Shown here: in pieces, positions 1 through 64,000 of the stretch
Position numbering within the stretch: the stretch's first letter is position 1
Layout: every line of letters starts with the position of its first letter
NCBI GenBank assembly: GCA_022984795.1
Contig: JALIHJ010000058.1
Location: forward strand, 1 to 64,000
Reading direction: 5' to 3'
Source: Fabrea salina
Lineage: Eukaryota > Ciliophora > Heterotrichea > Heterotrichida > Fabreidae
DNA: 64,000 nt
Translations under genes and position numbers: made by a program
Notes under the pieces: generated by a model
Told to the model about the DNA's origin: nothing
The model's input: only the letters and a program-made list of their open reading frames with translations
Database searches by the model: none

Positions 1-19
1 GGTCTGCTGCGTTTAATCT
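1..19. other. Non-telomeric leader before the telomere
   Basis: The first 19 or so bases do not match the CCCTAACA repeat that follows. A macronuclear chromosome should end in the repeat itself, so this is probably leftover read adapter or low-quality read end. It could also be a short stretch outside the telomere tract. Confidence 0.4.
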
Positions 20-382
20 TAACACCCTAACACCCTAACACCCTAACACCCTAACACCCTAACACCCCTAACACCCTAACACCCTAACACCCTAACACCC
101 TAACACCCTAACACCCTAACACCCTAACACCTAACACCCTAACACCCTAACACCCTAACACCCTAACACCCTAACACCCTAACACCCTAACACCCTAACA
201 CCCTAACACCCCAACACCCTAACACCCTAACAATCTAACACCCTAACACCCTAACACCCTAACACCCTAACACCCTAACACCCTAACACCCTAACACCCT
301 AACACCCTAACACCCTAACACCCTAACACCCTAACACCCTAACACCCTAACACCCTAACACCCTAACACCCTAACACCCTAA
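20..382. repeat. Macronuclear telomere, (CCCTAACA)n
   Basis: About 45 tandem copies of the 8-base unit CCCTAACA, C-rich strand at the left end as expected for a left chromosome end. A few variant units occur: a unit missing a base or two near 129, an extra C near 66, CCCCAACA near 208, and CAATCTAA near 229. These may be telomerase slips or read errors. This unit is the one known from heterotrich ciliates. Bases 383-493 between the repeat and the first stop codon hold no recognisable feature. Confidence 0.97.
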
Positions 383-493
383 ATATTGAAATCTTCAATT
401 TGATACTTATATTGAAAGAAGAACTAAGGTAGGGTGCTAAACTTATGATTAGAATTTGACCTAGAATACTTAATTTACCTAAAGCACTAGTAA

Positions 494-859
494 TTACCCC
501 ATTACAATGCATACTGCCGCAGAGTAGTCTTCTTCATGCGCTAAAGAAACAAGGTGCGACTGGATTCCTAACTCCTGGACTTTTTGTGAAGTTTCGCCTG
601 AAATGACTAGATATGGTTCTCCCCAGGGGTTTTTAGCAACATGAACATCTGTGAATCTGACTCTCCGTCTTGCAACAGCTTTTATCAAAGCTTCTTTAAC
701 AGCCCACCTGCTTGCGACGAACTCAGTAGTGATTTTGTACTGGTACTCGTCGGGGTGGAGTACCTTAGCGAGGAACCTGTCTTTGATTTTTTGGTTGTCT
801 AGAATTTTTTGAATGCGTGCGTGTTTGCAGATGTCTATGCCTAGTCCCAAAACTTTCAT
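494..859 (-). CDS. acpS: Holo-[acyl-carrier-protein] synthase (AcpS-type 4'-phosphopantetheinyl transferase)
   Basis: 121 residues, the usual AcpS length. AcpS moves 4'-phosphopantetheine from CoA to a serine of acyl carrier protein, a step needed for fatty-acid synthesis, here probably in the mitochondrion. Family signatures are visible: GLGIDI at residues 5-10, with the metal-binding Asp, and WAVKEALIKA near residue 52, with the second metal ligand Glu. The closing motif with AAVCIV is also typical. There is no clear targeting peptide. It is the most telomere-proximal gene and is divergent from the next gene, with only 12 bases between the two start codons. Confidence 0.9.
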   Translation of the reverse strand: MKVLGLGIDICKHARIQKILDNQKIKDRFLAKVLHPDEYQYKITTEFVASRWAVKEALIKAVARRRVRFTDVHVAKNPWGEPYLVISGETSQKVQELGIQSHLVSLAHEEDYSAAVCIVMG

Positions 860-871
860 TGCAACTAATAA
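860..871. promoter_or_regulatory. 12-bp spacer between divergent starts (acpS / coiled-coil gene)
   Basis: Twelve bases, TGCAACTAATAA, separate the ATG at 859 (minus) from the ATG at 872 (plus). Any core promoter for either gene must reach into the other coding region. Confidence 0.6.
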
Positions 872-2269
872 ATGCAGGACTTAGAAGAACTAAGGTCTTC
901 CCGCAAAAACTTTAAACCTGAGGTTTTTTCTAAGGAATCGAAGGCAATTTCTTCAGCAATGAAAGCCCTCCAAGAAAGAATAAAGACTTTAGAAAGCAAG
1001 AATGCATTGTTGGTCCAAGAACTAGAATCCAAGAAAACCCAGGAAATCAACCTAGAGTCCTTGAAAACCAAAGAGGAACAACTAGAATACTACGAAAGCA
1101 GCGCCAAGCACTACTACTGGAGAAGCAAAGAACTCCAGGAAAGCAACCAACAACTATTTACTAAGGTCCAGGAATTGCAGAACCAAATCAATAAACTGCA
1201 GAGGACTAACGAGTCCTCGCAAAAAGAAAAAGAAAACTTGCAGAAGGACATTGAACAACAAGAACAACACTACAAGTCCCAAATTGCAGAGTTGAAGGAC
1301 AATGTCCAAAAAGCCCAGGCCAGTGAAGCCAAAGTCAGTCAAGAACTTAAAGCAATCCGAGAACAAGTTTCTGCTACCAACGATAAGCTACTTGAAGCCA
1401 ACACCCACATTGAGTACCTAGGTTCCCAAATCAATGAAACCGAAGAGTACTACGAGAACCAAATAAGCGAATACCAAAGAAAGCTAGAGTCCTACCAAAG
1501 CCAAATTCAGGACTCTAGTAAAAAAACAGAGCAAAAACTGCTGGACTTGCAGAGCCAAAGTACTGACCACAAAAAACTAGTTTACGAAAAAGACCAAAAA
1601 CTAAGCCAACTAGAAAAAGAAGTGAACACCCTCAGAAACGCCAACAAGATACTGGAAGAAGCTAATCTTACTCTTAAGCGCCAGTATGAACAATCCCAAG
1701 CTTTTGCAAAGGACGTTGTTAGTGTCAACGAACAACTGGTAAAGACTTTCAAAAAGGAAGAGAAACTCCAAACTTCGCAAGTTAAAAAAAAACCCAAAAC
1801 TACCAAAGCCAGTCGCACCAAAACCTTCAAATTCGGACAAGACCCTGAAGTTGAAGAGTACACTTCAATTGAAAACCTAGAAAAAGAAATAGTGGACTTG
1901 AACAACCATTACAAAGAACTTCTGAATTCTGGGCCTGAGAAGTTCAGCAGTATTTCAGCACTGAGGAACCAACTGAACTTGATTGCAAGTGAAATGGAAA
2001 CCAAGAGTGCAGAGCTCCACAGCTTGAAAAGACAAAGGCAAAATAGGTTAAGAAGCAAAATTATGAGTTTTAGTTACACTGATTTTGAGTTTGGGCAAAG
2101 AAGAAGAAACTGCCATTTTCTTGGGAACCGACCTTTTGAACCTGGGGTTGTAGACCCAGTCTTTTTGAGGCGAAATGGAAGAGTTTGTGTTCCTTTTGGT
2201 TTTTCTGTGAGGAGTTTGCACCATAGAGAACCTGGACTTCTTGGACTGGAAGTTACTTTTGTGGCCTAG
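872..2269 (+). CDS. Long coiled-coil protein, 3' end uncertain
   Basis: Residues 1-390 are almost continuous coiled coil rich in Glu, Lys, Gln and Leu, with a Lys/Thr basic patch near residue 310; a structural, perhaps cytoskeletal or basal-body role is inference. The open frame runs to 2269 but its last 70 residues lie antisense to the next gene and look like non-coding shadow. The real end is probably near 2046-2066, where the convergent neighbour also ends: a TAG at 2044-2046 would be reached in another frame. A 17-nt GT-AG candidate intron at 1989-2005 would give that frame, but it removes plausible coil sequence. A one-base read error is the alternative. Confidence 0.75.
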   Translation: MQDLEELRSSRKNFKPEVFSKESKAISSAMKALQERIKTLESKNALLVQELESKKTQEINLESLKTKEEQLEYYESSAKHYYWRSKELQESNQQLFTKVQELQNQINKLQRTNESSQKEKENLQKDIEQQEQHYKSQIAELKDNVQKAQASEAKVSQELKAIREQVSATNDKLLEANTHIEYLGSQINETEEYYENQISEYQRKLESYQSQIQDSSKKTEQKLLDLQSQSTDHKKLVYEKDQKLSQLEKEVNTLRNANKILEEANLTLKRQYEQSQAFAKDVVSVNEQLVKTFKKEEKLQTSQVKKKPKTTKASRTKTFKFGQDPEVEEYTSIENLEKEIVDLNNHYKELLNSGPEKFSSISALRNQLNLIASEMETKSAELHSLKRQRQNRLRSKIMSFSYTDFEFGQRRRNCHFLGNRPFEPGVVDPVFLRRNGRVCVPFGFSVRSLHHREPGLLGLEVTFVA

Positions 2270-3487
2270 TTCTTGGAGAGCCTTGGGGTCCATCAGTTGT
2301 TTTAAGTCATAGGGAATCATTGGTCTCAGCACTGCAAAGGCTTCACTTGATATTAGTCGGGACTTTTGGGGGCCAAACAACTCCTGGACTCCTGTTTCTT
2401 GTTTGAGGTGTTTGTAGTGGGAGTCCATAAAAGAGGACACCTTTTTCGAGAACTCTGACTTCTTTCTGCATTTCCGAAAGCGACTTAAGTTTTCTAGGAG
2501 TTCTTGTTTGTTTTCTGGGTTCATGAGAGGGACTCTTTTGAACATTAGTTCCTTTTCGCTGTGCTCAAGAGTGATTTTCCTCACAGAAATTCTAGAAGCG
2601 TAAGTAAACCAGATTTTGGAGTTGTCGTCTTGCATGAACTCAGCCCGCATTCTCAGTACTTCTTTTTGCGAAAAAGTGGCCAAGTTGTAAACGATGCGTC
2701 TGCACATGAGTAAACAGTACTGGTGGGGGTCTTGAGAAGCCAAGGCCTCTTCTTCTTCAGACTGGACTTGCCCGGCGTGTTGGAGGGCGTGGAGTGATTC
2801 CTGGTCGTTGGCTTCGTGAGAGTAGTAAGTAACTGTGAAGGTTTCTCCGATTCCGCCCTGGCACTTAACGCAGGTTTGAAAGTAGGTGAAGCTCTTCCAC
2901 ACAAAACTGCTGGGTCTTTCGTACATCAAGTTGACGAAATCGTAGTCGAACATTACCCTCAAGGCCCCTTCTTCTTCGTGAGGCAGAACTTTGGAGGAGT
3001 TGTTGTCTTTTTCTTTGGCCATGTAGCGGAGCAGCACTGTTTCTTTTCCGTACTTAGCGTCCTCAGACTTGTCGTTGTTGCCTTCTTTTTTCCTTATTTT
3101 GACAATGTTTATTATGCTTTTTCTGAGCTCGGAGTTTTTGAGTTTCTGAGGGGAGTTAACGTATTTCAGGAAGTTGTCTTTGTTTTGGCAAATCATGAAG
3201 CTGGGTTTTCCTTTTCTGTAAACTACAGTTTCTGGGACGTTGAGTTTTATAGAGTTTTGCAAACTGGCTTCACCTAACTGTTTCAAAACCCAAGTGAAGC
3301 TTTTTTGTTTTCCCTGGTAATTAGCAAAGTCTTCTTTTTTTTGTTCAAGAGAAACTTTAGGGACTTTGTTTTTCGACTGCATGTTGCAAAGTGAACAGCC
3401 GCACGAAAAAAAGGGAGAAACTGGCTGTATATTGGGTCTATTGGAGAGTGGGTTTTCAGACTTCTTTAGGGTGTTTAGTTCTTCCAT
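2048..3487 (-). CDS. Conserved-looking protein of unknown function (479 aa)
   Basis: Not recognised. The N-terminus has a CGCSLCNMQ cysteine cluster near residue 29. A central globular part (about 170-320) contains a CVKC pair, an LMCRRIVYNL segment and a WFTYASRISVRK segment. The C-terminal third is basic and Ser/Lys rich, probably disordered. It converges with the coiled-coil gene at 872 and their 3' ends touch or overlap. Codon usage matches its neighbours, which supports it over the antisense reading. Confidence 0.75.
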   Translation of the reverse strand: MEELNTLKKSENPLSNRPNIQPVSPFFSCGCSLCNMQSKNKVPKVSLEQKKEDFANYQGKQKSFTWVLKQLGEASLQNSIKLNVPETVVYRKGKPSFMICQNKDNFLKYVNSPQKLKNSELRKSIINIVKIRKKEGNNDKSEDAKYGKETVLLRYMAKEKDNNSSKVLPHEEEGALRVMFDYDFVNLMYERPSSFVWKSFTYFQTCVKCQGGIGETFTVTYYSHEANDQESLHALQHAGQVQSEEEEALASQDPHQYCLLMCRRIVYNLATFSQKEVLRMRAEFMQDDNSKIWFTYASRISVRKITLEHSEKELMFKRVPLMNPENKQELLENLSRFRKCRKKSEFSKKVSSFMDSHYKHLKQETGVQELFGPQKSRLISSEAFAVLRPMIPYDLKQLMDPKALQELGHKSNFQSKKSRFSMVQTPHRKTKRNTNSSISPQKDWVYNPRFKRSVPKKMAVSSSLPKLKISVTKTHNFAS

Positions 3488-3502
3488 TTACGGACTTGTA
3501 TT

Positions 3503-4249
3503 TTATTTAGCTAACTTTTCTTGGAAAATACTACTGTAAGTAACCCTGCCTTCACTAGAGTCAATCCACTTAAAAACTTCAGACTCAATCCAGTCTTGGC
3601 TTACTCCGTAGTGCTTCTGCATGGATTCACTACTAATGGGTTTGTACTTGCTGCTTATTCTGCACTCTAAACACAGTAGTCTCAGACTCACTGGACACCT
3701 ATGCACGGTTTGCTTTGGTTGTTTGCACTCTAAACAGTGCTTTAAGTAAAACTTAAAGTAACTTCTGCAAAGTGTTGGTTCACTTGGAACAAACAATGGG
3801 TAGTCTCTTTGAAGCAACTCAGCCCAGACTTCTTGGTGGAATGCAGTTTCGTAAAACCTAGTGCAAACGCTGCCTAACTTTACTATTTCTTTTGGTCCAA
3901 GGAACTTAAACACTTCTATCAAAGGCCTGAGGTTGAACCTTTTTGAAAAGTTGTGTAGTTTTTGGGGTGACTTAGGAAGTGGGTAGCTGAGGTTCCACTC
4001 AGCCAGCCAGTTGTCAATCAGCTTAGAGCCTGCAGTTGGGGAAACCAAAACATCGCTCCTGTCTATGTAAGTGTTATTCCAAAACTCAAAGCATTCAGGG
4101 TAATGGACACATTCAATACTGCAATCTTTAACATAACTCACGTAGTGGCCTGAATTAATTTTGCCCAAACACTTGGCACAAACTCTAGGGTTTCCATCGA
4201 AGGTTTGGAAGGCAAAAACATTACTTCTGAACGTTCTGAAGGGGTCCAT
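3503..4249 (-). CDS. F-box protein with flanking cysteine-rich segments
   Basis: 248 residues from the ATG at 4249. A longer frame to 4315 exists, but it would cross the divergent neighbour's start. Three parts are seen. An N-terminal Cys/His-rich segment (CAKCLGK ... ECVHYPEC) is likely zinc binding. An F-box lies near residues 105-140 (RPLIEVFKFLGPKEIVKLGS then VCTRFYETAFHQEVW). A second zinc-knuckle-like segment follows (CLECKQPKQ ... CLECR). F-box proteins link SCF ubiquitin ligase to substrates; substrate unknown. The F-box closely resembles the one inserted in the WD40 protein at 56792, so the two share a recent F-box ancestor. Confidence 0.8.
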   Translation of the reverse strand: MDPFRTFRSNVFAFQTFDGNPRVCAKCLGKINSGHYVSYVKDCSIECVHYPECFEFWNNTYIDRSDVLVSPTAGSKLIDNWLAEWNLSYPLPKSPQKLHNFSKRFNLRPLIEVFKFLGPKEIVKLGSVCTRFYETAFHQEVWAELLQRDYPLFVPSEPTLCRSYFKFYLKHCLECKQPKQTVHRCPVSLRLLCLECRISSKYKPISSESMQKHYGVSQDWIESEVFKWIDSSEGRVTYSSIFQEKLAK

Positions 4250-4259
4250 TCTGTATAAT
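4250..4259. promoter_or_regulatory. 10-bp AT-rich spacer between divergent starts
   Basis: TCTGTATAAT lies between the start codons of the F-box gene (4249, minus) and the PSMD5-like gene (4260, plus). It carries a TATAAT-like core in the plus direction. Confidence 0.45.
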
Positions 4260-5579
4260 ATGCAGGAGTACTTGCAAAACCAAACACAGTCTAGTGCCTT
4301 GGAGTTGCTTGACACTTTTCCCGTGTCTGAAGTTCTTTCAGTGTGCAGAACCGAAAGTTTTGGAGTTGAGTTGTTTGAGTGGGTTCTGAGGTACCAGGAC
4401 TGTTATGCCAGAGTGATCAGCCAAATTGGAACTCCAGGAGTAGTTGAGCTTCTAAACTCCCAAAAGTTAAAAGTGCCCACTCTAAGCATTTTAAAAACTC
4501 ACCAAGTTTCAGGTCTGGACCGCTCTGAATTAATTTCTGCCCTAATCAACCTTTTGAGTTCCGCCGACTCAACTCCAGGAAACTTAGCTAAAGACCTTCT
4601 TGTTAGTAGTTTCCAAGAAGATGTGCCAAACTACTCTTTGCAGTTAAAGGACCTTTTTGAAAGAAACGACAGCATAGTTCAGCTAAGAATTGTTGACTTG
4701 GTGGTAGCTATGAGTAGCAACCCCCAACACTTCCAAGCCTTTGAACAAGTGAGTCTGATTGAAAGGGCAATAGACTTGTTTACGAGCGAAGACATCCTTA
4801 CTAGACTAACTGCAATTGAAGTAGTTGCTGAACTAGGAAACACTCCCCACGGAGCCTCGAAACTTACACAGCAAAGAGTGAAGCAGTTGATTAGTTCCTG
4901 TCTGGACAGCAACATAGAAGACGTGCACTCCAAGTCAAGACTTTTCTTGTTAGCTTCTAAGATCTTCCACTTTACAGGCAACACTCACTTCATAGACGAA
5001 CAGTTCTGGCAGACTCTGCACCAGTTTTTGGAGTCTCAAGAACCCTCTTTAGTTAACAGTGGAGTAACAGCTGTTTGTTTTATTGGTTCACAAACTCCAG
5101 GTCCGGACTTAATAGCTGAAAAGCAAGGGATCGTGAAATCCTTAGCTAAACTCCAAGTCAGCGCAAACGACGAGTACAAAATAGGCTTTTACAAGAGTCT
5201 TGAAGTGGTGTGCCACCATGCTTCAGAAAACACCGTTAGGGGACTGGTGAATTCTTTTAGGTGGTTTGACCCAGTTTTGAAGCAGATCAAAGCTCCTTTT
5301 TCAGAGTTGATGGAGACAATACTAAGGTTTGTTCTGTGCTTGATGAAGTTTGAGTGGAGTGCAGGAGTGATGTTTAACGAACCTAGTTTTGCTGAGTTTA
5401 TGCTGAAAAGAACCAAAACGCAAACCCAAGAAATTTCTTACTTGAAGCATCAAATCAACAGAAAAGCTCTAGACTACAACTTCGACCAAGTGCTTCTAAG
5501 CAAACTGAGAGAGTACGTCCAGACAGGACCCTTTGCACCTAGTGAAGGCTTTGTAGAAGAAGCGGTTACTCAAACTTAA
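4260..5579 (+). CDS. PSMD5: PSMD5/S5B-like 26S proteasome assembly chaperone
   Basis: 439 residues from the ATG at 4260. The open frame extends up to 4161, but that part lies antisense to the F-box gene, so the later start is preferred. All-helical ARM/HEAT-like repeats are visible throughout. The segment DILTRLTAIEVVAELGNTPH near residue 180 matches the PSMD5 pattern, and a later SLVNSGVTAVCFIGS block matches its following repeat. PSMD5 helps assemble the proteasome base (RPT ring) and can inhibit 26S formation. Its TAA (5577-5579) directly abuts the stop of the convergent anoctamin gene. Confidence 0.75.
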   Translation: MQEYLQNQTQSSALELLDTFPVSEVLSVCRTESFGVELFEWVLRYQDCYARVISQIGTPGVVELLNSQKLKVPTLSILKTHQVSGLDRSELISALINLLSSADSTPGNLAKDLLVSSFQEDVPNYSLQLKDLFERNDSIVQLRIVDLVVAMSSNPQHFQAFEQVSLIERAIDLFTSEDILTRLTAIEVVAELGNTPHGASKLTQQRVKQLISSCLDSNIEDVHSKSRLFLLASKIFHFTGNTHFIDEQFWQTLHQFLESQEPSLVNSGVTAVCFIGSQTPGPDLIAEKQGIVKSLAKLQVSANDEYKIGFYKSLEVVCHHASENTVRGLVNSFRWFDPVLKQIKAPFSELMETILRFVLCLMKFEWSAGVMFNEPSFAEFMLKRTKTQTQEISYLKHQINRKALDYNFDQVLLSKLREYVQTGPFAPSEGFVEEAVTQT

Positions 5580-7643
5580 CTAAGTGTCCTTGTCTTGGAA
5601 GTTGACTTCTTTTGCAAGAGGGAAAGGGGGCTCGAGGGACTCGAACTGTTTCTTAGCTGTAAGGTTGTGGTAGTAAAACTCGTCTTTAAGATGGTCTTGT
5701 CTCTGAAGTACGTTGTGCAGGAACTCCGACTCAGTGGGGTAATACTTGAGGAGTAAACCTATCACTAGCAGCAAAAGGTGTTCTATGATTATGAACCACA
5801 CCCACTTTTGTTCCTTAGAGACGTGCAGAATGTTTTCTGTGAAGATCATTAACCCAATGTTGGTGACCACAGCAAAGAGTGCCAGGAAGTTCATAACTTC
5901 TTTCCAAACTCCAATGTTGGAAGCTTCCATTGGGTAGGGCCTCTTGAACAGAGTCAAGAACTTGTAGGAGTCAGCCCTTACTTCTAGGATGTTGAAGGCC
6001 CAGTAAATGATGGGTCCTAAAGGAAATGCCACTGCAAAGAATATAATGTACCCAAAGTTCATGACCAGTTCCAGGTACTCGTCAAGCAGAACTAGTTTCT
6101 CCATTTTGCCTTGTTTTTCTGCGTAACTCATTTCAGTCCGGACAGCTCTGCCTTCCTGTTTGAGTTTAGCTACCTTTTTTTCTTCAGCTTGGAACTTGAG
6201 TTTCTCGGTGAAAAAAGGAATGCCTAGTTCCACAACGTTGAAAATCATGTTGAGGACAAACATTACCCAGAGGTTGAAGTTGAGTTCTCCCATGCAGTCA
6301 GCTCCGTTGCACCCTTCTACGTACTCTTTGAAAAAGGCTATGTAGAACAAAGAGATGTAGTAGTTCACGAACTGGAACCCTACCTTTTTAACTACTAGTG
6401 CATTTTCGTAGTTGCTTTCAGTTTTGTGGTTCTCCCAGTTGTTCAGTTTAACAGCAACTATGTTGTAAACAAAGTTCATCAAGTAAATCTGCAAGGTGTT
6501 TAAAACTGCAACTAAGGTGGGTCCCCAAGAGTTCTTATCTCCCTGCAAAAGAATTCCTCTGTAAATGAACAAACTCGAAGTTAGGACTACAATGAGTCCC
6601 ACCATGAAGAAACTCGAAAGGTAAGACAGAACCATCCTGAACACCTTTTGCTTCTTGGAAAAGGTCCTTTCTAGTTTTTGAGTAATTGGGTTCTTCACCA
6701 ACTCCCCATTGAAGTCCGACCTGTAAAAGTTAGGCTCTGTTTGGTCTTTAGACCCAAACTCAACTGCGTACTTGTTTGCCCTTCTTTCCCAGAATATGGT
6801 GAACACAGCTGCCCAAATACAGATGAAACTTGCAAACACCAACTCTGCAATTTCGTAAAAGGACATGCGGTCTTCAAACTCGTTCTTTCCGTAAACTTTC
6901 CCAATTCCCCACACGCCTAAGCCCACTACTCCTACAAAAAACAACCTGTTGGTGTAGTACTGGAGCCAAACAAAGTAGTAAGCTACTTTTTCGCCTAGAT
7001 AGTTCTTGAGTTTATGCACAGGGACTGAAACCTTTAACTGGGACATCTTCAAAAGCTCTTGTTTGAGCTCAGCTACTTCTTCAGCCTCGTGGAGGGGGTA
7101 GGTGTCTATGAGGACTTTGTGCTTGATGAGCATCTCAATGTTGATTTTCTCCCTGATGAGTTCTTCTATGAGTCTGATTCTGTCAATGTTCTGAAGTAGG
7201 TCTTTGCCTTGCTTAGCGTAGAGTTGGGGGTCTGAGTTGTACAGGGAGGACTTGAAAGGCACTTTGGGCATAAAGTTCTTCATAGCAGGCACTTCTTCGA
7301 GTTCAGAGTTCATCTTGAGTCTGTAGCCTGAGATGTTGGCTTTCTCTAGCAAAATGTGGTCCTCAGAAAAGACTTTGCAGAACACTTCATCGTCGTCTCT
7401 GCTTTGGAAACAATAAGTTCCTAGTTTGCAGCTTTTGTTCAGGACTTCGAGTAGAGCATTTCTGATTAATTCTAAGAAGTCATACCTAGTGATGCTTTCC
7501 TTCGAGTAAAGTTCCCTGAGGGACTCCGAGGAAAGTTCTTCAGCTGAACTTTTGTCGAAAATCTCCACTAAAGTCAGAGTTAAGTCACTGAGCTTGACTG
7601 CTTTGTCCTTTTCTTCTGGCTTAAAGAAATGAAGGGCAATCAT
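5580..7643 (-). CDS. Anoctamin/TMEM16 family membrane protein
   Basis: 687 residues. The N-terminal 220 are cytosolic. The anoctamin hallmark starts near residue 225 (GEKVAYYFVWLQYYTNRLFF). It is followed by about eight to ten hydrophobic helices: the pore region is around 330-600, and WVWFIIIEHLLLLVIGLLL lies near the C-terminus. TMEM16 proteins are calcium-activated chloride channels or phospholipid scramblases; which one applies here cannot be told. The acidic pore-helix residues expected for calcium binding should be checked by alignment. The start lies 7 bases from the stop of the upstream LRR gene on the same strand. Confidence 0.9.
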   Translation of the reverse strand: MIALHFFKPEEKDKAVKLSDLTLTLVEIFDKSSAEELSSESLRELYSKESITRYDFLELIRNALLEVLNKSCKLGTYCFQSRDDDEVFCKVFSEDHILLEKANISGYRLKMNSELEEVPAMKNFMPKVPFKSSLYNSDPQLYAKQGKDLLQNIDRIRLIEELIREKINIEMLIKHKVLIDTYPLHEAEEVAELKQELLKMSQLKVSVPVHKLKNYLGEKVAYYFVWLQYYTNRLFFVGVVGLGVWGIGKVYGKNEFEDRMSFYEIAELVFASFICIWAAVFTIFWERRANKYAVEFGSKDQTEPNFYRSDFNGELVKNPITQKLERTFSKKQKVFRMVLSYLSSFFMVGLIVVLTSSLFIYRGILLQGDKNSWGPTLVAVLNTLQIYLMNFVYNIVAVKLNNWENHKTESNYENALVVKKVGFQFVNYYISLFYIAFFKEYVEGCNGADCMGELNFNLWVMFVLNMIFNVVELGIPFFTEKLKFQAEEKKVAKLKQEGRAVRTEMSYAEKQGKMEKLVLLDEYLELVMNFGYIIFFAVAFPLGPIIYWAFNILEVRADSYKFLTLFKRPYPMEASNIGVWKEVMNFLALFAVVTNIGLMIFTENILHVSKEQKWVWFIIIEHLLLLVIGLLLKYYPTESEFLHNVLQRQDHLKDEFYYHNLTAKKQFESLEPPFPLAKEVNFQDKDT

Positions 7644-7650
7644 TTATACT

Positions 7651-10311
7651 TTAAGAATTAACTGGAGAACGGTACATCATTTTATGGTAGGTTTGGGCAG
7701 TTGGGAACACAAAGTTGTCTTGGATGTAAGTTGGGCAAATCTTCAAAAGTCTAGGCATTGCGTTTTCAATCTTCTTCCAAAGAGGTAAGTTTTCATTGGC
7801 TACAGGGGGACCTTCTTCTTCTTCTGAAATGATTTCAGCAGGCAAGTTGGCGTAGTCACACGCCCTAGAAATGGCTTCAAGGAACTCCACAAAACTCATT
7901 TCAATGTGCTTTTTGCTGTAGAGTTCGTCCACTCGAGTCATCATTGACAGGTGGAAACTCAGGTCAACTTCTCTTGATGTGAACTGGTCGTTGATGATAT
8001 TGGCGTCGTTGCAGAGACTCTTGAACTCGTCTAAACTCATAAAGGGCTTTTGGCCAGGCATAGCTTTTTTCCCAGAGTACTTTTTGTAAACTGACTCCAG
8101 AATTTGTTTGTGGCACTTAAGCACTAAGTCAACATTTTCACAAAGGTACTTTTCCATCCTCCACTTGTTTGAGCTGTAGTTCTGCATAAAAGGAATTAAG
8201 TGTTCTTGGAGCATTATTTGGAGTCCTTCGGCCACTGTATTGCAGAGTTTGTTTCTCACATACCTGTCACTGCAAATCCTCACGAGGATTTCCATGAACT
8301 CGTACCTGCACAAAGCACTTCCTGAGTTGTAAACTTGTCCTTTTTCTTTGGGAACTATGCACGAGTTCCAGTTCACACCTAAGTCACTAATTGCGTAGTA
8401 GGAGTCAAACAAGTTGCAGTTGGCCAAAAAGTCCTTTAAGTCGTTTCCGCCAATAGCAATGTACTCAAGTCCACTTAAAGCTGCAATGTTTCTGTAAGTT
8501 TCTCTGAAGTACTTGTAGTGACTCCTGAGGAGTTCCTTAACGTTGCTTTGGTCTTCTTCGTTCTTTATGAGGTTAGTTAGTCGTGAGTACTTCCAGTCGA
8601 ACTCAAAACAGTTGTTGAGGTGCTTGTCGTCGTCAAACTTGTAGTCTTTGAACAAAGAAACAGGTATGTTCCAGGGAATTCTTTCAAGTTCTAACTCAGG
8701 AGGGTTGTAGACCAAACTAGGAGTTCTAGGCTTTGTGGAAAAAGGACTTTGCATGTCACACCTGGCTCCTGTGCTTTTGGCTACGTTTACAGACTTCATT
8801 TTGACTTCTGCTTGACAACCTTCCCAGTAGTGGAGTTGTCTTGACAAAGGAAGCGTTAGTTTTTGGACTTTGAATTCTTTGGACTTCATAGGACTAGTTT
8901 CTTGACTGAAAAAGAACTTAACTCTCCCAGGAGGCACAGCTCGGGTTAACTCAAAAGTGCCTTCTGAAGTTTCCTGCATCAACTCTGGTTCCCAGTTGTC
9001 ACATTCTAGATGCAAAAAAATAGGGTGTGACTTGGCATCCCCTGATGTTCCTGGTGTCCACTTGAAATTCATTTCCACCCAGTTTTCACACACCCAGCAA
9101 TTTACAATTTCTGACTTGCATTTGTAGTTAGGTTTTTCAATGATGCGCCTGAAAAAGTGGCCTTGCTCCACTCTCGGGGCACCGGAAACCTCAATTACGA
9201 ACCCTTTGGAGTCTACACTGCATTCATTGCCCAGCATGTGGATTCCTAGGAGAGTTTTGTTGTCTTTGAGTCCTTCAGCTATTGCAAGGCACTCGTTTTT
9301 AACTAAGTAGTTGAAGGACATGTCTAGGTGTTGTAGGTTTTTGTGACTTTTAAGGGCTTTAGCTATGGTTTGGGCTACTTCTAAGTCGTTGTTCTTTCCA
9401 ATGGCATTCCAAGAAATGTCGAGTTCTTGCAAGTTGTCGTTTTCGTAAAGTCCTTCAAAGAAGTTAATGGCCCCCCAACCTCTTATTGTGTTCCAGTGCA
9501 AGTCTAGTTTCCTCAAAGTAGAGTTGAATTTAAGCAACTCCTTTAAAGACCTAGAGCACTTGTCACTTAGGTTGTTCCTAGCTAAGTTGAGTTTTTTGAG
9601 GGTAGTGTTTTCGGAAAGCACGTCAATTAACTTAATTACAGAGTTGTCGCCTATCCCTGTGTTTTCTAAATTGAGGTACTTTAAGCTGCTTTTGGGGTTT
9701 TCAAGCATGGAAATAACATACTCGGTGGACTTGGTGCCTATTTTGTTTTCAGCCAAAATGATGTTTTTGATGCTTTGGCCTTCTAAGTTTTGGAGTATGG
9801 TTTTGCTTCCTCTTTCAGTTAAGCGGTTGGACTTGAGGTTTATGGACTTGATGTCTCTGCAGTGTTTGAGTCCGTAAGAAAAGGCACTTGCGTAGGAGTC
9901 CCCAATACTGTAAAGGTGGAGGTCGATGCTTTCTTCAGGACCGTTTCTTTTGATGATTCCGAAGGGCTTTGGTTGGAGTTTTTGTTTCTTGATTTCTTCC
10001 AAGTAGGCAACGTTAGGCGAGTCTTCTAGTTTTTCGTAGCGGTTCCTTTGGCTCAGTTTGTTTAGTTGTTTGTAGGAGTCAAAAAACTCAGACCGGGCAG
10101 AAGTCCCTACTGGACCGGAGTAAGTCTCCATACTTCCTATAGGGTGTTTTTCACGGGTTTTGAGCAGCATGCGCTTAATTCCTTCCCTGGAAACGGGGTC
10201 TTTGTTTGTCTCCTCTCCTTTTTCTTGGGTTTTGGAGTACCTGCTTTTAGTTTTGGGTAACTGCTTCCTAGGCAGCAGAGGGATCATTTTCTGACTATTA
10301 CTTATTTTCAT
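7651..10311 (-). CDS. Leucine-rich-repeat protein with C-terminal EF-hand-like region (886 aa)
   Basis: Residues 130-350 contain about seven RNase-inhibitor-type LRRs, with repeated patterns such as LKKLNLARNNLSD and LRKLDLHWNTIRGWG. The first 130 residues are basic and low complexity. A middle domain (380-560) with CWVCENWVEM is of unknown type. Residues 740-860 are helical and EF-hand-like, with a motif MSFVEFLEAISRACDY, but no full calcium loop can be vouched for. This layout is common in ciliate and flagellate proteins tied to cilia; the role here is inference. The upstream 99 bp separate it from the divergent MAP kinase. Confidence 0.85.
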   Translation of the reverse strand: MKISNSQKMIPLLPRKQLPKTKSRYSKTQEKGEETNKDPVSREGIKRMLLKTREKHPIGSMETYSGPVGTSARSEFFDSYKQLNKLSQRNRYEKLEDSPNVAYLEEIKKQKLQPKPFGIIKRNGPEESIDLHLYSIGDSYASAFSYGLKHCRDIKSINLKSNRLTERGSKTILQNLEGQSIKNIILAENKIGTKSTEYVISMLENPKSSLKYLNLENTGIGDNSVIKLIDVLSENTTLKKLNLARNNLSDKCSRSLKELLKFNSTLRKLDLHWNTIRGWGAINFFEGLYENDNLQELDISWNAIGKNNDLEVAQTIAKALKSHKNLQHLDMSFNYLVKNECLAIAEGLKDNKTLLGIHMLGNECSVDSKGFVIEVSGAPRVEQGHFFRRIIEKPNYKCKSEIVNCWVCENWVEMNFKWTPGTSGDAKSHPIFLHLECDNWEPELMQETSEGTFELTRAVPPGRVKFFFSQETSPMKSKEFKVQKLTLPLSRQLHYWEGCQAEVKMKSVNVAKSTGARCDMQSPFSTKPRTPSLVYNPPELELERIPWNIPVSLFKDYKFDDDKHLNNCFEFDWKYSRLTNLIKNEEDQSNVKELLRSHYKYFRETYRNIAALSGLEYIAIGGNDLKDFLANCNLFDSYYAISDLGVNWNSCIVPKEKGQVYNSGSALCRYEFMEILVRICSDRYVRNKLCNTVAEGLQIMLQEHLIPFMQNYSSNKWRMEKYLCENVDLVLKCHKQILESVYKKYSGKKAMPGQKPFMSLDEFKSLCNDANIINDQFTSREVDLSFHLSMMTRVDELYSKKHIEMSFVEFLEAISRACDYANLPAEIISEEEEGPPVANENLPLWKKIENAMPRLLKICPTYIQDNFVFPTAQTYHKMMYRSPVNS

Positions 10312-10410
10312 TTATTATTCGCGTCTCCGAAAGCTGCCCAAGTAAATATGACCAGGACTGATTAGTGACGACTCGTAACGAAAAATCTGACTAACTGAGC
10401 TAATTATAAA
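10312..10410. promoter_or_regulatory. Divergent intergenic region, LRR gene / MAP kinase
   Basis: 99 bp, long for this chromosome. It ends with GAGCTAATTATAAA just before the kinase ATG. No other motif was recognised. Confidence 0.4.
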
Positions 10411-11454
10411 ATGGCAGAGGAAATACTTAATGCTTTTAACATAGGACCTAGGTACTTGCCTGAAAAGATCATAGGCTATGGAGCCTACGGCACAGTGGTC
10501 CAGGCTCTGGACACTAAAACTGACACCGAGGTAGCCGTGAAGAAGCTGAACAAAATAGAAGACGTAGTGGATGCCAAAAGGAACTTAAGGGAAATCAAAA
10601 CTATGAAGTACCTGAAGCACGACAGCATCCTTAACCTTTTTGATCTGATCCACATCCAAGAAGACCCTTCTGAACTCGGAGAAATTTACATAGTTACTCC
10701 TCTCATGGAAACAGACCTGCATCGGATCCTCAAGTCAGACCAGGAGCTAACTGAAGACCATGCCCAGTACTTTTTGTACTACATTTTGCGGGCCCTCAAG
10801 TACATCCACAGTGCTGATATTGTGCATAGGGACATTAAGCCCAGCAACATCCTTGTGAATGCTGACTGTTCCATTAAGATCTGTGATTTTGGACTGAGTC
10901 GCCAAATAAACTCAGGACTTGAAGACCTAACTGAGTACGTAGTGACTCGGTTTTACCGAGCTCCAGAAATAATGCTTTCCTCACACATTTACACAAAAGC
11001 TGTGGACATTTGGAGTGTCGGTTGCACTTTTGGAGAGATTTTGGCTAGACGAGTTCTGTTTCCAGGCCAAAACTACATAAAGCAAATAGACTTGATAATA
11101 AAAGCATTGGGAACCCCTTGTGAAAGCGACATGGAGTTCATAGCGAACCCCCACGCAAAGCAGTTTATGAAGTCGTTGGAGTTCCACTCTCAAAAGGACT
11201 TTAGGAGTTTCGTAAGCGGAAGTGCCTCTGACGAAGCACTTGACTTGCTGGGGAAAATGCTGGAGTTCAACCCCAACAAAAGAATTACCGTTGAAGAAGC
11301 CCTAAGACACCCTTACTTCGAGGACATGCACGACTCCGAAGAAGAACCTGTGAGTGAAGAAACTGTTGACTTTTCTTTTGAAGAACAAGACCTTGATTTC
11401 CCAGAAGTCAAAAAGCTGCTTTTGCAAGAAATCCAAAAAAACATTGTTAATTAA
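10411..11454 (+). CDS. ERK-type mitogen-activated protein kinase
   Basis: 347 residues, the size of a minimal MAPK. It has a glycine loop (GYGAYGTVVQA), a catalytic lysine in VAVKKL, the catalytic loop HRDIKPSNILVN and the DFG motif (DFGLSR). The activation loop carries the TEY dual-phosphorylation motif (LTEYVVTRFYRAPE), so it belongs to the ERK group rather than p38 or JNK. The MAPK insert and a C-terminal acidic tail (DSEEEPVSEE) are present. Its TAA shares four bases (TTAA, 11451-11454) with the TAA of the convergent gene. Confidence 0.96.
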   Translation: MAEEILNAFNIGPRYLPEKIIGYGAYGTVVQALDTKTDTEVAVKKLNKIEDVVDAKRNLREIKTMKYLKHDSILNLFDLIHIQEDPSELGEIYIVTPLMETDLHRILKSDQELTEDHAQYFLYYILRALKYIHSADIVHRDIKPSNILVNADCSIKICDFGLSRQINSGLEDLTEYVVTRFYRAPEIMLSSHIYTKAVDIWSVGCTFGEILARRVLFPGQNYIKQIDLIIKALGTPCESDMEFIANPHAKQFMKSLEFHSQKDFRSFVSGSASDEALDLLGKMLEFNPNKRITVEEALRHPYFEDMHDSEEEPVSEETVDFSFEEQDLDFPEVKKLLLQEIQKNIVN

Positions 11455-14400
11455 ACCAAAGGCACCTCGTAGACCACACCTGCCATAATTCTGATAGAAA
11501 CTACGTTTGCTATGTAAGGGAAAACTTTTATTGCAAGTGCCCACTTCATGTTTTTCTGGTTAGCTTGGAAGAAGTCGCCTCCTTCTTCTAAGAAAACAGT
11601 AGTGATTCTGTCAGGTTCTGGGTAGTTAAAGTGTCCTGGAAGTCCTGAGAACCTGTAGTTAGTAGGCATGAACTGTTTGATTTGGAGCGACCAGTTCCTT
11701 TTGGTGGTTTCAACAGTGGTGCTATCGAAGTCTTGTCTTGCAGCGCGTTCCAAAAAAAGCAGTTGCTCTTCCATAAGTTCCACCAAGTAGTCTTTGTTGT
11801 TTTTCCAAGAAGTGGCTAGGTTCTTGCCTGACCTCAAGGCGTTGATTCCTGACTTCACTTCTTTGAGTATTTTGTTTTGGAGTTTGAGCGCCTGTGCTGG
11901 CTTCAAGGCGGGTCGGAAGTTAGGTGGTGAGTAAAAAGGAGTGAAGGCTGTGTGGTTGTCTTGTTTGAAGGAGTACCACCTTGAAGTGTCTTGGATGTCG
12001 TAAAGGATGCGAGAAGGGTCGAAGTGCTGCAGGTTCATGAAAACGTTCCGGTTGTTGAAAATGACGTCTATAGTTCTGTAAGGAAGTTTCACTTCGCGTA
12101 TCTCTTTGAAGGAAATAGGTTCTTGGATTATGCTTTTGAAGTTGCTGGGGTCTTTTTTCTCAGCTTCTCTTTTAAGTTCAATGTAACTTTTGGGTTTAGC
12201 TGTGGGTTCAGTTGTGCCTGGTTTAGTCCCTACTACTTTGTGTTTGAACCTTTGGTGGAACTGGTCGAGATCGTGCTCTTCTATTCTGACGTCTCCGCTC
12301 TCTGGTTTTCCAAACAAGTCTTCACTGTCTGAACTGGAGTTTGAGCTCTGACTGCTTTGTTCAAGAATTTCTTCGAAGTCTTCTCTTTTGGTGTTAATTT
12401 CTTCAGTAAGTGGAAACTGCTCTTCGCTTTCTAAAAACTTGATGGTTTCTTGTTCTACTTTTTGTTTGTTGAGGAACTTGTTGAGGTTTTCTGGGTTCGA
12501 AACGCGTCCAGGCAAACTAAAGGACTTTGCAGTGGTGCTTTCCCAGAACTTAACGCCTTCGCAGTCCTGGTCAATAGTCATTAGCCACACATGAAGGGTT
12601 TTTCTGTGCTTGAGGGTGCCTACACACACAAAAACCCTTCTTTCAAGGGAGTCTTTCGAAGTGGTTTCTTCGGACTCTTTGGCAGCCCCCATGAACAAGT
12701 TGGCCATAAGGATAGAGTGGTCTTCTACTTCGCCTTTGCCCATCTGGACTAGGAAGTCTGGAGAAGACCATATGTCGTTTTCAGTGCCTGAAAAAGGTAT
12801 TAAGGAAACGTAGTAAGCTAACTGGGGAAAAGTTTCTACTTTCAAGTAGTCAATGGCAGCATGTTCTTGGGGTTGTTTGCCTTCAGGAGGAAGTGGGTAA
12901 GTCATTTTGCAGAGGAACAGAGGCAGGAAGTGCTGTCTGTCGTACTCGTCCCTCTGCTCAATGCTGAAGAACCTTTGGGACTCGTCTGGAAAGGATTCCC
13001 GCATTTCGCGGGACTTAAGTACCCACTGCTCTTTGAGTTCTTGGTAGTCAGGGGGCAGTTTGTCCTTTTTGTCCTTTGGAAGGTCTTCGTAGTACAGCTT
13101 TTTTTCGTCTTCAAAAAGAACTCCTAACTCGTAGTAGACGTTAGAAGTGGCTTGTTCTTCAACAAAAGGAGACTGGAGTCTTTTCTTCTCAGAAGCTACT
13201 CTGATCTTGAACATTTGGTTTTTGTTAGTTTTTTCGTCGAAGAACTCGAACTCCCTGACCTTGGCACTTTGCAGTTCGTTAACGAAGATGTTGCAGGACC
13301 CCAAACTGTCGTTGGAGAGTTGTTCGTCAATGGCCCAAAAATTCAAACTCACGCATGGGTTTTGGTGGAGTTCTTCTTGAATAGACTTGATTCTTTCTGA
13401 GGTAGTTAAGCCTGAAGAAACTGTTATGGGGAAGTAAAAAGTGTCGTCAAATATCGGTTTGTAGGTTTTAAAGGCCGTTTTGGTTCTTTTGTTGTAGCCT
13501 CCCCAGTTAATCCCCACAAAGGTATTTACAATGCCTTTGTCGTTCGGAAGAACCACGTTGTCAACTCTTAAGATCTTCAAGTAAAGGTACTGCTCATCTG
13601 ACCTCAACTGAATTAGTTCTCCACACTGACTGTACTTAGGAAGTTTGGGAATGAATATTTTGCCCTTCACAGAACATGCATGGGCTCCTTTTCGTTTGTA
13701 CTTTTCCACAACTTCAGCATTCACACTTCCAAAAGTGGTCACACCCGTAAGTTCAACGTTTTTAGTGCCTATTTTTTTCTTCATGAGCTTTCCTCCGTCA
13801 TAAAGCACTATGCACAGTTGCTGGTGTTCTAGGTCGTTAACAGTTCCTCGGAAGTAAATGTTGCCTTTGAGAGCAGGCCACTGAGGGTTGCGTTCGTCTT
13901 CAATCACTTCAGAAGTTACTTTGGTTTTAAAGAATCCTTGTGAAGGCAGAAAAACTTCTACGGAAGGACTTACAGTTTGGCCTTCGCCCATGATGCCGTT
14001 TACTCCCCAGTCTCTGAAGTTCAGACAAAAGTCAAAAATCTCCTGAAAAGTAACATTGAAAGTTAGTTTGCAGAGCTTAGTTTTCTTTTTTTCTCCGAAC
14101 TTTAAGAACTCAACCTCTTGGTACACGTCGCCTTGAGCTAGGTCCAGCAAGGGAATTTCTGTCCTACCCATGAATCTGTTGAGTCCCCACTTTTCCCAGT
14201 CCCAAATGTCTATCCGCAGGTACTCTTCTTGGATGTTGAAGTATGACCCTTTGTACTCGTGCTTAACCCTTGTTGCGAACTTCCGGGTTTCTTTGTGTTC
14301 TAAGTCCAAGAGTACTTCTGACTTCTGTGTGTAGCCCAAAGAACCTGCGAAAACGTTTTGTTCAGAGCCTTCTTTGGTCTTTTTGGGAATTATTCTGAAG

Positions 14401-14723
14401 TCCCCTCCCACAACTATTTCCAAAAAGGGGTCAAAGGGGTCTTCGTACAAGTTAGTAACTGAAATGTTGGAGATAACTAAGTCCCAGCGTCGGATTCTGG
14501 CCATTTCCATCCAGAGTTTCCTGGTCATTACTGGCCGTTTTTTGATGGGAGCAGTGATGAGGGGAGGGATGTTTTTTGCTTCTTTTTGAGGGGCTTCTGG
14601 TCGGTCTTCCTGTTTTTGGTCTTCTGGGTCTTGGTTTTTCTCTTCTTCCTCTTCTTCTGAGGGTTCTTGAACGTCTTTTTTCTCTTCTTCTTTTCTTTTC
14701 CAGCCTTGTTTGAAGTAATTCAT
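11451..14723 (-). CDS. C2-domain protein of the CC2D2A/CEP76 type
   Basis: 1090 residues. A low-complexity Glu/Lys N-terminus is followed by two or three C2-like beta-sandwiches: one near 85-230 with DPFLEIVVGGDF and IDIWDWEKWGLNRFMGR, another near 390-510. The C-terminal half carries the segment layout of the transglutaminase-like region of CC2D2A and CEP76. It includes DHSILMANLFMG, RRVFVCVGTLKHRKTLHVWL, then VIFNNRNVFMNLQHF and WYSF. Known family members work at the ciliary transition zone or centriole. Whether the catalytic triad is intact could not be checked. It is more likely CC2D2A-like than CEP76-like because of its length and multiple C2 units. Confidence 0.75.
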   Translation of the reverse strand: MNYFKQGWKRKEEEKKDVQEPSEEEEEEKNQDPEDQKQEDRPEAPQKEAKNIPPLITAPIKKRPVMTRKLWMEMARIRRWDLVISNISVTNLYEDPFDPFLEIVVGGDFRIIPKKTKEGSEQNVFAGSLGYTQKSEVLLDLEHKETRKFATRVKHEYKGSYFNIQEEYLRIDIWDWEKWGLNRFMGRTEIPLLDLAQGDVYQEVEFLKFGEKKKTKLCKLTFNVTFQEIFDFCLNFRDWGVNGIMGEGQTVSPSVEVFLPSQGFFKTKVTSEVIEDERNPQWPALKGNIYFRGTVNDLEHQQLCIVLYDGGKLMKKKIGTKNVELTGVTTFGSVNAEVVEKYKRKGAHACSVKGKIFIPKLPKYSQCGELIQLRSDEQYLYLKILRVDNVVLPNDKGIVNTFVGINWGGYNKRTKTAFKTYKPIFDDTFYFPITVSSGLTTSERIKSIQEELHQNPCVSLNFWAIDEQLSNDSLGSCNIFVNELQSAKVREFEFFDEKTNKNQMFKIRVASEKKRLQSPFVEEQATSNVYYELGVLFEDEKKLYYEDLPKDKKDKLPPDYQELKEQWVLKSREMRESFPDESQRFFSIEQRDEYDRQHFLPLFLCKMTYPLPPEGKQPQEHAAIDYLKVETFPQLAYYVSLIPFSGTENDIWSSPDFLVQMGKGEVEDHSILMANLFMGAAKESEETTSKDSLERRVFVCVGTLKHRKTLHVWLMTIDQDCEGVKFWESTTAKSFSLPGRVSNPENLNKFLNKQKVEQETIKFLESEEQFPLTEEINTKREDFEEILEQSSQSSNSSSDSEDLFGKPESGDVRIEEHDLDQFHQRFKHKVVGTKPGTTEPTAKPKSYIELKREAEKKDPSNFKSIIQEPISFKEIREVKLPYRTIDVIFNNRNVFMNLQHFDPSRILYDIQDTSRWYSFKQDNHTAFTPFYSPPNFRPALKPAQALKLQNKILKEVKSGINALRSGKNLATSWKNNKDYLVELMEEQLLFLERAARQDFDSTTVETTKRNWSLQIKQFMPTNYRFSGLPGHFNYPEPDRITTVFLEEGGDFFQANQKNMKWALAIKVFPYIANVVSIRIMAGVVYEVPLV

Positions 14724-14732
14724 TATTTAACT

Positions 14733-15377
14733 TCACATTAGTTTTAGGTAACTTGTTAAGCTATCGCTAGAGTATTGGAAGTCTTCATTAGCTATGCTTG
14801 AAGTGTCTTCTTTCAGTAACAGTCCAAGGTCAGGCAGGGACTCACTGTACTCTCCACATCCTTCGCCAACTACTCCGCCACTTTCTGATGAAACCGAACC
14901 TACCATTTCGAAACTGTGTTTTTTGGCTTTGCTCATGATGCTTTTCCACCTGTTCTTGACACTGTTTTCAGTTCTTCCTGGAAGTTCGCGTGCTATAAGA
15001 CTCCACTTGTTTCCAAAGCGCTGTTGGTACTTAATTATGAAAAGGTCCTCTTCAGGAGTCCACTCTCCCTTTCTAAGACAAGGATTCAGGTGATTATACC
15101 ACCTTTCTCTGCACTGTTTGCCGTGCCTGAGTGGTTTTCCTGCGTGGAATATTTCGTTCAGTTCCTTTGCTATGGCAGTCCACTTTTTGGAGCCTTTTTT
15201 ATGTATAATGCGCATAAGGGCTTGGTCTTCTGCTTCTTCCCAAACAACTTTTGACTCATTTAATTTGGGTTTGGTGATAGGTACAAACTTTTCTTTCAAA
15301 GTGTTTATTTGGCAAGGCACCATGTAAATGTTGTCCTCCAGTTGATACGGAGCATACTTTTGGCTGGACTCTTCCAT
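14733..15377 (-). CDS. R2R3-type Myb DNA-binding protein
   Basis: 214 residues. Two Myb repeats occupy about residues 40-155. The first has W-x19-W-like spacing in WEEAEDQALMRII and KKWTAIAKEL. The second has GEWTPEEDLFIIKYQQRFGN, KWSLIARELPGRTENSVKNR and W. Such proteins are transcription factors. The remaining 60 residues are acidic and Ser-rich and may be an activation tail. It ends in TGA (14733-14735), one of the pieces of evidence that UGA is a stop here. The upstream divergent neighbour starts 36 bp away, across an AT-rich spacer ending in ATTATAAAGCACT. Confidence 0.93.
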   Translation of the reverse strand: MEESSQKYAPYQLEDNIYMVPCQINTLKEKFVPITKPKLNESKVVWEEAEDQALMRIIHKKGSKKWTAIAKELNEIFHAGKPLRHGKQCRERWYNHLNPCLRKGEWTPEEDLFIIKYQQRFGNKWSLIARELPGRTENSVKNRWKSIMSKAKKHSFEMVGSVSSESGGVVGEGCGEYSESLPDLGLLLKEDTSSIANEDFQYSSDSLTSYLKLM

Positions 15378-15413
15378 TGTATACTTTTAAGTACTTTAAT
15401 ATTATAAAGCACT

Positions 15414-17090
15414 ATGAGTTCATACGAAATGAGCAGGGCCAAGTACAAACAAGAAAGACTTGAAGAGCAGTTGTCCGAACTAAGTGAGTGGGAAGGAGTT
15501 CCTGAAGCTGTTAAGTTCACTTTCAGAATAGTAGCTGACTTAGTTAAGGCTCAAAACGAAGCTATACTCCAGTTAGAACACAAACCCCAGTCGAACTTGC
15601 AGGAACTAGAAACCCAAGTTTCAGAAAAAGCCTACAGTTACGCCCTTCAAAAACTAGCAACTCAACTTAATTTCCAGGAAGAGCCAGATGACATCGAAGC
15701 ACTTAAGTCAAGCATCTTGCAAATCAGTGGCAGTTTAAACCACATCAAACAAACCAACTCTGTTTTAGGAAACATGAAACAAGAACTCCAGGAAATCCAA
15801 AACAAACTAGAAACAAAGGCTGACTACCAACAAGTCTCTACCATGATAACTAAAAGCCACAACGAACTGCACAAAATTTTCAAGGACTCACACGATGAAC
15901 TCCAAGAGCAAAGAAGCAACGACCTGTACTTTTTTGAGGACGACAAAAGAAAAACCCAGGAAGAAACCAACCAAAGAGTGTGCAAGATGGAACACTTGAT
16001 CAGAGTACTAGAAGACGAACTAAGTCACTTCCAAGACCAACTAAAGCAAGTCCAAGTTAGTTCTAGTCAACTCCAAAAAGAACTCCAAGAAACTCAAGAA
16101 ACTTCAATAATTGGGTTTAAAGAAAAAGTTAAGCGACTCGAAACTGAACTTGAAAAGGTGTTTACTGAGTTAGACTACCTAAAAGACACCAAAACTTCTA
16201 GTGAAGAGTTCGAAAAACTCATAGAACGCAAAGTAGAAGTAAGGGAGTTGCAAGACAGTTTAGACCAGTTGTACGAAGAAGTCATTAGAGAGATTAAAAA
16301 CAACAGCGAAGCCTCCAAAGACTTCATTAAAACTACAGAAAAAGACTTGCTTGTCCACATAGACAAAAAACCAGGACTTTACGAAATCAAAACTTTGATA
16401 AACGACTCTGTTGAAAGTTTCAGAGAACTCACTTACTCTGCTGAAGAAAAAAGGGTTGACGAAACATCAGCTTTTTGGAAAAACATCAACATGATCCAAA
16501 ACACCCTAGACAACCTCCACAAAGAACTTTCGGCCAAAGCCAACATTGCTGAAGTTTTCAACATACTAGACGAAAAAGTCACTTACGAAGAATTTAACTC
16601 AGCTGTGGAAAAACTCAACCAAGACCTAGACTTTAAGTGCGACGTGAAGGAATTTGAGTCCTCTTCAAGAAGACAGTCAATCATAAACGAAGCTCTTTGT
16701 GCTGAAAACTGCATAGCAAGGTGGATTTGGAAGTCAGGCAAAGTTCGAAGCCACTATGTTCCTTGGGAAGTCCAAACAGCCAACACCTGCCCTGAAAACT
16801 TCCTTTGGGAAAAAGGCAAGTTCACAGTAGTGGCTGTGGCAGCTGGACTCTACGAAGTGAGTTACGGGTTCTTTTGCTGGAAGAAACCCGAAGTCCAGTT
16901 GCTTGTGAACGGAGACGTAATCCTTCAGAGCGGAAAAACTAAGTTGAAGTCTTGGGGCAGAAACCCTGCTGGGAATGTATCAGGCTTAACCAACATTGAG
17001 TACCTGGCTTTGCCTCGGAATGCCCGAATCTCCATGACTTACCACGGGGAACTAGGATCTGAAGCTTTTTTGTCACTGAGGAAGATTTAA
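15414..17090 (+). CDS. Coiled-coil protein with C-terminal beta-sandwich, C1q/TNF-like (tentative)
   Basis: 558 residues. Residues 10-415 are nearly all coiled coil. After a CAENC pair near 425, the last 130 residues form a globular beta-rich domain with many Trp and aromatic residues (GLYEVSYGFFCWKKPEVQLL, then LPRNARISMTYHGELGSEAF). This resembles C1q/TNF jelly rolls in pattern only; the assignment is tentative. Coil plus jelly-roll proteins are frequent in ciliate axonemal proteomes, so a ciliary role is possible. The gene starts a co-directional run (15414-23398) with 5-22 bp gaps. Confidence 0.8.
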   Translation: MSSYEMSRAKYKQERLEEQLSELSEWEGVPEAVKFTFRIVADLVKAQNEAILQLEHKPQSNLQELETQVSEKAYSYALQKLATQLNFQEEPDDIEALKSSILQISGSLNHIKQTNSVLGNMKQELQEIQNKLETKADYQQVSTMITKSHNELHKIFKDSHDELQEQRSNDLYFFEDDKRKTQEETNQRVCKMEHLIRVLEDELSHFQDQLKQVQVSSSQLQKELQETQETSIIGFKEKVKRLETELEKVFTELDYLKDTKTSSEEFEKLIERKVEVRELQDSLDQLYEEVIREIKNNSEASKDFIKTTEKDLLVHIDKKPGLYEIKTLINDSVESFRELTYSAEEKRVDETSAFWKNINMIQNTLDNLHKELSAKANIAEVFNILDEKVTYEEFNSAVEKLNQDLDFKCDVKEFESSSRRQSIINEALCAENCIARWIWKSGKVRSHYVPWEVQTANTCPENFLWEKGKFTVVAVAAGLYEVSYGFFCWKKPEVQLLVNGDVILQSGKTKLKSWGRNPAGNVSGLTNIEYLALPRNARISMTYHGELGSEAFLSLRKI

Positions 17091-17095
17091 TAATT

Positions 17096-17428
17096 ATGGG
17101 AAACTGCACTTCAGTTAACACTTGTCCTGACTCGCCGGTTTTCTACCTGCAAGCAGGCCAAACTGAAAAGGTAAAGCGCTTTTTGGTCAAAAACACTGAG
17201 TATGTCAAGTTTTCTAAGCCTGTGAATGATTTCGGGGATACTTTACTGCACTACGCAGCTTCAATAGGGAATTTGGAAATTGTTCGGTGGTTAATTGAAG
17301 AGGGAATAGACCTGCACGCTACTAATGAAGAGAACTGGACTGCCCTGGACTCTGCAATGTTTGCCCAGAACGCAGAAGTCGTTGAGATACTTAAGAACTT
17401 AAGAGTAGAGTCGAACTTTTTTAAGTAA
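17096..17428 (+). CDS. Small ankyrin-repeat protein, probably N-myristoylated
   Basis: 110 residues. The N-terminus MGNCTSVNTCP fits N-myristoylation at Gly2, with Cys4 as a possible palmitoylation site, so the protein is likely membrane anchored. Two ankyrin repeats follow: GDTLLHYAASIGNLEIVRWL then NWTALDSAMFAQNAEVVEIL. Ankyrin repeats bind protein partners; the partner is unknown. It begins 5 bases after the previous stop, preceded by TAATAATT. Confidence 0.87.
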   Translation: MGNCTSVNTCPDSPVFYLQAGQTEKVKRFLVKNTEYVKFSKPVNDFGDTLLHYAASIGNLEIVRWLIEEGIDLHATNEENWTALDSAMFAQNAEVVEILKNLRVESNFFK

Positions 17429-17436
17429 TATAATAG

Positions 17437-18156
17437 ATGGAAGGCACTTTGAAAAAGGCAGCACTGGCAGCAGGAGTAGCTGCAGTGGTGGTTGGTGGAA
17501 TTTACTACTTACTCCAACCAGCCGAGGAAGCTCCCAAAAAGGCCAAGTCTAGAAAACCGCCCTCTCCTCCGCCAATGCCCAAAGCTACTCGGTACTCTAA
17601 GTCAGACATTCTGTCAATACTTGAACAAATCAAAACTGCTTACAAAAACAGGATTCTGGAGCTGAATGAGTGGTACGTAACTAACAGAAGACAAGTCAGG
17701 GGGGACTTAGAAAAGTACTCTTCAATAGTAAAGGAGTACCTTGAAAAGCTCAACCGCGTGAACAAAGAATCTGTGGACGAGGTGTTCCTAGGAAAAAAGA
17801 TTGACAGAAAACGCTACGAAGAGTCACTAGATGAACTCAAAAACGACCCAGACGTTAACTCGGCTATGGACTCCATAAAGTCGGAAGTCTCTTCTGGAGA
17901 GCCCCTTGAAGACTTAGACGCTGACAAAATTGTGGAAGTTCTGAACTTCAAACTAGAAGAACTCAAAAAACTCGAACCAAGCCCAGACGAAGTCTCCAAA
18001 ACGCAACAAATTGCAGAACTCGAAGACAAAATACACGAAAAGTTTGGATACGAAATGAAAAGGATCCAAGCGACTTTCAACAAATTCAAGTCAAAGGTAA
18101 GGCCCTTTGTGAGATCGCTCAACGCAGAGTACCAAAGACTCGGACTAACTAACTAA
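17437..18156 (+). CDS. Membrane-anchored helical protein of unknown function
   Basis: 239 residues. A single hydrophobic segment lies near the N-terminus (residues 7-25, AALAAGVAAVVVGGIYYLL). It is followed by a Pro/Lys-rich linker (KPPSPPPMPK) and about 185 residues of charged helix. The layout suggests an N-terminally anchored protein with a cytosolic coiled domain, possibly on mitochondria or ER; this is inference. No family was recognised. It is spaced 8 and 5 bp from its neighbours. Confidence 0.8.
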   Translation: MEGTLKKAALAAGVAAVVVGGIYYLLQPAEEAPKKAKSRKPPSPPPMPKATRYSKSDILSILEQIKTAYKNRILELNEWYVTNRRQVRGDLEKYSSIVKEYLEKLNRVNKESVDEVFLGKKIDRKRYEESLDELKNDPDVNSAMDSIKSEVSSGEPLEDLDADKIVEVLNFKLEELKKLEPSPDEVSKTQQIAELEDKIHEKFGYEMKRIQATFNKFKSKVRPFVRSLNAEYQRLGLTN

Positions 18157-18161
18157 TAAAG

Positions 18162-19094
18162 ATGTCCGTAAGGAAAAGAGGGCTGAGGCCAATTGAAACT
18201 CTCAGCAAAAAAGAAAGAGAAGCGCTTTACGCGTCGACAAAAGCTGAAGTGAATAGCCACCACTACACAAGCCAAACCACTCGACTGCTGAAAAAAGAAA
18301 AAAAAGAAAGGGAAATTGAAGAACAACTCCAAAACAAACGAAAAGAAATCGAAGACAAAGCTGCTGTGATTGACGAACAACACAGAGTCTTCGAAGACCG
18401 CCAAAAAGAAATGCGCGAAAAAATCGACCGCAAAGAACCCACCATCATGATGTACGACAAAAAAATCAAACAAGAAACTGAAAAACTCAAACGCGAAGAA
18501 GAACTAATCAAACTCAAAACTGAAGAACTCAAAAGAACTCAAGAAGAAGAAAAGAAAGTAGACTCCAAACTAGAAGCAATTGACTCCAAAATCAAGAAGT
18601 ACAAAGCCTACAAAAAGTTCTTAGAAGAAGTAGTAACTCAAAGTGAGGACTACGAAGACATCCAACAGTTAATGAGTAGGTACTGGACACTCAAACAAAA
18701 CGCCCACAACCTAGAAACTTACTCCCGGACTGTCGAAGAAGCCATGCAACTTGAAAAAGAAACCTTTGCGAAGTCCATCAAACAAAAAAAGGACGAAATT
18801 GCAGTCAACACTGGAATCGTCAACAAACTAGAGAACTCAATTGAACTCACCAACGCCGAAATCAACCAACTAGAAGCCCAACAAGAAGTTAAGTTCAAAA
18901 AAGTCATTAAGAAAAAAGGAGCCACTGGGAAAGTTTTGCTTTCCATCAAAAACATATACGACAAAGTAGTTAAAAGCAAACAAATCGGTTCAGACAAAGC
19001 TGAACCTGCTAGGGAAACCAGTAACTACGTTTCAATGCTCCAAAAAATCAGTTCAAGACTTGAAGACCTTAAGGAAATCACTTATGGAATTTAA
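18162..19094 (+). CDS. CCDC42/CFAP73-like coiled-coil protein (DUF4200 type)
   Basis: 310 residues, almost wholly coiled coil. The segment KYKAYKKFLEEVV followed by EDYEDIQQLMSRYWTL near residues 145-175 matches the DUF4200 core shared by CCDC42, CFAP73 (MIA2) and CFAP100 (MIA1). In Chlamydomonas, MIA proteins sit on axonemal doublets and regulate inner dynein arm f; CCDC42 is needed for sperm tails. Choosing between the subfamilies needs a tree. The reading frame closes just before the coilin-like gene starts. Confidence 0.75.
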   Translation: MSVRKRGLRPIETLSKKEREALYASTKAEVNSHHYTSQTTRLLKKEKKEREIEEQLQNKRKEIEDKAAVIDEQHRVFEDRQKEMREKIDRKEPTIMMYDKKIKQETEKLKREEELIKLKTEELKRTQEEEKKVDSKLEAIDSKIKKYKAYKKFLEEVVTQSEDYEDIQQLMSRYWTLKQNAHNLETYSRTVEEAMQLEKETFAKSIKQKKDEIAVNTGIVNKLENSIELTNAEINQLEAQQEVKFKKVIKKKGATGKVLLSIKNIYDKVVKSKQIGSDKAEPARETSNYVSMLQKISSRLEDLKEITYGI

Positions 19095-19104
19095 TGTAAT
19101 CAAT

Positions 19105-19503
19105 ATGAGAGTCAAAGTTAAGTTCCACAAAGACTTAGTTGCAAGTCGTTTCAGGAAGAGCTGGGTAATCATTCCTTCTAGCTGCAAAACAATTGAGGAC
19201 TTAGCTAGACACATTCAAGAGTTGTTTATGGTAGGAAACTTGCAACTCTTCATTGGTGACTTTCTGTTGCCTAAAGGTGCTTTTTGGAGGTGCCTTGTAA
19301 GGGACTACGACATTCTTGAAGTGCATTCTTCAACCAACATAACTGCAGAAACCCTTAAACAGAACAAAGTAGTTTTCACAAACGGAGACTTACAACTAGT
19401 TTCCAAGCCCAAACTTCCCTACATAAAAACTCCAGCAGAAGAGTTCCTTGAAAAAAAGTCAAAGTGGAAAATAAAGCCTATTCCTCCTAGAGAACCTTTT
19501 TGA
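19105..19503 (+). CDS. Coilin N-terminal-domain-like protein
   Basis: 132 residues from the ATG at 19105. An earlier in-frame ATG at 19060 or 19084 would overlap the preceding gene. The pattern resembles the self-interaction domain of coilin, the Cajal-body scaffold. It has an early basic beta strand, WVIIPSSCKTIEDLARHIQ, then LQLFIGDFLLPKG, LVRDYDILEV and a final VVFTNGDLQLV like coilin's NGD motif. The long disordered middle and C-terminal Tudor-like domain of animal coilin are absent. The homology call is by eye. The gene ends in TGA. Confidence 0.6.
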   Translation: MRVKVKFHKDLVASRFRKSWVIIPSSCKTIEDLARHIQELFMVGNLQLFIGDFLLPKGAFWRCLVRDYDILEVHSSTNITAETLKQNKVVFTNGDLQLVSKPKLPYIKTPAEEFLEKKSKWKIKPIPPREPF

Positions 19504-19525
19504 TTCTTAATTTGAATATAATAAA

Positions 19526-22500
19526 ATGTTATCGGTGGTAGGCCACGCCTCTATAAACCTGTGCTTGAACTTGGTGTTTTTGGCCTCTATAGTGGTGTCT
19601 TTGTTTTCCAACTACTTCAACTTCTTAAACTTCAAGATCGGACTGCATACAATAACTCACACTCTCAAGTATGAAGACGTGGTGGGGGAAGTGTACACTT
19701 CCTTTTCGAACTTTGACTCCTTTGCTTGTTTGCAAAGCAGAGACCCTGCCATAGAAGTGGTTTGTGACAACTTACAGAACTTTAGAGTGGCAGGTTGGGT
19801 TTACACTGCAACTTGTGTGTACTTGATTGTTTCAATTTCTGTTTGTTTGCTTAACTTGCTGATGCTTTTGCTGCTTAAAGGGAATGTGCTTACTAGAATT
19901 AAGGTCCCCCACTTCACAAACGCACCAGTATTTGTAGTTGGGGCTGCAAGTTACTTTTTGCTGAGTAACATTGACAACTTAACTAAGTCAAACCAAGAAG
20001 AGTTTTCAGTGAGTTTAGACAACGGAACAATCACTATGTTTTTCTGTGCAGTAGTGTCTATTTTTACTTTGCTGCACTACTTGTTTGTAAAAAGCTACTC
20101 TGGACTCGACTCAAGGGTTCAAATGTGTTATACGGTGTTTTCCAACATGACTACTTCTCAAAGAGCCCCAACTTCACCGCAAGACTTGTCTAACCTTATG
20201 CAAGAAAAGTCCAAACTAGAAGCCCAACTCCAGTTCCAGCAAGAAAAACTTTCCTCCAAGAAACAAAAGATCCAGGCCCTCAAACAAGCCACTAAAGAAG
20301 AAGAGGTGGTTTTTGAACCCCAAGAGTCCATTCTTCACAAGAAAAAACCAAAAAAGATCAGAGGAGGCAAAAAACCTGAAGAAGAAGACTTAGAAAAAGA
20401 ACTCCAGGAACTCTGGCAAAAGTACCAGTCTGAAAAGAAACTCTGGGAACAAGAAAAACAAGAACTCCTCAAACCTTCTTTGGAACTAAGTGACTACGAA
20501 AGGGAACGCAACAACTTCTACGAAACCATCAACCAACTGTGTTCAGTTGTTGAGTCGTTGCAAAGTGCTGAGTCTATGCAAGGAAAAGAACAACTCTCCA
20601 AACTCAGTGAAATCAGTGGACAAGTAAAAGCTTTAAGCGAAGTCCAACCTATCCAGGAAGAACGCAACACCTTAAGGGACATTGTAAATTCACTCACTGA
20701 AGAACTCGAAACCTCCAGAAAAGTGTCCAGTCAACTCAAGTCAGAAAACTCAGAACTCCAAAAAAGAACTGAAGACTTAAGTCAAGAACTCAGACTCAAA
20801 AAACAACTACTTGAAAACACCAAACAAGCTCTGTACGACAAAGAAGTGAGTTCTGCCGAACTCCAAAACAAAGTCCAGTCCCAAGAAATTACTTTAGTAA
20901 GTCTTTACCACCAAAACGACGAGTTAAGGGAACTAGTCCAAGAAAAAGAAAAAACTGCCTCTGAGAACCTCAAGGAAAAACAAGAACTAGAACAAAAGTA
21001 CCAAAGTTTGCAAAAAGGGTCTCTTCCGGAGCTCAACGAGTTTGAAATCCTCAAAAGTGAAAAAGAGGCACTAGCCAACAAACTCAAAGAAACCAAAGAA
21101 ACTCTTAAAAAGCAAAAGGAACAAACCTCAACTCTTGAGTACCAAAACGAAGAACTCAAAGTAAACCACGAAGAACTAGAAACTAAGTTCAACCAACTAA
21201 GTCAAACTTACGAAAACTTAAAAAGCAAAAGTCTAGAACTTGAAAGGAAATCCAAACAACTCCAAGACAAAGAAGAAGAAAACGTCCTCCTCCAAAACAG
21301 TCTCCAGGACCTAGAAACTGCTTTGAACAAACAAAAGTCACAAGTCACCCAACAAAGAGAAAAACTCAAGGACTTCCAAACCCTGGAAGAAGAAAAAGAC
21401 TACTACCAACAACAACTAAACTCCACTCTCCAAGTTCTTGACAGGACCAAAAAGTCCTTTGCCCAACTAAGAATTGACTACCAAGAAGTACAAAACCAGT
21501 TAGAAAAGTCCCAAACTCTAGAGTTCCAAGTAAACAAACTCCAGGAGTCCCTTGAAAAGTCTAACAAACACATCCAAGACCTCAAACAAAAGTACTCTGA
21601 ACTCGAAAAAACCAGTGAACTCGAAAAGCAAGAACTCAGTTACAACAACTCCCAGCTAAACAAACAACTAGAAAACCTCCAAATCAGACTCAAAAACCAA
21701 GAAGACTACACTGACAACGAAATCCAGTCACTGCAAAACCAACTCGAAAAGTCCTCTGACCAACTTAAACGTTTAACCAACGAAGTTTCTTATGCCACTC
21801 AAGAAAAGCAAAAACTAGAAGCCATTAACCAGTCCCTGCAGAGGTCAGAAGGGTCCCCTCAAAGAGAAAGAGAAATCAAAACCCTCCACCAGCAAATCAA
21901 CCAAATGTCAGAGTCCCTCAAAGACTCCCAAAACAAACTTTCAGAGTTAATCGAAGAAAAAGAAGAACTCAGAAACGAACTCTCAGTCAAGCAACAAGAA
22001 CTGCAGCAAGTCTCTGAAGAGTGCCAGAACCTCCACTCCCAACTTTACCGAGTGTCCCATAGAGCTAGTTTGGAGGAACAGAAACTCCCCAGCGAAAGCA
22101 GTGTGTCTTCTGTCCAAGAAAACATCATAATGGAAGGAGTCTCTCCAGGCATGCCGGAACACCACCCTCTTTTAGAAGGAGTTTCTAAACTCAGAAAGGA
22201 ACCCCCCATGACTTACTCTAACGTTTGGAAACTCTTCGAAGCTATGATGCAAGACAAGTGCAAGTTAGACAGACTCGACATGCAGATGGGCAGACAACCC
22301 AGAACCATGACCGAGTACATGCTGGACTTTGTTTACTTGCACTACGGACTTAAAACCTTAGCTTTGAAGCAACTAAAAGCCCTTATTGCTTCTTTAGAGA
22401 AGCTTTACAAAATAGGCCATCCTTATGGAGTGCTTTTTTGCAGGTTCCTGGGTTTGTTCCACCCTAGGCCTCTGCCGCACCACCTTTCGATCTTTTTGCT

Positions 22501-23398
22501 GATGGTGCAGGAGCACTTTGCTGCTTTAGTCAACAAAGTCAAAGATAAGCCCACAAGTTCCTTTTCACAGAACTACGAAATTCTTCAGTTCGGAGGCCAG
22601 GCTTCTGTAATCGACGTAATTGAACTAGTTGCTAAGATCTGTGGCAACGACAGAGAAGCTGGGGAAAGAATACTGTCTCAGATGAGTAGAGACAGAACTG
22701 ACCGAGTTGAGTTAACTATTTTGAAGATCTGTGGCACACTTGCTCGAATGGGCAAAACCTCAGACTACATTTTCGACGTGCTAGAAGCTAACTATGGAAG
22801 CTCAGTGGAGTACTCGGAGTTCAGCGACTGCATTAGACTGATGCTTAACATATGGGTTTCTCAAGAAGAAGTAGAAGAACTTTGTGGGTTCTTGGACGAC
22901 CAGGACACTTCTCTCGTGTCCTTTGAAGACTGGAACGAAAAAATCAAGTTCACTAACTTTGCCGAAAAAGCCTACAGCAAGCTTGCAATGGTGACTAAAG
23001 CTGACTTTCTGAACTCTTTGGTGGACGAGTATGAGTATGAAGTTGTGCAGGAGTACTACCAACTGAGACAAATGATTAGGTCGACTGTGCTTGACTTCGA
23101 AACTTGCTGTTCGCTTTTGGGCCAAATAGACCCTACTTTGGAGTCGAGTTACTTTGAGTTGGTGTTTGAAGAAGCTAAAGAACACGAGCAAGCAGAAATT
23201 AACTCAGTGAGTCCAGAAGCCTTTTGCATAGTTATTCTTAAAAACAGAATAGGAGGCTATGGAGTTGGGTTGTTTGACGTGTACGCCTTGGACCAGTCTT
23301 TGCCTAAGCCCAGCACTAAAGGGCCCAACAGTGAATTAGTTGTTGAAAGGAACAGACAAGGGCGCTTGGAAGTGGACATAAAGAAGAAATCTAAGTAA
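19526..23398 (+). CDS. 4-TM domain fused to a long coiled-coil protein with helical C-terminal domain
   Basis: 1290 residues in one open frame. Residues 1-200 hold four hydrophobic segments with an extracellular-type loop between the first two, a tetraspan layout. From about residue 215 to 860 it is golgin-like coiled coil. Residues 890-1250 form a helical domain with TEYMLDFVYLHYGLKTLALK and WVSQEEVEELCGFLDDQDTS, which may include EF-hand-like helices. The coil begins at a natural-looking start (ATG at 20147), and an overlapping TGA exists there in another frame. This could therefore be two genes joined by a read error or an unrecognised intron. As read, it is a membrane-anchored tether. Confidence 0.75.
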   Translation: MLSVVGHASINLCLNLVFLASIVVSLFSNYFNFLNFKIGLHTITHTLKYEDVVGEVYTSFSNFDSFACLQSRDPAIEVVCDNLQNFRVAGWVYTATCVYLIVSISVCLLNLLMLLLLKGNVLTRIKVPHFTNAPVFVVGAASYFLLSNIDNLTKSNQEEFSVSLDNGTITMFFCAVVSIFTLLHYLFVKSYSGLDSRVQMCYTVFSNMTTSQRAPTSPQDLSNLMQEKSKLEAQLQFQQEKLSSKKQKIQALKQATKEEEVVFEPQESILHKKKPKKIRGGKKPEEEDLEKELQELWQKYQSEKKLWEQEKQELLKPSLELSDYERERNNFYETINQLCSVVESLQSAESMQGKEQLSKLSEISGQVKALSEVQPIQEERNTLRDIVNSLTEELETSRKVSSQLKSENSELQKRTEDLSQELRLKKQLLENTKQALYDKEVSSAELQNKVQSQEITLVSLYHQNDELRELVQEKEKTASENLKEKQELEQKYQSLQKGSLPELNEFEILKSEKEALANKLKETKETLKKQKEQTSTLEYQNEELKVNHEELETKFNQLSQTYENLKSKSLELERKSKQLQDKEEENVLLQNSLQDLETALNKQKSQVTQQREKLKDFQTLEEEKDYYQQQLNSTLQVLDRTKKSFAQLRIDYQEVQNQLEKSQTLEFQVNKLQESLEKSNKHIQDLKQKYSELEKTSELEKQELSYNNSQLNKQLENLQIRLKNQEDYTDNEIQSLQNQLEKSSDQLKRLTNEVSYATQEKQKLEAINQSLQRSEGSPQREREIKTLHQQINQMSESLKDSQNKLSELIEEKEELRNELSVKQQELQQVSEECQNLHSQLYRVSHRASLEEQKLPSESSVSSVQENIIMEGVSPGMPEHHPLLEGVSKLRKEPPMTYSNVWKLFEAMMQDKCKLDRLDMQMGRQPRTMTEYMLDFVYLHYGLKTLALKQLKALIASLEKLYKIGHPYGVLFCRFLGLFHPRPLPHHLSIFLLMVQEHFAALVNKVKDKPTSSFSQNYEILQFGGQASVIDVIELVAKICGNDREAGERILSQMSRDRTDRVELTILKICGTLARMGKTSDYIFDVLEANYGSSVEYSEFSDCIRLMLNIWVSQEEVEELCGFLDDQDTSLVSFEDWNEKIKFTNFAEKAYSKLAMVTKADFLNSLVDEYEYEVVQEYYQLRQMIRSTVLDFETCCSLLGQIDPTLESSYFELVFEEAKEHEQAEINSVSPEAFCIVILKNRIGGYGVGLFDVYALDQSLPKPSTKGPNSELVVERNRQGRLEVDIKKKSK

Positions 23399-23470
23399 CC
23401 ATTTTAAATTCTAAACAATGTGTGCTTCAGAAAAATTCAAGCCCAACTAGTGTGGTGACCATTTATAATT

Positions 23471-24118
23471 ATGTCTCGTCACAGATCACGTTCGCCGCAG
23501 GGAGTTAAACTTCATGTGTCTAATCTCCCTGTAGGCTTTCCTCAAGCTCAACTCATCAATTTATTTGAGCGTTTCGGGAAAGTAGGTAAGGTACGAATAA
23601 TACGGAATGGCCCAAAGGGGTACCCATTGCGAAAGTCCTGCTACGCCTTCGTCCAGATGCCCGACGCTGCTCAGGCAAATCTAGCAATGCGCGAACTCTC
23701 CAGCCAGGGCTGGAGCGTCTCCTATTCTAACCACACCCGCCAGAAAAAGACTTGGTCGGGATTTGTGCTGCGGGGTGGGCAGCGAGTAGCGGTCACGGCT
23801 GAGGTACTTCGCGGAGACACTCCTTCTGTCCGAGATCTCGACTTGTCGAAGCTAGTTGACTTTTCTAACCTGCCTGGGGAAAGTCCGCGCGCTGTACTTG
23901 CTTTAGAGGGTTTCGGTGATGTGGGGAAGGGCATGCTTGAGACTCCTAATGAGCAAATCTATGTACTTCGCGGAGGAGGGCGTGGACTCCCTGTTGTCAA
24001 AGATGATCAATTAGTCGTAGGAATATGGGAGAGTGAAAGGCCTCAAGGCTTAAACCAGCTTAAAAAGCTACTTGAGACTAAAGACCTCTTTAAGCCAGTC
24101 AGCACTTTTCTGCAATAA
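23471..24118 (+). CDS. RRM RNA-binding protein with short RS N-terminus, atypical base composition
   Basis: 215 residues. The N-terminus MSRHRSRSPQ is SR-like. A single RRM spans residues 13-95, with RNP2-like LHVSNLP and RNP1-like KSCYAFVQM. The rest (about 100-215) is not recognised and may hold a second degenerate fold. Codon choice differs plainly from the neighbours: CpG-containing codons (CGC, CGT, TCG, GCG) are frequent here and rare elsewhere in the window. The 72-bp upstream spacer is also longer than usual. This could reflect transfer, an old isolated gene or strong expression. SR/RRM proteins act in splicing or mRNA handling. Confidence 0.85.
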   Translation: MSRHRSRSPQGVKLHVSNLPVGFPQAQLINLFERFGKVGKVRIIRNGPKGYPLRKSCYAFVQMPDAAQANLAMRELSSQGWSVSYSNHTRQKKTWSGFVLRGGQRVAVTAEVLRGDTPSVRDLDLSKLVDFSNLPGESPRAVLALEGFGDVGKGMLETPNEQIYVLRGGGRGLPVVKDDQLVVGIWESERPQGLNQLKKLLETKDLFKPVSTFLQ

Positions 24119-24158
24119 TGTAATCATTATGTTTTTATCTAATTTATGTTTACGTTAT

Positions 24159-24572
24159 TTAGCTAAAAAGCAGAGAAAGAAAAGCCCCCAACACGAAAGA
24201 AGCCATTTTGGTTGCGCTCTTCTTAATTCGCTTCTTCCTGATTTCGTACTCTCTAAGCCCCATTTGGAAGATGTAGTTTTCTGACAACTCACCAACAAGT
24301 CTCGACTGAATCTCACTTAGGTCCACTTTAAGGTACCCGTAGTGCTTAAGTAACTGGAAGAACCCGTAAGCACCTCCTAAAGCATAAGCTATAGGAGCTC
24401 CTATTTTTTTGGCAACTGCACCTACAATAAGTCCTCCCCCTAGTGAGTACAGCAAAGTGTAGTTGATTTCTTTGTCTGGCAAGTCTTCTTCCTGGCAGTG
24501 AACTGCCAAGTACTTTTTGTCCCAGCCCTTAAACATACTGAGTACCTCTGGAGATATGGGCTTGTTTTCCAT
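24159..24572 (-). CDS. FUN14-domain membrane protein
   Basis: 137 residues. A glycine-patterned hydrophobic hairpin (SLGGGLIVGAVAKKIGAP then AYALGGAYGFFQLLKHYGYL) matches the FUN14/FUNDC family. A terminal hydrophobic helix (MASFVLGAFLSLLFS) completes the usual three-helix layout. FUNDC1 sits in the mitochondrial outer membrane and acts in mitophagy and ER-mitochondria contact. An N-terminal LIR motif (YxxL), as in FUNDC1, might be present near NYTLLYSL, but that is within the membrane-proximal part and uncertain. The start lies 11 bases from that of BBS7. Confidence 0.75.
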   Translation of the reverse strand: MENKPISPEVLSMFKGWDKKYLAVHCQEEDLPDKEINYTLLYSLGGGLIVGAVAKKIGAPIAYALGGAYGFFQLLKHYGYLKVDLSEIQSRLVGELSENYIFQMGLREYEIRKKRIKKSATKMASFVLGAFLSLLFS

Positions 24573-24583
24573 TTATAACACTT
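24573..24583. promoter_or_regulatory. 11-bp spacer between divergent starts (FUN14-like / BBS7)
   Basis: TTATAACACTT separates the two start codons; it includes TATAA. Confidence 0.45.
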
Positions 24584-26633
24584 ATGGAGTTATCAAGACT
24601 GGACTATACCCAAGTGAATGGAGCTAACAAAGGGATTCTGACTTTTCTGCCCCGCTCAGAAAGAGAGCCTCTAGTTGTAGGCGACTCCAACGGGATTTTA
24701 TCTGCTTTTCAGCTCCAAGAAAACTCTGTTTCAACTTTATGGTCACATGCACTCAGACCAATTACTAAACTTGAGCTCTACGCAAACAGTTCCAGCACTG
24801 AAAAGGTGCCTGCTTTATATGTGTCTACAGGGAGTTACATTCAGGGCTTTTCCCAAACTGGAAGGCAAACTTCTAACTTTGACACAAACATTGCAGAAAC
24901 TATTAGTTGTTTTAAAGTCGAAGAAAACCACCTCTGGACTGCAGGCAAATACATTTATAACCACTTCGTAAGTGAAAAGGACACAGACTTTATGGTGCTA
25001 GAAGACATTATCCACGACATAGAGATTCTCAAAGTAGTAGGTGACCTTAAACCCAACGCTGTACTGGCTTGCCAAGACAAAACAATTAGGGTTCTTGAAA
25101 ATGCTGAAGTTTACTACTCCCAGTCCTTGCACTCAGCCCCAGTGTGCTTTTCAAAGTATGCCCAAAAGGCAAATGACTTCCAAAACAACAGGTACTTGCT
25201 TTACGGATGCTCAGAAGGAACGGTAGGGCTGCTCCACATGGAAAGAGAAGCACCTAGAGCTCTTTGGGCACTTGAGGGTTCTGGTGAAGTTACGGGTTTG
25301 TGTGTGTACGACATAACAGGGAACGGAGTTAACGACATAATAACTGCTAGAAAGTCTGGAGCTTTAGAAATCAAAAGCTTAGACGGAGACTCTGGAGAAC
25401 TGACAGACACCTTCAGTATACAGCTTTCAGAAGGGATTACCTCTGTTGTGGCAGGCAAACCTAGAGGCAAGCCTGAAGTGGTGGTTTCAACTTTCTCTGG
25501 AAAAGTCATTGGCTTGGGTGACTCTTCAGTGCCCAAAGTGCACGAAAGCCAGGTGCTTGAAGGAGAGATCCACTCTTTAAAAGACAAACTAGAACAAGTC
25601 AAACAAGAAAAACCCCTTTCTAAAGTTCCAGGTCCCTGAAGTTTCTCATCAATTAAGCTTAGTAGCCCAAGAAGCTGCTTACAGTTTGCTTATAGAAAGT
25701 CAGTTTCCCATTGAAGTGATGTCAGTGGTTTCTGAGGTCCCAATTGAAGTAGTAGAAACTCAAGACCACCCTGCTAAAGTCAACATGATTAAAAAAGACA
25801 CTCAAGTGCTCGCAACTTACTGCATGCCAGACAACTCCTACACCAGGGCAGAAATCAAGTTTACTACTACTGAAGGACAAAGCGGCAACCTGCAAGTTTA
25901 CGTGTTATCTGCACTTGAACCCAAAAGAGCACAACAAGTCACAGTAGAAATAAGTTCTTTGTCCCTCCACGAAAAGGTTTCAGAGATTCCAGAGAGTTCT
26001 TGTCCCCTAAACACTCTAACAGTCACAGGCAAGTTTTCCAAAAACGAAATGCACGGCTGGATCAGCAGAACTCTGCCCAGCGTTCCTCCTCATGCAAACG
26101 AGTCCTGTGTAAGGATGTACTACACTTCCTGTGTAATAGGCTCAGTGCTGATAATTTCCTACTCAAACAATCACGCAGAGTTTAGGTCAGACTCAGTTTC
26201 AACAATAACTATTTTGAAAGAAAGCATTTCACAAAAGGCCAGCTACAGAAAAGTCCACCTAGATATGAGGTTCCAAGAAGACCCCTCTTCACACCAACAC
26301 ATTCTAGAACTTGTGGACCAGCAGATCTCTGAACTGAACAACTTGGAAAGTCAGTACTACATTTTAGACGCTTTAAAAGAAATAGAAATCCAGGGCGACC
26401 TAGAAAAAGTAGACGGAAGCATGAAAGGCATCCTTGAAAACTCAGAAAAAATCAGAAATGACTACACAAAAAGTTCCAAAAAACTTGAATTCTTGCAAGG
26501 CTACATCACTGACTTGTACGTGGACAAAGCTCGATCCCAAGGAATTCAAAACGTAGCAGACAAGATTCCAACTCTGCAGCACATCTTGGCAAACTACGAC
26601 TTTAACTCTCTTTTAAGCTTTTTTTATGCTTAG
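24584..26633 (+). CDS. BBS7: BBS7, BBSome subunit (frame change near 25595-25635)
   Basis: BBS7 is a core subunit of the BBSome, the coat that carries membrane proteins in and out of cilia. Residues 1-320 form the beta-propeller (LDYTQVNGANKGILTFLP, VLACQDKTIRVL). A short coil (SLKDKLEQVKQ) follows, then the appendage domain, and the conserved C-terminus LQGYITDLYVDKA ... NSLLSFF fits BBS7 rather than BBS2. The first frame stops at TGA 25637; the rest (YSLLIESQFPIEV onward) is in the +1 frame, open from 25593. No 15-, 16- or 19-nt GT-AG intron fits the overlap, so a one-base read error or a true frameshift is likely. Total about 680 residues, close to the family length. The TAG overlaps the convergent MDH stop by four bases. 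Confidence 0.9.
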
Positions 26634-27643
26634 TAATTCAAAAAGTCCTGGATCTCTTCTTTTTCACTCAGTAAGTCTTCAACTCCAATTTTAATCTTTT
26701 CTTGAGAAAACATTCCTAGCTTAAGGTTCTTCACTAAGTTAAAGTCCCCATTTTCACAAGTCACAGGATAGGAAAACACCAGTCCTGGAGGGACTCCGTA
26801 CTCGCCGTTGTACAAATCACTGCTGACAGCCATGCTGGCCCACTCTCCCTGAGTTCCTTGGATCCACTGTTTCATATGCTGAACTGCAGCATGGGCTCCA
26901 GAGGCAACTGAAGAATGTCCCATTGCCAGCATGATGTCAGTTCCTCTTGTTTCAACTGTAGGTATGAAATCTGTAACTACCCACTGCTTGTCCAAGAAAT
27001 CTCTTAACTTCTGGCCTTTCAGAGTTGCGTGGTTAATGTCTGGGTACATTGTGGGGGAGTGGTTGCCCCAAACACAGAACTTAGAAATGTCTCGAGTTTT
27101 AACTCTTAAGTGCTTAGCTATTTGGGCAACTGCTCTGTTGTGGTCAAGCATCATCAAAGCTGAAAAGTTTTCGCGTGGAATGGACTTAGCGTGTTCAAGG
27201 GCTATCAAGCAGTTGGTGTTGCAGGGGTTAGCTATAGTGAGGATTTTAGAGTCTTTTTTGGCGTGTTTGTTAAGGATTTTCCCAGTATTTACAAAGATTT
27301 CTCCGTTTCTGCGGAGAAGGTCGCGTCTTTCCATTCCAGCGGTCCGGGTAATTCCTCCTACAAGGAAGATGCAGTCGGCTTCAGGAATGGCTGAGCTCAT
27401 TACGTCAGTTGCAATCACTTCTTCCACCAAAGGGAAAGCACAGTCTTCTAGTTCCATTACTAACCCTCTGAGCACTGTATCTCTTTTGGGAATGTCGTAT
27501 AATTGAAGCACCACAGACTGGTCTTCTCCAAACAGGGCCCCGTTAGCTATTCTGAATATAAGGTTGTAAGCTACTTGCCCGGTTGCACCCGTTATTGCCA
27601 CTCTTTTAGGTTGTGAAAAGCATCTAAATATAGAGCGCTTCAT
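26630..27643 (-). CDS. MDH1: Malate dehydrogenase (cytosolic/MDH1 type)
   Basis: 337 residues. It converts malate and NAD+ to oxaloacetate and NADH. The nucleotide-binding motif GATGQVAYNL is at residues 19-28. The substrate-binding region holds RTAGMERRDLL, and the catalytic histidine lies in VWGNHSPTMYPD. The cytosolic-type loop MMLDHNRAVAQIA is present. The N-terminus MKRSIFRCFSQPKR is basic and lacks acidic residues, so it could be a mitochondrial presequence on an MDH1-type enzyme; this is inference. Confidence 0.95.
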   Translation of the reverse strand: MKRSIFRCFSQPKRVAITGATGQVAYNLIFRIANGALFGEDQSVVLQLYDIPKRDTVLRGLVMELEDCAFPLVEEVIATDVMSSAIPEADCIFLVGGITRTAGMERRDLLRRNGEIFVNTGKILNKHAKKDSKILTIANPCNTNCLIALEHAKSIPRENFSALMMLDHNRAVAQIAKHLRVKTRDISKFCVWGNHSPTMYPDINHATLKGQKLRDFLDKQWVVTDFIPTVETRGTDIMLAMGHSSVASGAHAAVQHMKQWIQGTQGEWASMAVSSDLYNGEYGVPPGLVFSYPVTCENGDFNLVKNLKLGMFSQEKIKIGVEDLLSEKEEIQDFLNY

Positions 27644-27698
27644 TAATAAAGATGATTTGCCTAACTAAAATTTCAACTTGCTAATACTTATTTGAAAA

Positions 27699-28604
27699 AT
27701 GTTGAAAAAGCATCGCCAAGCTGCGTCTCTTTTCGGAAACTACGAAGAGGAACAAAGTGTTTTTAACTTTAAACAAAGTAGCAACCAGCAGAACAACCCT
27801 AATCCACCGGAAGCCAGAAAACGTTCTCTGCACAAAAGATTTAATTCGCTGCGCAACTACCAATTTTCAGGCATTGAAGGGAGTCTTAGTCACAGAAGGA
27901 AAGTGTCAACTGCTTTTGAGGTAAACAACTTCAGCACTCCTCAGGTCTACCAGCACAGAGAACCCAGTCCACTAAAAGACCCCAATAGTCCTAAAACGCT
28001 CCAAAACTCCGAAGAAACTCATTCGCTCGAAGAACTGCAAGCAGAAATGAACTGCTTGTTGAAAAACCAAGCAAAAAAACAAGACGAAGAACAAGAGAAA
28101 CGCTTAGCACTCAAACGTCAGTTGTTAGAAATAGTCACTAACGAAGAAGAGTCCCACTCAAGCACTAAGTTGTCTGAAATACTTAAGAACTCCTCAAGCA
28201 TATCTAAAAGCCTAAACTCTTTTTGGATCACTGAAGAAATCCAAGAAGAAAGCTTAGTTGAGTTAGAGTCTTCAGACGACACTGAAGAGTCCAACCAACA
28301 AAAAGTCAAAATCATGCTGAAAGAGTTCCTACTCTCAGAACCCACTGCAGAAGCCGAACGCACCAGAATGATAAGTGCAATCGACAAGTGCAAGTGGACT
28401 AAGTGGTTCACTGTAGCAGACAAAGAAGGACTAGCACTGTATGGGAAGTACGAAGAAATCTGGAGGAAGCTTGTAGGGGACTCTTCTTTCCCTAACGTGT
28501 TGTACTCAAACGACGTCCAGAGTTTCTTTTTCTACGACTTGCACTCCAACCAATTTTCAGAATCCTCCAGTGTATTTAATGCTGATGCTATAATCCTAAA
28601 GTAG
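27699..28604 (+). CDS. Unknown protein with disordered N-terminus (301 aa)
   Basis: Not recognised. Residues 1-100 are basic and Ser/Asn rich with RKRSLHKRFNS-type sites that could be kinase targets. A Glu/Lys coil spans about 105-190. The last 80 residues look globular (KWTKWFTVADKEGLALYGKY, then SFFFYDLHSNQF). It lies 55 bp from the divergent MDH gene and 14 bp upstream of the Kelch gene on the same strand. Confidence 0.75.
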   Translation: MLKKHRQAASLFGNYEEEQSVFNFKQSSNQQNNPNPPEARKRSLHKRFNSLRNYQFSGIEGSLSHRRKVSTAFEVNNFSTPQVYQHREPSPLKDPNSPKTLQNSEETHSLEELQAEMNCLLKNQAKKQDEEQEKRLALKRQLLEIVTNEEESHSSTKLSEILKNSSSISKSLNSFWITEEIQEESLVELESSDDTEESNQQKVKIMLKEFLLSEPTAEAERTRMISAIDKCKWTKWFTVADKEGLALYGKYEEIWRKLVGDSSFPNVLYSNDVQSFFFYDLHSNQFSESSSVFNADAIILK

Positions 28605-28618
28605 TTAGTCCGCCATAA

Positions 28619-30070
28619 ATGTATGAAACTATCAAATGCAAAGAACACCAGAACAACGCTGACTTCTACTGCAGGTCCAAACCAGACTGCATGGTGGCTT
28701 ACAGTGTACTGTGCTGTGGAATAAACCATGTAGGCCACGACTTCGCCAATATCAAAGACCCTTCTCTCTCTGACAAGATTACCCAAGACCTAGAAGACCT
28801 AGTTCGCATGCATGAAGAGTCACAAAAAACCACTTCAGACAACTACCAAGCCCTTAGAAAAGAACTCCTGGACATCCAAGAAAACTCCAAAGCAACTGTT
28901 AAACAAGTAGAAAACTTCTTCAGTGAAATTCGTGAACTGCTCAAAGAAAAAGAAAAGTCTTTAGTCAACCAGGTCCAAGAAGAAGCCTGCAAACTCTATC
29001 AGGTACTTAACCAAGAACTCAGTTTTTGCGAGTCTTGTTTGCAGGACCAACAAAAAACACTCAAGCAACTCCTTGACTTCAAAGCTTACTTTGACCAACT
29101 TGACAGTGAACAAAAAATAACAGCATCTTACAGCCTGTACCAAAAGTACCCTTTAGAGTCCAAGTACTCCAAAAACAAAAACTACTTCCTTAAGTCCAGG
29201 TTTACTTATGACGAGTCTTTTCCTAGCTCAGTGGACAAGTGCTGCAAGTTAAAATTCCAAAAAGCCCAGGATGACAAAGTAGCCCAGTCTAGTTTGTACT
29301 TCTTCAAAGAGTTTTCTAAGTACATCTACAAGTACAACATTGTCCAAGACAACTGGACTTCAGTGCCACTGCTCCAGATACCCAGATTCCACAACCTAAA
29401 CGTTGTTTTTGTGCCAGAAACTAACCTTTACATTTTAATAGGCTGCACTGGCCAAAAAGACAAGTTAATCCACTTCTACCCAGACAAACCAGAAATCACC
29501 GAAAAAGACTTGGACTTTGTGTACCCCCAGTGGGGCTGCGCAATATACTACTGGGGTGAAATGCACTTAATTGGAGGCGAAGTAGAAGACTCTAGTTCTG
29601 CTGAGTGCCAAGTCTACAATATCCAAGAAGGCACTTGGAGGAGCGCACCCAGTCTATTGATTCCTACAGACTCAGCCTCAGCCATAGGCTTCGAAGACTC
29701 AATCTACGTTTTTGGGGGCTACACAAACAACTACTCTTTAAAGGCAATAGAAAGACTACAGAAACACAGTGAGTCTTGGGAACTGCTTAAAGCGCAGTTG
29801 CCACTTCCTTTAGCTTTCATAGGAACTGTTGCTACTGATTCGTGTATAGTATTGTTTGGAGGAGAGTACGACGAAAGCAACTCTGACCAAGTATTTAGTT
29901 GGGATGGAATAAGTCAGTTCGAAAAACTAACCAAACTCAAGGAACCCTTCACAGCAGGGTCTTCTGACACAGTGGCTTACGCAAACTCTTTAGTGTACAT
30001 CATCAAAGCTGAGGACTCCGACTTTCCTTCAATAGAACCCTACGAAGTGACTTCTTACTTTGAAGTTTAA
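28619..30070 (+). CDS. B-box / coiled-coil / Kelch-repeat protein
   Basis: 483 residues. The N-terminal 45 residues have B-box-like zinc spacing (CKEHQNNADFYC ... CC ... HVGHDF). A coiled coil runs from about 60 to 170. About five Kelch-type repeats follow (240-480), with motifs such as MHLIGGEVEDSS, SIYVFGGYTNNY and CIVLFGGEYDESN. The layout is TRIM-like without a RING, so ubiquitin ligase activity is not supported; a scaffold role is more likely. It ends 14 bp from the convergent unknown gene at 30085. Confidence 0.85.
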   Translation: MYETIKCKEHQNNADFYCRSKPDCMVAYSVLCCGINHVGHDFANIKDPSLSDKITQDLEDLVRMHEESQKTTSDNYQALRKELLDIQENSKATVKQVENFFSEIRELLKEKEKSLVNQVQEEACKLYQVLNQELSFCESCLQDQQKTLKQLLDFKAYFDQLDSEQKITASYSLYQKYPLESKYSKNKNYFLKSRFTYDESFPSSVDKCCKLKFQKAQDDKVAQSSLYFFKEFSKYIYKYNIVQDNWTSVPLLQIPRFHNLNVVFVPETNLYILIGCTGQKDKLIHFYPDKPEITEKDLDFVYPQWGCAIYYWGEMHLIGGEVEDSSSAECQVYNIQEGTWRSAPSLLIPTDSASAIGFEDSIYVFGGYTNNYSLKAIERLQKHSESWELLKAQLPLPLAFIGTVATDSCIVLFGGEYDESNSDQVFSWDGISQFEKLTKLKEPFTAGSSDTVAYANSLVYIIKAEDSDFPSIEPYEVTSYFEV

Positions 30071-30084
30071 TTAAATGATTACAG

Positions 30085-31281
30085 TCAACGGAACTTTTTC
30101 CTAAGCACAATTGAAGAACTTCTAGCTAGGTTTCTACGACTGTTTATGCTTTGGGCTAAAAACCGAGTTGAAGTTAGTTGGCAAGGGTCGATGCTTCCGT
30201 TAGAGAGTCTTTTTTGAGTGGGGTTTCTTATTGAGCGAGTTGAAGTTTTGGTAGTTTCACAAATAGAAGCAGAGTACTTTTTGGGCGAAAAACACTCAGA
30301 GCTAGCTTCTAGTTTAGGGAGTTTATGGCACTCTTTGCTTTGGGTTCTTGTTTTTTCAATGTCGTTGATGAGTTGGTTTAAGTCTTGGTATTCGTTTGTT
30401 TGGGTAATTGGAGTAAAACTGTTTGTTCTTTGTCTGCGGAAAGTTTTCGCAATAACTTCTATGAAATTAGGGTTGTTTTTGGGTATTAGGTTTGAAAAGT
30501 CGATTTTAAACTGACTTTTATCGTTTTTTCTTTTTTTGTTTTGAAGGTTTAGTATTGACCACTTAGTTAGTTCCGAAAGTAGTTTTTTAGGTTTTTGGGA
30601 CTCATTTTCTTGAGTGAACTTAACTCGAGTTTTGAGGCTTTTGAGTTTCCGGTTTGACTTTTTAGTAGTGTCTATGTGTTCAATGTTAACTAAGTAAGTG
30701 TTTCCGTAAGAGTCAATTACTATCTCAAACGAAGTTTTAGTTATGAATTCTTCGTCAAGTTTGTAAACGAATTCAAAGATCCTCAGTGCTATTTTGGACG
30801 CTTTGTCTCCAACACTGCCGTCAACTACTGGTTCTTTTTTTCTAGAAGTAGACTTAAACACTTCCACAAGTATTTCGCCGTTTTCAGTCCGCGCTTCCAC
30901 TCTGTAAAGAGTTTTGTCTTTCAGAGTCTCAAGAACCATGTGGATGCTTTTAACTTGCAGTCCGTGGAGTTGGTTCTCTGCTAGTTCAAAAGCTTCTTTG
31001 GCCTTGAGTAGTTTTTTTCCGTTCTTGTAATAAATGTAACAAACAGGTTTTTCGGGGGCGTACTCTTGAAGCATAGGAACTTGTGTGTTCAAAAACTGGT
31101 GAACTAGGTGCCTGGTCTTTTTTAGCATTCTGTTAGAGTTGTGTCTAACTGTTCCTGAGTCATCAGTGTAGTAGTAACCCAAAAGCCTTTCCCCCTTACA
31201 AATTCCAGTTTCTAGTATAGGCAACTTCCCTTCTTTTCGAGCAAGTAACTCTAGAAACCACTTAAGACTCCTACTTTCCAT
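30085..31281 (-). CDS. Unknown protein (398 aa), globular N-terminus, disordered basic tail
   Basis: Not recognised. Residues 1-210 look folded (LERKEG-like helix, KPVCYIYYKNGKKLLKAKEA, FEIVIDSYGNTYLVNIEH). Residues 220-398 are Lys/Arg/Ser/Thr rich with short tracts such as KLPKLEASSECFSP, probably disordered. It ends in TGA, with an in-frame TAA shortly after. The start lies 7 bases from the stop of the next upstream gene. Confidence 0.75.
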   Translation of the reverse strand: MESRSLKWFLELLARKEGKLPILETGICKGERLLGYYYTDDSGTVRHNSNRMLKKTRHLVHQFLNTQVPMLQEYAPEKPVCYIYYKNGKKLLKAKEAFELAENQLHGLQVKSIHMVLETLKDKTLYRVEARTENGEILVEVFKSTSRKKEPVVDGSVGDKASKIALRIFEFVYKLDEEFITKTSFEIVIDSYGNTYLVNIEHIDTTKKSNRKLKSLKTRVKFTQENESQKPKKLLSELTKWSILNLQNKKRKNDKSQFKIDFSNLIPKNNPNFIEVIAKTFRRQRTNSFTPITQTNEYQDLNQLINDIEKTRTQSKECHKLPKLEASSECFSPKKYSASICETTKTSTRSIRNPTQKRLSNGSIDPCQLTSTRFLAQSINSRRNLARSSSIVLRKKFR

Positions 31282-31288
31282 TTAATAA

Positions 31289-32437
31289 TTAGTCATCAAA
31301 CAGTTCAGGGTTGGCTTGTACAGGGACAAACTTAGGTTGGGGTTGGGGTTTGGCTGAGGTTTTTAAGTTTTGGTTTTCTTGCAACAAAGCTTGGAAGCTA
31401 GAGTTGACTTTGGCATACTTGTCTTCGACTATTTTGAGTTTAGCTTCTCTTTGGGCAACAAGGTCGACTTGGTGTTTCCTCATTTCTTGTTCAGAAGCTA
31501 TTCTTTTTTTCAAACTTTCAATTTCGTTTTTGAGGATTCTGATTTCTTCTTCTTTGGCCCTGACTACAGTATGGTTTTTTTTTCGGGAGTCTTCCATGTC
31601 TTTGAGTCTTTGTTGGAGGGATCTGTTTTCTCCTATGAGAGAGTTAATTTTGGCAGTTTTGGACTTAGCTCTTTCTTCTTTGGTGAGTGCAGACTTGATT
31701 TCTTGTTCGTACTTTTGGCCCAAAGAGTCCCTTTCTAGGTGGAGTTGCTCGTTTTCTGTTTGGAGTTGACTGGTTCTTTCTTGTAAGTTTTCGATTTCGT
31801 GTTTGTTTTCTATAAGTTGTTTAGTGAGTGAGTCTATTTCGTCTTCGAGTTCAGCTTGTTCTTGGTTTTTGAGGTTTTTTTCTTCTTCGTAGAGTTTTTT
31901 GTAGGACTCAGCTCTTTCGCGTTCGTTTTCAATTTCTTTTTGGAGAGTCGCAATTGTGTTTTCTGCATAATTTTTAAAAATGCAGTTGTCGTCCATTTCC
32001 TTTTCGTAAGTGTTAACTTTTTGTTCGAAGGTTTCTAGTTCGGTTTCGAGGGTTTCTTTTTCTTCCATCAAGGCGTTGTACTTGTTTTTTATGCTTTCGA
32101 GTTGGGCTTCTGCTTTCTTTCTAGCAATGCTTTCTTCGTCTGCTTGTTTGGCGAACTTAGAGCACTTCTTTTCAAGTATGGAGTTAATTTCACTAGCTAC
32201 TTTTTGGTCTAAGTCTTGCGTGAGCTGTGAAGAAGTCTCTGTAACTTGCAGTTGCGAAGCTGTTTCTGAACGTCCAGGCTGCACCCACAGTCCCATTCCG
32301 TCCATTCTGCTTGAAGAGTAGATAGTTTGTGCTCGCGAACTAGTTGGGTTTGCCGAAGCACTGGTTTTAGGAGGCTTCTTGGCTTGTTTCTTAGCTGCTT
32401 CCATAGCCATTTGGCGTTCTTTGCGGGCTTTGTGCAT
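31289..32437 (-). CDS. Coiled-coil protein (382 aa)
   Basis: Residues 75-360 form a long coiled coil (for example ELEDEIDSLTKQLIENKHEI). The N-terminus is basic with a Ser-rich stretch, and the C-terminus is Pro/Gln rich, ending in ELFDD. No family was recognised. The first ATG leaves only three bases to the divergent CTU2 start. Later ATGs at 32410 or 32404 (residues 10 and 12) would leave 30-36 bases and are alternatives. Confidence 0.8.
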   Translation of the reverse strand: MHKARKERQMAMEAAKKQAKKPPKTSASANPTSSRAQTIYSSSRMDGMGLWVQPGRSETASQLQVTETSSQLTQDLDQKVASEINSILEKKCSKFAKQADEESIARKKAEAQLESIKNKYNALMEEKETLETELETFEQKVNTYEKEMDDNCIFKNYAENTIATLQKEIENERERAESYKKLYEEEKNLKNQEQAELEDEIDSLTKQLIENKHEIENLQERTSQLQTENEQLHLERDSLGQKYEQEIKSALTKEERAKSKTAKINSLIGENRSLQQRLKDMEDSRKKNHTVVRAKEEEIRILKNEIESLKKRIASEQEMRKHQVDLVAQREAKLKIVEDKYAKVNSSFQALLQENQNLKTSAKPQPQPKFVPVQANPELFDD

Positions 32438-32440
32438 ATA
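32438..32440. promoter_or_regulatory. 3-bp spacer between divergent start codons
   Basis: CAT-ATA-ATG: the minus-strand start codon, three bases, then the CTU2 start codon. CTU2's N-terminal zinc motif begins four residues in, so its start is fixed here. Confidence 0.55.
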
Positions 32441-33391
32441 ATGGAAAAGTGTTATAAGTGCAAAAAGGAAAACGCCCAGTACTTAGTTAGGAGCAACAAA
32501 GTCTGTAGGAACTGCTTTGTCTACAACACTGAGCATTTGTTCCGGTCTTCCTTGAAGAACCAATTGTTCCCTAAAAGAGGCGAAAAGGTACTGGCATGTG
32601 TGTCTGGCGGTGCCAATTCAATGGTTATGCTGGAACTCGTGGACACTTGCAGGAACTCCCAGAAAACCAAGAAACTCATGCAGTTTGTTCCGGATGTTCT
32701 GTACATTGACGACAGCATTGTGTACAACACACCCGCACAACAAACACAAGACTGGCTCAACAAAGTCCGTGAAAGGTACCAAGTTGAGTGCCACCTAGTT
32801 AAACTAGAAGAAGAAGTTCCTGACATCCTAGAAACTCTGCCTTCAGACCCCCAGGCTAAGTCAGACTTACTCTACATAAAACTCCACAACATCATTGAGA
32901 AGTTTGCATTTGAACACAACTACTTGAAAGTAATAACTGGCGAGTCAGCTAGCAGAATATCAGTACTCACAATGACTCAAATCTGCAAAGGAAGAGGAGT
33001 TGCAGCTAACAAGCACTCAGCTTCGCCTTACTCTACAGACAAAGTAATCATAGCTAAGCCTCTCAAAGAGTTCCTTGACAAAGAAATCAGACTCTATCAA
33101 CATGTAACTCAGCCTGACTTGCTTACTAAGTTGCCTTTGGCCCACTCTTCAAGTAAGTTCATGTCAGGAAGCATAGACATGCTAATTGAAAACTTTTTGC
33201 ACTGCCTGCAAGACAAGTTCCCCTCTACCACACACACTCTTTTAAGGACCTCTGGCAAACTAAGGCCCCTAGAAACCCAAGACAGGTGCGAGTTGTGCCA
33301 AGAAAGCCTAGACAGACCCACAAACGTACTTGAAGAGTTCAAAGTAATGAACCACAGACTGTGCTACGCATGTCATCACTTAACTAATTAA
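32441..33391 (+). CDS. CTU2: Cytoplasmic tRNA 2-thiolation protein 2 (CTU2/NCS2)
   Basis: 316 residues from the ATG at 32441; the frame upstream to 32327 is antisense to the neighbour. CTU2 pairs with CTU1 to thiolate the wobble uridine of certain tRNAs. The N-terminal zinc motif CYKCKKENAQYLV and CRNCF is intact. The PP-loop-like segment is ACVSGGANSM, and the C-terminal CELCQES and CYACHH cysteines are present. The middle contains RISVLTMTQICKGRG as in the family. It is shorter than the human protein but complete at both ends. The stop shares TTAA with the convergent gene. Confidence 0.9.
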   Translation: MEKCYKCKKENAQYLVRSNKVCRNCFVYNTEHLFRSSLKNQLFPKRGEKVLACVSGGANSMVMLELVDTCRNSQKTKKLMQFVPDVLYIDDSIVYNTPAQQTQDWLNKVRERYQVECHLVKLEEEVPDILETLPSDPQAKSDLLYIKLHNIIEKFAFEHNYLKVITGESASRISVLTMTQICKGRGVAANKHSASPYSTDKVIIAKPLKEFLDKEIRLYQHVTQPDLLTKLPLAHSSSKFMSGSIDMLIENFLHCLQDKFPSTTHTLLRTSGKLRPLETQDRCELCQESLDRPTNVLEEFKVMNHRLCYACHHLTN

Positions 33392-34147
33392 AAATCTAAG
33401 TCAGTTCTTTTGGAGTAAGTAAAGCTGTCTTCGGAGCTCAAGAAGTAAGGACTTAAGTCCCCTTCAGGTTTTTGGTTATTAATTTCAAGGAGGTTTTCTA
33501 GGTTGTCTCGAGGAGAGGCATACTCACTAGGCACCTTAGAAGAAAATTTAGTAAACAGGTCTTCGGTTTCCTTTGTAATCTTTTTGGTTTCTTGTTGGAA
33601 CCTGTTTAGGTAACTCTCGATGTTTATGGGGGAGTTGTAAACCTTGGACCTTCCTTCTATCATGAAGCTGAGTCTTTCGTTTTCTTCTTGGAGTTTCTTT
33701 ATTTTGGTTTCTTGGTCTTTGATGATTTTGTCTCTTTTAGCTAGTTCGAGTTTAAGTTCGTTCTCTGCTTTGGAGACTTTGTTTCTTTTAGGCATTGAGT
33801 TAGGTCTGACTTGGTTGTTTCTGGAGTTCCACTGTTGGGTTGTTTTTCTGTGGAGCGGGCCAATGTTGACTTTTTTTAAAGTGGGCAAAGGACCGTCTGG
33901 CGGGGCTGAGTTAAAAGGTGACTCTAGGTTTTCGTTGTAGACCATTTCTAACAAGACTTCTGCGTAAACGTTTCTGTTTTTCTTCCACACAGGGTTTGCC
34001 ATTACTTCTGAGAGTTTCTTAATCCACTTGTCAATGCGTATTTTTTGGTGTTTATTTAAGTTTGAGTAGTTCCTTTGAATTTCTAACTACTTAGTTAATA
34101 CCTAAAATCGAAGTTGAGAACTCTTCGTCTAGTTTGTCACCCGCCAT
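33388..34147 (-). CDS. CEP112-like DUF4485 protein, two exons
   Basis: Rebuilt here. The obvious frame begins at 34002, but coding continues in frame up to 34082 and joins an ATG at 34147 across a 19-nt intron (34083-34101), giving 246 residues. The N-terminus then reads MAGDKLDEEFSTSI, then IDKWIKKLSEVMANPVWKKN, RNVYAEVLLEMV and ESPFNSAPPDGPLPTL. This is the DUF4485 pattern seen at the N-terminus of the centrosomal protein CEP112. A coiled coil follows (95-140) and a Ser/Glu-rich tail. Likely a small basal-body or ciliary protein; it lacks most of CEP112's long coil. Confidence 0.75.
34083..34101 (-). other. Candidate 19-nt intron
   Basis: GTATTAACTAAGTAGTTAG on the minus strand. It begins GT and ends AG and carries in-frame stops. 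Removal restores a continuous DUF4485 domain. The first 15 bases alone also look like an intron but would leave the frame wrong. Confidence 0.6.
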
Positions 34148-34154
34148 TTTATTA

Positions 34155-35534
34155 TTAGGGAAGTGTTACTGTTTCTTCTTCTCCGAAAACCTTTGAAGCT
34201 GTTTCTTCTCTGAACTTGTAGTTTATAAGTAGTTGGGGTGTTTGTTCTGGAACTGGGTTGTAGAACCCGTTCAGTTGGGACTTCGCAACTGAAGACAAAG
34301 TGAGCTTCGAGTCTTCTACTAAAAACTGCAGAGGCACTGTGACGTCCACTACGTTTTTGAAGTCAGAAGGGTTCTCAGAGTTTTTTTTGAACCTTTTGAT
34401 AGCGTCGGGGTGTCCGAAAAGGGCTTTAAGTATCACAAGGCCTCTTTTGGTTTCTTCTTGTTGAGTTGTAGTTCTGGCCTTTGAACTTACCATCATTGAG
34501 AACTCGTGTGCGTGTCTTTGGCTTTCCTGGGTGTTTTCTTGAGTGGTTGCTTCTTGCTTAAGTTCACTTTCAGGCCACAAAAACTTAAAGGTTTTGGCTG
34601 AGAAGTAAGTCACTATTCCTACCAAAAACAAACCTAAAACGTAAACCTTGGAGTTCTTTTCGTAAGATAGACTTAAAGGCAAGTTGAGTTTGAACCCTCC
34701 TCTTCGGAGTTTAACTGCTAAGCATACTTCATCTTGGTGTGTCTCGAGTTTGTAAGTTACGGAGGAATGCTCAGATAAGTTCAAACAAGCCCCCACTCCT
34801 GAAGAAGCACTTAAGTTCTTAGAGTCAGTTTTTACTTTGGCTGAAAACTTCAAGTGCACTAGATGGTTGAGTTTTTTTGTGTACCTGAACCCTAGACTCC
34901 CGCTTCTCAAACTCACTTTGGAAGTTATGCTTAGAGTGTGTTTGTCAAGTTTCTTTTTAAGCTTCAAGCTGCCTGTGGACTTTTCTTGAGTAGTTAACAC
35001 TGCGTTTACTTGAGTGTCATTAAAAACTTTCTGGGCTTCTAAAACTCCTAAGAACTGGTTCCTGTTCACCAGAAAGCGACTAGTGAAGTTAAAACCTTTG
35101 AGTTCTTTTGAGAGTCCAACGTCTAAGAACTTACTGCCTCTGTACTGGAGGCCTAGTCTAGACTTGACTCCTGAGCCCATGTCCAATTCAAAGGAAGGGT
35201 TTAGCACAGTAGCACTCACTCTTTCTTGAGTGTAAACCATGAACCCAATGTTCCCACTTAGTTTGGAAGTTAAGTTGAGTCTGATGAGTTCTTCAAGTCT
35301 AAAAGACCCAAAAAAAGACTTTTTGATTTTGTTGTGGTCAAGGAACTTAGCTAAGTTTAGGTTGGATGTAAAAGTAGTTTGGGGGTTGAAAGGAGTCTCA
35401 AGGTCTTTTTCGTTGTACTGCTTTATGTAAGACTTGATTTTTTCTGAGATTGCCTAAGTGGAAGCTACTGTTCTGTCCCCTCCCTTAGTTACTTGGTAGT
35501 TTGGCTCGGGAAGATTAGGAATACTCTGTTCCAT
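34155..35534 (-). CDS. DNAJC11-like protein lacking the J domain, two exons
   Basis: Rebuilt as 454 residues: exon 1 at 35469-35534 (22 codons) and exon 2 at 34155-35453, joined across a 15-nt intron. The body matches the beta-barrel-like part and C-terminal DUF3395 domain of DNAJC11, a mitochondrial outer-membrane protein tied to MICOS and cristae. A TM helix is at about residue 297 (VYVLGLFLVGIVTYFSAK). The C-terminal domain has RGLVILKALFGHPD, VVDVTVPLQFLVEDSKLTL and LNGFYNPVPEQTPQL. No J domain (HPD motif region) precedes it; the protein starts MEQSIPNLPEPNY. Either it is a J-less homologue or the J domain is encoded elsewhere. Confidence 0.8.
35454..35468 (-). other. 15-nt intron
   Basis: GTAGCTTCCACTTAG on the minus strand, phase 0, with an in-frame TAG at its end. 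It joins exon 1 (ending DRT) to an open frame that runs 432 codons. The length and GT-AG ends match the known 15-nt introns of heterotrichs. Confidence 0.85.
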
Positions 35535-35546
35535 TATTATTAAGTG

Positions 35547-37202
35547 TTAAAATAGAACTTGAGTAAGCACTACACCAAGTAGCTTAAGCACAACTGAAGT
35601 ACTGTCTTCTTGGGTTTTGCTGTTGAAGAAACCGTTTTCCAAGATGATTCTTGTATACTCGCTGTTGCTGGAATCAACCTTTCCGTGTCCGTACCCGTAG
35701 ACCAAGGAGTAAATGTCTCCTGATATGAATCTAACTGTTTCGTTGCTTATTTCGTTGAGTTTTCTATTCCATATTGCTGATAGGGTTCCGTCTGTATTGA
35801 AACCCACAATTGAATCAGAGAAAGGTATTTGGTTCTTGCTGTCTTGAGGAGAGTCTGAATTAAAGGTGTTCTTAAGAATCACATTGAGTTCTTTAAAACG
35901 CACAGCAGCAATGTCTGCGTATTTTATCGATGACTCTCCAGAAGGCCCTTTGAAGCCAACTTGGTACCAATCGTAGTCACTAACTGCACTTTGGTCAAGT
36001 TTGAGATGGAATGTAACTGTGCCAGGAGGCTGTCCGTTAGTGGTATCAGGGACTCTCCAGTATAAATTTCCTTTTTCAGTAGCCTGGTATCCCCAGACTT
36101 CGCCGTAGCTGAAAGTTGCCAGTATGTAGAAGTTGTTAGACAGGTTAATTTCCGCAGAGCCAGTGTTAGATTGTTGTGTTTGTTCATTCAATCCGTAAGC
36201 AAAAGTCAGAGTGTACTGACCTCCCTCTATAAGTCTCAGGGTTTCGTTGTTGGCACTGTTTAGCTCTTTGCTCCAAGCCATCCACAAGCCTCCACTCCTT
36301 TTACTATTGGTCTCGTTCAAGTCTTGATGCTTAGTTATTACAGGGGCTGCATTATTTGCTTTTCCAAAAGAGTTCATTTGTAATAAATGCACATCTGAAG
36401 AATTCCAAGTTACCACAGCGTAGTCTGTGTTGCTTGTTGTAAAAGTCCCGCCAGGGATTTTTAGCCCAACTGTATAGAAGTTGTAGGAAAATACTACAAT
36501 TGGGTCTACAGTTAAGTTAAAGTCAACTTTAGTACCTGAGACTGTCCACTTCAACTCAGCGTATTTAAGGGCTACTGTGCCTGACCCCAGGGAAGTTAAA
36601 CTAGAACCTGCAGTTTCAGAAACCTTTCCAGAAAAGCTGTTTGGCAAATCAATGCTTCTGTAGCCGTAGCTAGAAACTGAGTAGGACTCACTGTCTGGGT
36701 TTTTGCCGTAAGCAAACACCAGAGTATAATCTTTGTCCTCTTCAAGCGCACTGCCACTGTAATCTTGCTCTTTCAAGTAACGGTTCCAAGTTACTGATAG
36801 TTGTCCGTTTAGCTTAGAGCAGTGAACGTCTTTAAGTTTATAGCTGTTCTGAGCTCGTCTGAGGTGGTGGTCTGAAGCACTCATAGAGACTAGGCTGCAG
36901 GTTTCAAACACTAGCACAGCAAAGTCTGCGTTTGCCACTGGAATTTCACTCTGGGTGCTTTCTAAAGCAACTCCGTACCAGTCGTAGCTCTTAACTGCTT
37001 CTGAGTCAACAGTGAGGTTAAATGCAACTCTATCACTGTAAGGAGAACCGACCTGCCAAATTAAACTTGCATATTCAAGTTTTTCTTGGTTTTGAGTTGA
37101 GCTTTGGGACCTGTGCCCTCTGACTAAACTTGTTTGTGCAGGTCCTGCGGCTGAAAGACTCCACAAAGTCAGGAATAAAATACTTAAAGAAGCTTTTTCC
37201 AT
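35547..37202 (-). CDS. Secreted or GPI-anchored protein with three DOMON-like repeats
   Basis: 551 residues. A signal peptide is visible (MEKASLSILFLTLWSLSAAG). Three repeats of about 165 residues follow (about 40-205, 210-370, 375-535). Each has VxFNLTVD or FHLKLDQ, a DYDWYGV/DYDWYQV-like strand, a DFAVLVF/DYAVVTW strand, GxLSxxWNRxL and YxLVFAYG. This is the DOMON (heme- or sugar-binding) pattern; ligand residues were not checked. The C-terminus ends in a short hydrophobic stretch (VVLKLLGVVLTQVLF) that fits a GPI-addition signal. A cell-surface protein is likely, next to two other surface-protein genes. Confidence 0.75.
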   Translation of the reverse strand: MEKASLSILFLTLWSLSAAGPAQTSLVRGHRSQSSTQNQEKLEYASLIWQVGSPYSDRVAFNLTVDSEAVKSYDWYGVALESTQSEIPVANADFAVLVFETCSLVSMSASDHHLRRAQNSYKLKDVHCSKLNGQLSVTWNRYLKEQDYSGSALEEDKDYTLVFAYGKNPDSESYSVSSYGYRSIDLPNSFSGKVSETAGSSLTSLGSGTVALKYAELKWTVSGTKVDFNLTVDPIVVFSYNFYTVGLKIPGGTFTTSNTDYAVVTWNSSDVHLLQMNSFGKANNAAPVITKHQDLNETNSKRSGGLWMAWSKELNSANNETLRLIEGGQYTLTFAYGLNEQTQQSNTGSAEINLSNNFYILATFSYGEVWGYQATEKGNLYWRVPDTTNGQPPGTVTFHLKLDQSAVSDYDWYQVGFKGPSGESSIKYADIAAVRFKELNVILKNTFNSDSPQDSKNQIPFSDSIVGFNTDGTLSAIWNRKLNEISNETVRFISGDIYSLVYGYGHGKVDSSNSEYTRIILENGFFNSKTQEDSTSVVLKLLGVVLTQVLF

Positions 37203-37359
37203 TTATTCAACAACCAATAAGATGACCTGAAGGTGCAATGTTTTTAAACTATTTTCAGAAGAAGGAATATGTTAATATAAGTTTGATCATTCACAAGTTA
37301 ATATAGACTATGAATCACCTTTGGAGTAGACAGTTGTTAGAAATTCCCTTTATATTATC
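37203..37359. promoter_or_regulatory. 157-bp intergenic region upstream of the DOMON-like gene
   Basis: AT-rich sequence between two minus-strand genes, long for this chromosome. It would hold the promoter of the DOMON-like gene and the 3' end of the giant gene's neighbour region. No specific motif was recognised. Confidence 0.35.
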
Positions 37360-40300
37360 TTAATTAGGACTCTGGACTTGGTTGGTCTTGACAAAAAGTG
37401 AGTTGTCTTGTAGGCTAGGGTCTACTTGATTCTCAAAAGTGCTCTGGAACTGGGTTTCAACTACTTCTGAAACTACTCGAGTCTTCTGGCACTTCTTTTT
37501 GATGAACTTGACTATGCTTTGGAGTGCACCCACAGCAACAAACAGAGTTCGCAGTCCAATAAGTGCGTAAACTACGTAGATCACTGCTTCCTCTGCTTTG
37601 TGCTTCCCTCTCAGGTCACTCAGAAAGTACATCACAACTAGGTAGACCACAAAAACCCCTGTTTCTACGATCACAGAGACTAGTTGCTGGAGTTTGTCTT
37701 TGTAGGGTCTCACTACTAACAGAAACACAGCAAACACAGCCATCAGAACAGTGTTGATGGTGGCTTGTGTGTAGGGAAAGTTTGTCAGTAGAATGAGACT
37801 GACTCCTAACACCAGTCTTATGAGAGTGAACAAAGCATAGGTGTAACTAGCTTCGAATCTCTCTGTGCAGTCGAATTCATAGAAGAGTGACTTGTAGCGT
37901 TTGTAGGTCTCTGATTCCTCTGAATCCTGTTGTGATTCCTTGATTGTAGTTTGGTTCTTTCTGCAGAAGGCTACGATTGCACCTGGAGTGACTGCTAGAA
38001 ATACCCCCACTACAACTGCTGGAATAAAGTTGTTGGTCAGTTCTCTTGCTATTGAGTCTACTGAGTAGAGCTGAATGAAGCAAGAGATAACCAAGTCCAA
38101 GTAAGTTTGAATCCAAAACCGAATAAGGACTCCGTACTTGTACTTGGCCAGCAGTTTTTCACAGACTCCTTTGATCTTGGGTATTTTAGAGAGCAGCAAG
38201 ATCACAGGCCACAGAGCTAGTAGAAACATGAGTACAGTCAAGTCTTTTCCTGCGTTCTCCAGAAACAAGTAAGACTCATACCCGTAGTCTTTGGAGTAGT
38301 AGTTAGGGTTAGGCCTGCTTTCAAAGTTAAACAAGTCAAAAACATTGGGAATCATGCTTTTCATTGTATTGAGCCCCTTCAAGAATCCCTTGGTTTTAGG
38401 AGTGAGTGGGTTGGTAGTCAGAGGAATATAGGTCAGTATCTGGATAGTGTTCATAGTAGCCCACAGTCCTGAAGGATTGGGATTGAACACAGCTGAAATT
38501 CCAGATATTGCTGTAGCTGCAGAGGCTGTAGTTTTAGCTTGGCTTTCAGCTTGTTTGGCTTCTTCGGCTGAAGGATCATACTCGTAGAGTTGTACTTGCA
38601 GTATTTTGTCTTCCAGAATAGAGTTGGTTTCACTAACTACTCCAGAAGCATTAGTAAACTCTAAGCAGGCCAGTTCTCCTTCAGACACGAAAGATTGGAA
38701 ACTGAGATCAAACTTGTAGTCATCCCTCTTTGAGTAGCTGAACTCAATTGACTTGTTTTGCAGGTAGATGTTGTAGTCAGTTGGTGTTAGTTGGGAAGTA
38801 GGAGTTTCAGAGAAAGTTAGAGTCAGAGTGTTGTCTTCTGCTACAGTTAAGTTGGCGTAGAATAGTTGTCTTTCGCAGAACCCGCTTTTGGAGAAGTAGC
38901 CTTGGTTGCACTCACAGGTGTTGCTTGAGTTAAATGATGCGTTTTCTATGCACTTTGTGCATTCTTTTCCACTTAAACAAGTTGCACATAAGTCCATGCA
39001 TTCTAAACACTCAGTTCCTTCTAAGTATGTTCCCTCAGGACAAGGTCCACAGGTTCCGTCTTCGTGTAGGTAAGAATCTTCGCATGAAAGGCAGTCTGTG
39101 GATTCTGGACCTGAACAAGTTTTGCAGGAGTAGTGGCACTGATTGCATTCAGGAACAGTTTGGTCTAAAAAGTAACCTTCTTGACATACACACTCTTGAT
39201 TTGAAAAGCTTGAGTGTAGTGGACACACGCAGTCTCCAGAAGAATCCCTAACTGAGTTTTTTACTTGGCAGTCTACACAGTCTAGGTCCAAAGGAGAGCA
39301 TTGAGAGCATTCTAAAGAGCATGGCTGGCAGTTTATTCCGTTAGAGTCTCTATTGAAGTAGCCATCTACACAGTAACACTTGTTGCTAATCACTTCTCTT
39401 CCCATAGAAGACTCGCACTCAATACATTCTAGGTCAAGTCTGTCTAGTCCATAGCCTGGGTCGCATACACAAGGGTTTCCAGAGGCGTTGGCTTTGCACT
39501 CACTACAGTCTCCTTCTTCGAAGCTACTGCAGTTTATGCACATAGAGTCTTCACACAAGTTGCAAGTGTGTTGTCTCAAGCATCCACTTGTACACTCAGA
39601 GTCACATTCCACACACTCACTTCCATTCCAGAATTCAGTGATCAGGCAGCTGGGTAAGCACTGCTCCTGGTTGTCTATAGGACAGAAACTGCATAAGTCA
39701 CAGCTAGAAGACTCCAATAGAGTAGTAGGATCTTTGTTTGAGTTGTAAATTCTTACTTCCCAGATAAACCCAGTGTAAAAGTTGGTAAGTGTGCTTTGGT
39801 CTGAATGTTCAGCTCCAATTGAGAAAAAGTAAGAGTCTTCCAAGTCCACCAACCACTCATTCCCTAAACTGCTAGAAATCACTTGAGTATTGTTTAGGTA
39901 AGCAGAGACTCTGAACTCAGGTACTGATGAGTCTAAGTCCACTCCAACTGCCACAAAGTTCCAGCCTTCTTCTACTGAGTCAGTTGAGGAGTGGGAACTT
40001 GATGTTACGTCTAGGTGTACTTGGGGTTGTTTGAAGTTGAGTGATACTTTGAACTTGGTGTCTACTCCTGAAGAGTCTCTTTGTTTGTTCAGAAGAGTTC
40101 CAGAGTTAGCAGTAGGTCTTATCCATATTGTCACTGTGAACTCAGGAGCTAATGCAAGACTTGGGCTTGCAGCTAGTTGCATGTAGGAAGTGCCTGTGAA
40201 GTAGTAGCCTCTGTCCTTGGCAGGAATGGGGTCAGTGGAGTCTGGAGTGGGGTAGAAACTGTTGTCGTCTCCTGTGAGCACTGGAATGGAGGACTGAGTG

Positions 40301-43300
40301 TCAGTGACAGTGTCTTGAATGGCATGAGGCTGTAAGTGGAACACAAAGTCATCTGAAGTTGTACATGCTCCTGAGTTGGAGGAGTAGCCTGTGGGACAGA
40401 AAGGATAACACACTCCTTGAGTCAGTAAGTAACCAGAGCTGCAGTCAGTGCAATCGTGGAACTTAGATGAAGTGCAAGCATCGCAGTTAACTGTGCATGC
40501 TAAGCAGGTCCCCGAAGTAGCGTCCCAGAGATAACCTGACAAGCATTCACAGTCAGAAAGATTGTTATCAGTATTAGCTTTGCAAGTTGAACAAGAAACG
40601 TAGTCAGGACATTCTAAGCACTGTTCGTCACTACAAAGATTGCAGGTTTTGTCTGCTCTAACACAGCCCTTAGTTGCGCAGTTAGAATCACAAGAAGAGC
40701 AACCAGATCCATCCCAAAACTTATCAATTCCGCAGTTGGGCAAGCACTTAGGAGCTATGTCTACTGGGCATAAAGTGCATTCTGAGTCACAACTACTGCT
40801 CACTAAAGCAGAAGTAGATTTAGAGTTGTAGATCTTCAAGTCCCACAGGAACCCTTGGTAGTGGTCAGTAAGAGTAGTGGAGTCTGACTGGTGCACTCCA
40901 ATCTTAAAGGAGTCAGAAGTAACTGAGTCTTTGTACCAGTCCTGTGCTAGTGCAGAGCTAGTGTCTACTGCTGAGTTGGATTTAATCTGAATCTTGAAGT
41001 CACTTGAATCGATGTAGAAGTAAAAGGCTAGGAAGTTCCAGTTTCCAGAGTTAAGGTTAGTTCCTGAGAAGTCCACTTCAGAAGAAGTCAGTTTGATCTG
41101 GGCTTTAGGAGTGTAGGAGTCAATAGACAGTCTCAGAAGGTTAGTGCTGGGAGACTCTATTCTCGAAAGCATAGTTCCTTTGGCTGCTGAAGGCTTGATC
41201 CACATAGCTACAGTTAACTCAACTGAAAGCTTCAGTTCACCTGTTTCAGACCCGTAAGGAGGAATTTGCATGTAAGAGGTGCTAGTGAAGTAGTAACCTC
41301 TATCCTTAGCAGCGTAGGGGTCTGTGGAGTCGTAGTTGGGATAAAAGTTGTTGTCTTTTCCAGTGAGTACCACAAGTGAACTTTGGGAGTCAGTCACAGT
41401 GTCACTGATCTTTGAAGGGTTGATGTAGAAAACAAAGTCGTCTGAAGCTGAACTTGATGTTTCGGAGCAAGTGTACTTAGTAGGGCAGTAGCTTAAGCAT
41501 ATCCCCGAGACTAGGTTGTAGCCTGAGTTACACTCTGTGCAGCTGTTGAAGTTTGAGTCAGAACAGGTTTTGCAGTTAGAAGCACAAGCCTTACACTCGT
41601 CTGCGTCTTGGAAGTAGCCGTCTTTGCAAATGCAGGTTCCACTTGAGTCAATCACTGGGTCAGGTTTGCATGTAGTACACCCAGTTCCGAAAGTACTGCA
41701 TTCACTACAGAGTTGGTCCTCGCATAAGTTGCAGTCAGTTCCCCTCACACAACCATTTCCACAAGTGTCACAGTTTTGGCATCCAGAGTCGTAGTACTTA
41801 CCAATTTCACAAGTGCTTATTCCACTGCTAGGAGGAACCTGGGGAGTTGAGCCAGTGTAGTCAGTTCCTGCTTTGCCTGCAACATTGTACACCTTAAGAC
41901 TCCACAAGAACGCTTCAAAAGAACTAGAAGAGTGTTTGCCTATCCAAAACTCATCTGAGACAGCTATTGAGTCTTTTAAGTAACCTGGAGTAGTTGTTAG
42001 GGTGCTTACGTCAGTTGAGTCAGTTCTAACTGTGACTTTGGTGTTTCCGCCACTAAGAATTTCTCCAGTGACTGCAAAGTAAGTCCAGGAGTTGTGAGTT
42101 ATAGTAGACCCAGTAGTTGTAATAGCTTCTGATGTAGTTGTCACTGAAGCTGAAAGTTGGGAACTTGTAAACTCTAGTTTGAAAGTATGGGAACTAGATT
42201 CTTCTTTGCGGAGCATTTCGCCTGAGTTGGAGTGGAGTTTCAACCAACCAAGAACAGTAAACTGGGGAGCTAGCACTAGTGAGGTTTTGGCAACTGCATT
42301 TGAGTGGAAGTAATAACCTCTGTCCTTAGCAGGCCATGGGTCGTCAGAGTCTAAGGTAGGGTAAAAGTTGGCTGTGCTTCCGTAGTCCAATCCTTCCAGT
42401 GTTCCATCTATCTTGTCATAGAACTCCACTCCTAAAGCTAGTTCACTTGTAGAGTCGCACTCGTTGTTGGTAGAATCAGTAGTCATTCCTGTAGGGCAGT
42501 AGTCTAAACACATGCTGGTGTAAATCAAGAAATGTCCATTGTAGCACTCTGTGCAGCTGTTGAAGTTTGAGTCAGAACAGGTTTTGCAGTTAGAAGCACA
42601 AGCCTTACACTCGTCTGCGTCTTGGAAGTAGCCGTCTTTGCAAATGCAGGTTCCACTTGAGTCAATTACTGGGTCAGGTTTGCATGCAGTACACCCAGTT
42701 CCGAAAGTACTGCATTCACTACAGAGTTGGTCCTCGCATAAGTTGCAGTCAGTTCCCCTCACACAACCATTTCCACAAGTGTCACAGTTTTGGCATCCAG
42801 AGTCGTAGTACTTACCAATTTCACAAGTGCTTATTCCACTGCTAGGAGGAACCTGGGGAGTTGAGCCAGTGTAGTCAGTTCCTGCTTTGCCTGCAACATT
42901 GTACACCTTAAGACTCCACAAGAACGCTTCAAAAGAACTAGAAGAGTGTTTGCCTATCCAAAACTCATCTGAGACAGCTATTGAGTCTTTTAAGTAACCT
43001 GGAGTAGTTGTTAGGGTGCTTACGTCAGTTGAGTCAGTTCTAACTGTGACTTTGGTGTTTCCGCCACTAAGAATTTCTCCAGTGACTGCAAAGTAAGTCC
43101 AGGAGTTGTGAGTTATAGTAGACCCAGTAGTTGTAATAGCTTCTGATGTAGTTGTCACTGAAGCTGAAAGTTGGGAACTTGTAAACTCTAGTTTGAAAGT
43201 ATGGAAACTAGAGTCTTCTTTGCGGAGCATTTCGCCTGAGTTGGAGTGGAGTTTCAACCAACCAAGAACAGTAAACTGGGGAGCTAGCACTAGTGAGGTT

Positions 43301-45594
43301 TTGGCAACTGCATTTGAGTGGAAGTAATAACCTCTGTCCTTAGCAGGCCATGGGTCGTCAGAGTCTAAGGTAGGGTAAAAGTTGGCTGTGCTTCCGTAGT
43401 CCAATCCTTCCAGTGTTCCATCTATCTTGTCATAGAACTCCACTCCTAAAGCTAGTTCACTTGTAGAGTCGCACTCGTTGTTGGTAGAATCAGTAGTCAT
43501 TTCTGTAGGGCAGTAGTCTAAACACATGCTGGTGTAAATCAAAAAGTACCCGTTTTCGCAGGAGCTGCATTCGTGGTAGTCAGTTCCGTAACAAGCATCA
43601 CAGCCTGTACTGCAAGTAATGCAACTAGTTCCAGTGTGGTATTGACCGCTTGGACATTTGCAGTCATTAACTAGAGGTAAGGAACCTGCACACAGAGTGC
43701 ACTGATTATCAGCAAAACCATCACACTCAATGCAGTTTACTAAACCACAGAGTACACAGTCAGTTCCTCTTACACAGCCCTCACTGCAAGTTCCGTCACA
43801 AGCCACACAGTTCCCAGAGTCATCTTCATACTGGTTGTAGTCACACTCCCAGAAGTCGTTTGAACAGTTAGAGCCTCCGCAAAACTCATACTCAGCACTA
43901 AAGTCACTTTTCGCAGTCTGCCATATCTTGATCCGGTAAATGAACCCAGAAGAGTCGTGTCCTCCTATTTGAATCCTGTTGCCTGTGGAGTGTCTGAAGA
44001 TGTAGTTTGCAGTTGAGGCAGTGCTATCTTGAGTGTTGTCCTTGTAAGTAGTTAACTTGGTTTGGTAGCTGGAAGTGAACTCACACACAAAAGCCAAGAA
44101 CACCCAGTTTGAAGTAGCAGAGACTGAGACTGAAGCTGAAGTAGTAGTTGGTGTGATGTCTTCCAGAGTGAGTGTCATGCCTGAGTCACTGATTTCAAGA
44201 AAGCTTGACTCAGCTAGAATCTTGCCAGAAGTAGACACTTTGACCCAGAAAGCAATACTGAAGTCGTGGTAGAACTCAAAGGAGTTAGTGGAAGTCATGT
44301 ACCTACTAGAGGTGAAGTAGACTCCTCTGTTCTTCATAGGCAGCACATCTGAAGCATCCCCAGTCTGAAATGGGTGGCTTGTTGAAGAGTCACTTCCACT
44401 GTAGAAGTTAGTGAAGTCTTTGGGGAACCTTGTGAAGTCTTCTTCTAAGACTGCAGTAGTGGGTAATGTTCCAGGACAACTACCAAACCCACTTGGACAG
44501 GCATTCAAGCACACTCCTCCTACTGTAAGCACAGACCCAGACACACATGAACCAGACTTGCAGATCCAGTTGAACTCATCGCAGTTAGAGCACTTGTAAT
44601 CGCACAAAAAGCAATCTGGTTCTTGAGTGATAGAATTGCAGCCAGAGGAAGAAGAAATAACTTCCTCATTGCAAATAATTCGATTATTCTCTTTATAACA
44701 CCAAGGCCAGTCATCATTGCACAGAGAACACTCCTTGCAAGAACCGTCATTGTCCACGTAGTAGTTGAATTCACAGGTTGGCAAGTTAAAAAATCCTGTA
44801 ATATGAGGATGGTTACCTGGATTAGCAGAGTATATTCTATAAACAAACCCAGTGAATCCATTTCCGATGTACCACTTTAAAGTACTTATATCAGCTCTGC
44901 TCACCGCCCAATAGTCGTATTCCATAAATGAAGCCTCTTCTTGTCCATAGTTTCTATTTCCTAAAAGACTCATTCGGCTGTCACTATTGCTTAATCCACA
45001 CCCAAAATAAATCCTGCCCCATGAACCTACACTTTGACTCACGCTGATTTGCTTGTCTACATAATCAGAATTGGATGTGTCGAGTGCTTTAATGGTAAAC
45101 TTCCAATCAGCTCCATCAAACTCTAGAGTAAGGTGGGACTCTGAGTTGTCTCTGGCTTGTACTAAGATGCCTGCAGCTTTAGGTCTTACAAAAGCTACTA
45201 ACTTGTACTGGACATAGTAAGTATAAGGTTCATTGGACACTAAAGAAGAAGTGGACTTGAAGTAGAATCCCCTTTCTTGGGTTGGAATAGGGTTGTTTTG
45301 GGAGTCTCTGAATGCACTTCCGTCAGGTGTACTAAAAGTGTCCACAGAATTGGCTGAGTAGTCAGTTATGTCTTTGAATTTTAGGTCAAAAACTATTCTT
45401 ACACCATCATTTGGGTCACAATTCCCATTTGGATTGGTGCTAAAGCCAGTAGGACAATGGTTATAACAAAACCTCCAGAATTTGTAGTAACTTGGATCAC
45501 AAGCAACACAAGTATACCCATTAACATTAGCACAATTAGGAAGCCCAGAAACTATTCCTAAAAAAACTAAAAGCACAGCACAAGCACCTTTCAT
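37360..45594 (-). CDS. Giant surface protein: LamG-like and furin-like Cys-rich repeats with multi-TM C-terminus
   Basis: 2744 residues. A signal peptide (MKGACAVLLVFLGIVSG) is followed by alternating modules. About six are concanavalin/LamG-like sandwiches (recurrent KDRGYYF and ELTVAMWIKP-type strands); between them lie furin/growth-factor-receptor-like cysteine runs (CVRGTDCNLC, CKTCSDSNFNSC). Cys-rich repeats dominate about 2030-2270, then a beta domain to about 2370. The last 350 residues hold roughly eight TM helices (VLIRFWIQTYLDLVISCFIQ) and a short cytosolic tail. Two modules are nearly identical copies. Ciliate proteins of this plan are thought to be large cell-surface receptors or adhesins; function unproven. 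A relic of a relative lies at 57950-58600. Confidence 0.85.
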   Translation of the reverse strand: MKGACAVLLVFLGIVSGLPNCANVNGYTCVACDPSYYKFWRFCYNHCPTGFSTNPNGNCDPNDGVRIVFDLKFKDITDYSANSVDTFSTPDGSAFRDSQNNPIPTQERGFYFKSTSSLVSNEPYTYYVQYKLVAFVRPKAAGILVQARDNSESHLTLEFDGADWKFTIKALDTSNSDYVDKQISVSQSVGSWGRIYFGCGLSNSDSRMSLLGNRNYGQEEASFMEYDYWAVSRADISTLKWYIGNGFTGFVYRIYSANPGNHPHITGFFNLPTCEFNYYVDNDGSCKECSLCNDDWPWCYKENNRIICNEEVISSSSGCNSITQEPDCFLCDYKCSNCDEFNWICKSGSCVSGSVLTVGGVCLNACPSGFGSCPGTLPTTAVLEEDFTRFPKDFTNFYSGSDSSTSHPFQTGDASDVLPMKNRGVYFTSSRYMTSTNSFEFYHDFSIAFWVKVSTSGKILAESSFLEISDSGMTLTLEDITPTTTSASVSVSATSNWVFLAFVCEFTSSYQTKLTTYKDNTQDSTASTANYIFRHSTGNRIQIGGHDSSGFIYRIKIWQTAKSDFSAEYEFCGGSNCSNDFWECDYNQYEDDSGNCVACDGTCSEGCVRGTDCVLCGLVNCIECDGFADNQCTLCAGSLPLVNDCKCPSGQYHTGTSCITCSTGCDACYGTDYHECSSCENGYFLIYTSMCLDYCPTEMTTDSTNNECDSTSELALGVEFYDKIDGTLEGLDYGSTANFYPTLDSDDPWPAKDRGYYFHSNAVAKTSLVLAPQFTVLGWLKLHSNSGEMLRKEDSSFHTFKLEFTSSQLSASVTTTSEAITTTGSTITHNSWTYFAVTGEILSGGNTKVTVRTDSTDVSTLTTTPGYLKDSIAVSDEFWIGKHSSSSFEAFLWSLKVYNVAGKAGTDYTGSTPQVPPSSGISTCEIGKYYDSGCQNCDTCGNGCVRGTDCNLCEDQLCSECSTFGTGCTACKPDPVIDSSGTCICKDGYFQDADECKACASNCKTCSDSNFNSCTECYNGHFLIYTSMCLDYCPTGMTTDSTNNECDSTSELALGVEFYDKIDGTLEGLDYGSTANFYPTLDSDDPWPAKDRGYYFHSNAVAKTSLVLAPQFTVLGWLKLHSNSGEMLRKEESSSHTFKLEFTSSQLSASVTTTSEAITTTGSTITHNSWTYFAVTGEILSGGNTKVTVRTDSTDVSTLTTTPGYLKDSIAVSDEFWIGKHSSSSFEAFLWSLKVYNVAGKAGTDYTGSTPQVPPSSGISTCEIGKYYDSGCQNCDTCGNGCVRGTDCNLCEDQLCSECSTFGTGCTTCKPDPVIDSSGTCICKDGYFQDADECKACASNCKTCSDSNFNSCTECNSGYNLVSGICLSYCPTKYTCSETSSSASDDFVFYINPSKISDTVTDSQSSLVVLTGKDNNFYPNYDSTDPYAAKDRGYYFTSTSYMQIPPYGSETGELKLSVELTVAMWIKPSAAKGTMLSRIESPSTNLLRLSIDSYTPKAQIKLTSSEVDFSGTNLNSGNWNFLAFYFYIDSSDFKIQIKSNSAVDTSSALAQDWYKDSVTSDSFKIGVHQSDSTTLTDHYQGFLWDLKIYNSKSTSALVSSSCDSECTLCPVDIAPKCLPNCGIDKFWDGSGCSSCDSNCATKGCVRADKTCNLCSDEQCLECPDYVSCSTCKANTDNNLSDCECLSGYLWDATSGTCLACTVNCDACTSSKFHDCTDCSSGYLLTQGVCYPFCPTGYSSNSGACTTSDDFVFHLQPHAIQDTVTDTQSSIPVLTGDDNSFYPTPDSTDPIPAKDRGYYFTGTSYMQLAASPSLALAPEFTVTIWIRPTANSGTLLNKQRDSSGVDTKFKVSLNFKQPQVHLDVTSSSHSSTDSVEEGWNFVAVGVDLDSSVPEFRVSAYLNNTQVISSSLGNEWLVDLEDSYFFSIGAEHSDQSTLTNFYTGFIWEVRIYNSNKDPTTLLESSSCDLCSFCPIDNQEQCLPSCLITEFWNGSECVECDSECTSGCLRQHTCNLCEDSMCINCSSFEEGDCSECKANASGNPCVCDPGYGLDRLDLECIECESSMGREVISNKCYCVDGYFNRDSNGINCQPCSLECSQCSPLDLDCVDCQVKNSVRDSSGDCVCPLHSSFSNQECVCQEGYFLDQTVPECNQCHYSCKTCSGPESTDCLSCEDSYLHEDGTCGPCPEGTYLEGTECLECMDLCATCLSGKECTKCIENASFNSSNTCECNQGYFSKSGFCERQLFYANLTVAEDNTLTLTFSETPTSQLTPTDYNIYLQNKSIEFSYSKRDDYKFDLSFQSFVSEGELACLEFTNASGVVSETNSILEDKILQVQLYEYDPSAEEAKQAESQAKTTASAATAISGISAVFNPNPSGLWATMNTIQILTYIPLTTNPLTPKTKGFLKGLNTMKSMIPNVFDLFNFESRPNPNYYSKDYGYESYLFLENAGKDLTVLMFLLALWPVILLLSKIPKIKGVCEKLLAKYKYGVLIRFWIQTYLDLVISCFIQLYSVDSIARELTNNFIPAVVVGVFLAVTPGAIVAFCRKNQTTIKESQQDSEESETYKRYKSLFYEFDCTERFEASYTYALFTLIRLVLGVSLILLTNFPYTQATINTVLMAVFAVFLLVVRPYKDKLQQLVSVIVETGVFVVYLVVMYFLSDLRGKHKAEEAVIYVVYALIGLRTLFVAVGALQSIVKFIKKKCQKTRVVSEVVETQFQSTFENQVDPSLQDNSLFVKTNQVQSPN
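41531..43546 (-). repeat. Near-identical tandem duplication, period 1014 bp, inside the giant gene
   Basis: Copy A (about 41531-42532) and copy B (about 42545-43546) match base for base apart from a handful of substitutions over 1 kb. Examples are near 42491/43505 (C/T) and a few around 42190/43204. The period of 1014 is 338 codons, so the frame is kept and one full Cys-rich plus LamG-like module is doubled. The outer ends diverge sharply at the GHFLIY/GYFLIY junctions. Confidence 0.92.
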
Positions 45595-45662
45595 ATTTAT
45601 AATTCATTCACCAGTTTATTCTAATTTAAATTGCCCCAAGCTACACAAAACTCTGAATAATA

Positions 45663-46046
45663 ATGAATTGGTGTTTTGTGTGCGGGTCCAACTTGCAAGA
45701 ACTTACAGAAATAAAAAAGGTGCACCACTTAAATGCGTGTTTGGACTTAGAAAAACTTTCCACCCAACTTGAACCTGACGACTATCCTGAAGCGGTGTTT
45801 TTGCCTGAAGAAGCTCCAAATCAAGTAGTAATAAAGAAGCATATTCCAGTGGAGGTAAAGCATTACCCAATAGACATGCCTGACTACGACCAAATGAACT
45901 CTGTCCAGCTCAAGACAGAACTAGACAAGTGGGGGTTCAAGCAGAACTTAAACACCCTAACTTCCAGAGAAGTGCTGAAGCAAACCTGGCTGTTCCTCAT
46001 AAAAGGAATTTTCCCCAAGTTCCTTGAAAGTGAGTTATATAAATGA
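45663..46046 (+). CDS. Minimal SLX4-like protein: zinc finger plus SLX4 C-terminal domain
   Basis: 127 residues. Residues 4-29 carry a UBZ4-like zinc finger (CFVCGSNL ... HHLNACLD). Residues 75-125 match the SLX4 conserved C-terminal domain that binds the nuclease SLX1 (MPDYDQMNSVQLKTELDKWG, then LTSREVLKQTWLFLI). SLX4 is a scaffold for nucleases that cut Holliday junctions and other branched DNA. Animal SLX4 is over ten times longer; here only the ubiquitin-binding finger and SLX1-binding domain remain. It ends in TGA, overlapping the ATG of the next gene (ATGA at 46043-46046). Confidence 0.7.
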   Translation: MNWCFVCGSNLQELTEIKKVHHLNACLDLEKLSTQLEPDDYPEAVFLPEEAPNQVVIKKHIPVEVKHYPIDMPDYDQMNSVQLKTELDKWGFKQNLNTLTSREVLKQTWLFLIKGIFPKFLESELYK

Positions 46047-47458
46047 GACTTAAGTATAACTTTATCTTTTTGATGATCTTCAACTACTTGATTTTAGGGA
46101 CCATAAAAGCTTTCAGTGAGCACTGGGAAGACAGCGAGCCTTGGAAGGAGTACCTGGAGTTTTTGCGTCTCAACAGGTCCCACCAAAACATAATTAACCA
46201 AAATGACTACTGCGAACTAGTTAAAGACTACCAAGCCTCTAACCCTCTGAAACTCAGCCAAAAAGGAATTCCTTTAGAAAAAGTAGTATTTTCAGACTTT
46301 AGCCACAAGTCCTTTCCGCACAAAGTGCTTAAGAACTACACCGACTTAGTTTTACTAGAGCACTTCACACGGATGCATCCCAAACTGCACCCTTATGAGC
46401 AACTTCCTGCCAATATAAGTATTTTCTTCCACCACGAAGTGGTTTGGCACAAGTACCACAGAATCGGGGAGCACTTTTTGTGCCAAGGGCAAAGGTACAA
46501 CCACATTCCTGGGAACATTTACTTGAGTTTCAAAGACACAACTATCAACAACTTCATTGAGTACCAAAAACACAACCAAGAATTCAAAGCTTGGGAAGTG
46601 ATGCCCAAAAGTTGGGACTTGTCTGACCTAACCCAGTGCAAAGACTTTTTCAGCGTTCTTCAAAAAGATGTTCAGGAAACCTTTGAAGGCGTCAAATACG
46701 TAGTCAAGAAGAGCCGCTACAGCCACAACGGAGAAGGAATTACTCTTATTGACTTAGAAAACGCCAAAATTGCACTGAAAGAATTTGACAACGGGAACAA
46801 GTGCTACGAAGCAGCAGGGTTCTTAGCTCAAACTTACATAAGCTCGCCCTTCCTGATAAACAACAAAAAGTTCGACTTCAGGGTTTACATGTTAATAGCT
46901 AACTTGGACCCACTGATAATACTTTACCACGACGGCTTTGTAAGGATCAGTTTGGACGACTACGACCACAACTCCAGCAACGTTTCTAAGCACTTGACGA
47001 ACTTAGAAGTAGCTGAGGGGTACTTAGAGTCGAGCGGGGCTTCTCAAGAAGAGTGGGAAGAAGCATTGGTGGACCAAGGCTGGAGCTTCGAAAAGTTCCA
47101 AGAGTACATGGAGAGCAACGGGTACGTGCCTAAAGGCTGGGTACAAAACCAACTAAAAACCCAAATGAAGCAAACCATGTACCACTTAGTTATGATGAAC
47201 ATGAAGAACTTGCTGAAGCACCCAGGAGTGTTTGAGTACTTCGGACTGGACTTTATACTAGACTCAGATCTGCACTTGTGGTACTTAGAACTGAACTTAA
47301 CGCCCTGCATCACTGAGAAGAACGCTTTAAAAAGGGAACTCAACACTAAGTTCATCCAAAGCATAGTGGACTTAGAGTACACTCTTATGTACGACGGGGA
47401 CTTCGAAGGGGTTCTTTCTGAAAGCAACTTTGAAACAGTGTATGACGGCCTTAAGTAA
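46043..47458 (+). CDS. Tubulin-tyrosine-ligase-like (TTLL) protein with N-terminal hydrophobic segment
   Basis: 471 residues. It shows the ATP-grasp core of TTLL enzymes: KYVVKKSRYSHNGEGITL (ATP loop), FLAQTYISSPFLINNKKFDF then RVYMLIANLDP, and the metal-binding end DLHLWYLELNLTPCIT. TTLLs add tyrosine, glutamate or glycine to tubulin tails; which amino acid cannot be told. The first 24 residues are hydrophobic (FIFLMIFNYLILG), like a signal peptide or anchor, which is unusual for a cytosolic tubulin modifier. A later ATG could be used instead. The ATG overlaps the upstream TGA; one base separates its stop from that of Ran. Confidence 0.85.
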   Translation: MRLKYNFIFLMIFNYLILGTIKAFSEHWEDSEPWKEYLEFLRLNRSHQNIINQNDYCELVKDYQASNPLKLSQKGIPLEKVVFSDFSHKSFPHKVLKNYTDLVLLEHFTRMHPKLHPYEQLPANISIFFHHEVVWHKYHRIGEHFLCQGQRYNHIPGNIYLSFKDTTINNFIEYQKHNQEFKAWEVMPKSWDLSDLTQCKDFFSVLQKDVQETFEGVKYVVKKSRYSHNGEGITLIDLENAKIALKEFDNGNKCYEAAGFLAQTYISSPFLINNKKFDFRVYMLIANLDPLIILYHDGFVRISLDDYDHNSSNVSKHLTNLEVAEGYLESSGASQEEWEEALVDQGWSFEKFQEYMESNGYVPKGWVQNQLKTQMKQTMYHLVMMNMKNLLKHPGVFEYFGLDFILDSDLHLWYLELNLTPCITEKNALKRELNTKFIQSIVDLEYTLMYDGDFEGVLSESNFETVYDGLK

Positions 47459-47459
47459 C

Positions 47460-48119
47460 TTAACTAAAGTTTTCATCTTCTTCGTCTGGAAGAGGTGCGT
47501 TCTGTAGGTTTTGCATTTCTTGGTGCTCTCTTTGAATAGCTTCCATCTGCTCGTTGTCAATCTCAACTTCTTCAGCTGCAAGCACCGGAGCTTCCACAAA
47601 CACCAAGTTGGGGTCCCCTGACAAGCGCTTTGCCAGCCACAAAAAAGGCTTTTCGAACTGGTAGTTGCTTTTAGCAGACACATCGAAGTACTGCAAGTTG
47701 TGTCTTCTGTGGTAAGTGATTTGTTTAGCTTTAACTTTTCTGTCTTTGATGTCCACTTTGTTTCCCACAAGCACAATAGGAATGTTTTCGCAGACTCTTA
47801 CGAGGTCGCGGTGCCACTTGGGAACGTTTTTGTAAGTAACGCGGGAAGTAACGTCGAACATGATTATGCCGCACTGGCCTCCAATATAGTAGCCGTCCCT
47901 GAGTCCGGAGAGTTTTTCTTGTCCAGCAGTGTCCCACACGTTAAAGCAAAGAGGGCCTCTAGAGGTAAAGAAAGTTAAAGGGTGCACTTCTACACCTACA
48001 GTGGCAATGTACTTCTTTTCGTATTCTCCAGTAAGGTGTCTTTTCACAAAAGTAGTTTTGCCAACTCCTCCGTCGCCAATCAGGACTAACTTAAACTCTA
48101 CTCTAGTTTGCCCTTCCAT
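47460..48119 (-). CDS. RAN: Ran GTPase
   Basis: 219 residues, the family length. It has the P-loop [10 protein letters not shown], switch [22 protein letters not shown], the specificity motif NKVDIKD and [16 protein letters not shown], all diagnostic of Ran. The acidic C-terminus DEEDENFS replaces the usual DEDDDL. Ran drives nuclear import and export and spindle assembly; in ciliates it serves both nuclei. It is divergent from the NUDIX gene with only five bases between starts. Confidence 0.97.
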
Positions 48120-48124
48120 TTATT
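48120..48124. promoter_or_regulatory. 5-bp spacer between divergent starts (Ran / NUDIX)
   Basis: TTATT only. Both starts look fixed: Ran's by the conserved N-terminus, the NUDIX gene's because the next ATG falls within the domain. Confidence 0.5.
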
Positions 48125-48652
48125 ATGCAGAAGGCTTTAGTTAGGGGGCACTGGCTTTGGCTCAACAAAGTACTTTACACCAACAGAACAGGACAACAAA
48201 AAGAGTGGGAGTTTGTGTCAAGACCCCAAAAAAGCACAGACGGAGTTATGGTTTTAACTCAACTTGGAGAAAAAATACTAGTTGTAAGTGTGTTTAGGTA
48301 CCCAGTAGGCAAGTTCGTGCTGGAGTTCCCTGCTGGAATGATGGACAAAGGAACTCCTGAAGAAACTGCTGTCAGAGAACTCAGAGAAGAAACAGGGTAC
48401 ACTCTAGACTACTTAGAACTAGGCCGCAACGTGTACAACGACCCTTGGAAAAGCACTGAAAGTCACTACTTTGTTTCTGCAGTTGTTAGTTCTGACCCTC
48501 AAAGTCAGAAACTCGACCCAGCTGAAAGCATAAACGTCCACTTACTTAAGAAAAGTAACTTTTTGGAAGAGCTACTGGAACTCAAACGCAAGCAGAACTA
48601 CGAAATAGACTCTAGACTGTACTTTTTTGCCTTAGGACTCCAGTTTAAATAA
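48125..48652 (+). CDS. NUDIX hydrolase, ADP-ribose pyrophosphatase (NUDT5) type
   Basis: 175 residues. Such enzymes split ADP-ribose or ADP-sugars into AMP and sugar phosphate. The NUDIX box reads GMMDKGTPEETAVRELREET then GY, with RELREE intact for metal binding. It is one residue shorter than the standard GX5EX7REUXEEXGU spacing: the first Glu, between the two Gly-containing parts, is missing. Upstream EFPAG and the RYPVGKFVLE strand are typical of the ADP-ribose group. Activity may still be retained because the main metal ligands are in RELREE. Confidence 0.88.
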   Translation: MQKALVRGHWLWLNKVLYTNRTGQQKEWEFVSRPQKSTDGVMVLTQLGEKILVVSVFRYPVGKFVLEFPAGMMDKGTPEETAVRELREETGYTLDYLELGRNVYNDPWKSTESHYFVSAVVSSDPQSQKLDPAESINVHLLKKSNFLEELLELKRKQNYEIDSRLYFFALGLQFK

Positions 48653-48666
48653 TCTTGATGAACTTA

Positions 48667-49794
48667 CTAGTTTAACCTTAGTAAAGGAACGAACTTAATG
48701 AAGTTTATTCCTGCAGTAACTTTGATTCCTTTTTCTTCCAGAAGTTGTTTGGTTCTTCTGACTACCAGTTTTAGTTTGTGGCTACGGGTTGACATTTTGG
48801 CTTTCCTGTAGTAGTACTCGAAGAACCCGTAGGCTATCGCAGCATAAAAGAACCAGAAAGCAAAAAGGTACTTGTAAAGGTAGATTGAACCCAGTATGAA
48901 AAGGCCAAGCGTTAAAAGGATGCTTAGAAGTATGTACTTATGCAAAGAAGGGTAAGGGCCAACTGACAGCTCCACTTCTTGCTTGACCAACTCCACATAA
49001 TTATAAAGCTCTTCATAAAGTATTAAGCTACGCAAAAAGGAATTGTTGTAGTTGCCTATTTTGTAGTTAGCGTAGCCTTGGTCGTAGGTTTCTTTTGCTA
49101 ACACACAGAAGTAGTTTTCTCTTAAGTCCAGCTGCCGAGTAAGGTGGGGTTCAGGGCCGATGATTCTATACTGATCAAAGTGCTGAGCTTGTGTAAAGTT
49201 CTGGACACTAGCATTGAGAGGTTTAAACAATAAGTCTACTCCTTCAGCAATCACAGCAATGCCTCTAACTTCTAGCAAGTGCCTAGTCCTTCCTACCACT
49301 CCTGGTAAGTATTGAGAAGCCATGCTGATCCCTCGGCTTTGATATGCATAACAAAGCGAACGACTACAAGTAAGTAGATAAAAAACAGTGAGATTAAGCG
49401 CAAGAAAAGGAAAGAATATCAATAAACCATTAGGAACAAAAATATACAAAATAAGAGTGATTAGAGCCACGGCGAACAAAATCAAGGGAGGAATGATCCA
49501 GGAATACTTGAGACAGTCACTAGGCTCTATGCTGGCTGATTTTGCCAATTGAGAGCTAACGAAATTTGCGTACTGTTTGAGTTCATACGAAGATATCAAG
49601 CTTGCAGCAAATGACTCTTCATACCCTTTAAGCTTGTACTTCCATTTCTTTGAGAACGAGTAAATCCATGCTTTCTTCTTGTTGTAACCTTGAAGTTTTG
49701 GAACTGCACGACAGGTGTAGTAATCAAATGCATCGTAAGGGTCTAGGTGATTTTGTTGGTTGAATAAAGCCCGTCTAAACGGATTATCATTCAT
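48667..49794 (-). CDS. Four-TM protein with internal duplication, unknown function
   Basis: 375 residues. Two hydrophobic pairs, at about 105-160 and 285-335, are each followed by a related 45-residue segment. The first is GVVGRTRHLLEVRGIAVIAE then VDLLFKPL; the second is LVVRRTKQLLEEKGIKVTAG then INFIKFVPL. The protein is therefore an old tandem duplication of a TM hairpin plus tail domain. No family was recognised. It has no signal peptide, so an internal membrane (ER or vesicle) is likely. The upstream 58 bp separate it from the beta-helix gene on the same strand. Confidence 0.8.
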   Translation of the reverse strand: MNDNPFRRALFNQQNHLDPYDAFDYYTCRAVPKLQGYNKKKAWIYSFSKKWKYKLKGYEESFAASLISSYELKQYANFVSSQLAKSASIEPSDCLKYSWIIPPLILFAVALITLILYIFVPNGLLIFFPFLALNLTVFYLLTCSRSLCYAYQSRGISMASQYLPGVVGRTRHLLEVRGIAVIAEGVDLLFKPLNASVQNFTQAQHFDQYRIIGPEPHLTRQLDLRENYFCVLAKETYDQGYANYKIGNYNNSFLRSLILYEELYNYVELVKQEVELSVGPYPSLHKYILLSILLTLGLFILGSIYLYKYLFAFWFFYAAIAYGFFEYYYRKAKMSTRSHKLKLVVRRTKQLLEEKGIKVTAGINFIKFVPLLRLN

Positions 49795-49852
49795 TTTTAC
49801 TACAATTCATCTTTTGTGTAAATTGCCTCCAATTCATTAAGTTATTTAAGTG

Positions 49853-52800
49853 TTAAAAGTCAGTAATAGATGAAGCAATCCTAATTTGTTGAGTCTGAGG
49901 AAAGTCCTCGTCTTTAAAGTTTCTGAAAGCTTCGAGGTAAATGTCAGTCATGCTTTGGAACTCTTCGAGTGTGTCTACTTGTTCTTCTCTTGCTTTGACC
50001 AGAGTGTAGAGTTTCTGACCTTCGTTGTAAGTGTACCCTCTTAAAACTGGTTTCTCGTTGTACATGTCTTTGTCGAAGATGTCTGTTCTTCTGAAGAGCT
50101 TCCTCAGTAAAAATGATGAGTTGATCAGCATGTCCAGCACAGCTTTAAGGGAGTACTTGAGCCAGTATATAGTGAAGAAGAGGTTACTAGTTACCATGCA
50201 AAGGAACAGAATGAACTTTGTAGCATGTCCCAAGTCGCCTGACAAGTAGTACACTCCACAGTATATAGTGATGGTTGCTGTGGATATTCCTAAGAGCTCC
50301 AAAGTGTTCATGTGGTCGAAAGTGAAAGGCTCGTTCTTGTTCTGAATAACTAAAAAGAAAGTCAGCACTCCTAAGGACAGAATGGCTTGTATTGGAATTG
50401 AAACTTCTAAGAAAAACACACTTAAACTAATCAGCACCACCTTCCTAGCCATAACAACAAATTCCCAGTAGAACTCCGACAACTTATACCCGTTGAAGAT
50501 GAACCCGAACCTTGTTTTGTTGTCGAAGCTGGTTAAGTACTTTCTTCTCTTGAGCATGACTGAAAAGATCAACGCAGGAGTGCCCACTACCCACACAATG
50601 ATAGAAGGCAAGGCCACTACCAAGGTGTAAAAGGCGTGTTCTTCGTCCCAACACCTCACATCTAAGCTTTCGTTAAGCCAGTATTCGCCTTCAAGGATCT
50701 CTTTGCAGGAAAACACTGAAAACATGAGCCTAGTGACTGTAGGGTGGATCAAAAAGAAAAGGATTATCATGGTAGCAACCAGTTCCTTCTTCAAAAGACT
50801 TGCTTTGCCCTTGAAGTAGGCTACCGAACCCCAAAAAAATGCAGAAACAAAAGCTACTATTAAAGGCAGCAGTGCTACCATTACCACCTTGGTGTAGTAA
50901 GAGCCACTAGACTCTGTTTCTATGTAGCAGTCTACAGAAAAGATCTGCTCAGTGGCAGTAGCAGTATTCTTCTGAATTTCAAATAAGTCCAGAACATATT
51001 CAGGCCACTCCAAGTTAAACTGAGTAGTTAAATAGACTAGTTGCAAGTAGTTAGCAAAGATCTTGAAGTAGATAGAAAGCACTGACTTGGGCTTGTAAGC
51101 TGATCTTAGAGTTGAGTAAACCAGTCCTGAACAAACTACTAATACAGCTACAACCAGCAAGCCAAGAATCAAAAAGTTAACTCCTGGGTCTGGACAACCG
51201 GAACAAGACCCATTGGCCAACTTAGAGTACCCCTTTTCGCAAACTCCACAAATGTTGCCGGTATAGCCTTCACTGCAGTTTCCTAGGTGGCTGGTGTAAT
51301 TCACTGATCCCAAACAGGCTTCAAGTACTTTGCACTTAAATATTTCGTCTGAGTGGATTGAAGCTCTCCAGTAACCAGATTCAGGGAATATTGTGAAGTT
51401 TCCCAAGCACTCAGCATTGTTAGGACACTTTTTGCATTCTTTCTGAGGAGACAAGCTGTAAGTTCCTCTTTCGCAAATATCACAACTATTCCTAGTTTCA
51501 GTTTCTCCCATTTGGCAAGGGCGTGCAGTCACTTCTAAGTAGCCTTTGTTTACGTATTCAAACTGGTCGTTGGAACTTTCTTGCTTTTTAGGGTCGATGC
51601 TTAAAGTTTCTACCAGTATGTAGAATTTGGAAGATGCTTTAGCGTATATGATTAAGTCTTTGAAACTCAAAACTCCACTTGCAGCTACAGCTGTGTTCCC
51701 CCCAGCAACACCTAAACTTGAGTCATCTGTCGTAATTTTGGCTTCAGAAGAGTTGTCTATTTTGACTAAGCTGCCATACTGGTCGTAAAGCCCGATTTGA
51801 ATGGGCTCAGAAATAGCTTGTCCAGGAGGTACGTTTGTGACTTTGCCTATAACTGGGTAAGAAGTGTTTTTAAGCACACTTGAGTTAGATCCTACTTGGC
51901 GAATTGCTGCTGGATATGAAGCTAGGCCATTTCCATAGAGTGCAGAGTTGTTACTGAAGGTAACATCCCTTAGTTGAGGTCTGTAGTGGTCCCACTTAAT
52001 AGCTCCTCCTTGCAATGAAGCCTTGTTTGAGTCGAAGGAGGAGTTGTAGATCTTGAAGGTGGCATTTTTGTTAGCAGGTGACTCTAAGTACACTGCTCCT
52101 CCTTGTACAGCACTGTTGGATGAGAAAGTGGTGTTCTCTATTTTTAGTTTCGAATTTCGAGAATAAACACCTCCTCCTCCTCCGGTAGAAGTGTTGTTGA
52201 TAAACTGGCAGTTCGAAATTTCGTTCTCTTCTGGGTTGTTATTATAGAAGTAGTCGTAACCTAAAGTGAGAACTCCAAACTGAAAATCATTCACACAGTT
52301 CTTAAAAGTGGACCCTTTGATCTTTGTAAGTCCACCTTCATAGATACCAACTACAGCACCAAATGAACTTGAACAGTTTTCAAGTACTGAGTCAGTGATT
52401 TGGGTGTCCTTTGCGTATTGCCCAAAAATAGGACTAACTGATGAGTTGTAAATGCTGCAGTTCAGAAGGTTCAAGTAGCTTCCTTCGTAACTTATAGTGC
52501 CTCCTTGCAGTTCTGCCCTAGTGTTACTAAACACCGAGTTGCTTATAGTCAGAGTTGAGCTGAGCATAGCATGAATGGCCCCTCCCTTTTGCTTAGCACT
52601 AGTGTCAATGAATCTGCTACTGTCAATCGAAATAGTGCTTTCAGATGCCCAAATAGCTCCTGCGTCAGTCTTAGAAGTTCCATTGACAAAAGAACTTCCT
52701 TCGATGATAATAGTACTCAGTGTCAAGTACAAAAAGCCTCCAGCTTGACTTTCCTGGTCTTTAAAAGTAGAGTTGTAGATGTAAACGTATGAGAAACTGC

Positions 52801-54736
52801 TGAAAATGCAGGGGTACTCGCCTGAGTTCCTTTCAAAGGTTATATTGCCTAAGCTAATACCTGAAAGTGTGATTAAAATAGAAGGGTAGTAGACTACATA
52901 ATTGTCAATGAAGACTGAGTTTTTTATAGTGCTAACTCCACTTCCTGAATAGGACAGAATGACGCCTGACTGGCTTTCAGCTGCATTGTTGATGAATCTG
53001 TTTGAGTCCAATGAAAAAGTTGAGTTTTTTTCGTCTTTGATGGCAAAGTCTGAGTTTTCTTCAAACAAGCAGTCCGTGCACTCTAAGGAACTAGAGTCAA
53101 CAATTTCAATACACACTGATTTAGCTCTTCTAAAAGTCATGCCTTCTAACTTACCACTTGCTCCGCCAGAAAGTTTAACCTGGACACCAAAGCCATCACT
53201 GAACTCTGTGTTCTTGACTGTGGTCTGGACTTTCCTGAAAAGAGCTCCTTTTGTAGTGTTTGAAAATTTAAGACCTTCAAAGTAAACTTGGACTTTGCTG
53301 CTTAAAGAGTCTATGAATAACCCCCCAAAATCAGACTCACAGTTTTGAAAGTAGGAGTTGGTCACTCTTAAGTGGTAAATAGGCTCGCGGGAACCAACAT
53401 ACCTTGCATATATTCCACAGCTGTAGCCTTTAGAGTCTTGAACATTCAAGTTGTTGATTTCCAGTGTGCCAGATGCATGCAAGTCTTGGATCACTCCTCC
53501 TACTTCGGGATATGCGTTTGTTATATTGATAGTGTCAAGTTTCGCAGTTTTGTTGTGAAAATTCACTAAGTCGGTGATGTGAATAGCAGCTCCTATTCCG
53601 GCTTTAACGTTTGAGAAGGTAAGGTTCAACAGGCTCATTTCCAGGATTATTGAGAATGCGTGTGAATATATATTTATGGCTCCTCCAGTTCCGTTTTCAG
53701 TTTCACAATTTACGAAGTTGGAGTTCTTGAGTTCTAGCTTTGGAGAGCCTTCTGAAAGCGAGTAGTAAATAGCTCCTCCGTTGCCTTTAGTGCTTTTGCA
53801 GTTTTGGCAGCTGAAGTTGTCGATTGTGACTGACTCTACCTTGTATACTTCAAATGCCCCTGCCAAACTACCTGTGAAGCCATTCACTTGGGTGTTTTCT
53901 AGAGTTAGCTCACTGGAATCCATTACTTTGACCAGAGAGTCCTTTTCGTTGGAGCAGTTTTGGAAAAGGGTGTTCTTGATTACTACTGGAACTTGGGAGT
54001 TCATCACAGTGATTGCTGCTCCCATGATGAAGTTTCCTTGGATGTTTGTAAAGGTTAAGTCTTCCATCAAGCAGTCAGAAACAGTGTTGTCGGCATGGAT
54101 CACTCTTAGCTGAGTTGAAACGTCAGAAAATCCCACCTTTTTGATTTGAAGGTAATTTTTTGCTTCTATGAACCCTCCTTCCAAATCAACATCCTGAACA
54201 GAACCATCTTCATAGCGGATTCCGTTCTGTGCAGACACTGCGTATGCGGCCTTTACTTCAATGTTTTTAAAAGCCACATCTTTCAAGTAGAGCTCCTCTG
54301 AGGTCATTACTATACTTTGTTGGCAGTCTTGGAAGCTCTCCACGTCTACGTTGATCAGCCACAAGTTAGCTGTAGGGTTGGTTTGGGCTGAGTAGGTGTT
54401 GCTGCCTTTCAGAGTGAGGTTTTCAAAGCTAAGCAATTTGGCAGTCTCAAGCACCATGTGGTTATTGGTGAAAGTGATTGTAGTGTCTTCTTTGGAGGAA
54501 CCTTTGAGCTGCACAACTGAGTCTAAGGAGCAGTCAAGATTCAAGGAGTAATCCCCAGATGCAAGATTTAATGTTTGGTCTTTGTTGGGGTGATTGCACA
54601 GTAAGTCTCTTAAGTTTTCGCCTGGACTTACACTGACTGACTCCAGGCTGCAGCTTGCTCCTATGCTACCCTTTTCAAACGTACAGCTTAAAGCTTCAGG
54701 AACTAAAAGCAAAGACAACCAAAAATAGCCGATCAT
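49853..54736 (-). CDS. Large surface protein: parallel beta-helix ectodomain, Cys-rich stalk, multi-TM C-terminus
   Basis: 1627 residues. A signal peptide (MIGYFWLSLLLVPEALS) leads into about 900 residues of right-handed beta-helix coils. These have recurrent short motifs (GGAIYY, GGAINIYS, GGAIKWDH, GGGVYSRNS) typical of Pmp-like and pectin-lyase-fold proteins. A Cys-rich stalk follows at about 1070-1180 (CDICERGTYSLSPQKECKKC, CGVCEKGYSKLANGSC). Eight or so TM helices fill 1190-1560, ending in a charged tail. The plan parallels the giant gene at 37360 in having a Cys-rich stalk and a multi-TM end. Likely a surface receptor or adhesin; function not shown. Confidence 0.85.
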   Translation of the reverse strand: MIGYFWLSLLLVPEALSCTFEKGSIGASCSLESVSVSPGENLRDLLCNHPNKDQTLNLASGDYSLNLDCSLDSVVQLKGSSKEDTTITFTNNHMVLETAKLLSFENLTLKGSNTYSAQTNPTANLWLINVDVESFQDCQQSIVMTSEELYLKDVAFKNIEVKAAYAVSAQNGIRYEDGSVQDVDLEGGFIEAKNYLQIKKVGFSDVSTQLRVIHADNTVSDCLMEDLTFTNIQGNFIMGAAITVMNSQVPVVIKNTLFQNCSNEKDSLVKVMDSSELTLENTQVNGFTGSLAGAFEVYKVESVTIDNFSCQNCKSTKGNGGAIYYSLSEGSPKLELKNSNFVNCETENGTGGAINIYSHAFSIILEMSLLNLTFSNVKAGIGAAIHITDLVNFHNKTAKLDTINITNAYPEVGGVIQDLHASGTLEINNLNVQDSKGYSCGIYARYVGSREPIYHLRVTNSYFQNCESDFGGLFIDSLSSKVQVYFEGLKFSNTTKGALFRKVQTTVKNTEFSDGFGVQVKLSGGASGKLEGMTFRRAKSVCIEIVDSSSLECTDCLFEENSDFAIKDEKNSTFSLDSNRFINNAAESQSGVILSYSGSGVSTIKNSVFIDNYVVYYPSILITLSGISLGNITFERNSGEYPCIFSSFSYVYIYNSTFKDQESQAGGFLYLTLSTIIIEGSSFVNGTSKTDAGAIWASESTISIDSSRFIDTSAKQKGGAIHAMLSSTLTISNSVFSNTRAELQGGTISYEGSYLNLLNCSIYNSSVSPIFGQYAKDTQITDSVLENCSSSFGAVVGIYEGGLTKIKGSTFKNCVNDFQFGVLTLGYDYFYNNNPEENEISNCQFINNTSTGGGGGVYSRNSKLKIENTTFSSNSAVQGGAVYLESPANKNATFKIYNSSFDSNKASLQGGAIKWDHYRPQLRDVTFSNNSALYGNGLASYPAAIRQVGSNSSVLKNTSYPVIGKVTNVPPGQAISEPIQIGLYDQYGSLVKIDNSSEAKITTDDSSLGVAGGNTAVAASGVLSFKDLIIYAKASSKFYILVETLSIDPKKQESSNDQFEYVNKGYLEVTARPCQMGETETRNSCDICERGTYSLSPQKECKKCPNNAECLGNFTIFPESGYWRASIHSDEIFKCKVLEACLGSVNYTSHLGNCSEGYTGNICGVCEKGYSKLANGSCSGCPDPGVNFLILGLLVVAVLVVCSGLVYSTLRSAYKPKSVLSIYFKIFANYLQLVYLTTQFNLEWPEYVLDLFEIQKNTATATEQIFSVDCYIETESSGSYYTKVVMVALLPLIVAFVSAFFWGSVAYFKGKASLLKKELVATMIILFFLIHPTVTRLMFSVFSCKEILEGEYWLNESLDVRCWDEEHAFYTLVVALPSIIVWVVGTPALIFSVMLKRRKYLTSFDNKTRFGFIFNGYKLSEFYWEFVVMARKVVLISLSVFFLEVSIPIQAILSLGVLTFFLVIQNKNEPFTFDHMNTLELLGISTATITIYCGVYYLSGDLGHATKFILFLCMVTSNLFFTIYWLKYSLKAVLDMLINSSFLLRKLFRRTDIFDKDMYNEKPVLRGYTYNEGQKLYTLVKAREEQVDTLEEFQSMTDIYLEAFRNFKDEDFPQTQQIRIASSITDF

Positions 54737-55117
54737 TTTTATGAAATTATGTCACAATGAATATACTTATACTCAAGAAGCTTATTTGATAGGCCTTGTT
54801 TCAATTCAAGATGCTTCAGGTTAACCCAAAGCGTTATTACCTAAAAAAAATTCTAGTGACTCTGGAATGGTTTTGCAAGCAGTTCAAGCACTTGCATAAT
54901 AAGTAAAAAACCGCGAGTCACAAGCATTTAGTTCAAGCTGAAAAATAGTACTCTTTGAGGACACATGACCATTCATGATCCTTCCTAACATTTTTCGTTA
55001 CTGGCTGCCTTAGTTTTCTTTAATCTAAAGTTTTCGCTTTATCAAGCATTTCTAAGGTGCAGTACTTTCGAATTCTTGCAAGTCAGAGTTGAACTTAATG
55101 GGAACTAACTGAGACAA
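54737..55117. other. 381-bp stretch without a recognised gene
   Basis: AT-rich with no open frame of note, no tRNA-like fold and no clear remnant of neighbouring genes. It marks the start of a looser region that extends to about 58866. Confidence 0.6.
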
Positions 55118-55321
55118 CTATGCAAGGCGATCAAGGGATTCTTTAGCTACTGCGTTAGCAAGTTGGTCTAGATGTAAAGGAGCTAGGGTATTGGACTTCC
55201 TTTGTTGGTTGAGACTCTTCAAAAACATAAGACACAGGTACTCTGGAAGGTCAGAGTCACTGAGTTGATGCAAAGGAGTCGAAAGTAAGTTTAAGTAAGT
55301 GCCAAATGTTGTGTTAGACAT
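55118..55321 (-). CDS. Small hypothetical protein (67 aa)
   Basis: Not recognised. The sequence is helical and Leu rich (LLSTPLHQLSDSDLPEYLCL then QLANAVAKESLDRL). It is kept as a gene because its start lies 14 bases from the divergent RPA-like gene in the same compact arrangement seen elsewhere, and its composition matches the neighbours. It could be a fragment. Confidence 0.5.
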   Translation of the reverse strand: MSNTTFGTYLNLLSTPLHQLSDSDLPEYLCLMFLKSLNQQRKSNTLAPLHLDQLANAVAKESLDRLA

Positions 55322-55335
55322 TTAAATTCTTGTAA

Positions 55336-55824
55336 ATGAATTTAAGTTCAGTCCCCGATATGCTTACTGGAACTGCAAAGTGCCCCTTAAAACTCCAAGT
55401 GCTTAGGTGCTACAAACTTCCAGCTGGCAGAATTAAACTTTTAATATCTGACTCTGAATACAGCATTGCTTGTTTAACCACTAACAAAGCTTTTCCCCCC
55501 TATGAACCCCTTAAGCCCAACGCTATAATTACAGTAAACGAGTACCAAACCAAAGACAGTTCTACAGGTGAAGAACGCGCCATTATTTTAAACTCCTTTT
55601 CGGTCTTAGAAACTCCTAACCAAACACTTGGAAACCCCAGTCAGATTCCAATTACTGTCAAAAAAGCACCTAAACTGTTGTTTGAAGACTACAGAAACAT
55701 AACTTCAGCTCTGCAAAAAGCCCAAAAAGTACTGTGTGAAATCCAAGATGACTTTTTAAACAGGTGCAGTAGTATAGAAACTGCCATAGAAAGTTTATCT
55801 GAAAAGTTTCACAAAAACTTATAA
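55336..55824 (+). CDS. Small OB-fold protein resembling the RPA70 N-terminal domain
   Basis: 162 residues. Residues 18-105 follow the pattern of RPA1's N-terminal OB fold (DBD-F): LQVLRCYKLPAGRIKLLISD, CLTTNKAF, PNAIITVNEYQT, ERAIILNSFSVLE and the closing LGNP. In RPA1 this domain binds checkpoint and repair proteins. The other OB folds and zinc finger of RPA1 are absent; a helical tail (115-160) follows instead. So this is a free-standing RPA70N-like adaptor or a duplicated fragment. The assignment is by eye. The stop is one base from the next gene's ATG. Confidence 0.55.
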   Translation: MNLSSVPDMLTGTAKCPLKLQVLRCYKLPAGRIKLLISDSEYSIACLTTNKAFPPYEPLKPNAIITVNEYQTKDSSTGEERAIILNSFSVLETPNQTLGNPSQIPITVKKAPKLLFEDYRNITSALQKAQKVLCEIQDDFLNRCSSIETAIESLSEKFHKNL

Positions 55825-55825
55825 T

Positions 55826-56450
55826 ATGAATGGGAACTTGGGTACAGCAGCAAGTAGAGTGGACTTGGTAAGGCCAAAAGCTAAACACTTCTTTGGAAGA
55901 ACTTAAAGTTTGTTGTTTGACTTGGAACATGCAAGGCCAGCCACCTCCTAAAGAGCTAAACACCCTTTTGCCAGAAGCCCACCACTTATACATAATTTGC
56001 ACTCAAGAGTCTTGTCAGCACATTGGTTGGTCAATGTTGTTTCCTTGGGTGGAAGCCTGGGAAAAAGCCATTTTAGAGTTTTTGGGCGAAAACTACTTAC
56101 TTCTTTCCAGCTGTTCTCTGCGAGGCATTCACCTTGGAGTGTTTCTTCACTCTTCAGTTACTTCTGTTGTTAGTGAGTTAAGTTCGGACACAGTCAGCAC
56201 AGGGCTTTTCAACATTCTGTGGAACAAAGGCGGAGTCGGACTAGTTCTGCAGTTAGGTTCCAAAAAGTTACTAGTACGCATCTCACTTACAAGAAGAACC
56301 AAAATCATTTGACTTTATCCCAGAAAAGTCAGGGGATAAATCAAGTTTATTCAATTCAAAGAATGAACTTGGTGAAGCGAATGAGTCAGCAAATGAATGT
56401 GATAAAGCTCAGAGTTTCAAATAGAAAGTGAGGGGGCTGAACCTGGTCGA
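55826..56450 (+). pseudogene. Decaying inositol polyphosphate 5-phosphatase (N-terminal part only)
   Basis: An ATG at 55826 reaches, through a candidate 19-nt intron (55854-55872), a frame with 5-phosphatase signatures: VCCLTWNMQGQPPP, a CTQES motif in place of the usual LQE, and NKGGVGLVLQLGS. The frame then ends at TGA 56310. The expected SHL motif lies in the +1 frame near 56281 (ASHLQEEP), so one base is extra around 56275-56280. After that the match fades, and the catalytic GDLNYR and PAWCDR-type motifs were not found down to 56790. Best read as a broken host gene; a read error explains one break but not the missing second half. Confidence 0.65.
55854..55872 (+). other. Candidate 19-nt intron in the 5-phosphatase gene
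   Basis: GTAGAGTGGACTTGGTAAG. Removal joins MNGNLGTAAS to QKLNTSLEELKVCCLTWNMQ in frame. A 13-nt alternative (55868-55880) also restores the frame. Confidence 0.4.
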
Positions 56451-56791
56451 ATACAAAGTCCTGAATCAGCAAATGAACATGAGACATCACATTCTTGAGA
56501 GAGCCAACTAGAATACATGCCCCTAATGCCCTTCCCAAACCCTAATATGATATAGAAGACTACCCAAACACTGTAAGTCGGGTTTGGTTTAAGATGGATG
56601 ACATGAAGTCAATTGCCACTTTCAATCAAAAGTTTGTTTCTAAAACCAACAAGATGATGAACAAGTAACACTTCATAGACTGAAAGAAAAGCTGGGCACC
56701 TTTCTATCAAGTATCCACAGTCCCCAAACACTTTTGATTACTCAGTAACATCTAACTAATTAGATAAGCAGTTTGTTCTAGAACTTAGATA
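56451..56791. other. Stretch without an intact gene
   Basis: No sustained open frame. It may hold remains of the 5-phosphatase's second half, but no motif could be identified with confidence. It ends with AT-rich sequence before the WD40 gene's ATG. Confidence 0.5.
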
Positions 56792-57817
56792 ATGGAGCCT
56801 AGCTTGATAGTAAGTGGAAGCATTGACACCACTGTTAGAGTTTGGAGGTCTCCTAAGAAACTATGCACTTTTAAGAATGCAGGCAACCTCAGGCCTCTTT
56901 TAGAGGTGCTTAAGTTTTTAAGTCGAAAAGAGGTTATTGCAGTTGGAAGGGTCAGCAAAAAGTTTTATGAAGCTTCTTTTCACTATGAAGTACAGCCTAC
57001 TTCCAGACACCAAGAAGTCCTTAAAGGCCACACTGGAGGAGTGCTTTCAGTAGCTAGCTCGGGGGAACTATTGGTATCTGGCAGTGTAGACTTCACTATT
57101 CGGGTTTGGAATCTGTTCACTGGACAAAAAACTAGGGTACTAGAAGGCCACAGCGACATGGTGCTTTCAGTGGCCATTTCTAGCAAAACTGAGTTCATTG
57201 TTTCAGGAAGCGCAGACGAGACTATTAAAGTTTGGAACCTTGCCTCTGGAAAGCAAACTCTGGTTTTAAAAGGCCACAGTGATTGCGTCAGTTCAGTAGT
57301 TATTTCTAGTGGAGACGAGTTTTTGGTTTCAGGAAGTTTCGATGCTACACTCAGAGTGTGGAATCTAGTTTCTGGAAAGCAAACTAGAATTTTGAGGGGC
57401 CACGAAGGTGATGTTACTTCAGTGGCTGTTTCTAGTAGGGATGAGTTTGTGGTTTCAGGAAGCATGGACAAAACAGTTAGGGTGTGGAGCTTAGTTTCTA
57501 GTGAACAGACTTTAGTGTTGAAAGGTCACAGTGATTGGGTTAACTCTGTGGCTGTTTCTATTAGGGATGAGTTTGTGGTTTCAGGAAGTGGAGACAACAC
57601 AGTTAAACTATGGAACTTAGCTTCTGGAAAGGTAATTAGAGTTTTTAGGGGACACACTGGAGGAGTGCTTTCAGTCAATGTATCCGACAAGTACGTTGTG
57701 TCTGGTGGTGGCATTGGAGATCACTCAATTAGAGTCTGGAACATTGAAACAGGCGAACAAACTCAAGTATTGGAAGGGCATACTGATCACATTCAGTCAG
57801 TTAAATCTATAGAATAA
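56792..57817 (+). CDS. WD40 seven-blade propeller with an inserted F-box
   Basis: 341 residues. It opens with a half blade (LIVSGSIDTTVRVWRSP). An F-box then follows at about 35-70 (LRPLLEVLKFLSRKEVIAVG then RVSKKFYEASFHYEV), and six full WD40 repeats come after (each LKGHS...VxSGSxDxTxRVWN). The last repeat is half complete (LEGHTDHIQSV). The first and last halves together would close the seventh blade, so the F-box is set in a loop of the propeller. Usual SCF adaptors carry the F-box before the propeller. Likely an SCF substrate receptor. The repeats are very alike, suggesting recent internal expansion. The F-box resembles that at 3503-4249. Confidence 0.85.
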   Translation: MEPSLIVSGSIDTTVRVWRSPKKLCTFKNAGNLRPLLEVLKFLSRKEVIAVGRVSKKFYEASFHYEVQPTSRHQEVLKGHTGGVLSVASSGELLVSGSVDFTIRVWNLFTGQKTRVLEGHSDMVLSVAISSKTEFIVSGSADETIKVWNLASGKQTLVLKGHSDCVSSVVISSGDEFLVSGSFDATLRVWNLVSGKQTRILRGHEGDVTSVAVSSRDEFVVSGSMDKTVRVWSLVSSEQTLVLKGHSDWVNSVAVSIRDEFVVSGSGDNTVKLWNLASGKVIRVFRGHTGGVLSVNVSDKYVVSGGGIGDHSIRVWNIETGEQTQVLEGHTDHIQSVKSIE

Positions 57818-57949
57818 ATATAGTTTACTTAATGCTTAGATATTCAGACTTAAGGAGAGAAAGGTAGTTTAGTCCCCCTTAAGTAACTCTTTAGATACTA
57901 TTGGTTTTTGTAGGTAACTCAGGGTTCTGTAACACGCATCATTTAAATT
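57818..57949. other. Non-coding gap after the WD40 gene
   Basis: AT-rich, no feature recognised apart from scattered stops; leads into the relic at 57950-58600. Confidence 0.4.
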
Positions 57950-58600
57950 TTAGACAAATGGTCCAGAATGATGCTCTCTCTTCTGTTTCTTACTTATTGA
58001 GGTGTAAAACTCAATCGTTTCGTAAAAACTCTTGTCGTCTCTTTTCCTTTTGGTTTTTCTGAAGTCAATGTTTTCATCATCTACAACTAATGTAGTTTCT
58101 TGTAGATTGATTACTTTAGCACTACTTCTTTCCTAGCCAAATTCACAAATGGGTGTGGCACTCTGCACTAAGATCACCTTTACAGCAAAAACACTAGGCA
58201 TACTGCTTCAGTAATGCTGGCCAGTAGTTGCTTTGTCTTTTCTAGATTTGGCCTCACTGCGCAAGTAAACAAACCGTATGGTAGTATGATTGCTGCATTT
58301 ACACCAGCTTGGATTATGGGGTAGCTACCCAAGAGTGTCAGACTTCCTGTTGGACAAGTATAGGACCACAGGTATAGCTACAATAAAGCAAATTATCAGT
58401 CCAGCTGATGCATAGTGCATTGGCCTCTGGAAAGTCAGATAACTGGATCAAGCATGCAATTGTTAAGTCTAAGTAGCATTGGATCCAGTATCTTATGAAT
58501 ACGTTGTACTTGTATTCTTTCAGCTACTTTTGGAGTCTTTTCTCAGCACAGCTGGGCAAAGCATGCTAACTTGGTATCAGTAGTTAGCATGCCATTGCTT
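57950..58600 (-). pseudogene. Relic of the C-terminal TM region of a giant-surface-protein relative
   Basis: Read on the minus strand, 58525-58340 gives EYKYNVFIRYWIQCYLDLTI then ACLIQL. This is clearly related to KYGVLIRFWIQTYLDLVISC in the gene at 37360. Further down (about 58320-58180), QAGVNAAIILPYGLFTCAVR then PNLEKTKQLL matches the later TQATINTVLMAVFAVFLLVV RP segment. The cytosolic loop between is missing, and stops interrupt the frame. A charged tail (DDENIDFRKTKRKRDD) is readable near 58080-58020. The piece is a host-gene paralogue fragment that has decayed with one large internal deletion; no ectodomain part was seen. Confidence 0.75.
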
Positions 58601-58866
58601 ATTCTGGCTAAAAGCTGTTTCCAGTTTTAAACAGAACACCAAATGGTCTGAATCTGTCTGACTGGTGAACCTAGCTGGATAAAATCTATGCACATGCCTT
58701 GGGCCAAGCGCCCAGAGGCAACTTGTGGAGCTATTCAACTTTGCTCCACAACTGGTGCACGACGACTCAAATCAAAAACAACTTAACCATAATTACTGAT
58801 TTAATTCAAATAACTTCTAAACCCCTGTCTGTTCACAGAGTTCTTATCACCCCCAATAAACTTAAT
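58601..58866. other. Gap before the coiled-coil gene
   Basis: No gene recognised. A plus-strand frame is open from 58699 into the next CDS, but its N-terminal 56 codons have atypical composition, and the ATG at 58867 is preferred as the start. Confidence 0.4.
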
Positions 58867-59391
58867 ATGGATCAAGATAAAAGTTACTTAAACTACTTAA
58901 TAGCTGAAAACGAAGCTTTAAAGTCAGCTAACGAAAAATGCATATCATGCATTTCACGCATAGAAAAAAAACTAAACTTAATCAATAATAAACTTGACTC
59001 ACGACAAAAAGTCAATTCTCCCAAAAGCGCAATAGAAACTAGGAACTCCAATAAAAAGAACACCAACATTAAAAGCATCCTAGAAAACTTAGAAGAGCTC
59101 AAGAACCTCCTCTGCAGTTCCAAAAAATACAAGCAAACTCCCTACGAACAACTAACAGAATCCCACTACTCCCAACAAAACAAAATCACCACTCTTGAAA
59201 AACAACTCATCGAAAAAGAAGCTGAACTCAAAGAAATAAAAGCTTTATTTGAAAAAACCACCGAAATGCCTTACCAAACTTATATGAAGAAATGCTCATC
59301 TCCAAAGCAACCCAGAAGGAGGCAACTCAGTCCCAAACTCGAATACATTCAGTCACTTTACATTCCAAGCTTTCTCAGAAAGAAGCTTTAA
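58867..59391 (+). CDS. Coiled-coil protein (174 aa)
   Basis: 174 residues from the ATG at 58867 (MDQDKSYLNYLIAENEALKS). Two coiled segments (about 5-45 and 110-140) flank a Ser/Asn/Lys linker with a CISC pair. The C-terminus is basic (KQPRRRQLSP, ending SFLRKKL). No family was recognised. It converges with the gene at 59393 with one base between stops. Confidence 0.7.
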   Translation: MDQDKSYLNYLIAENEALKSANEKCISCISRIEKKLNLINNKLDSRQKVNSPKSAIETRNSNKKNTNIKSILENLEELKNLLCSSKKYKQTPYEQLTESHYSQQNKITTLEKQLIEKEAELKEIKALFEKTTEMPYQTYMKKCSSPKQPRRRQLSPKLEYIQSLYIPSFLRKKL

Positions 59392-59392
59392 C

Positions 59393-60085
59393 TTATAATA
59401 CCTGCTTTCTTACGTGAGCGTTTAAAAAGATTACAAGAGAAGCTAGTTTGAAAGTGCACAAGTTAGGCACTATAAATTCAGCTTCTGAGTTGGCGGTTCG
59501 CTTAAGTTCTAAGTAGTCTTTGTCACTTATGGTGAAGTGGCCTATTAAGTTCTGTGAACTTGAGTTCTTAAAGATCACTTCAAACTTCCAGCCTAAGTCG
59601 CTGGTATGCGAGTAGTGCAAAAACAACTGACTTATAGTTTTCCCGCGAACAGCAAACGCTAGGTTAGTGATTACTTGCTTTTGCAACAAGAACTTCAAAC
59701 TGATATCCCCTGCGATTTCTTGAAAAACTTCACTGGATAGTTCGTTTGCCTGCTTTTTCTGTATTAAGTACTGGTGTTTTTTCTTTAGCTTGAAAAAAGC
59801 CATTTTGTTGAGTTCTTTTTTAGAAGGTTTAAGGTTAGTTTTGAACTCAGTGATGTTTTCTAGAACCACTTGGAGTTCTTGCTGTTTCAGTTGAGTGGTT
59901 TCTAGGTACTTATGATGTTCTAGTTGGATTTGGTGGATTCCGTCCCAAAGTCTGTTGAAGTAGTTTTTAAAGTTGTGTCTTTTTCTGAGCCGGTTTGACA
60001 TGCCTAGCAGTAGGTTTTCAAGGTTGTAGTCAATAGCAATCATTTCTTGGAGTTTTTCATCAGCCATTCTGATGTCGAAAAGCAC
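59393..60085 (-). CDS. Unknown helical protein (230 aa)
   Basis: Not recognised. The first 130 residues are mostly helical with coiled-coil character (QLKQQELQVVLENITEF). The last 100 look beta-rich and globular (SDLGWKFEVIFKNSSSQNLI, CTFKLASLVIFLNAHV). A later start at 60067 (MADEKLQEM) is at least as likely as the one at 60085. It lies about 21-39 bp downstream of the RCC1-RasGAP gene on the same strand. Confidence 0.7.
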   Translation of the reverse strand: MLFDIRMADEKLQEMIAIDYNLENLLLGMSNRLRKRHNFKNYFNRLWDGIHQIQLEHHKYLETTQLKQQELQVVLENITEFKTNLKPSKKELNKMAFFKLKKKHQYLIQKKQANELSSEVFQEIAGDISLKFLLQKQVITNLAFAVRGKTISQLFLHYSHTSDLGWKFEVIFKNSSSQNLIGHFTISDKDYLELKRTANSEAEFIVPNLCTFKLASLVIFLNAHVRKQVL

Positions 60086-60106
60086 TTTGTAGTTGGGCGA
60101 AATACT

Positions 60107-63100
60107 CTAAGTAGTTCTTACACTTAGTAACTTCTCAACTACTTTTCTGAGGTTTTCAGAGAACTCAGTTAAGTTGTTTGCAGAGAACTTAGGAATACTT
60201 CTGCAGGCGTTTTCAATTGGAACTAGTGAGTTGTCTTCTTCGGTTGTTTGGTAAGTTTTAAATAGTTGCTCAGTGTTGGTTTTGACTGCTAAGTTAGCTT
60301 CCATTGGGATTCCACAGACTCCACAAACTTTAGCTTGCTTGTCAAATAAAAACTTAGAGCTAACCTTAAAGTTCAACTTGTAGTTCTCAAGCGTGGACCC
60401 TGCGTTGACCCCAACTGGCCCTACTTTTTCAATTAGTTGTGAAACTTGTTGGCTCTCTTGGAATGCTTTAACGTGGTTTTTGTACTTAACAATGATTGCT
60501 AGGAGTTTAAGCAGGTCGTTCACTGGGAACTGAATAAACACACTGTCTAGTATGAAATGAGAAGAAAAAGTAGATATAAGTAAGTCAACTTCCAAGGTGT
60601 CTTCTATTTCAATGCAAGCTGAAATGGTGTTTTGGAGTTGCTCATGACTGTTGTTGATAAAAACGTTAAGTTCTTCGTAGTAGTTTCCTGAGTAAAATGA
60701 GTTTTCAAATACTTTTTTAAGGATGTCTGCGATGTTCAGTAGAGGAGTTTTGGAGTGCTGAGTATTGATTCCTTCAGCTTCAGGAGTTTGAATGGTAGGA
60801 ACTAGTAACTGGCTAAAAAGTAGTTTCATAATAGCTTTGTTGAGTTTGGAGTCTGACTTTTCAGAATTACTCCAAACTTTTTCCATCATTTTGGAATAAG
60901 CGTGCTTCATAAGGAGTTTTATGTGGTAAGGAAGCATTCCAGGCAAAGCTTTGAAGCTTTCAATAAAAAAACTGGCTGCTTTGATCATGTACAACAAGTT
61001 TTGAGTGAACCTTTCCTTGATTTTAGGGTCGCTCATAAGGGACTCAACGCTTTTTTGACTGGTGTTAGAAAGCACAGTTCTAGGGTCTACAGAAAAGTAC
61101 TTTTCACCGGTGAAGTTAATCATTTCTACAGCTTCGTTAATTGGTTTTTCAAGGATCTTTCTGAACAAGTTGCCTCCGAATTCTTTAGTGAAAAAGGTTT
61201 TTAAAAACAAAGCCGAAGGTGAAAGTGAGCTTTCAAAAACGTCTTGGATGTTTTTAGCTGAGTTGACTTCTCCAGCAATGACTTCTTTGCACAGACTCAA
61301 AAACACCAAGGAGTCCTTTTTGGTGTTTTGGTAAAAGTTAATGTTTGAAAACATGATTTGGATGCACCTAACTAAAGTTGTTAGTTCGTAAGAGTCTTTT
61401 TTCTTGATAGTGTACTTTATTAACTCTGAGAAGAAACATGGCTGTTCTCTTAAACACACTATAAGTGACTCTAGTTCTCTGAAGTTAGAAGCTATTTGCT
61501 TAGGTATATGGACGTCAATGTAGTCTTTGGCAGGTAACCTGAGTTCAAAGGTCCTTTGGAGTATTTTGCTTTCGATCTGGTTCATCAGAGTTAAGCAGTT
61601 GATTTCTTCTTGTTTGCAGTTTTGAATGTTACTTAGTAGTGTTTCGAGTTGCTTAGCTATTTGTTTTTGTTTGTTAATAAGTGCTTCATGGAAGCACTCA
61701 GGGTCTTCGGACTGCAGCACTACTATTAAGTCTTTGAGTCTAGAAATAACTACTCCGTTTTCAACCTGTGAAAGAACTAAGTCTTTCATGTTGAGTTCGT
61801 CAGCCACTGTTAAAAACTGGTTTGAGTCTTCGTAAGAACTCCAGTGGTTCTTCAGTAAAGTAGGCACTAAAACGTTTTTTGTGCTTCCAAACCCTAAACG
61901 TCCTCCACTTCCACAGCCCCAACTGTAAACTTCACCTGTTTTGGTAACTGCTAAGTTGTGGTTCATTCTTGTGCTTACTTGTGCTAAGTTGCGTGGCAGA
62001 TTTAGTTTTTTTGGAGTTAAGTTGTCTTCACTTTCAGTGTTGTTTCCTAGCTTTCCGTATTTGTTGAACCCCCAAACATAGGTGTCTCCGTCTTCAGAAA
62101 CAGCTAAGGAGTGTTCTTCGCCTGCACTGACTAAACTGAACTTCTTTTTGGAGAGCTGGGTGATTTCTTTAGGTTCGTTTTGGTCTTCACGAGAGCAGAT
62201 CATTTCTTTCCTGCCAGTTCCCAAAAGACTTCCTGAGTCGTCTATGAACAGTGTGTGGAATGCTCCACAAGAAACTTCTTGGTAAAGCCTCAAGTACTTG
62301 CTGTGGATCTGCACAGGGTAGTAAACATTATCGGTGCTTCCGTAGCCAAGTCTTCCGTAGTACCCTCCCCCCCACACAAAAACTATCCCTTCTTGACTTA
62401 AAGCTGCTGAGTGGTTCATCCCTGCAGAGATCTTTTTTATGCTTATAAGCTCAGTTACTTGCTTTGGAAACAACTGATTCTGAGTGCTGCCTTGCCCCAG
62501 GCACCCTTTGTCTGCGTTTCCAAAGCTGTAAACTTCGCCTGAGTCAGTTAGCACCAAAGAAAAGTCTTCTCCACAAGCCCCCATCACACAAAGCTTGTCA
62601 CGCAGCATTTCTACTAGTTTGGGAGAGTAGCTTTGGTGGATAAAGCCTACTCCAAGTTGTCCGTGCCTTCCTCTTCCCCAAGTATGCACTTCGCCTTTAC
62701 TTGTAGTTACTAGTGTATGTTGCGACCCACAAGCAATATTGGTTACTATTGAGTTTTTAAGTGCGTGACTGACTACTGGATTAACTACTTCTTCTATTTC
62801 TTGACCAATCCCTAAAGCTCCAGTGCGGTTTCCTCCCCAAACCCAAACATTGCCTCCTCCTGTAAGTGCTACTGAGTGCTGTGCACCACACTCTACGCTA
62901 ACTACTTTCCAAGGGTCCTTTTTCACCTGAGGGTTCACTTTAGGTTTGCTTCCAGTTATTTTAGCAATCTTTTCCACAACCCTGACTCCTCCAGTTACTC
63001 CGTAGATTCCAGAGTTTATCTTGCAAGGAAAGGCCTGATCCTCCCTTACTGAGGATCCCAAACCCAACCGGCCGTGTCCATGGTACCCCCAAGAGTAAAC

Positions 63101-64000
63101 TTCTCCTACGGATGTAATTGCTATAGAGTGGAAGGTCCCCACAGCAACTTGCGTAACTCTTTTTCCTTGAAAAAAACTCACTTGCAAAGGAGTAAGCATA
63201 GTTTGCATGTCTTTGATGTCAAAAAGACCTGTTACTCCGTAGTTACCTGCTCCCCAAGAGTAAACTTCACCTTGTATTGACAGAGCAAGGTTGTGTCTGA
63301 ACCCACACGCCAGCATGTAAATTCTTTTTCCTTGCAAAGTAATGATTACTGCTGGAGTGTAGGTGTCCTTTTCAATTCCGTGACCTAGTCTTCCAAACGA
63401 CCCAGCTCCCCATGTGTACACTTCCCCTTCAGAAGTCACGCACCCTGAGTGCCCTTCTCCACAGGCTATGTTTAAAACTCTTTGGTTCTTCAAAGCTTCA
63501 ACCAGCTTAGGAACAACACACCCTGAGGTGTCTCCATGGCCTAAGCGTCCGTTAGCTCCGTTTCCCCAACTGAACACCCTGAACTCCTGAGTTCTGGCCA
63601 TGCAGTGTTTTGCTCCACAGGCAATTTCGCTTACCAAGTAGTCTCCAAGTGCTTCTACTAGTTTAGGCTTGAACTGGTTAAGGGTGTCTCCGTGCCCTAA
63701 GTTCCCGTGAGTGCCTCTTCCCCAAGTATAAACTCTCCCAGAAACTCCGATGCAAGCAGTAAAGTCACTTCCACAACTTACTCTGCAAACTAGTTCAGGA
63801 AAAGGCACTTTTTGGGGAAGAAGAATGTCAGTACCCTCTGATGTGCCTAGTTGACCCACAGAGTTAACTCCCCAAGCCAGCAACTCGCCTTCTTCACCTT
63901 TGTTTTCCCCTGGTCTTTGAACTATGCACATAGTAAACTCAGACCCACAGTCTACTTGGTTTACATTTCCGTTGATTTGCTTTACTTTTCGAGGATTCCA
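60107..64000 (-). CDS. RCC1-repeat protein with C-terminal RasGAP-like domain, 5' end beyond window
   Basis: At least 1297 residues. The first ATG in the window (63931) is not the start: the frame stays open to 64000 and reads RCC1-type sequence there (KQINGNVNQVDCGSEFT). About ten or more RCC1 repeats (SWGxGxxGxLGxG) fill the N-terminal 700 residues, enough for one and a half propellers. A coil follows, and then a helical RasGAP-like region at about 830-1130 (LKTFFTKEFGGNLFRKILE, NLLYMIKAASFFIESF). A short CGVCGIP zinc-like motif lies near 1190. Whether the arginine finger of RasGAP is kept was not established. A small-GTPase regulator is likely. Confidence 0.88.
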   Translation of the reverse strand, partial: WNPRKVKQINGNVNQVDCGSEFTMCIVQRPGENKGEEGELLAWGVNSVGQLGTSEGTDILLPQKVPFPELVCRVSCGSDFTACIGVSGRVYTWGRGTHGNLGHGDTLNQFKPKLVEALGDYLVSEIACGAKHCMARTQEFRVFSWGNGANGRLGHGDTSGCVVPKLVEALKNQRVLNIACGEGHSGCVTSEGEVYTWGAGSFGRLGHGIEKDTYTPAVIITLQGKRIYMLACGFRHNLALSIQGEVYSWGAGNYGVTGLFDIKDMQTMLTPLQVSFFQGKRVTQVAVGTFHSIAITSVGEVYSWGYHGHGRLGLGSSVREDQAFPCKINSGIYGVTGGVRVVEKIAKITGSKPKVNPQVKKDPWKVVSVECGAQHSVALTGGGNVWVWGGNRTGALGIGQEIEEVVNPVVSHALKNSIVTNIACGSQHTLVTTSKGEVHTWGRGRHGQLGVGFIHQSYSPKLVEMLRDKLCVMGACGEDFSLVLTDSGEVYSFGNADKGCLGQGSTQNQLFPKQVTELISIKKISAGMNHSAALSQEGIVFVWGGGYYGRLGYGSTDNVYYPVQIHSKYLRLYQEVSCGAFHTLFIDDSGSLLGTGRKEMICSREDQNEPKEITQLSKKKFSLVSAGEEHSLAVSEDGDTYVWGFNKYGKLGNNTESEDNLTPKKLNLPRNLAQVSTRMNHNLAVTKTGEVYSWGCGSGGRLGFGSTKNVLVPTLLKNHWSSYEDSNQFLTVADELNMKDLVLSQVENGVVISRLKDLIVVLQSEDPECFHEALINKQKQIAKQLETLLSNIQNCKQEEINCLTLMNQIESKILQRTFELRLPAKDYIDVHIPKQIASNFRELESLIVCLREQPCFFSELIKYTIKKKDSYELTTLVRCIQIMFSNINFYQNTKKDSLVFLSLCKEVIAGEVNSAKNIQDVFESSLSPSALFLKTFFTKEFGGNLFRKILEKPINEAVEMINFTGEKYFSVDPRTVLSNTSQKSVESLMSDPKIKERFTQNLLYMIKAASFFIESFKALPGMLPYHIKLLMKHAYSKMMEKVWSNSEKSDSKLNKAIMKLLFSQLLVPTIQTPEAEGINTQHSKTPLLNIADILKKVFENSFYSGNYYEELNVFINNSHEQLQNTISACIEIEDTLEVDLLISTFSSHFILDSVFIQFPVNDLLKLLAIIVKYKNHVKAFQESQQVSQLIEKVGPVGVNAGSTLENYKLNFKVSSKFLFDKQAKVCGVCGIPMEANLAVKTNTEQLFKTYQTTEEDNSLVPIENACRSIPKFSANNLTEFSENLRKVVEKLLSVRTT

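What the first reader, a model, noticed from the sequence alone, without database searches (positions are those of the whole stretch)
860..48124. Divergent genes with 3-12 bp between start codons
At least six gene pairs have start codons separated by only 3 (32438-32440), 5 (48120-48124), 10 (4250-4259), 11 (24573-24583), 12 (860-871) or 14 bp (55322-55335). Conserved N-terminal motifs (CTU2 zinc finger, Ran) fix several starts. Both 5' UTRs and promoters must sit inside the opposite coding region or be nearly absent, which raises how transcription is initiated in both directions.
Basis: seen in the sequence. Interest (0 to 1): 0.7.

Follow-up and report, generated by a model that had tools for sequence, protein, structure and literature searches.

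The report
Tiny TATAA spacers between divergent genes
In this extremely compact genome, very probably that of a salt-lake ciliate, neighbouring genes can point away from each other with only a few letters between their start codons, and those letters are often TATAA, which hints that one tiny shared signal may start both genes.

Summary
All six gaps exist at the stated coordinates. Five pairs are well supported; the sixth (55322-55335) rests on a weak 67-aa ORF. Ran/NUDT5-like is firmest: both N-termini align to solved homologues (from residues 2 and 4), five bp apart. The genome (18.33 Mb, 103 contigs, 15-nt introns) is probably the heterotrich ciliate Fabrea salina (inferred; the assembly is unnamed). 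Short gaps are not special to divergent pairs: in 334 kb, median gaps are 35 bp divergent, 19 tandem, 8 convergent. The content is non-random. TATAA (either strand) is in 17 of 30 divergent spacers up to 60 bp (null 6.8; 0 of 1000 simulations reached 17), but at background in convergent and tandem spacers; it is near 21 of 35 homology-anchored starts (null 9.1; 0 of 1000). Genome-wide, CAT-TTATA-ATG occurs 86 times, against 13-17 for three similar spacers, though repeats and single starts contribute. Where spacers are 40 bp or more, 19 of 24 TATAA lie 5-14 bp before the ATG. I favour initiation at or beside this element, with near-leaderless mRNAs, over promoters inside the partner's coding region. 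Three of the six window spacers, Ran/NUDT5 included, lack TATAA. Transcription start sites were not mapped.

The parts
860..871 (.). 12-bp divergent spacer TGCAACTAATAA between ACPS (494-859 -) and a coiled-coil ORF (872 +); no TATAA
494..859 (-). 4'-phosphopantetheinyl transferase (ACPS), 121 aa; homology from residue 1
   Evidence: PF01648 E 6.8e-13, 5vbx_A E 4.1e-11
872..2269 (+). coiled-coil ORF; its 3' part overlaps the convergent ORF 2048-3487, so its end is uncertain
4250..4259 (.). 10-bp divergent spacer TCTGTATAAT, contains TATAA
3503..4249 (-). F-box protein, 248 aa
   Evidence: PF12937 E 1.7e-6; next Met 210
4260..5579 (+). proteasome PSMD5-like (Proteasom_PSMB) protein, 439 aa
   Evidence: PF10508 E 8.3e-27; next Met 151
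24573..24583 (.). 11-bp divergent spacer TTATAACACTT, contains TTATAA
24159..24572 (-). FUN14-family protein, 137 aa
   Evidence: PF04930 E 6.7e-11; next Met 13
24584..25639 (+). BBS7 beta-propeller protein, 351 aa; homology from residue 2
   Evidence: PF23743 E 2.9e-63, 6vbu_7 E 1.4e-44
32438..32440 (.). 3-bp divergent spacer ATA; with the flanking start-codon bases it reads CATATAATG, which contains TATAA
31289..32437 (-). coiled-coil protein, 382 aa; further Met at 10, 12 and 45
32441..33391 (+). CTU2 (tRNA 2-thiolation), 316 aa; weak homology from residue 3
   Evidence: PF10288 E 1.6e-10 (residues 244-301), 6scy_B E 0.0019 (residues 3-69); next Met 61
48120..48124 (.). 5-bp divergent spacer TTATT, both flanking starts fixed by homology; no TATAA
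47460..48119 (-). Ran GTPase, 219 aa; homology begins at residue 2
   Evidence: PDB Ran E 1.5e-105
48125..48652 (+). NUDT5-like ADP-sugar pyrophosphatase (NUDIX), 175 aa; homology begins at residue 4
   Evidence: E 1.5e-24
55322..55335 (.). 14-bp spacer, weakly supported pair (67-aa ORF 55118-55321 -; 162-aa ORF 55336-55824 +); no TATAA

Best explanation
The window is macronuclear DNA of a streamlined heterotrich ciliate, very likely Fabrea salina. Genes are packed to within a few base pairs in all orientations. Shown here: the gaps, the 15-nt introns, and a TATAA element (either strand) that is enriched in divergent spacers and tends to lie 5-14 bp before the ATG. Inferred: TATAA acts as a compact, orientation-tolerant initiator-type core promoter. 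Pol II starts at or within a few nt of it, in each direction, giving 5' leaders of about 0-15 nt. In many of the shortest divergent spacers one element would serve both genes; in longer spacers a gene often has its own copy beside its own ATG. It would work like the AT-rich, partly symmetrical initiator of Giardia, not like a metazoan TATA box 25-30 bp upstream of the start site.
For: Both starts of the 5-bp Ran/NUDT5 pair are fixed, so both 5' ends lie within 5 bp or in the partner's coding region. In divergent spacers up to 60 bp, TATAA (either strand) is in 17 of 30 (Markov null 6.8, max 13 of 1000 runs); convergent 3 of 27 (null 3.8), tandem 16 of 80 (null 15.1). Of 35 homology-anchored starts (38 fetched, 3 dropped), 21 have TATAA/TTATA within 40 bp (shuffle mean 9.1, max 17 of 1000). 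Genome-wide CAT-TTATA-ATG occurs 86 times (reversed control 13) against 17, 13 and 17 (controls 10, 12, 21) for the other three T...A-ended A/T spacers of that length, out of 312 CAT-W5-ATG places (control 118); CATTTATAAATG is 26 (control 4) of 209 CAT-W6-ATG places (control 50). In 69 genes with gaps of at least 40 bp, 19 of 24 TATAA lie at -5 to -14 (20 of 24 in the nearer 20 bp, p=0.0008). One canonical TBP gene. Nearest upstream AG is further than at random positions (median 13.5 vs 7 nt), against trans-splicing near the ATG. Partner 5' coding sequence is not AT-rich. Giardia gives precedent for leaders down to 1 nt and for some bidirectional initiation at one nucleotide (PMC3792122, passages).
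Against: No transcript data. TATAA is not universal: 3 of the 6 window spacers lack it, and so do 5 of 12 divergent gaps under 15 bp in 334 kb (looser gene filter, start-codon bases counted), Ran/NUDT5 (TTATT) among them. The full palindrome TTATAA is only weakly enriched (5 of 30, null 2.0, reached in 40 of 1000). Tandem spacers are not enriched above their own composition. At -5 exactly the divergent-tandem difference is modest (12 of 88 vs 4 of 100, p=0.033) and fades for gaps of at least 5 bp (p=0.064). The clustering near ATG weakens with longer spacers (12 of 17 at 50 bp or more, p=0.07; 11 of 16 at 60 or more, p=0.10), and the last 10 bp are also the most AT-rich. The 86 places are not 86 pairs: at least 11 lie within about 2.4 kb of a contig end, and the two of those sampled are repeats with broken frames; of four other places inspected, two are divergent pairs and two are single starts preceded by CAT. 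A canonical TBP normally positions Pol II further downstream than this geometry allows. In Giardia bidirectional firing was not related to symmetry of the consensus (PMC3792122).
Confidence: 0.6

Rival explanations
1. Promoters and transcription start sites lie inside the opposite gene's coding region, so the two mRNAs overlap head to head and the spacer TATAA is a TATA box or AT-rich leader.
For: Follows from canonical TATA-to-start spacing. In Halteria the TATA-like motif lies on average 17 bp before the TSS, with the ATG about 18 bp further on (PMC7858049, passages). In the 84 genes with gaps under 20 bp (32 divergent, 52 tandem), position -20 is AT-rich (0.78). Five of 12 divergent gaps under 15 bp have no TATAA.
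Against: The first 60 nt of genes with a close divergent partner are not AT-enriched: GC3 0.478 (n=34) vs 0.417 (n=130), p=0.016 in the opposite direction. The best antisense k-mer there is p=0.0003, uncorrected over all 6-mers. The position profile is weak beyond -15, at most 0.14 bits. TATAA sits mostly at -5 to -14 when spacers are at least 40 bp.
Confidence: 0.2
2. TATAA next to ATG is a translation-initiation context (A-rich, Kozak-like) or a by-product of AT-rich spacers, and says nothing about transcription.
For: A is strongly preferred at -1 to -3 in all genes. ATAA is the commonest 4-mer before ATG in both divergent and tandem genes (16 each). The last 10 bp before ATG are the most AT-rich.
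Against: Order-specific: TTATA 86 vs 17, 13 and 17 for the other A/T spacers with the same end letters. The distance to ATG varies (-5 to -14 and beyond), unlike a fixed context. Stronger in divergent than in tandem or convergent spacers.
Confidence: 0.12
3. Start codons are misassigned, or short upstream exons behind 15-nt introns widen the gaps.
For: 15-nt introns exist (22 modelled in 334 kb), and one divergent gene (start at C1:33227, minus strand) needs one 32 nt after its ATG. Four of the twelve members named could start at a later Met.
Against: Ran, NUDT5, ACPS and BBS7 homology starts at residues 2, 4, 1 and 2. For F-box and PSMD5-like the next Met lies beyond or inside the domain. Intron-like motifs around starts are at chance (4 vs 3.9). 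At C1:33225 the intron lies downstream of the start, and recognising it shortens the gap to 5 bp.
Confidence: 0.05
4. mRNAs receive a spliced leader by trans-splicing, so genomic leaders can be absent.
For: Would explain tight packing in principle.
Against: AG acceptors are scarce before starts: nearest AG median 13.5 vs 7 nt at random C1 positions, within 10 nt 36% vs 61% (AT-rich spacers explain part of this). The 3-bp and 5-bp spacers contain no AG on either strand. A spliced-leader RNA gene was not searched for.
Confidence: 0.03

Closest known systems
Fabrea salina macronuclear genome (Zhang et al. 2022, Mol Biol Evol msac062; title seen in reference lists; paper not held; abstract recalled only)
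   Same: Genome size (18.33 Mb here vs 18.35 Mb recalled), streamlining, tiny introns (recalled)
   Different: Whether that paper describes the divergent gaps or a TATAA element could not be checked
Giardia lamblia AT-rich initiator with very short leaders (PMC3792122, passages read)
   Same: AT-rich, partly symmetrical element that can abut ATG (its commonest listed variant is ATTTTAAAATG); leaders can be 1 nt; some bidirectional initiation at one nucleotide between adjacent genes
   Different: Element here is TATAA rather than TTTTAAAA-like; unrelated lineage; TBP here is canonical, whereas Giardia TBP is divergent (PMC12209930, abstract start in a search listing); initiation sites not mapped here; the Giardia authors found bidirectional firing unrelated to symmetry
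Halteria grandinella TATA-box-like motif (PMC7858049, passages read)
   Same: Ciliate, extremely short UTRs, TATA-like motif near the gene start
   Different: There the motif is on average about 35 bp before ATG (17 + 18, my sum), one gene per nanochromosome; here it is mostly 5-14 bp before ATG and sometimes shared between divergent genes
Blepharisma stoltei somatic genome (PMC9942806, passages read)
   Same: Heterotrich, gene-dense, short intergenic and untranslated regions, 15-16-nt introns
   Different: Alternative code (UGA=Trp); the word promoter does not occur in its main text

Membership tests
Heterotrich ciliate macronuclear genome (Fabrea) | Introns almost all 15 nt (stated for heterotrichs in PMC11441545, passage) | tested here: met
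Heterotrich ciliate macronuclear genome (Fabrea) | Standard stops in use (recalled for Fabrea) | tested here: met
   Predicted genes with score over 20 end in TAA 182, TAG 28, TGA 17
Heterotrich ciliate macronuclear genome (Fabrea) | Genome size about 18.35 Mb (recalled) | tested here: met
   18,328,466 bases in 103 contigs
Heterotrich ciliate macronuclear genome (Fabrea) | 18S rRNA identity | not tested
   No eukaryote reference collection on hand
Giardia-type AT-rich initiator | AT-rich near-symmetrical element within 40 nt of ATG | tested here: met
   TATAA in either strand, the full TTATAA palindrome only weakly enriched
Giardia-type AT-rich initiator | Element coincides with the TSS and can fire both ways | not testable with these tools
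   No transcript data
Canonical TATA-box promoter | TBP with conserved DNA-binding saddle | tested here: met
   One TBP gene (two repeats in one 232-aa frame); ungapped alignment to TBP chain 1tgh_A over 177 aa, E 1.4e-83; the four intercalating Phe (recalled) are conserved in it
Canonical TATA-box promoter | TATA about 25-30 bp upstream of TSS, hence further from ATG | tested here: not met
   19 of 24 TATAA at -5 to -14 of ATG where the gap is at least 40 bp; indirect, TSS unmapped
Spliced-leader trans-splicing | AG acceptor just before ATG | tested here: not met
   AG scarcer than at random positions; SL RNA gene not searched for
Halteria TATA-like motif | Motif about 17 bp before TSS and about 35 bp before ATG | tested here: not met
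   (distance to ATG only; TSS unmapped)

The most novel reading that the evidence does not exclude
A functional bidirectional RNA polymerase II promoter can be as short as 3-11 bp: one TATAA element, flanked directly by two start codons, launches two leaderless or near-leaderless mRNAs in opposite directions from a canonical TBP, and this is a standing promoter class in a free-living eukaryote.
Probability: 0.3. Interest if true: 0.8.

Novelty: new variant of a known kind. Interest (0 to 1): 0.5.

Why it matters
If confirmed, it would give a free-living eukaryote with canonical TBP in which core promoter, leader and intergenic space collapse into about 5-10 bp. That makes it possible to test how small a eukaryotic promoter can be, how TBP-TFIIB geometry adapts, and how ribosomes start on near-leaderless capped mRNAs. 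It also says which cap-mapping result would decide between shared initiators and overlapping promoters.

Tried and rejected
Ciliate code (table 6): rejected; the standard code gives the tight, mostly non-overlapping gene set. 16-nt introns: incoherent by eye, dropped; longer introns were not sought. Rfam and tRNA scans of the window: nothing. Promoter k-mers in partner coding sequence: none convincing. The GC3 test came out opposite to the promoter-in-partner prediction. Spliced-leader and upstream-exon ideas: not supported. A first reading that the 86 genome-wide CAT-TTATA-ATG places are 86 gene pairs was rejected after sampling. Gene-finder limits: overlaps over 5 bp are not modelled, so 872-2269 was dropped; starts are likelihood choices. 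If first-ATG starts are used instead, 7 of 49 divergent pairs overlap. Anchored set: 38 of the 171 matches were fetched (20 Ras, 12 E2, 6 proteasome), 3 dropped (two without an ATG, one uncertain), and 8 of 35 starts were chosen by hand among several in-frame Met.
Full report
WHAT IS THERE. The window is the start of contig C57 of an unnamed assembly of 18,328,466 bases in 103 contigs. ORFs are long in the standard code. In its final form (15-nt introns only, overlaps of at most 5 bp) it gives 225 kept genes, 90% coding sequence and 22 introns. When 15 and 16 nt were both allowed, the 15-nt introns shared a consensus near GTAAGTNCTACTTAG and the 16-nt ones did not. Introns of 15 nt, with a few of 16, are stated for heterotrichs in PMC11441545 (passage) and 15-16 nt for Blepharisma in PMC9942806 (passage). 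Size, code and introns fit the streamlined macronuclear genome of Fabrea salina. Its title is seen in reference lists; the paper is not held, and its 18.35 Mb figure is recalled. The species is inference.

ARE THE STARTS RIGHT? The 5-bp pair is the firmest. Ran aligns to solved Ran chains from residue 2, and the NUDIX protein aligns to NUDT5 from residue 4. ACPS aligns to a solved synthase from residue 1, BBS7 to solved BBS7 from residue 2, and CTU2, weakly, from residue 3 to a solved tRNA thiolase (E 0.0019). For F-box and PSMD5-like, the next in-frame Met falls beyond or inside the domain. FUN14 could start at Met13 (gap 47 bp); the coiled-coil partners could start at Met10 or later (gap 30 bp or more) and Met30 (gap 99 bp). 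The sixth pair is weak. Upstream exons: 15-nt intron-like motifs around 190 starts number 4, against 3.9 expected.

IS IT SPECIAL? Not by orientation. Among kept neighbours the median gap is 35 bp for 44 divergent pairs, 19 bp for 102 tandem pairs and 8 bp for 47 convergent pairs, of which 11 overlap by exactly 4 bp. Divergent gaps are longest (p=0.012 vs tandem, 3e-5 vs convergent). So the finding is one face of general compaction. Homology-anchored starts elsewhere in the genome show the same: of 171 Ras/Rab, ubiquitin-conjugating and proteasome matches, 38 were fetched and 35 were usable; divergent gaps run from 9 to 298 bp (19 genes), tandem from 2 to 241 bp (16 genes).

WHAT IS IN THE SPACERS. 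In divergent spacers up to 60 bp, TATAA (either strand) occurs in 17 of 30; a Markov null gives 6.8, never above 13 in 1000 runs. Convergent spacers have 3 of 27 (null 3.8), tandem 16 of 80 (null 15.1). The full palindrome TTATAA is in 5 of 30 divergent spacers (null 2.0, reached in 40 of 1000). Independently of the gene finder's start choice, 21 of 35 anchored starts have TATAA/TTATA within 40 bp, against 9.1 in shuffles, max 17 of 1000. In the window itself 3 of the 6 spacers contain TATAA, counting start-codon letters. Genome-wide, CAT-TTATA-ATG is found 86 times (reversed-pattern control 13). The three other A/T spacers of that length with T at one end and A at the other are found 17, 13 and 17 times (controls 10, 12, 21). 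All CAT-W5-ATG together are 312 (control 118). The palindrome CATTTATAAATG is found 26 times (control 4) among 209 CAT-W6-ATG places (control 50).

CAVEATS ON THE COUNT. At least 11 of the 86 lie within about 2.4 kb of a contig end (a lower bound; many contig lengths are not known to me). The two sampled (C51, C26) are 90% identical repeats with broken frames, not gene pairs. In the contiguous 334 kb there are two such places, and both are divergent pairs, one after recognising a 15-nt intron just inside the left gene. Two further places looked at (C34, C7) are single starts preceded by CAT. So the order-specific enrichment is solid, but the number of true 5-bp pairs is not known.

HOW IT MOST LIKELY WORKS. 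In 69 genes with gaps of at least 40 bp, where crowding does not force the position, 19 of 24 same-strand TATAA still lie 5-14 bp before the ATG. The tendency weakens at 50 bp (12 of 17 in the nearer half, p=0.07) and 60 bp (11 of 16, p=0.10), and the last 10 bp are also the most AT-rich. A TATA box acting 25-30 bp upstream of the TSS would put the start inside the ORF, so the element is better read as an initiator. The variable spacing argues against a pure translation context. The partner's first 60 nt are not AT-rich (GC3 0.478 vs 0.417), and the position profile of genes with gaps under 20 bp is weak beyond -15 although position -20 is AT-rich; this disfavours, without excluding, promoters inside the partner. 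AG is scarce before starts, which disfavours trans-splicing. The genome has one canonical TBP gene, itself with TTATAAA just before its ATG. Shown: gaps, starts, motif enrichment and position, TBP. Inferred: initiation at TATAA in both directions, near-leaderless mRNAs.

COMPARISON. Giardia is the nearest working parallel. [quoted passage not shown] In Halteria the motif is further upstream (PMC7858049, passages). The listings and passages I saw show no report of a TATAA element in heterotrich divergent spacers (searches; only 79 named heterotrichs with TATA box). The key Fabrea paper and the Stentor genome paper were not read, so novelty is not established.

VERDICT. The spacer content is a new and testable lead. 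TATAA is absent from 5 of 12 divergent gaps under 15 bp, among them Ran/NUDT5, so it cannot be the whole story.

Noticed in passing
window 11451-11454, 26630-26633, 33388-33391; 11 of 47 convergent pairs in 334 kb: Convergent genes often overlap by exactly 4 bp, so the two stop codons share letters; 3' UTRs must then lie in the partner's coding region or be absent. The gene finder allowed overlaps of 1-5 bp only.
   Followed up: partly
G000 contig ends, e.g. C51:1824, C52:2031, C26:351512 (L068, L069): A repeat about 2 kb from contig ends, 90% identical between the two copies sampled and with broken frames, carries CATTTATAATG; the 11 end-near places point the same way relative to the end (minus at starts, plus at ends). 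Possibly subtelomeric.
   Followed up: partly
window 2048-2269: ORF 872-2269 (+) overlaps ORF 2048-3487 (-) by 222 bp; the true end of the plus-strand gene is unclear.
   Followed up: no
window 60107-60121 and 35454-35468: Two predicted 15-nt introns: the first joins ORFs 59393-60067 and 60107-63931 (gene model runs to 64156, past the window), the second extends ORF 34155-35240.
   Followed up: partly
window 37360-45594: A 2744-aa Cys-rich protein with long, nearly identical internal repeats and hydrophobic stretches near its C-terminus (seen by eye).
   Followed up: no
gene starts in 334 kb: Genes without a close divergent partner have lower GC3 in the first 60 nt (0.417) than gene bodies (0.464); those with one do not (0.478).
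   Followed up: partly
tandem spacers in 334 kb: AATAA is enriched in tandem spacers up to 60 bp (27 of 80, null 17.2, reached in 2 of 1000 runs), perhaps from tandem stops.
   Followed up: no
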